Source: Bacteroidales bacterium
Lineage (GTDB): Bacteria > Bacteroidota > Bacteroidia > Bacteroidales > Muribaculaceae
Direction of reading: 5' to 3'
Assembly: GCA_020860445.1 (NCBI GenBank)
Contig: JAJBUH010000091.1
Span: 1-33,891 of the forward strand
DNA: 33,891 nt
Of this stretch, positions 1-33,891 are shown piece after piece. Within the stretch, counting starts at the first letter, position 1; every line of letters starts with the position of its first letter. The notes under the pieces are model-generated. The model searched no databases. It was not told where the DNA came from and saw nothing but the letters and a program-made list of their open reading frames with translations. The position numbers and the translations under genes were made by a program.

Positions 1-53
1 GCTGCGCCGTGATCTTTGGCTAAGCCTCAGCCACGGACTTTTGCACATGAGCC
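1..53. repeat. Left copy of 53-bp terminal inverted repeat
   Basis: These 53 bases are the reverse complement of 33838-33890 with one mismatch (base 45 is A here and G in the other copy). Inside is a short self-pairing TGGCT...AGCCA. Similarity stops sharply after base 53. The rest of the leader up to base 153 shows nothing I recognise. Housekeeping genes lie between the copies, so I read this as a dispersed chromosomal repeat at which the assembly broke rather than as the end of a transposon. Confidence 0.85.
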
Positions 54-153
54 ATTTCTTCCCAGCCTTAATGGCAGCTTATGGCAATCCTTAGGCGTTG
101 TGGTGGTTAAACTTACTGATTCACCAAAACGTTGTAAATTTAGTTATTGTTTC

Positions 154-181
154 TTACTTATTACTTTTTACTTATTACTCA
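154..181 (+). repeat. Four tandem heptamers upstream of the S41 protease start
   Basis: The bases read as four 7-bp words: TTACTTA, TTACTTT, TTACTTA, TTACTCA. They end 8 nt before the ATG at 190. The same words in the same order, with the last one differing by one base, lie 7 nt before the ribE start at 25617-25644. No Shine-Dalgarno sequence lies between the repeat and the start codon. Confidence 0.8.
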
Positions 182-189
182 ATATAGAG

Positions 190-1758
190 ATGTATAGATT
201 TTTAACAGCCTTATTGCTTCTTGCCTCCTACACGGCGACATTCGCTCAAATCGATGAGATTTCGCCTGCTCGCAAACTCGGAGTAGCCGAAGCTATAATC
301 GAAAATTATTATGTAGAAGATGTCAATGCCGATTCAGTGGTGACAGAGGGCATCATAGCCATGCTCAAGACCCTGGATCCCCACTCGTCATATTCAACCC
401 CAGCCGAAACTAAAGAACTCAATGAGCCGCTCGAGGGCAAATTCTCCGGCATCGGCGTGCAATTCAATATGTCGACCGACACTGTGTATGTGATTCAGAC
501 CGTGTCGGGTGGACCCTCAGAGAAAGTTGGCATCCGTCCCGGCGACCGCATCATCTCGGCCGATGATTCGATCATCGCTGGCAAGAAGCTGCCCAATAGC
601 GCTATCCTCAAGATATTGCGCGGACCAAAGGATTCGAAGGTCAAATTGGGAGTGCTGCGCAACGGCGAACAGATCGATTTCATCGTAACTCGCGACGATA
701 TTCCAATCAACAGCGTCGATGGCGTGTATATGGTCAATCCTACTATCGGATACATTCGCCTTACCCGCTTTGCTGAAAGCAGCGCCGAGGAGATTGCCGA
801 TGCTATCGCCAAGCTCAAGAAGCAAGGCATGGAGAAACTAATCCTCGACCTCGAGGACAATGGCGGCGGCTATCTGAGGGCAGCCCACGACATAGCTTCG
901 ATGTTCCTCAACAAGGGCGACCTGGTAGTCTACACCAAGGGCAAAAATGTCGACCCGGTATATTACAAGGTTGAAAACCCAACTCCGCTTTTTGATGGAC
1001 CCGTGGTCGTGATGGTCAACCAATACTCGGCCTCGGCCTCTGAGATTGTGTCGGGAGCGCTGCAAGACAATGACCGCGCCACAATCGTTGGACGCCGCAC
1101 CTTCGGCAAGGGATTGGTGCAGAGACCCTTCCCGTTCCCCGATGGCTCGATGATACGTCTGACCGTAGCTCGCTACTATACCCCGTCGGGTCGCTCAATA
1201 CAAAAGCATTACGACAAGGGCAAAGGCGAAGAATATCAGCTGGATATGCTCACTCGCTATAAGAGCGGCGAACTCTGGAGCGCCGACAGTATACACTTTG
1301 ACGAGAGCCAGAAATACACCACGCTGCGCGAGGGTCGCACCATCTACGGCGGCGGTGGCATCATGCCCGACGAGTTCGTGCCAATCGACACCGCCTACTA
1401 CTCGCAATATTACCGCGACCTGATGGCCAAGGGTGTGCTGCCAACCTATACTCTCAACTATGTAGACCAGCATCGCGCTGAGCTCAAGCAGAAATACCCC
1501 ACCGAGGATGCGTTTTTTGAGCAATTCACAGTGACCCCTGAGATGATCCAGGAGGTTGTGGCCAAGGCTCAGGCCGAGGGCGTAGAGCCCAATCCCGAAC
1601 AATTGGCAATCTCGCAGCCGGTGATTGAGGCCATCATCATGGGTTATCTGACTCGCGACCTGTTTGAGGATGGCAGCTATGTGAGGGCTACCAATCCGCT
1701 GAATCCAGTGTTTAGGAAAGCGGTCGAGGTGCTCTCGCCGGATCCATTAGCCCCCTAA
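190..1758 (+). CDS. Secreted S41 C-terminal processing peptidase
   Basis: A 522-residue serine protease of the tail-specific (Prc/CtpA) family, which cuts envelope proteins from their C-termini. I chose the ATG at 190 because it gives a clean signal peptide (MYRFLTALLLLAS, cleavage after TFAQ region); the in-frame extension to base 16 has no such sense and runs through repeat DNA. A PDZ domain lies at about 80-165 (FSGIGVQF, GIRPGDRI). The protease core follows, with the Ser/Lys dyad visible as the middle Ser of SASASE (about residue 282) and Lys in FGKGLVQ (about 307), the usual 25 residues apart. A long C-terminal tail (about 350-522) is helical and less typical. The stop codon falls inside a 50-bp tandem repeat. 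Family assignment is firm; the substrate is unknown. Confidence 0.93.
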   Translation: MYRFLTALLLLASYTATFAQIDEISPARKLGVAEAIIENYYVEDVNADSVVTEGIIAMLKTLDPHSSYSTPAETKELNEPLEGKFSGIGVQFNMSTDTVYVIQTVSGGPSEKVGIRPGDRIISADDSIIAGKKLPNSAILKILRGPKDSKVKLGVLRNGEQIDFIVTRDDIPINSVDGVYMVNPTIGYIRLTRFAESSAEEIADAIAKLKKQGMEKLILDLEDNGGGYLRAAHDIASMFLNKGDLVVYTKGKNVDPVYYKVENPTPLFDGPVVVMVNQYSASASEIVSGALQDNDRATIVGRRTFGKGLVQRPFPFPDGSMIRLTVARYYTPSGRSIQKHYDKGKGEEYQLDMLTRYKSGELWSADSIHFDESQKYTTLREGRTIYGGGGIMPDEFVPIDTAYYSQYYRDLMAKGVLPTYTLNYVDQHRAELKQKYPTEDAFFEQFTVTPEMIQEVVAKAQAEGVEPNPEQLAISQPVIEAIIMGYLTRDLFEDGSYVRATNPLNPVFRKAVEVLSPDPLAP

Positions 1759-1850
1759 CCCCCTAAAGGGGGCAGGCTACCGCCGGTTGGGAGAGTTAGG
1801 CCCCCTAACCCCCTAAAGGGGGCAGGCTACCGCCGGTTGGGGGAGGTAAT
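1751..1850. repeat. Two tandem copies of a 50-bp repeat at a stop codon
   Basis: Copies occupy 1751-1800 and 1801-1850, identical for the first 40 bases and diverging only in the last ten. Each contains CCCCC-TAAA-GGGGG, able to form a 5-bp hairpin. The first copy supplies the last codon and the stop of the S41 protease, so the repeat forms the end of the gene and nearly all of the spacer before the next gene. It may also act as a weak terminator. Confidence 0.9.
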
Positions 1851-1873
1851 ATAAGGAACCAAATCAATTTGCT

Positions 1874-2275
1874 ATGAAAAGGATATTTAAATTCTGGTTG
1901 GTGTGGTGCATCGCGCTGGCGATGGGCATGGCAGCAAGTGCTCAGACCAATGAGGGGCTGAGAGCGATTGTGGAGAAGCTGAATAGCAAATGCCCCATTG
2001 CCCTCAACCATGGCGTGACGCAGCAGAGCGTAGAACTAAACGACACGGCTGTAATCTACACCATCATAATCGACGCCGCTGAGACCCATTTCCACGAAAT
2101 GGAGGGCCATCGCCAATTGATGCATGATGCCAAGGCTATGGAGTTGGCAACCGATGCCAGTCCGGATGCTTTAGCCCCCTACTGCATTAAGCTCAAAATC
2201 TCAGTGATATACCATTTCACTGATGGTCAGGAACATTTCGACTTGGTCATCAAGCCCGAGGACATGGAGTTCTAA
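1874..2275 (+). CDS. Small secreted protein of unknown function
   Basis: 133 residues with a convincing signal peptide (charged MKRIFKF, hydrophobic LVWCIALAMGMA, cleavage at ASAQ). I do not recognise the mature part of about 110 residues. It is mixed alpha/beta in character, with a His-rich stretch (THFHEMEGHRQLMHD, about 73-87) and no further membrane segment. It lies 116 bp after the S41 protease, across the 50-bp repeats, and its stop overlaps that of the convergent glycosyltransferase by 3-4 bp. An envelope role is inferred from the signal peptide only. Confidence 0.75.
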   Translation: MKRIFKFWLVWCIALAMGMAASAQTNEGLRAIVEKLNSKCPIALNHGVTQQSVELNDTAVIYTIIIDAAETHFHEMEGHRQLMHDAKAMELATDASPDALAPYCIKLKISVIYHFTDGQEHFDLVIKPEDMEF

Positions 2276-3387
2276 GAGCGTTGCCACAACTCCTCAAATC
2301 TTCTTGCCACAACCAAGGCATCATTGTTGCGCTTTACGAATTCTGCGCCATATCTCCCCATCTCTGCCCATTCGCTACGCCGCGCCAGCAGTTGCTCTAA
2401 ATCGGCATAAAGCCGATTTGGATCCGCTGGATCAGCGTTGATGATGGGCACTTTTTCTGGGTGGGGCTCATGCACGAAATCATAGTATTCTTTTTCGGCT
2501 CCGCTCACCACAATCTTGCCCTTGCGCATAGCCATCAGCGCGGTGGTGGCTGGGGTATAGGAATACAATTGGTCAACCACCACATGAGCCTTGTCCATCA
2601 CCTGCTTGAATTGCTCGTAAGGCACATTTTGCACGAAGTCAAACTCGACTTCGCCCCGGTGGTCTTCGGCAAACTGCCTCACTATGGGCAACATTCTATC
2701 CGCCCCTTTTTCTATTTCCCTACCCCTATGACAGGCCAGCATGATGCGCAGCGGTTCCTCAGCGCTCAATGGTCGAGGCGCAGCCTCGCTGCAGTCAATT
2801 GGGATGCCAACATACATCAACTTTGACTGCGGCACAAACCGCTCGCACACTTTATGGTACTCATATAGAGCTGTCGCCACGCCATCAACATTGTCATACA
2901 CATGGTGGCATAGGTCGGTGAGGGCCTGGCTGTGCCATTCACTAAGCCTTTCGGAATATCGTTGGGCATAAGGCGTAGGCGCCCCTCCTACCTGCCATTC
3001 GCTGTACCGCAGGATATCAGAGCGGTCGGCGGCAAGGCGTATGTATTGGGGGTCGGTAGCGAGTACCGATAGGCATACCGAGCCGTTGGTGCTTTTCAGC
3101 CGATCAAATAAAGGCTTAAGGCGCTGAGGCTTGAGTTCGACAAATGTTGGGGTGCACAGTTGCACTACGTCGTATCCCTTGAGCTTAGATGCCAATAGGG
3201 TGTTGAGGCGCGCCCACAGCAGAGCCCCGCCCAGTTTGTTGCGTCGGCGGCTCGTGTCGATGTTGCGAGCAGTCTCCATCCAGTTGCCTCCATTAGATGC
3301 CACAGTCACATCATGCCCCAGCTTCACCAACCCCCTGGCCAGCGTAGCATGATACGCACTCGCATCTCCCATCAACAATACCTTCAT
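2272..3387 (-). CDS. Glycosyltransferase, GT-B fold (GT4-like)
   Basis: 371 residues, cytoplasmic. The N-terminus MKVLLMGDASAYHATLARG starts the first Rossmann domain of a GT-B enzyme. The C-terminal domain carries a degenerate donor-site region (DKAHVVVDQLYSYTPATTALMAMRKGK, about 263-289) with VSGAEKEYYDF after it, typical of GT4-like proteins that transfer sugar from a nucleotide-sugar donor. The enzyme likely adds a sugar to a surface polysaccharide, glycolipid or glycoprotein; donor and acceptor cannot be read from the sequence. It lies 18 nt downstream of the GT2 gene, last in the asd-antiporter-GT2-GT4 run. Confidence 0.8.
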   Translation of the reverse strand: MKVLLMGDASAYHATLARGLVKLGHDVTVASNGGNWMETARNIDTSRRRNKLGGALLWARLNTLLASKLKGYDVVQLCTPTFVELKPQRLKPLFDRLKSTNGSVCLSVLATDPQYIRLAADRSDILRYSEWQVGGAPTPYAQRYSERLSEWHSQALTDLCHHVYDNVDGVATALYEYHKVCERFVPQSKLMYVGIPIDCSEAAPRPLSAEEPLRIMLACHRGREIEKGADRMLPIVRQFAEDHRGEVEFDFVQNVPYEQFKQVMDKAHVVVDQLYSYTPATTALMAMRKGKIVVSGAEKEYYDFVHEPHPEKVPIINADPADPNRLYADLEQLLARRSEWAEMGRYGAEFVKRNNDALVVARRFEELWQRS

Positions 3388-3405
3388 ATCATCTTATTTT
3401 CTGAG

Positions 3406-4308
3406 TTATAATAAAGCGAGGAGGTGGGAGGCGGCGGGGAGGCCGAGGGCGGTTAGGCGGTAGGCGAGGAGGAGGATAAGACGATTTTTGAGGGAGGAGC
3501 CTTTTAAGGCACGTTTGAGCAGACGCTGAGAGGCATCAGCGGCTCCCTCGTGGCGGTATAGGCCAGCGAGGATGGCGCGTCTTAGGGATACTATGGGTCG
3601 CAAGGCGACAGGTAGATTTGCCTCGATGCAGTCGAGCGAGTGCTCCCGCTCTGCACCTTTTGAGGAATAGTTGATGCCGGTGATTGATGCGGCTCCGCTG
3701 TCATACATATCCACGGTAGGTTCGCCATGGGCCTTTGCCATTCGGGCATGAGGCAAGAGACGAATGCCAAGTTCAATGTCATTCCACACCGCCACATCCT
3801 CGCGCCAACCACCGGCACGCCGAAACAACTCGGTATGAGCCATATACCGCTGCGTAGCCATAGTGCCATGGAGGATGCAATTGGCATAGACATGCTTGAT
3901 GGCAAATGGCTTGATACATGGCTTCTTATCGGCGATATGCAGACGTATATTCCACCCTATGACATTGGCTCGGGGATGCGCGGCAGCGGTCGACAAAGCC
4001 CTCTCGACATGATTGGGAGCCATAGTGTCGTCGCTGTCAAAAAACATGGTCCACTGCGTTGTGACCCGTGCCAGTCCGGCATTCCGGGCGGCGCAAGCGC
4101 CGGGGCGTGGCTCCTCGATTACTTCGACCGAGAATCCCTCGGCTTGCTGCTCCTCAGCCCATTGGCGCATCACTGCCAGTGTGCCGTCGGTGCTGCCATT
4201 GTCGACCAACACTACTCGCATTGGTCGATAGGTCTGTGCCGCCACCGACTGCAGGGTGCGCTCGATCAGATGCTCACGATTGTGGGCTGGAATTACTATC
4301 GTCAGCAT
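3406..4308 (-). CDS. Glycosyltransferase family 2
   Basis: 300 residues. It opens with the GT2 signature LTIVIPAHNREHLIERTLQS, followed by VVLVDNGSTDGT, the donor-binding region, and the metal-binding motif FFDSDD (about residues 90-95) after GACAARNAG. It transfers a sugar from a nucleotide-sugar by inversion, probably onto a surface glycan. The ATG at 4308 is preferred; a GTG one codon earlier is also possible. The start overlaps the antiporter's 3' end by 35 bp, suggesting coupled translation. The C-terminal 60 residues are Leu/Ala-rich and their DNA is extremely G-rich on the + strand (3418-3480). Confidence 0.88.
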   Translation of the reverse strand: MLTIVIPAHNREHLIERTLQSVAAQTYRPMRVVLVDNGSTDGTLAVMRQWAEEQQAEGFSVEVIEEPRPGACAARNAGLARVTTQWTMFFDSDDTMAPNHVERALSTAAAHPRANVIGWNIRLHIADKKPCIKPFAIKHVYANCILHGTMATQRYMAHTELFRRAGGWREDVAVWNDIELGIRLLPHARMAKAHGEPTVDMYDSGAASITGINYSSKGAEREHSLDCIEANLPVALRPIVSLRRAILAGLYRHEGAADASQRLLKRALKGSSLKNRLILLLAYRLTALGLPAASHLLALL

Positions 4309-6475
4309 CACGGATATCGATTTTGGGTTTGCGGTTGCGGTGAGTCCAGCTCTTCTTAATCACTCCTAAGCGGCGCCAAGCCGCCTTGGTGCGTCGCCAC
4401 AGAGGCGAAGGCGTAGTGTCGAGCGTCGTCGACATTGGGCCAGCGAATGACAGGGCCGTCTGCTCTTGTTCGCCAAACTGCTCGGGGTAGATAAAGAGCA
4501 GATTATTTTGCGAGAAATATTTCTGCAAGAACGATGGTATGTCAGCCAATTCTGACGAATACGACACAGAATTGGCGCGAGCGCCAATCAGCACAAACAG
4601 GTCATCATCAAGCACCTCGTTGCTGATGACGATAAAATCGTCCCATTGTTCAACAGTGCGGTATTCGCTTCTGACCCCGCAATTCTCATGGTGGATGATG
4701 CCGCGTATCAGCGGTTGCACCTCAGCCGAACAGCAGAATATCACTCGGCATCCTATCTGCGAGGCCAAGCGGGCAATCAGGCGCACCCAGCGGTTGAAAC
4801 CGCTCTCATACTGAGCCTTTTGTGGCACATACACCACGATGCGGGTCAGTGTATTTGGGGGTATGAAGCAGCGCGTGATAATCACCATCTTGTTGGTGGC
4901 GCGCAGCAGCTGGCCGATATTGTTGCCAAGGAACGTGTCAATCACTGTCGAGCGCCGGTGTATACCCACGATTACCTCGGTGATGTCACGCTCGTTCATG
5001 GCATTGATGATGCCAGTCACCACGTTCAGGTCATAGCGGTCGAGGGTTTCGACCTTGGTATTGGCAGCCGCGCCGGCTTTCTGAGCGGTCTCCAGGGCGT
5101 TGAGCGACACGGCCTTGCTGGTGGCGCTGTTGTCAGTGCGCACATGTATGGCATAATAGTTGTGTCGGCCGCGCTGGTTGCGCATCAGCATAGCCAAATC
5201 GACCAGGGACTGCGCCACGATTGGCGAACCTACCGATATCAGCGTGTTGTTGACTCTCTGTTGGCGCATATCGTCGGCTCCGTTGCGAGCATCGCTCTCG
5301 AGCATCTCTACCTTGAGCTTGGCGGCAGCCGAGGCGGTAAACATCGGGGCCAAGGCGCAGGTGACCAGGATGACAAGCACGGTGCTGTTGAGGATTTGTT
5401 CGCTGAGCATCCCCAATGAGAAACCCAAGGTGACCACAGCCAGGGCCACAGCCGTGTGGGCTGTGGTCAAGCCGAACATCACCCCACGGCTTGCTTTGGA
5501 TAGGCGGTTGATTCTCTGCGCCAAATAAGCCGGAAGCCATTTGCTGACCAGCGCCACGGCGAGCATGATGCCCGATACGGCCAGGGTCGAGGCATCCATG
5601 ATTACCCTCACATTGATCATCATACCCACGCTGATCAGGAAGTAAGGGATAAACAGGGCGTTGCCCACAAACTCGATGCTTGCCATCAGCGAACTCCCCG
5701 ATGGCACATAGCGATTAAGCACCAAGCCGGCAAAGAATGCGCCAAGCACAGCCTCCAAGCCTATTAGCTGGGCGCCCACGGCGGCGAAAAATACCATGGC
5801 CAGCACGTAGACATACTGGGTCACCTTGTCGGCTACATGCTTGAAAAATAGGCGCGTGAGCCTCGGATAGGTATAGAGGATAAACAGGCAGTAGATGGCC
5901 AGCAACCCCAACATCTTGAATAGAGCCGAAGGGTTGAAGCTTCCCTCACGCTCGACACTGATGGTGGCGCCGAGCACTAGCAGGGCGCCGATTACAGCGA
6001 TGATGGTGCCCACGATGGCAATCAGCACGGCAGGGGCGCGAGTGATGCCGTAGCGCGTGGCCACCGGGTAGGCTATCAGGGTATGCGAGGCATACATCGA
6101 GCCCAAGAGCAGCGATGTAAGCCAGTCGAGGCGCAGCAGCCATACGCTGGTCACTACGCCGAGTATCAACGGCACAAGCAGGGTGAAGAGGCCGAACAAT
6201 AGTCCTCGCTTGAGGTTGAGCTTAAGGTGGAACATGTCAATCTCAAGTCCGGCGAGAAACATCAAGTAGAGCAGACCTACCTGGCCGAAGATGGCAAACG
6301 AAGAGTCGCGGTCGAGGATGTCGAATCCGTAAGGACCGACTACCACGCCCGCGACTATCATGCCAATGATATGGGGTATCTTAAGACGATTGAGGAGCAG
6401 AGGAGCAGCCAAAATGATTACCAGCACGATACAGAATATCGCTACGGGCTGTGTCACCAAGGCTGCTATAATCAT
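4274..6475 (-). CDS. CPA2-type cation/proton antiporter with Usp-like C-terminal domain
   Basis: 733 residues. Residues 1-390 form about 12 hydrophobic segments of the Na+/H+ exchanger (KefB/CPA2) type, with GMIVAGVVVGPYGF near the N-terminus and LLYLMFLAGLEIDMF (about 68-82), both characteristic. Residues about 410-700 are soluble and resemble tandem universal-stress-protein folds (for example EVIVGIHRRS). Such proteins exchange K+ or Na+ for protons across the inner membrane, with the soluble part probably sensing nucleotides or stress. The ion is not determinable. Its start lies 3 nt from a heptamer array that fills the gap to asd, so the two are probably cotranscribed. Confidence 0.9.
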   Translation of the reverse strand: MIIAALVTQPVAIFCIVLVIILAAPLLLNRLKIPHIIGMIVAGVVVGPYGFDILDRDSSFAIFGQVGLLYLMFLAGLEIDMFHLKLNLKRGLLFGLFTLLVPLILGVVTSVWLLRLDWLTSLLLGSMYASHTLIAYPVATRYGITRAPAVLIAIVGTIIAVIGALLVLGATISVEREGSFNPSALFKMLGLLAIYCLFILYTYPRLTRLFFKHVADKVTQYVYVLAMVFFAAVGAQLIGLEAVLGAFFAGLVLNRYVPSGSSLMASIEFVGNALFIPYFLISVGMMINVRVIMDASTLAVSGIMLAVALVSKWLPAYLAQRINRLSKASRGVMFGLTTAHTAVALAVVTLGFSLGMLSEQILNSTVLVILVTCALAPMFTASAAAKLKVEMLESDARNGADDMRQQRVNNTLISVGSPIVAQSLVDLAMLMRNQRGRHNYYAIHVRTDNSATSKAVSLNALETAQKAGAAANTKVETLDRYDLNVVTGIINAMNERDITEVIVGIHRRSTVIDTFLGNNIGQLLRATNKMVIITRCFIPPNTLTRIVVYVPQKAQYESGFNRWVRLIARLASQIGCRVIFCCSAEVQPLIRGIIHHENCGVRSEYRTVEQWDDFIVISNEVLDDDLFVLIGARANSVSYSSELADIPSFLQKYFSQNNLLFIYPEQFGEQEQTALSFAGPMSTTLDTTPSPLWRRTKAAWRRLGVIKKSWTHRNRKPKIDIRDADDSNSSPQS

Positions 6476-6478
6476 TTC

Positions 6479-6619
6479 AAGTCAAAAGTCAAAAGTCAAA
6501 AGTCAAAAGGACTAAGTCAAAAGTCAAAGGTATTAAGTCAAAAGTCAAAGGTACTGAGGCAAAAGTCAAGAGGCAAAAGTAATTTCCACTCTTGACTTTT
6601 GACTTTTGCCTTTTGACTT
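6479..6619. repeat. Heptamer array filling the asd-antiporter spacer, with fold-back
   Basis: From 6479 to 6583 the sequence stays in exact 7-bp phase for 15 words. Nine match or nearly match AAGTCAA (AAGTCAA, GAGGCAA); others are AAGGACT, AGGTATT and AGGTACT. Two AAGTCAA words followed by an AGGTAYT word recur as a 21-bp higher-order unit. At 6592-6619 four inverted words (TTGACTT three times, TTGCCTT once) follow, so the spacer could fold back in RNA. One end touches the asd stop codon and the other stops 3 nt from the antiporter ATG. Confidence 0.9.
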
Positions 6620-7625
6620 ATTTGCCGTGTTTCAGCATATACTGCGCGATCTGCACGGCGTTGAGGGCGGCGCCCTTCTTGATCTGGTCGGCAACGACCC
6701 AGAATGCCAAGCCGTTGGGATTGGTCAGGTCTTTGCGGATACGGCCCACATACACTGGGTCGTGGTCGGCAACCTCGAGGGGCATGGGATAGCCGCAAGC
6801 CTCTTGCTTGTCCATCAGCACGATGCCGGGCTCGGCGGCGAATGCCTCGCGAGCTTGCTCTACGCTCACCGGCTCTTCGGTCTCGCACCATACGGCCTCG
6901 CTATGGGCGCGCAGCACTGGCACGCGCACGCATGTTGCGCTCACGTCGAGGTCGGGAGCATGCATTATCTTCTTGGTCTCGTTGTACATCTTCATCTCCT
7001 CCTTGGTATAACCGTTGTCGGTGAAGACATCAACGTGGGGTATTACATTGTAGGCAAGCTGAGCCACAAATTTCTGTACCTTAGGTTCGCGGCCCTCGAC
7101 CAGAGCGGCGTTCTGCTCTTTGAGTTCCGCCATAGCTGATGCGCCGGCGCCGCTGGCAGCCTGATATGTAGCCACGTGCACGCGCTTAATGGGGCTGACT
7201 TTGTGGATAGCGTTGAGGGCTACAACCATCTGTATGGTGGTGCAATTGGGGTTGGCTATGATGCGGCGCGGAGCGTTGAAGGCATCGTCGCCGTTGACCT
7301 CAGGCACTACCAGAGGGATATCCTGGTCCATGCGGAATGCGCTTGAGTTGTCAATCATCAGGGCGCCGTGGCGGGTGATGGTGTCGGCAAACTGCTTTGA
7401 CACACCGGCTCCAGCTGATACAAAGGCGATGTCGATGCCCTTGAAATCGTCGTTGTCCTTAAGTTCTTGGATGGTTATGGTGCGGTCGCGCCATTTCACC
7501 TGTTGGCCAGCGCTGCGTACTGAGCCGAATAGTTTCAGCTCATCAACCGGGAAGTTTTGCTCATCAAGCACGCGGAGGAATTCTTGTCCTACGGCTCCGC
7601 TGGCTCCTACAATTGCTACGTTCAT
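6618..7625 (-). CDS. asd: Aspartate-semialdehyde dehydrogenase
   Basis: 335 residues, the usual length. It reduces aspartyl phosphate to aspartate semialdehyde with NADPH, the branch point to lysine/diaminopimelate, threonine and methionine; the diaminopimelate branch feeds peptidoglycan. Visible: the NADP-binding start [17 protein letters not shown], the catalytic Cys in NPNCTT (Cys128), and the later active-site His in VLRAHSEA (His241). A probable promoter -7 box lies 71 bp upstream. The stop codon is built into the inverted heptamers that fill the spacer before the antiporter gene. Confidence 0.97.
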
Positions 7626-7630
7626 AATCG

Positions 7631-7651
7631 TATTTGCGTTTTGCGTTTGCG
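7631..7651 (-). repeat. Three short tandem words before the asd start
   Basis: Read on the minus strand, the leader contains CGCAAAC, GCAAAAC and GCAAATA, ending 5 nt before the asd ATG. It is the weakest member of the set of 7-bp word repeats found next to start codons in this window, with only three imperfect words. Confidence 0.55.
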
Positions 7652-7695
7652 AGTGGCTGTTACGCCTTGTTTTTTCTCGTTTAGGATTCTCACCG

Positions 7696-7703
7696 CAAAA
7701 TTA
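7696..7703 (-). promoter_or_regulatory. Probable -7 box for asd
   Basis: On the minus strand this reads TAATTTTG, a perfect match to the Bacteroidota -7 consensus TAnnTTTG, about 70 nt upstream of the asd ATG. I see no convincing TTTG at the expected -33 distance, so confidence is moderate. Confidence 0.5.
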
Positions 7704-7793
7704 CTAATTTTTCTTGAATCCACCGCCATTCCTCAATAAAAATCAGTCATAATCGTCAGGTTTGATTAAGACTTTTAATGGATTGGGTTGTTT

Positions 7794-8222
7794 ATGTCTA
7801 AAAAGCCTTTACAGATTATGGCAAAGTTACTCGCTAATCTACTGACCCTAATAATTGTTTTGACCATGACAGCATGCGCCAGCAAGGCCTCAGATGCCGT
7901 TGATGTGGTATCTGCGCCCCAATTCCGACAAATACTCGACTCTGACCCTGATGTGTACCTGCTCGATGTGCGCACCCCGGAGGAATACGCCGAGGGCCAT
8001 ATACAGGGAGCCCATCTGCTCAACTGGCTCGACCCAGAGGAGTTCAAAGCCGATGCAACACATCTCGACAAGTCGAAGACTATCATGACCTATTGCCGCA
8101 GCGGTCGCCGCAGCCTTGAGGCTGCTACCTACCTAACCTCGCAGGGCTACAAGGTCATCGACCTCGAGGGTGGCATTCAGGCTTGGGAGAAGGATGACTT
8201 CCCAATCGTTACAACTGACTAA
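7794..8222 (+). CDS. Rhodanese-like lipoprotein
   Basis: 142 residues from the ATG at 7794; the ATG at 7818 is an equally good start, since the signal peptide core MAKLLANLLTLIIVLTMTAC is downstream of both. The lipobox MTAC gives a lipidated Cys at about residue 28. The rest is one rhodanese domain: LLDVRTPEEYAEGHI and the active-site loop YCRSGRRS with catalytic Cys at about 101, ending in GGIQAWEKDDFP. Such single-domain proteins move sulfane sulfur or act in thiol redox; here it is anchored to the envelope. It lies 27 bp before an unrecognised gene, so the two are probably an operon. Confidence 0.9.
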   Translation: MSKKPLQIMAKLLANLLTLIIVLTMTACASKASDAVDVVSAPQFRQILDSDPDVYLLDVRTPEEYAEGHIQGAHLLNWLDPEEFKADATHLDKSKTIMTYCRSGRRSLEAATYLTSQGYKVIDLEGGIQAWEKDDFPIVTTD

Positions 8223-8249
8223 ACACTAACATAAATCATTTGCGCTATC

Positions 8250-8798
8250 ATGAACCAAGAATATCAAGAGAAATTTGAGCAAAAGGTGCATCAACTGATT
8301 GCCAACTATTTGGTTGGCAAAGATGCCATCGACAATATGCTGCCCGAGGCCCCCGATATCGAGGACCGCTGGGAGGGGATTTGCAACGCCTATCTGCCCG
8401 ATGGGGCGCGCGAGTTCCAGAACTATCCCACCGTATCGCTGGGCTGGATGATGTTTATCGGCATGGCTGTCGCCAAGATGTGGGATGAGGACTGGGAGAT
8501 GTACTCCAAATTTGAAGACATCTACGCCACTATCCTGCTCAAAGGCAAGGGCTATGACCTGATGGATGAGTATATCTGCCAAGATATCTTGAAGCTGACG
8601 CCCGAAGAGGAAGAAAAGACCTCAACGCTTGTCGCCGACACTGCCACGCTGGTCCACAAGGCTCTGATGCGCGAGGGCTTTGAGGCTGGCACTCCCGAGG
8701 CTTTCAACGCTTATGTGCGCTGCCTCCACCAGCTCTACTACTTTGGCGCCGCCGTCGAGCTCAAGCGCCTCGGCTACCACATGACCCAAATCAGCTAA
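8250..8798 (+). CDS. Cytoplasmic protein of unknown function
   Basis: 182 residues, acidic and mostly helical, with no signal peptide or membrane helix. Conspicuous are a conserved-looking aromatic stretch (SLGWMMFIGMAVAKMWDEDWEMY, split here as SLGWMMFIGMAVAKM then WDEDWEMY) and the C-terminal LYYFGAAVELKRLGYHM. I do not recognise a named family. It follows the rhodanese lipoprotein by 27 bp and is followed, 21 bp after its stop, by a strong palindromic terminator, so it ends a two-gene unit. Confidence 0.75.
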   Translation: MNQEYQEKFEQKVHQLIANYLVGKDAIDNMLPEAPDIEDRWEGICNAYLPDGAREFQNYPTVSLGWMMFIGMAVAKMWDEDWEMYSKFEDIYATILLKGKGYDLMDEYICQDILKLTPEEEEKTSTLVADTATLVHKALMREGFEAGTPEAFNAYVRCLHQLYYFGAAVELKRLGYHMTQIS

Positions 8799-8819
8799 TC
8801 CCCCACCCTCCCACCTAAG

Positions 8820-8874
8820 TAAATTAAATTGCGAAAATTCCGCTGCGGAATTTTCGCAATTTAATTTATTTTTT
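8820..8874 (+). terminator. 23-bp perfect palindrome with T-tract (left island boundary)
   Basis: The arms 8820-8842 and 8846-8868 are perfectly complementary around a CTG loop, and six T follow, so this is a strong intrinsic terminator for the upstream + strand gene. A second copy lies at 12807-12853 with the same 35-bp centre. The right arm overlaps the position expected for the -33 box of the following ATPase gene, so it could also affect that promoter. Confidence 0.85.
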
Positions 8875-8883
8875 GTAATTTTG
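8852..8883 (+). promoter_or_regulatory. Probable promoter of the STAND-like ATPase gene
   Basis: TAATTTTG at 8876-8883 matches the -7 consensus TAnnTTTG exactly. At 20 bp upstream is TTTC (8852-8855), a three-of-four match to TTTG, inside the palindrome arm. The ATG at 8906 follows with a leader of about 15-20 nt. Confidence 0.6.
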
Positions 8884-8905
8884 TGGGCATTAAAAGTTGA
8901 GGCAG

Positions 8906-10033
8906 ATGAGTAGACTGGAAAATCCATTTGTGGTGCGAGGCTATATGGGCCCTGAATATTTTTGCGACCGTGAGGCGGAGACCCAATCTTTGCTGCAAGC
9001 GCTGCGCAGTCGGCGCAACGTGACCCTGATAAGCCCTCGACGCATGGGCAAGTCTGGCCTCATCCATCATGTGTTTGACCATGTGAGGAATAATTCGCCA
9101 GAGATATACTGCTTTTATCTCGAAATATTTTCCACCCATTCGCTGGCTGAGTTTATCGAGGTGTTCGCCAACGCAGTGTTCCAGGCGTTTGAGACTAAGG
9201 TGGAGAAATTCATGAAAAACATTTACTCCATCCTCAGCCATTGTCGCCCAACCATCACACCCGACGAACTCACCGGTCTTCCCACCCTTTCGCTCGACAT
9301 CCAGCCTGGGCGCGAAGTCCATACTCTCAACGACATCTTCTCATATCTGATTTCATCGGGTAAGAGAATCTATATCGCCATTGACGAGTTCCAGCAAATC
9401 GGAGAGTATCCCGAAAAAGGCGTTGAGGCTCTTTTGCGCCGCTATGTCGAGATGGCCAACAATGTGTCGTTCATCTTCTCGGGGAGCAAGAAGCATCTGA
9501 TGCAGCAGATGTTCACCATGCCCGAGCGTCCGTTCTATCAGTCTACCCAGACCCTGTCGCTCACCACTATCGACCAGGATGAATACCGCAAGTTCGCACA
9601 GAGGCATTTTGCGGCCGCTGGGCAATCCCTTACTGATGAAGCCTTTGATTACATCTACGATACCGTGATGGGCCACACATGGTATGTGCAGTACTGGCTC
9701 AGCAAGGCTTTTGATGACGGAGCTGACACCATAGATTTGCCACAGGCCAAACTGGAATTAGCCACCATATTGGGTGAGGAGGATGACAATTTCTACAACT
9801 ATACCGTGATGCTGACGGCAGCGCAGAAGAGCCTGCTCATCGCATTGGCCAAAGAGCGAGTGGTCAACTCTCCTTATGCGGTGGAGTTTATAAAGAAATA
9901 CAACCTCCCCTCGCCAAGCACCATCCGCAGCACTCTCCAGACCCTGATAAACAAGGAATACGTCATCGAAAACCGAGGCGATTTCACCGTCTACAACCGC
10001 TTCTTCATGCTCTGGCTCTCCCACCGCCATTAA
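8906..10033 (+). CDS. ATP-binding protein, ATPase_2 / STAND-like
   Basis: 375 residues from the ATG at 8906; a TTG three codons earlier is less likely. Walker A is ISPRRMGKSGL (GKS at about 48-50) and Walker B IYIAIDEFQQIGEY (DE at about 160-161), the pattern of the archaeal-type ATPase_2 group within STAND NTPases. The C-terminal third looks like a winged helix (SPSTIRSTLQTLINKEYVIE, then NRGDFTVYNRFFMLWL). Members are found as single genes in accessory regions of Bacteroidota; their function is not established, and roles in regulation, defence or mobile-element biology are proposed. It has its own promoter between a palindromic terminator and the gene. It lies in the palindrome-bounded island. 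Confidence 0.85.
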   Translation: MSRLENPFVVRGYMGPEYFCDREAETQSLLQALRSRRNVTLISPRRMGKSGLIHHVFDHVRNNSPEIYCFYLEIFSTHSLAEFIEVFANAVFQAFETKVEKFMKNIYSILSHCRPTITPDELTGLPTLSLDIQPGREVHTLNDIFSYLISSGKRIYIAIDEFQQIGEYPEKGVEALLRRYVEMANNVSFIFSGSKKHLMQQMFTMPERPFYQSTQTLSLTTIDQDEYRKFAQRHFAAAGQSLTDEAFDYIYDTVMGHTWYVQYWLSKAFDDGADTIDLPQAKLELATILGEEDDNFYNYTVMLTAAQKSLLIALAKERVVNSPYAVEFIKKYNLPSPSTIRSTLQTLINKEYVIENRGDFTVYNRFFMLWLSHRH

Positions 10034-10193
10034 CCCCCTCCATAATCCTACCCAATGGACCAATCAAGTACCCAGGCAGAGAAGAATGGCTGCATCGGGC
10101 TGGAAATGGGCATGCTCGTTGTATTTTACGTAATCCAGTTGGTTGGTCAGTAATTTCATAATGGAGGGAAACGGGGCTAAACAGATTGGGTTC

Positions 10194-10222
10194 CTTTGAG
10201 GTCACAATTTGTGACCTCAAAG
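10194..10222. repeat. 14-bp perfect palindrome in the ORF6N remnant
   Basis: Arms CTTTGAGGTCACAA and its complement are separated by a single T. It falls where the remnant encodes LRSQIVTS. A related, imperfect fold-back (CTTGAGGTTCCA arms, one mismatch, TTTT loop) follows at 10234-10261. Confidence 0.8.
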
Positions 10223-10233
10223 CCAGTTCGTCA

Positions 10234-10261
10234 CTTGAGGTTCCATTTTTGGCACCTCAAG
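10234..10261. repeat. Second, imperfect fold-back next to the first
   Basis: Twelve-base arms with one mismatch surround a TTTT loop. The outer half (TTGAGGT...ACCTCAA) matches the outer part of the palindrome at 10194-10222, so the two look related. Confidence 0.7.
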
Positions 10262-10556
10262 ATTTCCAAATCTTCTTAGGTAAGTTGGAACATGAAATCC
10301 TCGGGGAAAAGCTCGATGTTACGCTTTACCACTTGATTGAGAACTTTAGTTTCCATACCATACAGCATAGCCAAGTCTCGATCCAGCATGACCTGCACCC
10401 CCCCCTTACAGAGATAATGCGACTTTCTATATCGAACTGAGTAACATTGCGTGGGTCGTGCTTTACGACCAGTTCTTGGGCTTCTATGGCTGTATGTTCT
10501 AAGGCTAAGAATTAAAAAATATCACTTACCTTTGGAGTCAAAGGATTGAAAAAGAA

Positions 10557-10583
10557 GAACTGGTCGCAAATTGCGACCAGTTC
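10557..10583. repeat. 13-bp perfect palindrome
   Basis: Arms GAACTGGTCGCAA and complement with a single central A. The half-site GAACTGGTCG recurs at 10466-10475 (minus strand). It lies about 110 bp upstream of the promoter of the next gene. Confidence 0.75.
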
Positions 10584-10692
10584 CCCATTGTTAATGGCTA
10601 TTTAACTGCTTCATCTTGGCTTGGGATTTTGTATAGTTCCCGTGGGCCAGTACAAATCGAGCTGTTTTTTTACCACTTATCTTTCCTATGGG

Positions 10693-10724
10693 TTTGGATT
10701 ATTGGGATTTTGTTATTAATTTTG
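10693..10724 (+). promoter_or_regulatory. Promoter of the AAA-ATPase-like/nuclease-fold gene
   Basis: TTTG (10693-10696), 20-bp spacer, TAATTTTG (10717-10724): a full match to the Bacteroidota sigma-ABfr promoter. The ATG at 10752 follows about 27 nt later. Confidence 0.8.
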
Positions 10725-10751
10725 TGGTGAAATACTTAAGGAAACAAAATT

Positions 10752-12323
10752 ATGGGCCGATTCATAAACATAGGGAACTCGCGTTTCAGGAGGGCGGTGG
10801 CTGACATTTATGTCGACAAGACACCTCTTATCGCTGCGGTAAACAAAACATTGTTCACCGAGGGCAATATGAGCTGCGTCACGCGCTGTAGGCGTTTTGG
10901 CAAATCTATGGCAGCCACAATGCTGCGAGCATACTATGACAAATCTTGCGATTCTCGGGATTTATTCAGAGGGTTGAAGATTGAGCAAGACCCGAATTTT
11001 GAGAAGCATCTCAACAAATACCCAGTAATTTACATCGACATGACCAACATAATCACTAAATATGGTCATACTTCTGACATTGTGGAATTGCTGAAACGCG
11101 ACCTATTGGATGATTTGATGGCTACCTATCCAGAGGTGGAACTTGGTCCTCACGATGACGTGATGGATTTCATGATGAGCGTGGCAGAATACACTGGTGA
11201 GCCATTCTTTATGATCATCGATGAATGGGACGCAATCTGCCGAGAGTTTATGGACAGCAAAGTCGTCATTGACAGATACATCGACTTGCTGCGTCGCTTT
11301 TTCAAGGGAAGCGATGCCGACTCAACCTTCATAGGCGCCTATATCACTGGTATTCTCCCCATCAAGAAGTACAATACCCAGTCGGCCCTCAATAATTTCT
11401 GGGAATACTCAATGACCGCCCCTGGCGGGTGGGAGAAGCATTTCGGGTTTACGGCGCAGGAGGTGAAGGCCCTATGCGAAAAGTACGACATAGATTTTGA
11501 TGAGATGGAGAAATGGTACGATGGGTACCGAATTGGCAACGAGCCATCTATGTTCAATCCCAACTCAGTGATGCAGGCTATCAAGAAAAGAGAGTTTGCG
11601 AATTATTGGAATTCTACCGGCGCTTTTGAAAATGTGGTGGAATATATCCAGATGAACTTTGACGGCCTCAAGGAGGACGTAGTGAAAATGCTCGCCGGAG
11701 GCAGATGCAAAGTCAACTATACCAGTTTCAACAACGACCTCAAGAGCATTGACAGCCGCGATAACGTGCTGACCGTGCTCATTCACCTCGGCTATTTGTC
11801 GTACGATACCACCGAGGGTGAATGCTACATCCCCAACAAGGAAGTCAGAGAAGAGCTGAGAAACGCTGTAGAGAAAACCAATTGGAAAGAGACTATAGAC
11901 GCATTGCAAGCATCAGAAAGCCTATTGAAATCTGTCTATGATGGAGAGGAAGAAACTGTAGCAGCAGGTGTCGAGTTAGTCCATCAAAGATGTGTGAGCA
12001 TAATAAATTATAATAAGGAAGAGGCTCTGTCTCACGTCGTGTCATTGGCTTTCTATACGGCTCAAAATGATTATGATATTTACCGAGAACTCCCTGCTGG
12101 CAAAGGATTTGCAGATTTGGTCTTTATTCCACGCCCCAATGTTGCCAGACCGGCTCTATTAGTCGAATTGAAATGGGACAAAGACGTTCAAACCGCTATC
12201 AATCAGATAAGAGAGCGGAACTATCCTGATGTCCTAAGGAGTCATGTCAATAATACGATTATTGTAGGAATCAACTACGATCCCGATAGTAAACAGCATA
12301 CATGCAAAATCGAGCATGCTTAG
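10752..12323 (+). CDS. AAA-ATPase-like protein with C-terminal PD-(D/E)XK nuclease fold (DUF1703 type)
   Basis: 523 residues. The N-terminal AAA-ATPase-like domain has the variant P-loop TRCRRFGKSM (about 45-53) and Walker B FFMIIDEWDAI (DE at about 157-158). The family's YVDKTPLI segment stands at 20-27. The C-terminal PDDEXK_9-like domain shows GFADLVFIPRP...LLVELKWDK: Asp455, Glu472 and Lys474 fit the D-(D/E)XK pattern, so the nuclease site looks intact. These proteins are highly multiplied in Bacteroidales genomes; their biological role is unproven, with mobile-element or defence roles suggested. Length and domains are complete. It has its own strong promoter and is followed 75 bp later by an orphan HigA-like gene. 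Confidence 0.92.
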   Translation: MGRFINIGNSRFRRAVADIYVDKTPLIAAVNKTLFTEGNMSCVTRCRRFGKSMAATMLRAYYDKSCDSRDLFRGLKIEQDPNFEKHLNKYPVIYIDMTNIITKYGHTSDIVELLKRDLLDDLMATYPEVELGPHDDVMDFMMSVAEYTGEPFFMIIDEWDAICREFMDSKVVIDRYIDLLRRFFKGSDADSTFIGAYITGILPIKKYNTQSALNNFWEYSMTAPGGWEKHFGFTAQEVKALCEKYDIDFDEMEKWYDGYRIGNEPSMFNPNSVMQAIKKREFANYWNSTGAFENVVEYIQMNFDGLKEDVVKMLAGGRCKVNYTSFNNDLKSIDSRDNVLTVLIHLGYLSYDTTEGECYIPNKEVREELRNAVEKTNWKETIDALQASESLLKSVYDGEEETVAAGVELVHQRCVSIINYNKEEALSHVVSLAFYTAQNDYDIYRELPAGKGFADLVFIPRPNVARPALLVELKWDKDVQTAINQIRERNYPDVLRSHVNNTIIVGINYDPDSKQHTCKIEHA

Positions 12324-12398
12324 GGCTATACCTATTCCACAAACTTATCCACCAAAGGCCGAACAATCACCGTCTGGAAATAGATAACCATAATAGGA

Positions 12399-12728
12399 AT
12401 GACAAAGAAAAGAATATCAAGTGCCGCTCTAACTCCTCTTATGCCAACGCACCCTGGAGAAATCCTCAAGGATGAGATTGAATTTCGTGGAATCTCTCAA
12501 CGTAAACTATCTGAAGACATGGGTATAAGTTATACAGTGTTGAATGAGATTCTTAACGGTCATCGCCCCTTAACCGAGAAGACTGCGCTAATGTTTGAAG
12601 CAGCCCTTGGGGTAGATGCAGAACCCCTATTGCGCCTACAATCCAAATACAATTTGCAGACTATACGTAAAGATAGTTCATTTATGACCCAAATAGCCAA
12701 AATACGACGTGTCGCTTCCGTATCGTAA
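12399..12728 (+). CDS. higA: HigA-family XRE antitoxin-like regulator, no partner toxin seen
   Basis: 109 residues. The MPTHPGEILKDEI start and GISQRKLSEDMGISYTVLNEILNGHRPLT helix-turn-helix (about 30-58) are typical of HigA; LGVDAEPLLRLQSKYNL and KDSSFM near the end also fit. HigA normally binds DNA and neutralises the RNA-cleaving toxin HigB, whose gene is usually just upstream. Here the 75 bp upstream hold no HigB and the next gene is the AAA-ATPase-like/nuclease protein. It could be an orphan antitoxin, or a regulator that now serves the neighbouring gene (inference). No clear promoter of its own. Confidence 0.85.
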   Translation: MTKKRISSAALTPLMPTHPGEILKDEIEFRGISQRKLSEDMGISYTVLNEILNGHRPLTEKTALMFEAALGVDAEPLLRLQSKYNLQTIRKDSSFMTQIAKIRRVASVS

Positions 12729-12806
12729 CTGTCGGTCACCAACTTCTGAATCTCCCTAATAAGAAAGTCCACCCCTCTATCTCAGGCGTAGTATCATATT
12801 GAAGTT

Positions 12807-12853
12807 AAATTGAATTGCGAAAATTCCGCTGCGGAATTTTCGCAATTCAATTT
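12807..12853. terminator. 22-bp perfect palindrome (right island boundary)
   Basis: Arms 12807-12828 and 12832-12853 pair perfectly around CTG. The central 35 bp equal those of the palindrome at 8820-8868. In the outer arm an A-T pair there is a G-C pair here, changed on both sides, so pairing is kept. It lies between convergent genes and overlaps the stop codon of the minus-strand one, so it fits a two-way terminator, although the T-tract is short. Confidence 0.8.
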
Positions 12854-13458
12854 TTGGTTAGGAGGATACCAATTATCCTTATAGGCCTTTGGGCAGAGGA
12901 TGGGTTATTTACGGACGGTGATGGGGATTTCTTGGCGCTGGAGGCGGGATCGTGGGATTGGGTCTTGGAGAGCCATTTGAGGAAGTCCTCGCTCTTGATG
13001 CGGCCGTCTTGGGCTATGCCGCGGGTGGGGCGGTAGAACTCGTTGGGCGAGAAGAGGACGTAGAAGACGTAGTTCTCCACGTCGCGGGCCCCGTCGAAGT
13101 AAACCTGGCGCACGTAGGGTAGGTCCGAGGCATCGGCATCGTCCTTGCTGAAGAAGACGTAGCGGCGATTGGCCTTGACCGGGGCTGAGGGATTCTCCTG
13201 CATCGGGTATGGGAACAGCAGGTACACGTAACCGTCGTCCTCCTGCGCGTAGACCGCTGCGTAACCGCCGACCGAAGTAACCAGGGAGATGTAGAAATCG
13301 TCGTCGGCGCGGAAGTCCGAGGCCTCGAACTTGTCGTCGGTGCCGTTGCGCAGAACGCGGGCCGTGAAGTCGGCCTGGGCGCTGGTGATCTCCCTCACCT
13401 TGCCCGTGATCCTTTTTCTTATGTCAATTTCCCACCCGTCCCGGGCTCCTGCATGCAT
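12847..13458 (-). CDS. DUF4384-like protein lacking a signal peptide
   Basis: 203 residues from the ATG at 13458; an upstream TTG at 13518 lies within the promoter and is unlikely. The middle (about 50-150) resembles DUF4384: DDFYISLVTSVGGYAAVYA, DGYVYLLFPYPMQ and RYVFFSKDD, the pattern of a beta-rich domain usually found at the C-terminus of longer exported proteins of unknown function. Here no signal peptide precedes it, so the protein may have lost its N-terminal part, although a good promoter sits upstream. The C-terminus is Ser/Pro-rich, then basic. Its stop lies in the right-hand palindrome. The domain assignment is by pattern only. Confidence 0.6.
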   Translation of the reverse strand: MHAGARDGWEIDIRKRITGKVREITSAQADFTARVLRNGTDDKFEASDFRADDDFYISLVTSVGGYAAVYAQEDDGYVYLLFPYPMQENPSAPVKANRRYVFFSKDDADASDLPYVRQVYFDGARDVENYVFYVLFSPNEFYRPTRGIAQDGRIKSEDFLKWLSKTQSHDPASSAKKSPSPSVNNPSSAQRPIRIIGILLTKN

Positions 13459-13515
13459 GAAGCCGGCAATTGGGCGAGGCGTGGACCAGAGGAGCTCTCT
13501 CCCCAATCCACACGG

Positions 13516-13546
13516 CAAATTTATTAATAATTCTCAAATCCACAAA
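13516..13546 (-). promoter_or_regulatory. Promoter of the DUF4384-like gene
   Basis: On the minus strand: TTTG (13546-13543), 19-bp spacer, TAAATTTG (13523-13516), a full consensus match. The start point would fall near 13508, about 50 nt before the ATG at 13458. Confidence 0.75.
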
Positions 13547-13559
13547 ATTTTTCCTCCAA

Positions 13560-13582
13560 AAATCACCTAAATCGAGTGATTT
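13560..13582 (-). terminator. Weak hairpin after the epimerase gene
   Basis: A 7-bp stem (AAATCAC with GTGATTT) overlaps the stop codon of the epimerase gene; on the minus strand it runs into five T. Short and AT-rich, so low confidence. Confidence 0.35.
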
Positions 13583-14711
13583 AGCCCAGGAGGGTGACGC
13601 CGAGGCCGGGGGCGGAGGGGAGGGTGACCTTGCCGTCGACGATTTTGAGGCCATCGAAGCGGTCGTTGGAGATGAGGAGGTTGCCATCAAGGTCGGCGAA
13701 GTCGGCCAGAGGAGCCAACTGGGCAGCGGCAGTGACGGCGCACGAGGTCTCGGTCATGCAGCCGAGCATCACCTTCAAGCCCAGGGCGCGAGCCAGCACG
13801 GCCATCTGGTAGGCCTCGTGGAGGCCAGTGCTCTTCATCAGCTTGATGTTGATGCCATCATAAGCCTCGCTCATGCGCTTGACATCGGGCAGGCGCTGCA
13901 GCGCCTCGTCGGCAATCAGCGGCAGCGGACTGCGCTCGCGCACCCACGCCGTCTCGTCGTGCATCTCCTTGGGCATCGGCTGCTCGACAAACAGACAATT
14001 CTTGTCGGCCAACCACTCGCACATCTCCAGAGCCTGCTCCTTGCTGTTCCAGCCCTGATTGGCGTCAACGCAGATAGGCACATCAGTCATCGAGCGGATG
14101 ATCTCGACCGTCTCCTTGTCGTTGTCAAGACCCATCTTGACCTTGAGCACACGATACGGCGAGGCCTCCTCGACCTTTTGGCGCACTACATCCTCAGTGT
14201 CGATGCCGATAGTGAACGAGGTGTTGGGGCATTTATCAGGATTCAGGCCCCAAATCTTGTGCCAGGGCTGTCCCATGATTTTGCCCACCAGGTCGTGCAG
14301 CGCCAAGTCGACCGATGCCTTGGCAGCACGGTTGTCGGGAGCCACGCTGTCCATATAAGCATGGATGTCCTCGATGGCAAACGGGTCGGTAAACTGACCC
14401 AGGTCGAGAGAATTGAGGAATTTAGTTACCGACTCAACGCTTTCGCCCAGATATGGAGGCATCGATGCCTCGCCATAGCCGACCAAGCCGTCATAGTCGA
14501 TGCGCACCTGCACATCGGGGGTGGTGGTGCGCTGATATTTAGCAAGATTGAATGCATGTCTAAGTTGCAACTCATAAGGCTCAAAGCTGAGGTTGAGCCG
14601 GCCGCTGGGAGCCACTCGTTTGGTTGACTCGCCGCAAGCCGAAAAGCTGATTGGCAGCACTGCCGCTGATAACCCCAAGCCAGCGGCCTGTAGAAAAGAC
14701 CTTCTGTTCAT
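13581..14711 (-). CDS. Exported enolase-superfamily epimerase (dipeptide epimerase type)
   Basis: 376 residues. The N-terminus has a Tat-like start (NRRSFLQAAG) and a lipobox-like FSAC (Cys26), so the protein is probably exported and may be lipidated. The muconate-lactonizing/AEE-type enolase active site is complete: Lys190 and Lys192 (LKVKMG), metal ligands Asp216 (CVDANQGW), Glu243 (FVEQP) and Asp268 (LIADEA), and Lys290 (INIKLMKS). The spacing fits L-Ala-D/L-Glu epimerases, which invert the acidic residue of muropeptide dipeptides for reuse; other dipeptides are possible. It is a single-gene unit with its own promoter. Confidence 0.9.
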   Translation of the reverse strand: MNRRSFLQAAGLGLSAAVLPISFSACGESTKRVAPSGRLNLSFEPYELQLRHAFNLAKYQRTTTPDVQVRIDYDGLVGYGEASMPPYLGESVESVTKFLNSLDLGQFTDPFAIEDIHAYMDSVAPDNRAAKASVDLALHDLVGKIMGQPWHKIWGLNPDKCPNTSFTIGIDTEDVVRQKVEEASPYRVLKVKMGLDNDKETVEIIRSMTDVPICVDANQGWNSKEQALEMCEWLADKNCLFVEQPMPKEMHDETAWVRERSPLPLIADEALQRLPDVKRMSEAYDGINIKLMKSTGLHEAYQMAVLARALGLKVMLGCMTETSCAVTAAAQLAPLADFADLDGNLLISNDRFDGLKIVDGKVTLPSAPGLGVTLLG

Positions 14712-14749
14712 AATTGTAATAGTCCCAATTGTATTTTGTTTACAGACTA

Positions 14750-14781
14750 CAAAATTAGTGATTTTACGTGAGGTGAAGAAA
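14750..14781 (-). promoter_or_regulatory. Probable promoter of the epimerase gene
   Basis: On the minus strand TAATTTTG (14757-14750) matches the -7 consensus; 20 bp upstream is TTTC (14781-14778), three of four for TTTG. The ATG lies about 39 nt downstream. Confidence 0.6.
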
Positions 14782-14799
14782 TATATTTATATGTTTTAT

Positions 14800-15105
14800 A
14801 ACATAAAGCGAGGCCAGTGCCTCACGGGCGATAAAGCGCCCAAGCGCCCCGAAATAGAGATCTGAGTGAACCAAAGGGGGCGTGTAAGTGTTTAAATATC
14901 AAAGGAACAAAGAATGGACCCATCTTTGAAAAACACACACCCACAATCATCTGTCCCAGATGCTGTGGTGGGGCGGTAGAAACCGCATGGCGCAGGGGTG
15001 CCAAATGCGTATGAGATCGACGCATCCTATCAGCAGAGCAACCGACAGTAAGGATATCAAGGCCGCCGAGCCTCATAGAGCACGGCGGCCTTGTTGTTTG
15101 TTGTC
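14800..15105 (+). ncRNA. Putative structured non-coding RNA with terminator
   Basis: This gap of about 400 bp carries a dense series of hairpins: GAGGC/GCCTC (14810-14823), GGGCG/CGCCC (14826-14841), a long broken stem of GTGTT then TCAAAG with CTTTGA then AACAC (14888-14936), CATCT/AGATG (14948-14962), GCGGT-AGAA-ACCGC (14973-14986), ATGCGT/ACGCAT (15005-15025) and a 10-bp terminator stem (15059-15092). The T-rich side of the terminator is on the + strand, opposite to both neighbouring genes, so a + strand transcript is favoured. TATGTTTT at 14790-14797 is a seven-of-eight -7 box. I cannot match it to RNase P, SRP, tmRNA or a riboswitch; a 6S-like RNA is not excluded. The 5' end is approximate. 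Confidence 0.5.
15059..15105 (+). terminator. GC-rich terminator hairpin
   Basis: Arms AAGGCCGCCG and CGGCGGCCTT pair over 10 bp with a 14-nt loop, followed on the + strand by the T-rich TTGTTGTTTGTTGT. On the minus strand it lies just after the ribonuclease gene stop but has no T-tract there. Confidence 0.75.
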
Positions 15106-15118
15106 TGTGTGTTGAGGG

Positions 15119-16762
15119 TCAGGATTCGCTATCCTCGTTTCCTCGGTTCTTGGCTTTGTTTTTGATTTTGGCCGCTGTCGACGAGTCAGTATCTTTCTCC
15201 TCCTTGAGGTCGAGCTCATTGTTCTGCTCATCAATCACTCGATATTGCAGCATGGCCAGTGCCTGGTCAGGCACGATGCGGAACGAGCGTCCCAGCTGTC
15301 GGCGCCATTGCCGGTAGAGGGATGAGAACATCCCCTTCTTGATATAGGCATCCACATAAGGATGCACATACATGATGACATTCTTCAGCTTCAGCTCCTC
15401 GGCCACATATTTCAGCTTCTCAAACAATGTGTCGGTAAAGAGAAGCGACGGTTGCACCTCGCCCTTGCCAAAGCACGACGGGCAGGTCTCGGATGTGGTG
15501 ATGTCAAGGGCCGGACGCACTCGCTGGCGAGTAATCTGCATCAGGCCGAATTTGCTCAGAGGCAGGATGTTGTGGCGTGCTCGGTCGTTGGCCATTACCT
15601 CGCGCATGTGCTCAAACAGTGTCTGGCGGTGCTCCGGCTTGTTCATATCGATAAAGTCGATCACGATGATGCCGCCCATATCGCGCAGGCGCAGCTGGCG
15701 GGCTATCTCGTCGGCAGCGCGCAGGTTTACCTCGAGCGCGTTGCTCTCCTGGTCGGGAGCCGCCTTTGAGCGGTTGCCCGAGTTGACATCGATTACATGC
15801 AGAGCCTCGGTGTGCTCGATAATCAGGTAGGCACCCGATTTGAACGATACCGTCTTGCCAAACGACGACTTGATCTGTTTGGTCACCGAGAAATGGTCGA
15901 ATATCGGAATCTCACTCTTGTAGAGCTTCACGATTTCCTTGCGCTCGGGGGCGATGAGCGACACATAATTCTCGATTTGGGCGTGAACCTCCGGGTCGTT
16001 GACATGGATATTCTCAAACGACGGGCTGAACACATCCCTGAGCATGCCCACAATGCGGCTCTCCTCTTCAAAAATGAGAGCTGGGGCTGTGGCCGTGCGG
16101 GCCTTTTCGATCGTTTCTTCCCAGAACGATCTGAGAGTGAGCATTTCGCTGTTGAGCTCGGCGGCTCCTTTGCCTTCGGCCGAGGTACGCACGATCACGC
16201 CGAAATTCTTAGGCTTGATCGAAGCAATAAGCTGGCGCAGCCTCACCTTCTCCTCAGTGCTTTTGATTTTTTGCGATATCGAAATCTTGTCGGCAAAAGG
16301 GATAAGCACCATATATCTCCCGGTAAACGACAATTCGGTAGTAAGCCTGGGCCCTTTTGACGATATGGGCTCCTTTACGATCTGCACCAGCAGCTGCTGG
16401 CCAGGCTGTAGCACATTGGTTATGGATCCGTGTTTGTCGATGTCGGGCAGAATCTTCATCTTCGACACCGGCACTAATGGTTCGTGATTGTCTTTGTCGA
16501 GGAGTTGGCTGACAAATTTGGCATAGGTGGCGAAATGCGAGCCAAGATCCAAACAATGGAGGAAAGCGTCCTTTTCGTAACCTACGTTTACGAAGGCGGC
16601 ATTGAGTCCCGGCATCAGCTTTTTGACCTTGGCCAGGTAGATGTCGCCGACGGCGTAGGCGATGTTGCGGGCCTCTTTTTGCAGAGAGACCAAGCGATTG
16701 TCCTCAAGGAGGGCTATGGAGACCTCTTTGGGCTGTACGTCTACGATAAGTTCGCTTTTCAT
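15119..16762 (-). CDS. rng: Ribonuclease G/E family endoribonuclease
   Basis: 547 residues from the ATG at 16762 (a TTG precedes it). It has the RNase G-like length without a long RNase E scaffold tail. An S1 domain spans about 38-130 with an insert; the RNase H-like/DNase I-like catalytic part carries the metal-binding aspartates in HVIDVNSGN (Asp325) and IIVIDFIDM (Asp369); the Zn-link CPSC (Cys427, Cys430) ties subunits together. It cuts single-stranded AU-rich RNA in rRNA maturation and mRNA decay. The tail is charged (EEKDTDSS...). The gene follows HU and the mS38-like gene, and its leader contains a stable hairpin. Confidence 0.95.
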   Translation of the reverse strand: MKSELIVDVQPKEVSIALLEDNRLVSLQKEARNIAYAVGDIYLAKVKKLMPGLNAAFVNVGYEKDAFLHCLDLGSHFATYAKFVSQLLDKDNHEPLVPVSKMKILPDIDKHGSITNVLQPGQQLLVQIVKEPISSKGPRLTTELSFTGRYMVLIPFADKISISQKIKSTEEKVRLRQLIASIKPKNFGVIVRTSAEGKGAAELNSEMLTLRSFWEETIEKARTATAPALIFEEESRIVGMLRDVFSPSFENIHVNDPEVHAQIENYVSLIAPERKEIVKLYKSEIPIFDHFSVTKQIKSSFGKTVSFKSGAYLIIEHTEALHVIDVNSGNRSKAAPDQESNALEVNLRAADEIARQLRLRDMGGIIVIDFIDMNKPEHRQTLFEHMREVMANDRARHNILPLSKFGLMQITRQRVRPALDITTSETCPSCFGKGEVQPSLLFTDTLFEKLKYVAEELKLKNVIMYVHPYVDAYIKKGMFSSLYRQWRRQLGRSFRIVPDQALAMLQYRVIDEQNNELDLKEEKDTDSSTAAKIKNKAKNRGNEDSES

Positions 16763-16802
16763 CAAATAGTTGGGTGGGTGATAGGGGTCGATACAAAAGC
16801 AA

Positions 16803-16860
16803 AGAGCAAACTATAGAGGGCAGCAAATGCGAATCAGTCCCTCAAGTCGTAGTTTGCTCT
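16803..16860 (-). promoter_or_regulatory. Stem-loop in the leader of the RNase G/E gene
   Basis: Arms AGAGCAAACTA (16803-16813) and its complement (16850-16860) pair over 11 bp; inside, GAGGG (16816-16820) pairs with CCCTC (16839-16843). On the minus strand it is followed by TTGCTTTTG. It could be a terminator after the mS38-like gene, or a leader element of the ribonuclease gene, whose ATG is 40 nt further on. Confidence 0.7.
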
Positions 16861-16925
16861 ATGTTTTGGGTTGGTGGGTGAATTAGGCAATGAGCCTAAG
16901 ATGCCGAATCGTAGCAGAAGAGGGT

Positions 16926-17015
16926 TTACTTCTTCTTATGGCGATTCTTTCTCAGGCGTTTTTTGCGCTTGTGAGTGGCCATCTTGTGGCCTTTTCTTTT
17001 CTTTCCGCTTGGCAT
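16926..17015 (-). CDS. 29-residue mS38 (AURKAIP1/COX24)-like ribosomal protein
   Basis: The minus strand encodes 29 residues, beginning MPSGKKRKGHK and ending RKNRHKKK before TAA. Nearly half of the residues are Lys or Arg. The pattern KMATHKRKKRLRKNRHKKK (19 residues) is that of the AURKAIP1/COX24 C-terminal motif, known in mitochondria as mS38 and in some bacteria as a small 30S protein near the decoding centre. Placement between HU and the RNase G/E gene supports a true gene. It is too short for most automatic gene finders. The family call is by recognition of the motif; its ribosomal role in this organism is inferred. Confidence 0.88.
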   Translation of the reverse strand: MPSGKKRKGHKMATHKRKKRLRKNRHKKK

Positions 17016-17096
17016 TTTACGCTAAATTAGGGGTTAAACTATTTTGTTGTGTTGTGTTAGGTTTACGACAGAGGCGAGTGGATGTCGGCACAGAGA

Positions 17097-17369
17097 TTAT
17101 TTTACTTCCTGCATGAAAGCCTTAGAGGGCTTGAATGCGGGAATTTTATGCTCCGGGGTAATGATGGTAGTATTCTTGGAGATGTTGCGGGCAGTCTTCT
17201 CCGAGCGGGTCTTCACGATGAAGCTTCCGAATCCGCGCAGATAGACATTCTCGCCGTTGGCGAGAGATTCCTTGACAGTTTCCATGAACTTCTCGATGGT
17301 GTCGAGCACGTGGGCGCGCTCAATGCCAGTGGAGCGTGCAATCTCGTTTACGATGTCGGCTTTAGTCAT
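17097..17369 (-). CDS. hup: HU/IHF-family DNA-binding protein
   Basis: 90 residues from MTKADIVNEIARSTG at 17369; a longer reading to 17435 adds 22 atypical residues and is rejected. The helical dimer part is followed by the beta-arm region with the family signature GFGSFIVKTRSEKTARNI, and KIPAFKPSKAFMQEV ends the protein, all as in HU. It is a dimeric nucleoid protein that bends DNA. It is the first of a compact minus-strand set (HU, mS38-like, RNase G/E). The 5' region 17370-17495 is AT-rich; GATATTTG on the minus strand is a seven-of-eight -7 box. Confidence 0.95.
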   Translation of the reverse strand: MTKADIVNEIARSTGIERAHVLDTIEKFMETVKESLANGENVYLRGFGSFIVKTRSEKTARNISKNTTIITPEHKIPAFKPSKAFMQEVK

Positions 17370-17495
17370 GTCGTGGTTAATATTGAAGTGTTGTATAAAT
17401 ACGATAGATTGATACCAAATTTTTTCGTGGTGCAAATATCGTAATTATTTTTGAAACAACACACTTATTGTGACCAAAAACTGACTAATTTTAAG

Positions 17496-18176
17496 CTATT
17501 TTGCTGAATTTTCTTCGTCAGAGGGCATTTCTGAGGGGTCGTCAAGGTTATCTGTGGTCTCAGAGGGGTGTTTGGGGGATTGTGTCGATGATGGCAACTG
17601 AGCGTCGTGGGCCGGGGTCTGAGCCGAGGCCGACTCGGCCTTGCGAGCGGCGCGGCGCACCATGCCGAGGGCCGAACCCTCGATTATGCACCCCACACCG
17701 AGCACTGCCAGGGCGATGCCAGTGACCAGCATGATCAGATGCTCCTCAGCGTCCTTTTGCAAGAAGATAAACACCGAGCCGCCGGCCAACAACAGCGGGA
17801 AAACAAACATCCAGCCGGGCAGCGAATGGGGACGCGTGCCGACTGCCAAGAGGAAGAACTCCCACAGGGCGCAGACAGCCACTAACAGGCCGAAAATAAA
17901 CGGCACCAATGGCGAGAAAGTCGACTCGAAAACCAGCATGCAGATGCCGAGCACGATGGCTGCGGCGTTGGCGATTTGGGCGAATGCGCGGCCCATGCCA
18001 TGGTCGCCCTTGGTGCTCTGGCCGTATATTATAAGGTTGACCAGGCCGACAGCCATAAACAGGATGCCGCCAGTGATGACAATGCCGGTCGAGGTGATCT
18101 GCTTGTGGCAGATGATGAGCACTGCGCCGACAGCGGCGATCAGGATGCCCAGGGTTGATAAGGTCTTGCCTTTCAT
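17496..18176 (-). CDS. DUF308/HdeD-like membrane protein
   Basis: 226 residues with six hydrophobic segments in the first 170 (for example LGILIAAVGAVLIIC, IVITGGILFMAVGLVNLII, MLVTGIALAVLGVGCIIEG), arranged as repeated pairs like HdeD/DUF308 proteins. The last 55 residues are hydrophilic, rich in Ser, Pro, Asp and Glu, and probably disordered in the cytoplasm. HdeD is tied to acid stress in enterobacteria, but function here is not shown. It is divergent from the PpiD-like gene across a 275-bp spacer. Confidence 0.75.
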   Translation of the reverse strand: MKGKTLSTLGILIAAVGAVLIICHKQITSTGIVITGGILFMAVGLVNLIIYGQSTKGDHGMGRAFAQIANAAAIVLGICMLVFESTFSPLVPFIFGLLVAVCALWEFFLLAVGTRPHSLPGWMFVFPLLLAGGSVFIFLQKDAEEHLIMLVTGIALAVLGVGCIIEGSALGMVRRAARKAESASAQTPAHDAQLPSSTQSPKHPSETTDNLDDPSEMPSDEENSAK

Positions 18177-18366
18177 ATTTGAGTGTTAAAATGTGAAACG
18201 TTTTTTAGTTAAAAGCTATCGGGCGCTGAGGCCTCGGCCTCGGCGTCACCGCCCGTGATTAACCACATAAATAACGGATAAAAAGCCGAAAATGGCTTGC
18301 CACGCACCATAAAAAGGGGGATTATTTGAAAAAAACTTAAATTTGAGGTTAAAAATAGGTAGTTAA

Positions 18367-18398
18367 TTTGGGGATATGGCAAAAAATGTCTACCTTTG
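18367..18398 (+). promoter_or_regulatory. Promoter of the PpiD-like gene
   Basis: TTTG (18367-18370), 20-bp spacer, TACCTTTG (18391-18398): full match to the Bacteroidota consensus. The ATG at 18452 follows with a leader of about 45 nt. Confidence 0.82.
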
Positions 18399-18451
18399 TA
18401 CGCTTTTTTCCAACACGCGGAAATAATAAACAATAATCATTATAACAACCA

Positions 18452-20620
18452 ATGGCAACATTAGAGAAAATTAGAAGCAAATCGGTGTTTCTGTTCGTCA
18501 TTATCATCGTGGCGCTTCTTGCATTCATCTTGGGCGACTTCCTCACCTCAGGACGCTCCTATTTCGGCTCAGGCACTACCATGTACACTGGAGGCAAAGG
18601 CTCAGTCGACTACACAGACTACCAGAACGCTACCAGCAACCTGCAGAGCCAAGGTCAAGACGGAGCTGAGCTTGAGCAAGCCTTGCTCCAGCAATTACTG
18701 ATGCAACAGCTCATGGAAGAGCAATACAACGAGCTCGGCATCACCGTCACAGACAAAGAGATTTCACGTATCATGAACGAGCAAATGCCCATCTCGCAGC
18801 AGCTGGGCACCGCCGCTCAACAGCTGGGCCTCCCGGTTATAGACCGCCCCACTGTGCTCGACGCTATCAACAACCCCTCGCGCTACGGCATCACCGCCGA
18901 GCAGCAGCAATACCTCAAGGCTGTGTGGATGGCCGAAGAGAAGGAGCTCGAGCAGTCAATCAAAAACCAAATCTTTCTGGGCCTCGTCAGCAGCCTCTTC
19001 ACTGCCAACGAGCTTGACGCCAAGAGCCTCTATAACGACAACATGGAGCGTCGCCCCCTCAGCTACGTGAGCACCCCTATCGGCATCGTCCCCGACGACC
19101 AGATCGAGGTGACCTCGGCTGACCTGCGCGCTAAGTGGGAGGAGCTGAAGCCTAACTTCAACACCTCGGTCTACGTGCCTCAGAATGATCCCGCTCAGAT
19201 GATGAATCCTCGCGGTGCCGCTACCCGCCCCGCAGCTGTCAACGAGCCGGTGCGCGCCATCGACTACATCGTGGTCAACATAGCTCCCTCAACTGCCGAC
19301 TACGCTGCCGCTGAGGCAGAGGTCAACGAAGCCGTGGCTGCCCTCAACACCCAGCCCGCTCTGCAGGGTCTGCTCGGCCGCAAGAAATTTATCTCTAACA
19401 CCAACAATGTGTCATTGGCTAACATCAAGAAGGATGCCACCCTGCGCCAGCTCCAGGATTCTGACCTGGTGGTTGACCATGTCAAGGCTCTCCGCTTCGA
19501 CCGCGCCAACAACACCTATAATATTGTAAAGGTGCTGGGTCGCACTCAGGAGGTTGACTCGATCAACTTCTCAGCCTACGCTGCCATCTCGCAGATGGAG
19601 GCCGACTCGCTGATGTCGCAGCTCGCCTCTGGCACCACCATCGCCGAGCTCGTAGCTATCAACCCCGGTCGCGGCGCCGACAATGCTTGGGCATCTCTGG
19701 TTGGAGCTCAGCCCCAGATCAAGGAGCGCATGCTGGCCGAGGCCACTGGCAAGCCCTTTGTCTATGCCGACTCGCTCCAGGGCGTGTACACCATCTATCA
19801 GATCAACGAGCGCAAGGCTCCCGTTGACTATGCCGAACTCGCACTGGTGAGCTACACCGTTGACCCCTCGCCCCAAACCGTAAGCGACCTCAAGACCAAG
19901 CTCAATGGCTTCCTCGCTACCAATATGAAGGGCGACGCTTTCTCGGCCAACGCTGACTCGCTCTATCGTCTGCAGCACGGCTTCGTATCAGCATCGTCAG
20001 CCCACATCGGCAACGTAGCTGACACCCGCAAGGCTGTGAAGTGGGCCATGGAGGCCAAGCCCGGCCAAGTATCAAAGGTATTTGAGACTCCCAAGGAATA
20101 TGTGGTAGTAGCTGTCAAGGAGGTATTCAACGATGGCTACATCCCCTACAACTCACCCCAAATCCAGGACTACCTGACCGCCGAGGTCAAGAAGGACAAA
20201 AAGGCTGCCAAGCTCAAAGAGCAATATGCTGGCAAGGCAAGCGATCTGGCCGGATATGCCAAGCTGATGAATGCTGAGGTTCGCACCGACAGCAACGCCG
20301 TGTTCACCTCGCAGCGCATCGCTGGCCGCATGGGCGAAAACTACGCTCTGCAAGGCTACATGGGCGCCGCTGAGCCCGGCCAAGTGGTTGGTCCTATCAA
20401 GAACGGCAACGAACTGGTAGTGTTCAGCGTGGCTCCCTCGACCGTGCAGGGTCGTCCCTACGACTATGCTACCGATGGCCGCCAGTTCACCAACACCTTC
20501 GGTCTCAACTTCGACTTCTCGGGCCGCAAGGCAGTGGATCCGGTGATGTTCAACTTCCTGCTCGATGGCAAGAAGGTTAAGAACCAGAGCCTCAAATTCG
20601 TGCAAAGCGACGAAAACTAA
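18452..20620 (+). CDS. ppiD: PpiD/SurA-type periplasmic folding factor (parvulin-like)
   Basis: 722 residues. One N-terminal membrane anchor (SVFLFVIIIVALLAFILGDF, residues 11-30) places the rest in the periplasm, as in PpiD. A SurA-N-like helical region follows (LLQQLLMQQLMEEQYNELGI, then VTDKEISRIMNEQM). Parvulin-like segments lie further on; the clearest is GNVADTRKAVKWAMEAKPGQ with VSKVFETPKEYVVVAVKE (about 512-550), but they are degenerate, so isomerase activity is uncertain and chaperone activity more likely. It is a single gene with its own promoter and a terminator after it. Length is normal for the Bacteroidota family. Confidence 0.88.
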   Translation: MATLEKIRSKSVFLFVIIIVALLAFILGDFLTSGRSYFGSGTTMYTGGKGSVDYTDYQNATSNLQSQGQDGAELEQALLQQLLMQQLMEEQYNELGITVTDKEISRIMNEQMPISQQLGTAAQQLGLPVIDRPTVLDAINNPSRYGITAEQQQYLKAVWMAEEKELEQSIKNQIFLGLVSSLFTANELDAKSLYNDNMERRPLSYVSTPIGIVPDDQIEVTSADLRAKWEELKPNFNTSVYVPQNDPAQMMNPRGAATRPAAVNEPVRAIDYIVVNIAPSTADYAAAEAEVNEAVAALNTQPALQGLLGRKKFISNTNNVSLANIKKDATLRQLQDSDLVVDHVKALRFDRANNTYNIVKVLGRTQEVDSINFSAYAAISQMEADSLMSQLASGTTIAELVAINPGRGADNAWASLVGAQPQIKERMLAEATGKPFVYADSLQGVYTIYQINERKAPVDYAELALVSYTVDPSPQTVSDLKTKLNGFLATNMKGDAFSANADSLYRLQHGFVSASSAHIGNVADTRKAVKWAMEAKPGQVSKVFETPKEYVVVAVKEVFNDGYIPYNSPQIQDYLTAEVKKDKKAAKLKEQYAGKASDLAGYAKLMNAEVRTDSNAVFTSQRIAGRMGENYALQGYMGAAEPGQVVGPIKNGNELVVFSVAPSTVQGRPYDYATDGRQFTNTFGLNFDFSGRKAVDPVMFNFLLDGKKVKNQSLKFVQSDEN

Positions 20621-20680
20621 CCCTCTGATGTGTAATCTGACCTAAAAACCCAGATTCACACAGATTTACCCAGATATCAG

Positions 20681-20715
20681 AATCCCCAAACCCGCCCCCG
20701 GTGGATTTGGGGATT
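20681..20715 (+). terminator. Terminator after the PpiD-like gene
   Basis: Arms AATCCCCAAA and TTTGGGGATT (10 bp) enclose a 15-nt loop, 60 nt after the stop. The T-tract is poor (TCTCAT), so termination strength is uncertain. Confidence 0.6.
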
Positions 20716-20735
20716 TCTCATAACCCTCTATCCCC

Positions 20736-20770
20736 ATTTTTCATTTTTCATTTTTCACTTTTCATTTTTC
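20736..20770 (+). repeat. Five tandem heptamers touching the ATG at 20771
   Basis: Five 7-bp words, ATTTTTC four times and ACTTTTC once (fourth position), run without gap into the start codon. No other ribosome-binding signal is present. Confidence 0.85.
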
Positions 20771-21227
20771 ATGTCTTTTTTCCACTCCGTAGAATTTTAC
20801 ATCATATTGGCTGTCATAGCTGCCGCCATCGTGGCGTTCAGCGCTCGGCCATCGGCCCGAGGGCCAGTCGAGGAATACCTCGTGGCTGGCGACCTGAGCG
20901 ATTCGCCTATCGATACGCCCAAGATTGAGGTCTACTGCCCCGACAACGGCGGCATCGAGCTGTGGCGCTACGGCGTAGACGGCCTCACCGACACCGGCGC
21001 ATTGAGCCTGGCAATCACCAAAAAAGGGTAACGACCTGATGATCGAGGAGCGTCTCACGCCAGGGCGCGGCGTGCTGATGCCAGCCCAGCAAGCATATTT
21101 TCGCGTCAAGCACATGCCTCCGGGCCGCTACCACGTGAGATACAACAGCCAAAAGACGGGCCTATTCGCTGCTTTCCCACTGCATATCACCCCTGGACTG
21201 CGTGCGAGCCGGGAGCTGGGCAGATAA
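20771..21227 (+). CDS. Small membrane-anchored protein of unknown function, frameshifted
   Basis: Two frames join into one plausible protein of about 151 residues. Residues 1-25 (FHSVEFYIILAVIAAAIVAF) make a membrane anchor; the rest is soluble and I do not recognise it. The first frame stops at 21031 after AITKKG. The second (21039-21227, MIEERLTPGRG...) continues sensibly if one base is removed from the run A6G3 at 21020-21028, giving ...TKKGNDLMIEERL. So the sequence has one base too many in a homopolymer: a true mutation, a phase-variable tract or a sequencing error. It precedes an unrecognised membrane protein by 107 bp. Confidence 0.6.
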
Positions 21228-21263
21228 CCTATAAGTATTTTTTTGGCAAATGGAAAGTTTTCA

Positions 21264-21295
21264 TTTGTAAATTACGGTAAATAACCGTAAATTTG
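21264..21295 (+). promoter_or_regulatory. Promoter with internal operator-like inverted repeat
   Basis: TTTG (21264-21267), 20-bp spacer, TAAATTTG (21288-21295). Inside the spacer and reaching into the -7 box lies an inverted repeat TTACGGT-AAATA-ACCGTAA (21272-21290), well placed to bind a repressor. Confidence 0.75.
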
Positions 21296-21334
21296 CAGTG
21301 AGTTTTAATAAAGTACGTTTCCAATAATCTCTGA

Positions 21335-23026
21335 ATGGACAAACTGCAACTATATATCACTACCAGCCAGGCTGAGCTTCAGACACGCGTAGAGATCAAT
21401 CCAGACCCCTACGTGCAGAGCTGGGTGTGCGACTTGCGCGAAGCTGTAAGCCAAGTCGATTATCCGATAGCTGGCCTCTCAATCTTCTACTTGGTCAAAT
21501 ACATCGACACCGGCATGTTTGTGGTGGTGCTGCGCACCATACCCAAGTCGCCCGGCAGCCACCTCGCCGCTTGGATCTACATCCCCTACTCGCTGCGCAT
21601 TCCCGACAAGGATGTGCTCAACTTTGTGCAATTTATCACCCACAAGGTCGAGGCCAGCGAGGTCAGCGCCAAAGACATCGCTGAGATGCGCGAGGTATTC
21701 TCGCACGACTATGAAGAGGAGGTGCTATATCCCGTATTTGCGCCATCCGAGGGCATAGCTTATGCTTATCGCTACTATGGCCCGCGCACGGGCGCCTCGC
21801 TTGCCGACCTGCTCGGCCCGTATCGCTATCAGCCTTGCTATCTGACATTTGCCGGTGTCTTGCTCATCGACCAAGACATCACCACCAATGTGGCTGGCAC
21901 CAATCTCACCTCGGCTCCGCTCGAGGATATGGCGGTGCTGCTTCCGCCTCACAAGACCGAGGTCGACGGTTATCGTCCTACCATCTATGGGCAGAAGTTT
22001 GACCTACCCTACTTCGTGCCGATGTCGCGCAACATCGACATCGTATGGGTAAAGGACAACGCTGCCGACATCAAGCAAGCCATATATGTGGCCCAGGGCG
22101 AGATGCGCGCTCCCAACCTCAACCCCTCGCGCCCGGCTCCCATACCAGTGCGCGAACCCAAGCCCGCGCCCAAGCCCGAACCTGGAGCCAAGAATGAACC
22201 ATTCAGCGCCTCTGATTCCGCTGATACTAATAGCGAAAGCGAATCAGCCCCACGCGTTGAGGGTACGCAAGAGCGCCAGCCCAGCCAAGAACGCCAAATC
22301 GGCCAGGAGCGCAAAAAGACTTATCATTTCCAGATTCCGGCCAAGTCGGCCGCCATCGGCACAGTGATCGAGTTTGAGATTACCACCAATGCCGATCTGG
22401 CAGACAGTCCTATCGATGGGTACGAGGCCACAAGCGATATCCAAGAGGGCGCTGGCCGCAGCAACCACCTATTTTATAAGGCATCGAGCAGCCTCAAGCA
22501 GCAATGGCTGGAGCGTTCGCTCTTCGCTCTCGGCGGAGCAGTGATCGGCGCGCTCATCATGCTGGCTTGCCTTGGCACTGGCGGCTCAAAGAGCAACGAC
22601 AAGCCCGCAGTGGCTGCCGCTGAGACAGTGGTTGAAGTGCCTGTTGCCGTGCCAGCTGACACTGCTACTCAGGCCCAGACACAGGACGCAGCGCAGGGCG
22701 CTACCCAAGCCAATCAGGCACCGATTGACCCAGCTGACCGTTCGCTTGAGGCCGCAGTTAGATACCTCGACACCAATCAGATTTGGGAGAAGGCCGAAAT
22801 GGAATCCTACCCCGACCTGCAAGGACTATACAACGACATGAACCAGATCGACCGCCACAAGCTGGTTGAGACTTGGGCTCCGAGGCTTAAGGACTCGCGC
22901 ACATTTACCAATGTGGCGCGCCACGCTCGCCTGTCATATAAGAAGAAGGCAAGGAAGACCCCCTTCAATACCCCCGAGGAAACCTCGATCCGCATCCAAG
23001 CCTATCTCAACAACATCGACCCCTAA
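21335..23026 (+). CDS. Single-pass membrane protein of unknown function
   Basis: 563 residues, no signal peptide. Residues 1-250 form a soluble domain I do not recognise. A Pro-rich linker (PAPIPVREPKPAPKPEPGAK, about 268-287) and a Glu/Ser-rich stretch follow, then a small beta-like segment (about 330-370). One membrane helix stands at about 392-412 (SLFALGGAVIGALIMLACLG), with basic residues before it, so the large N-terminal part is probably cytoplasmic and the C-terminal 150 residues periplasmic. The C-terminal part is helical and ends in basic LSYKKKARK. Cytoplasmic domain, linker, helix and outside domain would suit a transmembrane coupler or sensor, but this is inference. Confidence 0.7.
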   Translation: MDKLQLYITTSQAELQTRVEINPDPYVQSWVCDLREAVSQVDYPIAGLSIFYLVKYIDTGMFVVVLRTIPKSPGSHLAAWIYIPYSLRIPDKDVLNFVQFITHKVEASEVSAKDIAEMREVFSHDYEEEVLYPVFAPSEGIAYAYRYYGPRTGASLADLLGPYRYQPCYLTFAGVLLIDQDITTNVAGTNLTSAPLEDMAVLLPPHKTEVDGYRPTIYGQKFDLPYFVPMSRNIDIVWVKDNAADIKQAIYVAQGEMRAPNLNPSRPAPIPVREPKPAPKPEPGAKNEPFSASDSADTNSESESAPRVEGTQERQPSQERQIGQERKKTYHFQIPAKSAAIGTVIEFEITTNADLADSPIDGYEATSDIQEGAGRSNHLFYKASSSLKQQWLERSLFALGGAVIGALIMLACLGTGGSKSNDKPAVAAAETVVEVPVAVPADTATQAQTQDAAQGATQANQAPIDPADRSLEAAVRYLDTNQIWEKAEMESYPDLQGLYNDMNQIDRHKLVETWAPRLKDSRTFTNVARHARLSYKKKARKTPFNTPEETSIRIQAYLNNIDP

Positions 23027-23028
23027 GC

Positions 23029-23046
23029 AATTGTGAATCCACAATT
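23029..23046 (+). terminator. Weak hairpin after the membrane-protein gene
   Basis: AATTGTG and CACAATT form a 7-bp stem with an AATC loop, just after the stop codon. The following bases are pyrimidine-rich, not a T-run; weak evidence. Confidence 0.35.
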
Positions 23047-23057
23047 ATCTCTCCTCT

Positions 23058-23092
23058 AACTCATAACTTATAACTCACAACTCATAACTAAC
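23058..23092 (+). repeat. Five tandem heptamers before the GH31 start
   Basis: The words are AACTCAT, AACTTAT, AACTCAC, AACTCAT and AACTAAC, in exact 7-bp phase and ending 5 nt before the ATG at 23098. Confidence 0.8.
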
Positions 23093-23097
23093 ATACC

Positions 23098-25479
23098 ATG
23101 TTCAACGCAAAGATTATCAGAAACGCGGCATTGATGCTTGCCGCTCTGCTGGCCAGCGCTTGCACCAAGACTCAGGAACAGTCGCAAATGTCGACCAACG
23201 TCAGCGACCGCCACGTGGTGGTGACTGCCGTCACTGACAACATAATCCGTGTGGAGAGCGCCGCCGAGGGCCAACAGGCACTGCCCTCGCGCGCCACTGT
23301 GCTCGACGGCCTGGCTCAAGGCGCCAAGGTAAAAGTGTCGAAAAGCAGCGACGTGCTCTCTACCCCTTCGGGCCTCACGGCTACCCTCAACAAGGCCGAT
23401 GGCAATACCTCGATCAACGGTGGCGTCAACAAAATCGTCAACTCGACCAACGAGCCTATCATATTGCCTGACGGGCGCCAGTGCATCACGCTCAAGACAA
23501 CATCGCGCGGCGCATATTACGGAGCCGGCGAACGCGGACACAGCATCAATCTGCGCGGCGACACGCTGGTGATGTACAATCGACAGAATTACGGTTACAC
23601 CCAGGGCGACCCGCGCATCTCGCAGATGAACATTACGATGCCTCTGTTCATATCGTCTGACGGCTTTGCCATCCTCTTTGACGACTACGCAGCAGCCGAA
23701 ATGATTCTGGGCGAGGACGATACTATCAAATATATCACCGAGAATCCCAATCCGATCACCTATTATTATATCAACGGCGCTGAGACCATCGCTGATGTGA
23801 CACGCGAACTCACCAGCCTCACTGGTCGCCAGCCCCTGCCGCCGCTGTGGAGCCTTGGCTATATCACATCTAAATACGGTTATCACAATGAGAAAGAGAC
23901 CGTCGGAGCCATAGATTCGCTCAAAAAGCGCGGTTATCCCGTCGATGGCATCGTGCTTGACCTGTATTGGTACGGCAAGGAGCAAGACATGGGTCGCCTG
24001 GCTTGGGAGCCCAAGCAATGGCCTAACCCCGAGAAGATGCTTGCCAACCTCAAGGATCAGAACGTAAACCTCATAGCCATCTCCCAGCCCTACGTGCTGC
24101 GCAATGGCAAAGCTATCGATAATTACAACGAGCTGGCACCCAAGGGCATGTTTATGGCCGACACCACTGGCCAAGGGCCGCAAGAAGTGACCATCTGGGT
24201 GGGCGAAGGAGGTATGTTCGACGTTTCCAACCCCGACACTCGCGCTTGGATGCGCCAACGCTACAAAGAGCTCACCGATGGCGGAATCACCGGATGGTGG
24301 GGCGACCTGGGCGAACCCGAAGTGCATCCCAATGGCTTGCACCACAATGGCTTGACTTCGCGCCAATACCATAACCAGTATGGCAACGACTGGAGCGAAA
24401 TCATCTCTGAGCTATTCGCTGAGGAATATCCCGACACCCGACTTGTGACAATGATGCGCGGTGGTACCACCGGTCTGCAGCGCTATTCAGTGTTCCCCTG
24501 GTCGACCGACGTGTCGCGCTCGTGGGGCGGACTGCAACCCCAGGTGACCATCATGCTCAACTCGGGTCTGAGCGGCCTGGGCTACATGGGCCACGATGTG
24601 GGCGGTTTTGCTGTCGACAAGGAGCACCCCGAGGATGCCGAGCTGTATGTGCGCTGGCTGCAACTGGGTACCTTCTCGCCCATGCTGCGCACCCACGCCC
24701 AATACAAGGCCGAACCTTACCACTATCCCAAGTACGCCTCAATCATCCTGCCGCTGATCAAGGAGCGCTATCGCTGGTTGCCATACAACTACACCTTGGC
24801 TTATGAGAATGCTCAATACGGCTATCCGCTGGTGCGTCCGCTCAACTTCACCGAGGCTGGCAGCCACGCTTACGATGCCATCAATGATGAGTACCTGTGG
24901 GGCTCGGAGGTGCTGATTGCACCGGTGTTGACCCAGGGCGCAACCGAGCGCGAGGTAACTTTCCCGCAAGGCACTTGGGTTGACTTCAAGGCTCCCTTCA
25001 CTCAGTATCAAGGCGGTTCGACCGTCACCTATCCAGCTCCGCTCGAGGTGCTGCCTATGTTTGCCAAGGCTGGCGCGTTTATCCCAATGGCTGACAATGC
25101 CATGACCTCGACTGCTGATTACGATCCGGCCAATCTGACGGTGCAATTCTTCCCGGTCGAGGGCGTAAGCTCAGAATTTACCCTCTATGATGACAACCGC
25201 CTTGACCCCAAGGCTCTTGAGAAGGGCGAATACCGCCTGATCCATTTCAAGGGCGAATATCAGGATGGCACCATCACGGTAAGCATATCCACCGAAGGGA
25301 CCTATCCTGGCGCAGCCGACGAACTCAACTTCCTATTGGTATTCAATGGGGTAAAGCCTGAGGTACAAAGCATAGGCCTAAATGCAGGCGATGGCACGCA
25401 GACCACCTACAATGGCCAAGCCGCCATGGGTGTCAAATTCAATCCCTCGCAATCCCCCATTGTGACCGTGCAACCTTGA
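23098..25479 (+). CDS. GH31 family glycoside hydrolase, lipoprotein
   Basis: 793 residues. The signal peptide ends in a lipobox (LLASAC, Cys22), so the enzyme is envelope-anchored. The N-terminal beta-sandwich of GH31 is followed by the TIM barrel: GIVLDLYWYGKEQDMG, the nucleophile region WWGDLGEPEVHPNG (Asp403) and the acid/base region FPWSTDVSRSWGG (Asp471), then GYMGHDVGGF. C-terminal beta domains follow (WVDFKAPFTQYQGGSTVTYP). The family cuts alpha-linked glucosides or xylosides with retention; the substrate is not readable. The gene is not in a visible SusC/SusD locus. Its stop codon overlaps the first 48-bp repeat. Confidence 0.93.
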   Translation: MFNAKIIRNAALMLAALLASACTKTQEQSQMSTNVSDRHVVVTAVTDNIIRVESAAEGQQALPSRATVLDGLAQGAKVKVSKSSDVLSTPSGLTATLNKADGNTSINGGVNKIVNSTNEPIILPDGRQCITLKTTSRGAYYGAGERGHSINLRGDTLVMYNRQNYGYTQGDPRISQMNITMPLFISSDGFAILFDDYAAAEMILGEDDTIKYITENPNPITYYYINGAETIADVTRELTSLTGRQPLPPLWSLGYITSKYGYHNEKETVGAIDSLKKRGYPVDGIVLDLYWYGKEQDMGRLAWEPKQWPNPEKMLANLKDQNVNLIAISQPYVLRNGKAIDNYNELAPKGMFMADTTGQGPQEVTIWVGEGGMFDVSNPDTRAWMRQRYKELTDGGITGWWGDLGEPEVHPNGLHHNGLTSRQYHNQYGNDWSEIISELFAEEYPDTRLVTMMRGGTTGLQRYSVFPWSTDVSRSWGGLQPQVTIMLNSGLSGLGYMGHDVGGFAVDKEHPEDAELYVRWLQLGTFSPMLRTHAQYKAEPYHYPKYASIILPLIKERYRWLPYNYTLAYENAQYGYPLVRPLNFTEAGSHAYDAINDEYLWGSEVLIAPVLTQGATEREVTFPQGTWVDFKAPFTQYQGGSTVTYPAPLEVLPMFAKAGAFIPMADNAMTSTADYDPANLTVQFFPVEGVSSEFTLYDDNRLDPKALEKGEYRLIHFKGEYQDGTITVSISTEGTYPGAADELNFLLVFNGVKPEVQSIGLNAGDGTQTTYNGQAAMGVKFNPSQSPIVTVQP

Positions 25480-25610
25480 TTTGCTACACAGAGGCGACCC
25501 TACGGGCCGCGCTGCTGGCGCGATTGATTTGCTCCACAGAGACGACCCTACGGGCCGCGCTGCTGGCGCGATTGATTTGCCACACAGAGACGACCCTACG
25601 GGCCGCGCTG
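25478..25610. repeat. 2.8 tandem copies of a 48-bp repeat
   Basis: Copies start at 25478, 25526 and 25574, differing at only a few bases; the third is cut to 37 bp. Each holds CGACCCTACGGGCCGCGCTG. The period is a multiple of three, which creates a spurious ORF with a 16-residue repeat. The block begins at the GH31 stop and is followed after 6 bp by the ribE leader heptamers. Confidence 0.92.
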
Positions 25611-25616
25611 GGAGAA

Positions 25617-25644
25617 TTACTTATTACTTTTTACTTATTACTTA
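25617..25644 (+). repeat. Four tandem heptamers before the ribE start
   Basis: TTACTTA, TTACTTT, TTACTTA, TTACTTA, then GATTACA and the GTG start. It is nearly the same sequence as the leader of the S41 protease 25 kb away. Confidence 0.85.
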
Positions 25645-25651
25645 GATTACA

Positions 25652-26263
25652 GTGTTTTCAGGAATAGTAGAAGAAGCCGCTCAGGTGGTCGAGGCTCGAC
25701 ACTCTGATGGCAACTTGGTGCTGAGAGTGAAATGCTCCTTCGCCAACGAATTGAAGATTGACCAGTCGGTGTCGCACAACGGCGTATGCCTGACTGTAGT
25801 GGAGATAGCCCCCGACGGCACCTACGCCGTAGTGGCCATCCAAGAGACCCTCGACCGCACTAACCTCGGCGACCTCAAGCCCGGGCCACTGGTCAACCTT
25901 GAGCGCTCGATGCTGATGAATGGGCGCCTCGACGGCCACATCGTGCAGGGCCATGTCGATTGCACCGCTATTTGCACCGCTGTCGAGGATGTCGAGGGCA
26001 GCAAGTACTACAAATTTGAGTATGACATCCCAGACGAGATGGCAGCCAAGGGGTATGTGACCGTAGAGAAAGGTTCGATCACGGTCAACGGCGTGAGCCT
26101 CACGGTGTGCGACAGCGAACCGCGCTCGTTCCGCGTGGCCATCATACCCTACACCTTTGAGCATACCAATTTCTGCCAAATCGAGGTGGGCACACGCGTC
26201 AACCTCGAGTTTGACATCATCGGCAAATACATCGCTCGCCTCTTCCCTGAGCGCGAATTGTAA
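25652..26263 (+). CDS. ribE: Riboflavin synthase, alpha chain
   Basis: 203 residues from a GTG start; the N-terminus MFSGIVEEAA matches the conserved beginning of the family, so the GTG is well supported. Two lumazine-binding repeats are visible, about 1-97 (HNGVCLTVVEI) and 98-203 (VNGVSLTVCD). The enzyme joins two 6,7-dimethyl-8-ribityllumazine molecules to give riboflavin; it acts as a trimer in the cytoplasm. No FMN riboswitch is visible in the 170-bp leader, which is made of 48-bp repeats and heptamers. No other riboflavin gene is in the window. Confidence 0.96.
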   Translation: MFSGIVEEAAQVVEARHSDGNLVLRVKCSFANELKIDQSVSHNGVCLTVVEIAPDGTYAVVAIQETLDRTNLGDLKPGPLVNLERSMLMNGRLDGHIVQGHVDCTAICTAVEDVEGSKYYKFEYDIPDEMAAKGYVTVEKGSITVNGVSLTVCDSEPRSFRVAIIPYTFEHTNFCQIEVGTRVNLEFDIIGKYIARLFPEREL

Positions 26264-26307
26264 GCGAAGGGCCTTTCTCAAACCGAGCCTGACGGCTCTG
26301 AAACCTC

Positions 26308-26492
26308 AAAACCGCAAGGACATAAAACCGCAAGGACATAGACACATAAGGACATAAAGCCAGAATAAAGATGGTCTTATGTCCTTATGTTTTATAAGTT
26401 CTTATGTTTTATAAGTTCTTATGTTTCTTATGTCCTTATGGTTTTATGGTTGCGGTTTTTATGGTTGCGGTTTTATGTCCTTGTGGCTTTAT
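26308..26492. repeat. 16-bp-unit repeats forming a large fold-back
   Basis: The left part has two identical units AAAACCGCAAGGACAT (26308-26323, 26324-26339) and a third diverged one (26340-26355). The right part (26377-26492) holds the reverse-complement words (ATGTCCTTATG, GGTTGCGGTTTT) in several copies. Together they can fold back over nearly 190 bp. It occupies most of the first half of the 514-bp gap after ribE. Confidence 0.85.
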
Positions 26493-26497
26493 GGTAA

Positions 26498-26530
26498 AAT
26501 GAGCTTTCAAGCTCATTATAAATTTTTTTA
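26498..26530 (+). terminator. Terminator downstream of ribE
   Basis: AATGAGCTT and AAGCTCATT form a 9-bp stem with a TC loop, followed by ATAAATTTTTTTA. It is the simplest terminator in the ribE downstream gap. Confidence 0.75.
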
Positions 26531-26572
26531 TATTACTAATCTATTTTTATTTTGATAAATTTGGAAAATTTT

Positions 26573-26603
26573 ATTGAGAATTAAGATAATTTGATTATCT
26601 TTG
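26573..26603 (+). promoter_or_regulatory. Probable promoter of the envelope locus
   Basis: TATCTTTG (26596-26603) matches the -7 box; ATTG (26573-26576), 19 bp upstream, is three of four for TTTG. The first ATG is 174 nt away, an unusually long leader (26604-26777) in which I see no gene. Confidence 0.6.
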
Positions 26604-26777
26604 CCGATGAAACTGCCGCCTTGTGCCAAGAGTGGCTTTTTGCGGCTCAGGGAGAGATAAGAAAGGGAGCGACACACCGGTTCCCCATCCCTCAGCTCAT
26701 CTCGCGACCCTTGTCCTTGTTAACTGCTAATATTACTCCCCTCTCAGGGAACCAGAGGCTTAAACCAATCTCTCGAT

Positions 26778-27390
26778 ATGAGAAAAAGCATCATCTTCGC
26801 CCTCGTGGCTATGTTGATCGGCATCGTAGGATGCCAGTCAATCTGCGCTCAGTCGCTGACTTATGAGCAAGAAAAAGAAATCAAAGAGCAAGCCAAGAAA
26901 GACGCCAAAAAAAGAGGCAAAGCGCTTGACGAAAGAGAAATGGGTATATTCAGGCTCTGGCTCGCTTGAGACTGCCCTCTACAATTACTATGTGAAGACC
27001 GCCGAAGGCCAACCCCTCGCTGCTTCGCCCCAGACCGTCACCGACGCCTACAGCGTGGCTCGTGGCGAATCTCTGGCCCGCTCAGCCGCCGAGACTGACT
27101 TCGCTCGCGAAATCCGCGTTGCCATCGCCGGCCAAATCAGCACTCACCAGGGCGAAAGCGCTGACATCGAGATCGCCGACATCGAGAAGAAACTCGCTGC
27201 CGAACTCAAAGGCGACATCATCAAGTGCTTCACTCTGTACAAGCAGGTAGGTTCGAAAAATTACACCGTGCGCTCATACTTCACTCGCCCCAACCTGGAG
27301 AGTGCCTCCGGCAGTGCTCGCATCTCAAAGTCGGTTGAAGAGGAAATCGAACTCGCCAAGAAAATCGGCGGCCAAGCCACTGGCCAATAA
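26778..27390 (+). CDS. LPP20-like exported protein, frameshifted at an A7 run
   Basis: The first frame (26778-26969) has a signal peptide (RKSIIFALVAMLIGIVGCQS, with ICAQS after it) and a charged stretch. The second frame (to 27390) carries the body, KEKWVYSGSGSLETALYNYY, AEGQPLAASPQTV and ARSAAETDFAREIRVAIAGQ, typical of LPP20-like secreted proteins. The frames join cleanly if the A7 run at 26907-26913 is read as A6, giving ...KKEAKRLTKEKW. The joined protein is about 203 residues. Function unknown. A diverged, internally deleted inverted copy is at 33583-33815. It leads the envelope locus. Confidence 0.7.
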
Positions 27391-27411
27391 TCCCCTATTC
27401 TCGCCGACGCT

Positions 27412-29334
27412 ATGCGTAGAATCTTACTCATGACTATAGCAATAGCCCTCGGGCTATTGCTTGGCCATGCGCAATCACAATCTCAGGCCGAGCGCATCGA
27501 CCGAATCAAAAACGACACCTCCAACCGTTACTATTGGGGTGAAGGCAGAGGAGCCACTGACCGCGAAGCCATGGCCACAGCCCTCGAGGATCTGAGCCGA
27601 CAGATTAGCGCCAAAGTCGATTTCATCGAGACTGAGACTGGCTCATCAACCAATACAGCCGAGGAGGTGCGCCTCATACAGGAGCGCACCATCACGTCGT
27701 GTCTCAATATCCAAGGCTACCAAAAAATAACCTACGAATCTTCGGCTGACCAAGCGGCTCCATATCGCGCGTTTCTCTACTACGAGCGCAGCAAATTTCA
27801 GGAGGCTCGCCAGGCCGAACTCAAACGTCTGCGCCAGCGTGTGCTCGACCTCATCGACGAGGCAGCCGATCAGGAAGAGAAAATGAACATTGCAGATGCC
27901 CTGCGTCTCTACAACTGGGCTCTCAATCTGGCCAACTACTATGGCATAGCCGACAAAGACCCCATCACCGAGAATCGCAACATCGACCTGTGGTGCACTG
28001 ACAAAATCAAGCAAATCCTCACCAATATCGATGTCGAGCTTGACCAGGAGGTTGACTACAACGACAGCATGTACGACAAATATGCCATCAACTCTCATGT
28101 GACTTATTACGGATTTCCGGTTACCGCCCTCGACATCAAATATGACGATGGCGAGAGCAACAAGGATCTGCGTGTACGCAATGGCGAGGGCACGCTGCTG
28201 TTTCCCGACCTCAGCGGCATGAATGCCATCTCGATGCACATCAAATACCACTATTCGGGCGACAACGAACTCACCCAGGAGATGAAGATTGTCTACGACA
28301 ACCCGACAGTGAGATTTGACGAGTATTCTCTGCGCAAGATTCCCTTCCAGACAAACGGCAACAAGCTGGTAGCCAAGACAAATGGCAAGACCCAGCAAGT
28401 GACCAAGGTAGCCAAGGAATCGACCAGCGCTGTGACATCTTATGCCAAGGGCCTGGCCGAAGAGGTTGACCATCGCTATCTGACTGGCGACCAAGCTACG
28501 CCTTATGTCACTGTGGCACAGACATTGGAGAGCGCCTTGCGCGCTGGAGACCTCACCTCGGTTTCGCCATGGCTGTCGACCCAAGCCCAGAAGCAGCTCA
28601 CCGACCTGTTCAAGACTGGCAAAGTGTCGGTGGTGAAGAAAGGCGAATACTCGGTAGAGCAAGCCGACCACTATGTGCGTTGCGGCTCTATACCAATCTC
28701 AGTCAAGAATGGCGGCAACACTCGCAACGAGAGGCTGGTGCTTCGCTTTGACGACAATCAGAAGGTTGAGAGCATCTCTTTGGCTCTGAGCGCTGATGCC
28801 GAGAATGACATCTTTGAGAAGGGTTCTGACTGGGCTCTCGATTCTCGCTACGCCTTGCTCAAATTCATGGAGGACTATCAGACGGCTTTTGCGCTGCGCG
28901 ATGCCGACTATCTGGATGCAATCTTCAATGGCAATGCCGTGATTATCACTGGTGTGCTGAAAAGCACCCAGAATGATTACTTCATCGATGGTGGCCGTAT
29001 CCTCAGCAACGCGGATGATAATGTGATATATCGCCAATATTCAAAAGACGCATACATCCAGCATCTGCGCGACCTATTCTCAAACCCCTACAACAAATAC
29101 CTCTATCTGGTGTTTGACGATGCTCGCATCGACAAGGCACCGGCTCCGAGCTCGATGCGCGAAGTATTCTGGATTGAGCTTAAGCAACATTACAACTCAT
29201 CAATCTATTCCGATACGGGCTATCTGACCTTGCAAATCGGCATGCGCAGCGAGGGCTCACAGATATATGTGCGCACCTGGACACCCCACGAACTCGACCT
29301 GCGCGACATGAAGCAACGTTACCCGATAAACTAA
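27412..29334 (+). CDS. Exported LPP20-like protein with NTF2-like C-terminal part
   Basis: 640 residues. Signal peptide at 1-22 (ILLMTIAIALGLLLGHAQS). Residues about 35-150 resemble the LPP20/FlgO-type domain: YYWGEGRGATDREAMATALE, then LSRQISAKVDF. A helical stretch follows (EARQAELKRLRQRVLDLIDE; ALRLYNWALNLANYYG) like a TPR-type segment, a beta-rich middle, and a C-terminal region (about 480-600, LKFMEDYQTAFALRDADYLD) that looks NTF2-like. Likely periplasmic or outer-membrane associated. It lies 21 bp after the frameshifted LPP20-like gene. The NTF2-like label is a guess from pattern. Confidence 0.75.
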   Translation: MRRILLMTIAIALGLLLGHAQSQSQAERIDRIKNDTSNRYYWGEGRGATDREAMATALEDLSRQISAKVDFIETETGSSTNTAEEVRLIQERTITSCLNIQGYQKITYESSADQAAPYRAFLYYERSKFQEARQAELKRLRQRVLDLIDEAADQEEKMNIADALRLYNWALNLANYYGIADKDPITENRNIDLWCTDKIKQILTNIDVELDQEVDYNDSMYDKYAINSHVTYYGFPVTALDIKYDDGESNKDLRVRNGEGTLLFPDLSGMNAISMHIKYHYSGDNELTQEMKIVYDNPTVRFDEYSLRKIPFQTNGNKLVAKTNGKTQQVTKVAKESTSAVTSYAKGLAEEVDHRYLTGDQATPYVTVAQTLESALRAGDLTSVSPWLSTQAQKQLTDLFKTGKVSVVKKGEYSVEQADHYVRCGSIPISVKNGGNTRNERLVLRFDDNQKVESISLALSADAENDIFEKGSDWALDSRYALLKFMEDYQTAFALRDADYLDAIFNGNAVIITGVLKSTQNDYFIDGGRILSNADDNVIYRQYSKDAYIQHLRDLFSNPYNKYLYLVFDDARIDKAPAPSSMREVFWIELKQHYNSSIYSDTGYLTLQIGMRSEGSQIYVRTWTPHELDLRDMKQRYPIN

Positions 29335-29354
29335 TCCCTACAACTTACTACTGT

Positions 29355-31139
29355 ATGAATAAATTCCTTACTCTTATATTGGCACTATGCGTGAGCCTAA
29401 GCGCTCTGGCTGACCTCAAAGTCAAAGATGGCAAAATCGAAAAGATAGCCAGCGGCGGCTCAGAGGTCGAGGGCACGGGCCTGGGCTCAAAGAATATGAC
29501 CTCGGCAGCCCTCGAATGGCCGACCAAGGACCCAAACAACCACGAGGTCGAGAAGCGCGGCACCGTGGTCAACCCCGTAGTGCTGGTGCGTATCAACTTT
29601 GAGGGCATTCCTGACGAGGAGATTGACAAGATCAAGATTGTGCCTGACGATGGCAACAACTGGGCCGGCTCGAATTTCTATACCGACAATGGTCGCCGCC
29701 GCTACTATCTGTTCATGTCGTCGCAAGTCAACCGCATCGATGTCAATAGCTCGAAATATGGCACTGGCCGCATCTTGGTCAACAATATCGAGATGGACCA
29801 TCACGACATCTGGGAGGTCACCATTATCACCGACCAGAAGCAAAACATCACAATCCGGCCCAAGCTCGACCCGGGCGTAGAGTGCCGCATCGTGCTGGAT
29901 GGCAAGACAGCTGAGAGCCAGCCGTCGAGCAATGCTCGATTTGAGGCCACATTTGGCAAGCATACCATCACCAACAACATCAACGCCGAATACGCCGAAA
30001 TCACTGTTGACGAGAATCACAACGTGTTTGAGCCCGACTGGCGCCATTTCCGCGACGTGACCATCAAGAGCAAGGACAAGGGCTGCCGCATCATCATCGA
30101 CGATGAGGAGCTGCAAGCTACCACTCCGGCTACCATCAGCCTCCCCTACGGCACTCACACCGTCAAGGTATTGCGCCATGCCGACGAAACAGACGAGCGC
30201 AATATCACTATCAATGCTACAAACCCGATTGAATACACCTTCGACCCAGTGCGTCGCAAGGCATTCACCGTGGCTGTGCGCGAGGGCAACACCCCAGTGG
30301 CCGCTACCCTGATTGTCAATGGCCAGTCAGCCGCTAAGTACACCATCGATGGCGTAGAGGGCGACCAAGAGGTGTGTTCGTTCAATCGCCCTATTGGCGA
30401 AACTCTCGAATTCCAAGCCACCAACTATTCGTCAAAGAAGTCAAAGACTGTCAAGGTCACCGACAATATGTCGACCGACATCGTAATTGCCCTCAAGAAA
30501 CGCTCTTACCACACGATGGTATGGCCGTGGCAGCGCGACTTTGATGCCGCACCAATGGGCGTGTCGGTGGGTTATGTGCGCAAGCAGCTCGTGACCTCGG
30601 GCGAGGGCGAGAAGCTGAAAGAGAATGGCGTATGGCCTGACGACGATGGTTCATGGCTCAATGGTATCCAGGCCGGTATCCACTTCCAGCCAGCCTTGTC
30701 TTGGGGACTCGGCCTCTACACTGGTATCTTCTATGAGTTCTACTACTCAACCAGTGACGAGTATGATGATTACAACAAATTCCAAGAGCACAACATATAT
30801 GTGCCTGCCCATCTTATGTATCGTCTGCGCCTCGCCGAACGCGCCTCAATAGCCGTGCACGGCGGTCTGGGCTTCAACTATGCAGTGTACGGAGCCTATA
30901 CCGATAGTGACGACTTTTATGAGGATTATACGGACTTCTATGGCGAGGACGGATGGCCCAAACGCTTCAATATGGCGGCCGAAATCAGCGTATCACTGCG
31001 TATCCATGCAGTAGCCTTTACTTTCACCTGGGCAAAAGGCATCACTGATCACAAATCATACAGCTCTTATGGCGACTACAAGACAGTGCAAAACAAGATG
31101 GCGTTTGGCCTGTCTTACGTATTCAGCGCTGGCAACTAA
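29355..31139 (+). CDS. PEGA-repeat protein with C-terminal outer-membrane beta-barrel
   Basis: 594 residues. Signal peptide FLTLILALCVSLSALA. After a beta-rich N-terminal part, three PEGA-like segments can be seen at about 165-225 (CRIVLDGKTAES, FGKHTI), 230-300 (CRIIIDDEELQATTPATISL, PYGTHTVKV) and 300-380 (ATLIVNGQSAAKYTI). From about 395 a membrane-barrel pattern follows (MGVSVGYVRK, WGLGLYTGIFYEFYYS, VHGGLGFNYAVYG), ending MAFGLSYVFSAGN, like small outer-membrane barrels. It is probably the membrane anchor of this locus. Twenty base pairs after the previous gene. Confidence 0.85.
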   Translation: MNKFLTLILALCVSLSALADLKVKDGKIEKIASGGSEVEGTGLGSKNMTSAALEWPTKDPNNHEVEKRGTVVNPVVLVRINFEGIPDEEIDKIKIVPDDGNNWAGSNFYTDNGRRRYYLFMSSQVNRIDVNSSKYGTGRILVNNIEMDHHDIWEVTIITDQKQNITIRPKLDPGVECRIVLDGKTAESQPSSNARFEATFGKHTITNNINAEYAEITVDENHNVFEPDWRHFRDVTIKSKDKGCRIIIDDEELQATTPATISLPYGTHTVKVLRHADETDERNITINATNPIEYTFDPVRRKAFTVAVREGNTPVAATLIVNGQSAAKYTIDGVEGDQEVCSFNRPIGETLEFQATNYSSKKSKTVKVTDNMSTDIVIALKKRSYHTMVWPWQRDFDAAPMGVSVGYVRKQLVTSGEGEKLKENGVWPDDDGSWLNGIQAGIHFQPALSWGLGLYTGIFYEFYYSTSDEYDDYNKFQEHNIYVPAHLMYRLRLAERASIAVHGGLGFNYAVYGAYTDSDDFYEDYTDFYGEDGWPKRFNMAAEISVSLRIHAVAFTFTWAKGITDHKSYSSYGDYKTVQNKMAFGLSYVFSAGN

Positions 31140-31156
31140 TAAAACCCTATTAGCCT

Positions 31157-32635
31157 ATGAAACTGTTCAATGCAATAAGCCTGACCTTAGCTCTGGCCCT
31201 GCCCGCATCCTTCATCGGGATGCGGGCCGAGGCCCAAAGCAACAAGGAATCCTACGAGGATTTCCTGAAGCGAGCTTTCGAGGAATATCAATCGTTCCGC
31301 GACAAGGCCAACAAGGAGTATGCCGATTTCTTGGAGAATCCCTGGCAGGAGTTCCAAGAGAAAGAAGCTCCTATCAAGCAGAAGGATCCTACGCCGCCCG
31401 AACTAGTACCGTATGACGAGACTGAGCCCGAACCCGAACCGCAGGAAACTCCCATCGAGGAGGTCATTACCCCTCCCACCCCGCAACCACAACCCAAGCC
31501 GGTTGAGCCAATCCCGGAGAATCCCTTGGTTGAGACTTACCTGACTTTCGAGATCTGGGGCACGCAGATGAAGGTGCGCTGGTCCGATGACCTGCGCTAT
31601 ACCCTCAAGGGCACTGACGAGAGCAAGGTGGCCAACGGCTGGCGCACGCTTAGCGATTCCAAGTACAACAACACGATTGCTGACCTGCTAAAGCTGCGCG
31701 ACCAGTACAAGCTCGACGACTGGGCCTATCTGACTGTGCTGAAGACATTCTCAGACAAGGCTCTCGGTGCCGACACCAACGAGAGCATGCTGCTCACAGC
31801 GTTTGCCTACTGCTCGTCGGGCTACCAAATGCGTCTGGGCAATAATGGTAATAAGCTGTATCTGCTTTACGCTTCCAATCACCAGCTGTTTGCGCCGGCA
31901 TATTACTACACCATCAACGGCGTGAAGTATTATCCGTTCTCAAAGGATCAGGTCAAGAGCATGAACATCTCAGAAAGCCGCTACCCGGGCGAGAAGCCGA
32001 TGTCGCTGCAACTGACCGCTATACCGAATATTACCCCCAAGGCCAGTTCGCCACGTAAACTGACCGCTAAGCGCTATCCTGAGATGGACTTCACCCTCTC
32101 GACCGATGAAAATGTGGTGAGCTATTTTGACAACTATCCCACCTCTATGCTCGACGGCAACCAAATGACCCGTTGGGTCATGTATGCCAACACTCCGCTG
32201 TCGTCGACCTCAAAAAGTGTATTGTATCCGGCCCTCAAGGAGAAACTCTCGGGCATGTCGCAATATGATGCTGTGTCGCGCATCCTCAATTGGGTACAGA
32301 CCGCCTTTGTCTACGAGTTTGACGACAAGGTATGGGGTGGCGACCGCGCATTCTTTGGCGAGGAGACGCTGCATTATCCCTACTGCGACTGCGAGGACCG
32401 CGCTATCCTCTTCTCGCGCTTGGTCAAGGATATTGTTGGCCTTGATGCCGTATTGGTATTCTATCCCGGCCACTTGGCTTCGGCTGTAGCCTTCACTGAG
32501 ACTGTCAATGGCGACTGCATCGTGATGAATGGGCGCCGCTTCACCATCTGCGACCCCACCTACGTCAACGCCCCCGTCGGCCGCACCATGCCCTCCATGG
32601 ACAACTCCTCCGCCAAAGTCATCCTCATCAACTGA
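31157..32635 (+). CDS. Secreted transglutaminase-like protein
   Basis: 492 residues. Signal peptide LFNAISLTLALALPASFIGM. Next a charged helix (about 25-75) and a Pro/Glu-rich linker (EPEPEPQETPIEEVITPPTP) precede an uncharacterised middle domain. The C-terminal part has the transglutaminase-like triad: Cys412 in CDCEDRAILF, His439 in YPGHLASAV and Asp466 in ICDPTY. Such enzymes cut or cross-link peptides or amides; here the target would be in the periplasm or at the surface. It lies 17 bp downstream of the PEGA/barrel gene, suggesting linked action. The triad looks complete. Confidence 0.88.
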   Translation: MKLFNAISLTLALALPASFIGMRAEAQSNKESYEDFLKRAFEEYQSFRDKANKEYADFLENPWQEFQEKEAPIKQKDPTPPELVPYDETEPEPEPQETPIEEVITPPTPQPQPKPVEPIPENPLVETYLTFEIWGTQMKVRWSDDLRYTLKGTDESKVANGWRTLSDSKYNNTIADLLKLRDQYKLDDWAYLTVLKTFSDKALGADTNESMLLTAFAYCSSGYQMRLGNNGNKLYLLYASNHQLFAPAYYYTINGVKYYPFSKDQVKSMNISESRYPGEKPMSLQLTAIPNITPKASSPRKLTAKRYPEMDFTLSTDENVVSYFDNYPTSMLDGNQMTRWVMYANTPLSSTSKSVLYPALKEKLSGMSQYDAVSRILNWVQTAFVYEFDDKVWGGDRAFFGEETLHYPYCDCEDRAILFSRLVKDIVGLDAVLVFYPGHLASAVAFTETVNGDCIVMNGRRFTICDPTYVNAPVGRTMPSMDNSSAKVILIN

Positions 32636-32649
32636 GACCCAGACCTTAT

Positions 32650-33507
32650 ATGCAAAGATATAGTTATCTGACCCTTCTGGCTCTCGCTGCCCTATGCACT
32701 GCATGCGGCAGCGATGAGCCTTCGAATAAAAATGCCCACCCACTTACTCCCCCACTTGCTCTATGGGGAATAGAGACACCCGTGTCGGCATTCAAATATG
32801 AATATGATGATGAGGTCGGGAGTGAAGATTTGTTCTATTTCAGATATAACAGCGACAATCAACTGATTGGAATCCAACGAGGAAAAGAAACTCTCGACAT
32901 CAATTGGGACCCCATGTCGATTCAAAATGACAATACACGCACACATACCAATTTTGTCTTCAATAATGATGGCACCTTGGCCTCATGTAAAATCAACAAC
33001 TATAATACCTATGTCTTTAACTATGATCTATATAGCCGATTGATTGGGTTGAGTTATGGAAACGTACAGACCGAGATAACATGGGATGACGACAATTGCA
33101 TTGAGACCATAAAGGAGTATTACCAGGGCTCATTAAGCACGGCTACCACCTTTTATTATACTGATAATAAATTCCGCAACAATGATGGCATCTATTTGGC
33201 CGAACTCTCGGTTGAATATATCATAGCGAATCAGAGTCCTTATTTTTGGTACTCCGGAATGCTTGGTCGCCCATCGGCTTATCTGCCTGACGCTTATGAA
33301 ATTCTGGAATATTCTAAAGGGGACCTAATCTCACAGGAATTGGGGTACTATAGTTATCTGCTCCGTGAGAACGGCCATTATTATAAGGTATATAAAACTG
33401 GTGAAATGCGGATGAGAGACAATGACGGCACTCTGTGGCAATTCTATAGTGGTATCATATATTACTATCAGTATAAAGGATTACATACTACCCTGCTGAG
33501 CTTCTAA
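32650..33507 (+). CDS. Lipoprotein, DUF4595-like
   Basis: 285 residues. Lipobox TAC (Cys19, LCTACGSDE). The mature part has repeated short strands (FVFNNDGTLASCKINN, YVFNYDLYSRLIGLSYG, TEITWDDDNCIETIKEYY) like the DUF4595 lipoproteins of Bacteroidales, distantly like YD repeats. Function unknown. It is last in the envelope locus, 14 bp after the transglutaminase-like gene; its base composition is more AT-rich than its neighbours, hinting at a different origin. A strong terminator follows. Confidence 0.8.
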   Translation: MQRYSYLTLLALAALCTACGSDEPSNKNAHPLTPPLALWGIETPVSAFKYEYDDEVGSEDLFYFRYNSDNQLIGIQRGKETLDINWDPMSIQNDNTRTHTNFVFNNDGTLASCKINNYNTYVFNYDLYSRLIGLSYGNVQTEITWDDDNCIETIKEYYQGSLSTATTFYYTDNKFRNNDGIYLAELSVEYIIANQSPYFWYSGMLGRPSAYLPDAYEILEYSKGDLISQELGYYSYLLRENGHYYKVYKTGEMRMRDNDGTLWQFYSGIIYYYQYKGLHTTLLSF

Positions 33508-33519
33508 TCCCTAAACCCT

Positions 33520-33564
33520 ATACAGAAAGCGAAGCACCCTGATGTGGTGCCTCGCTTTCTGTAT
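33520..33564. terminator. Strong two-way terminator at the end of the envelope locus
   Basis: A 13-bp stem (ATACAGAAAGCGA with its complement), one mismatch, then GCACC/GGTGC with a 7-nt loop. It stands between the DUF4595-like gene and the convergent pseudogene; T-tracts are short on both sides. Confidence 0.8.
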
Positions 33565-33582
33565 CTTAGATTTAATACCGGG

Positions 33583-33815
33583 TTATTCGATAGCAGTTGT
33601 TTCATCAATCTTTTTTGCTTGTTCCAGTTCGTCTTCAACTGCTTTGGAAATGAGATGGCTGTTGGCTGGGCTATCCAAATTGGGCGAAGTAAAGTATACG
33701 CACACAGTGTAATTTCTTGGGCGTTCCTCCTTGATTTCTTTTTCTTGCTCATCGGTCAACGACTGAGCGCAGATCGACTGGCATCCTACAACGTCAATCC
33801 ACATAGCCACGAGGG
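33583..33815 (-). pseudogene. Degraded inverted copy of the LPP20-like gene at 26778
   Basis: The minus strand reads IFALVAMWIDVVGCQSICAQ and SLTDEQEKEIKEE, matching the start of the gene at 26778 (IFALVAMLIGIVGCQSICAQ, SLTYEQEKEIKEQ). It then jumps to NYTVCVYFTSPNLDS and ISKAVEDELEQAKKI, matching that gene's end (NYTVRSYFTRPNLES, ISKSVEEEIELAKKI). About 360 bp of the middle are missing and the original start codon is not preserved. The end region is well diverged, so the copy is not recent. Similarity ends some 25 bp before the terminal inverted repeat. Confidence 0.85.
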
Positions 33816-33837
33816 CGAAGATATTTGGGGAAAACGG

Positions 33838-33890
33838 GGCTCATGCGCAAAAGTCCGTGGCTGAGGCTTAGCCAAAGATCACGGCGCAGC
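33838..33890. repeat. Right copy of 53-bp terminal inverted repeat
   Basis: Reverse complement of bases 1-53 with one mismatch. It follows the 5' side of the degraded LPP20-like copy. Only one base (33891) lies beyond it. Confidence 0.85.
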
Positions 33891-33891
33891 G

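Follow-up and report, generated by a model that had tools for sequence, protein, structure and literature searches.

The window, i.e., the whole stretch of 33,891 nucleotides that was analysed, is contig 3 of the genome (4.14 Mb in 281 contigs) of a bacterium of the family Muribaculaceae. Genes were called with simple scripts of our own, which leave starts uncertain by some codons and place stops more firmly, and were named from NCBIfam profiles. A gene for an S41 C-terminal processing peptidase (TIGR00225; 190..1758, plus strand, start from our own caller) is preceded at 154..179 by 3.7 copies of the heptamer TTACTTA, with the pyrimidine strand running toward the ATG at 190, about 10 nt away. 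On the minus strand lie a gene for a CPA2-type monovalent cation:proton antiporter (4274..6475; NCBIfam match below the curated cut-off) and asd, encoding aspartate-semialdehyde dehydrogenase (6618..7625; NCBIfam). Two arrays together occupy nearly the whole spacer between them. The first, at 6479..6580, reads TTGACTT on the minus strand, and its pyrimidine strand stops 3 nt short of the antiporter start at 6475; its inverted partner, at 6588..6619, has plus-strand pyrimidines that run into the asd stop codon. The minus-strand RNA of 6476-6617 is predicted to fold at -41.7 kcal/mol (z -5.7). A weak period-7 run of 2.3 copies (7633..7648, minus strand) ends 7 nt before the asd start at 7625.

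Three further arrays lie on the plus strand. An array of 5.4 copies of ATTTTTC (20735..20772) touches, with a gap of 0 nt, the ATG at 20771 of a small ORF of 86 aa (20771..21031; own caller), which is 97.7% identical in the sister genome described below. An array of 4.7 copies of TAACTCA (23057..23089) ends 4-8 nt before the ATG at 23098 of a gene for a GH31 alpha-glucosidase/alpha-xylosidase-like protein (23098..25479; NCBIfam, below the curated cut-offs), and one of 4.1 copies of ATTACTT (25616..25644) ends 7 nt before the GTG start at 25652 of ribE, encoding riboflavin synthase (25652..26263; NCBIfam). Tandem Repeats Finder (TRF) reported all of these arrays; the array at 6479..6580 was also found by the lag caller introduced below, while the runs before the S41 gene and asd, confirmed by the letters, fall below its threshold. 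No Rfam family matched the window above its gathering score.

All but the partner array at 6588..6619 had been named in a first-pass annotation, which described tandem 7-bp words directly before the start codons of six genes. Every one of the six sites has period 7 in TRF and the letters agree, the run at asd being weak. The accompanying statement that all end 0-8 nt before the start is nearly right.

Period-7 arrays stand out in intergenic DNA

We called arrays by lag identity (score at least 14, low complexity removed) in an unpicked sample of 350,642 bases, made up of the window and 26 stretches, none selected for matches to the repeats. The sample comprises the window and contigs 1-34 minus the contigs taken for pattern matches, so that ACTTTTG-type words are under-counted in it; the window was itself selected by the finding, though it is counted here. 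Period 7 yielded 39 intergenic and 3 genic arrays, and every other period from 4 to 30 at most 10 intergenic ones in the same bases. Five dinucleotide shuffles of the intergenic DNA contained no period-7 array. Genome-wide, three tandem copies of TTGACTT gave 153 exact, partly overlapping matches, and the pattern read backward gave none.

A few words account for most arrays. Among 84 arrays, ATTTTTC was found in 26, ACTTTTG in 20, ACTATTC in 13 and AACTCAT in 10; the corresponding counts in the unpicked stretches were 14, 4, 10 and 6. Going by their letters, all four of these main words are free of G runs and C runs.

Arrays point into genes at both ends

Each array was oriented by its pyrimidine-rich strand, and the distance from either side to the nearest gene border was recorded. 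Of 32 arrays in our genome (G000), 26 had a border no more than 20 nt from the 3' side of that strand (19 stops, 7 starts) and 3 had one that close to the 5' side, compared with 10.3 on each side for random placement in the same spacers. Of 21 arrays in the sister genome (G004), 10 met a border on the 3' side (7 starts, 3 stops) and 3 did so on the 5' side, with null values of 5.2 and 5.0 (p = 0.09 alone). Similar polarity was seen in G117, which belongs to another Bacteroidales family and uses mostly other words: by its C-rich strand, 17 of 45 arrays (15 stops, 2 starts) pointed into a border and 1 of 45 away from one (null 5.0 each), and orientation by pyrimidines gave 17 versus 0 of 39. Summed over the three genomes, the counts were 53 versus 7 (p = 8e-10). 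These counts exclude arrays with near-equal purines and pyrimidines (3 in our genome and 3 in G117), arrays mostly within called genes and arrays without two neighbours; G192, with one array in 33,813 bases, was left out.

When genes came from a second caller and strands were oriented by their excess of C over G, the corresponding values were 28/36 versus 4/36 in our genome, 10/20 versus 1/20 in the sister and 7/16 versus 0/17 in a third set. A larger set of 132 arrays from our genome and the sister, partly from stretches picked for matches and with 5 near-equal arrays excluded, had 60 at stops and 34 at starts. The share depended on the word: for ATTTTTC, the commonest type, 36 of the 39 borders met were stops, and the other words met 24 stops and 31 starts. 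GGTTTTT words are exceptions when oriented by pyrimidines and conform when oriented by C-richness. ACTTTTG words, which have equal G and C and were oriented by other criteria, were as polar as the rest (24 versus 2 of 33). Background composition is too small an effect to be the cause, with a pyrimidine share of 0.52 upstream and 0.49 downstream of genes. Repeats of other periods showed a weak tendency (16/61 versus 7/61, null about 9.8 and 9.2).

The arrays thus point into genes at both ends, and the window mostly displays the start side. The view that they are specific to starts does not survive these counts, nor does it accommodate the partner array at 6588..6619, absent from the first-pass list, which abuts a stop codon in the opposite orientation.

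Same-word inverted pairs flank variable cores

In the 49 array-bearing spacers that we inspected, a frequent layout was stop codon, purine heptamers, core, pyrimidine heptamers and start codon; between convergent genes the arrays meet stops on both sides. Inverted neighbouring arrays less than 150 nt apart numbered 17 in our genome and 6 in the sister, and all 23 ran purine-core-pyrimidine, none in the reverse order. Both arms carried the same word in 17 of 17 pairs in our genome and 5 of 6 in the sister, the expected shares being 0.27 and 0.26. Neighbouring arrays in the same orientation formed 5 pairs in each genome.

The two sides of an array also differed. A non-periodic 12-mer in common with another locus, mainly from GCCATCCGGATGGC, was present on the core side of 13 of the 77 arrays and on the gene side of none; this count treats the two arms of one copy separately. 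One core, CCATCCGGATGG, equals its own reverse complement, so that its 20 two-strand matches represent 10 sites. Several convergent spacers contain a GC palindrome between one A-rich and one T-rich arm.

A hairpin core was considered as the defining part and rejected, since a stem score of at least 8 occurred behind 36% of 76 arrays and in 36% of 385 other intergenic stretches (p = 0.89). Stems in the 70 nt behind arrays did exceed those of shuffled sequences, and a score of 14 was reached in 11% of cases versus 6% in other intergenic DNA. GC hairpins behind arrays are therefore no commoner than in other intergenic DNA of the genome, which indicates that the core is not constant and that the cores belong to a wider load of palindromes.

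Array load is sporadic

The results rest throughout on draft assemblies. Three tandem copies of WTNAYTH matched 1164 times in our genome and 1290 times in the sister, with 412 and 560 matches for the backward-read control, which is itself high in these two genomes and also fits related words. The other 47 genomes of the genus had 0 to 80 matches (the top three 80, 74 and 61), and 19 of the 49 had none. Across 247 genomes of the order, G117 reached 733 matches (control 40) and G192 432 (control 21), and many others were near their controls. At 80 named loci there were only 14 arrays, two of them in L049, the locus of Muribaculaceae bacterium Zag1 that is the nearest named relative of the GH31 gene (98% identity, best segment). 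The main window matches are equal in length and score in L049 and in contig 32 of the sister genome, which is very probably that of Zag1.

The first-pass annotation had proposed scanning related genomes for an excess of period 7 near starts over other intergenic positions. In our genome, lag-7 identity relative to expectation was 1.11 upstream of starts, 1.17 downstream of stops and 0.99 in mid-spacer; in the sister these values were 1.17, 1.11 and 1.01. There was hardly any such excess at 79 loci of relatives (1.02, 1.03 and 0.99), and 28 asd loci of the genus, with few windows, gave 1.00, 1.04 and 0.95. The mid-spacer windows may contain small uncalled genes. An equal excess at starts and stops, and hardly any in relatives, means that period 7 is not a group-wide leader feature; it characterises gene borders in the two loaded genomes. 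With heavy loads in just two of the 49 genomes of the genus, the array load is sporadic and a conserved initiation signal is unlikely.

The two loaded genomes are also the largest in the genus sample, at 4.1 and 4.5 Mb compared with 1.8-2.9 Mb. Two candidate causes of the burst were considered. RAYT-type Y1_Tnp genes occur in 33 of the 49 genomes (2 in our genome, 5 in the sister, 0-4 elsewhere), and their number bears no clear relation to load, though the sister has the most. Loss of SbcD would favour palindromes; SbcD was found in both loaded genomes and scored above the cut-off in 17 of the 49, and loss of SbcCD was rejected as the cause.

Array spacers turn over between sister genomes

Our genome and its sister are 89-96% identical in the aligned segments of the window. 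Among 43 orthologous spacers, the 16 with an array in either genome had a median identity of 0.27, and the 27 without had 0.89; one of the 16 (L027 3348) rests on a misplaced gene end, the sister having a pair there, and the median without it is again 0.27 (n = 15). Within the window, the antiporter spacers differ by 14 nt, which equals two units, the shorter one being that of the sister, and the array before 20771, 38 nt long in our genome, has a counterpart of 60 nt at this position in the sister. Most of the spacer before the GH31 gene differs, starting inside the stop codon (TAA versus TGA). The ribE array is identical, while the DNA 5' of it differs from inside the stop codon onward.

Whole cassettes also come and go at compact operon junctions. 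The thiH and thiF genes, which overlap as TGATG in our genome, are separated in the sister by a heptamer palindrome of 191 nt whose stem is perfect over 47 nt. The thiH motif was readable in 13 of 28 fetched loci, i.e., our own, the sister's and 11 others of the genus. In 9 of these 11 the junction is compact (at most 10 nt or overlapping); of the remaining two, one (G047) carries a palindrome unrelated to that of the sister, and in the other (G007) thiH seems to be followed by a different gene. Given this compactness in the nine loci and in our own, the palindrome was gained in the sister. At thrA-apgM it is our genome that holds a 92-nt AACTCAT palindrome, where the sister genes overlap by ATGA; apgM matched only in these two of the 49 genomes, so this junction has no outgroup and the direction of the change is unpolarised. 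At apgM-thrC the sister has a 151-nt GGTTTTT-type palindrome with an N gap, and our genes overlap. The gain at thiH-thiF is thus the one polarised by outgroups. No clear target-site duplication was seen there, and a possible one of TGA/ATGA was seen at thrA-apgM. The 23 inverted pairs and the insertion at the formerly empty thiH-thiF site are MITE-like traits.

These differences bear on the proposal that a 7-bp duplication process acts at leaders. The 14-nt spacer difference and the 38/60-nt array difference agree with it, but whole same-word cassettes come and go as well. Slippage at leaders alone is insufficient, given that the same word occupies both inverted arms and that whole cassettes turn over.

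Strand content and folding of array leaders

Among the 89 period-7 arrays, a set that takes in ties and genic arrays, ATG occurred in 3 pyrimidine strands and in 48 purine strands, and stop codons in all three frames were present in 30 pyrimidine and 61 purine strands. ACTTTTG-type words have ATG on neither strand and are polar nonetheless, so that selection against false starts is not the whole cause of the polarity. The process by which cassettes are made may be polar as well.

From -40 to +20, array leaders had a median folding energy of -2.2 kcal/mol, versus -5.8 kcal/mol for other leaders (25 versus 300 starts, p = 1e-6), and a median A+T content of 0.73 versus 0.67 in the same starts. 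In a 150-nt context the difference in folding fades (p = 0.07) and pairing was 0.35 versus 0.50 (p = 0.18). Bacteroidota make little use of Shine-Dalgarno sequences (PMC3155529, PMC6847099).

Discussion

The heptamers described in the first-pass annotation are a real phenomenon, of which it caught only half the meaning. We consider it somewhat probable that the arrays are the outer arms, or the worn remains of arms, of palindromic intergenic repeats that have recently been spreading in this Muribaculaceae lineage. A full copy would run from a stop codon through purine heptamers, a short core that is often a GC palindrome, and pyrimidine heptamers of the same word to the next start, or to the next stop between convergent genes. 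New copies would arrive at gene junctions as whole cassettes, by what we infer to be copying, and the arms would then gain and lose 7-nt units. One orientation would survive, possibly through selection. The pyrimidine strand entering a start would rarely bring an ATG and would fold little, which initiation independent of Shine-Dalgarno sequences could tolerate; the purine strand leaving a stop often has stops in all frames and could thus replace the last codons of a gene. Cassettes would then be near-neutral at gene borders. What was directly observed and underlies this reading is the border polarity, the same-word inverted pairs, the core side common to some loci, the sporadic loads and one polarised gain. 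Words vary between copies, which is unlike a normal transposable family and speaks against a spreading one, as does the small number of arrays, 13 of 77, with core-side letters in common with another locus. No matching transposase was identified for the cassettes.

A serious rival, although we give it markedly less credence, is that the palindromes form de novo, by replication template switching at short inverted repeats, which would copy one arm in inverted form, and by slippage that multiplies the heptamers, without any mobile element, and that coding selection halts their growth at the gene border. The arms of the thiH-thiF palindrome in the sister match perfectly over their 47 nt, words differ between cassettes, an unrelated palindrome lies at the same junction in G047, and the antiporter spacers differ by two units, all of which speak for such a process. 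On the other hand, few words serve most loci, and the core-side 12-mers are common to separate loci; these two observations point to copying. The presence of SbcD in both loaded genomes also counts against de novo formation.

It is unlikely that the purine-core-pyrimidine palindromes are bidirectional intrinsic terminators, with T-rich tails grown by heptamers. The convergent spacers with an A-rich arm, GC palindrome and T-rich arm speak for this, as does the strongly folding spacer between asd and the antiporter gene, but hairpins behind arrays are not enriched over those of other spacers, TTGACTT and AACTCAT provide no U tracts, and cassettes arise between overlapping, operon-like gene pairs.

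Slightly less probable still, and in our view very unlikely, is a function in the leader, by which heptamers before starts would raise initiation independent of Shine-Dalgarno sequences, possibly adjustable through copy number; the copy-number differences seen here lie between species. The first-pass annotation had offered the similar idea that such leaders are kept because they help initiation. Array leaders are indeed less structured and richer in A+T, and the ribE array is the same in both genomes although it follows upstream DNA that differs. Nevertheless, the other 47 genomes of the genus are far poorer in arrays, stop borders hold as many arrays as start borders or more in both our genome and G117, and in the 150-nt context the leaders are not significantly less paired. 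Misassembly of repeats and palindromes in draft genomes is scarcely credible as an explanation. Of 84 arrays, 5 do lie at contig ends, and the apgM-thrC palindrome of the sister is interrupted by Ns, but several arrays are alike in two separate assemblies, and those at ribE and at L017 14326-14406 match in every letter.

Relation to known repeats

Heterocystous cyanobacteria carry heptanucleotide STRR, dispersed tandem heptamers between genes, whose words and hosts differ from those of the Muribaculaceae arrays. The closest likeness is to the intergenic tandem heptamers GGGAATC and GGGGA(C/T)T of Xanthomonas and Nostoc, of which the G-rich strand lies antisense upstream of ORFs and sense downstream of stops (PMC4692102). 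This border polarity was reported in 2015 with quadruplexes in mind, and no function was found. Shared with it are the tandem intergenic heptamers, the same border polarity, an inverted pair and variation in length and sequence between relatives. By contrast, the words of Xanthomonas and Nostoc are G-rich and fold into quadruplexes, whereas the main Muribaculaceae words are A+T-rich, without G tracts, and occur several to a genome; the neighbourhoods of the former are also described as having increased stability (PMC4692102), whereas the Muribaculaceae array spacers turn over fast. That words rich in A+T and free of G tracts are polar in two Bacteroidales families argues against a general explanation by quadruplexes.

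The TAACTGA repeats of Beggiatoaceae and some Cyanobacteria and Bacteroidetes also end a few nucleotides before starts and are sporadic among species, with 147 of the 170 sets in Table 1 of that report directed at a start codon and 12 sets at stops (PMC4679880). They consist of one start-biased word, unlike the arrays described here, which use several words, meet stops at least as frequently in our genome and form palindromic pairs; TAACTGA itself was absent among the array words found here. REP/BIME elements, whose palindromes are tagged on one side with GTAG or CGTC, are likewise palindromic and intergenic, lie between tandem and convergent genes and form inverted dimers (PMC3733652); our arms differ from REP/BIME and RAYT systems in being tandem heptamers, with a load that has no clear relation to Y1_Tnp genes. 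The BrickBuilt MITE of Porphyromonas gingivalis, from another Bacteroidales genome, places tandem repeats within an inverted-repeat element, although its unit is 23 nt, with 19 copies, at 49-591 nt from coding sequences (PMC4596501).

In the literature searched we found no report of these repeats in Muribaculaceae. The polarity rule was already known (PMC4692102). What we did not meet in that literature is a word set rich in A+T, palindromic pairs built from a single word, a burst that is sporadic among the genomes of one genus, or a palindrome gained at a junction that had been compact. More speculatively, and doubtful as it stands, one unnamed DNA-writing process might deposit heptamer palindromes at gene junctions across phyla, with the C-rich strand directed into the gene at start and end alike, the words free and the length of 7 set by the machinery; the Muribaculaceae burst, the polarity in the other family and that in Xanthomonas and Nostoc would then be one phenomenon.

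For the annotation of such genomes, our data advise caution, in that array leaders of this kind should not be taken for regulatory signals before being put to a test. For the biology of the lineage, the sister pair, with cassettes present in one genome and absent from the other at compact operon junctions, offers what appear to be recent insertions, from which the mechanism may be read.

Genomes and assemblies carrying heptamer arrays

The two genomes of the genus that are heavily loaded with intergenic heptamer arrays, i.e., the window's own genome and that of its sister species, measure 4.1 and 4.5 Mb, respectively, versus 1.8-2.9 Mb in the 47 congeners of the genus sample. Matches to apgM, a gene of the thr operon, were found in these two genomes only, with none in the 47 congeners. 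Within the own assembly, five contigs (L009, L020, L021, L033 and L046) start or end inside heptamer arrays or at most 3 nt away from one, and some draft contig breaks therefore follow these repeats. A loaded genome from another Bacteroidales family (G117) was found to hold 48 period-8 arrays alongside 55 period-7 arrays in 412,739 bases (L182-L191 and L260-L279).

GH31 genes 57-66% identical to the Muribaculaceae gene of the window were detected in four public MAG records (L050, L078, L099 and L102), the titles of which name Clostridium, Pseudoflavonifractor, Paenibacillus and Lachnospiraceae. These titles may be wrong.

Other repeats at gene ends and in spacers

Immediately 3' of the GH31 stop codon lies a 48-bp tandem repeat of 2.8 copies (window 25476-25610); the sister has different repeats at the equivalent position, with a CCCCTACGGGG motif. 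A 50-bp tandem unit (window 1750-1845) starts at the stop codon of the S41 peptidase gene and contains CCCCCTAA words adjoining GGGGG. The spacer between ribE and the next gene carries inverted repeats of AAGGACAT/ATGTCCTT words (window 26302-26477), and DNA resembling these repeats was matched in many contigs of the sister genome, on both strands. At locus L017 (7859-7925), a heptamer run extends into the coding region, where AAGTCAA-like words encode the final residues of the upstream protein.

Palindromes other than the heptamer family were also observed. Downstream (3') of thiH in a congener (G047, locus L235) is a palindrome of approximately 80 nt that is unrelated to the heptamer palindrome gained by the sister, and both occupy the same site, the thiH-thiF junction. 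In the own genome, palindromes built of AACCACAGATTTACACAGATT words were found at L041 11427-11668 and 12599-12839, and the sister lacks them at both equivalent spacers. The AACCACAGATTTACACAGATT palindromes apparently constitute a separate family with longer words that behaves like the heptamer palindromes.
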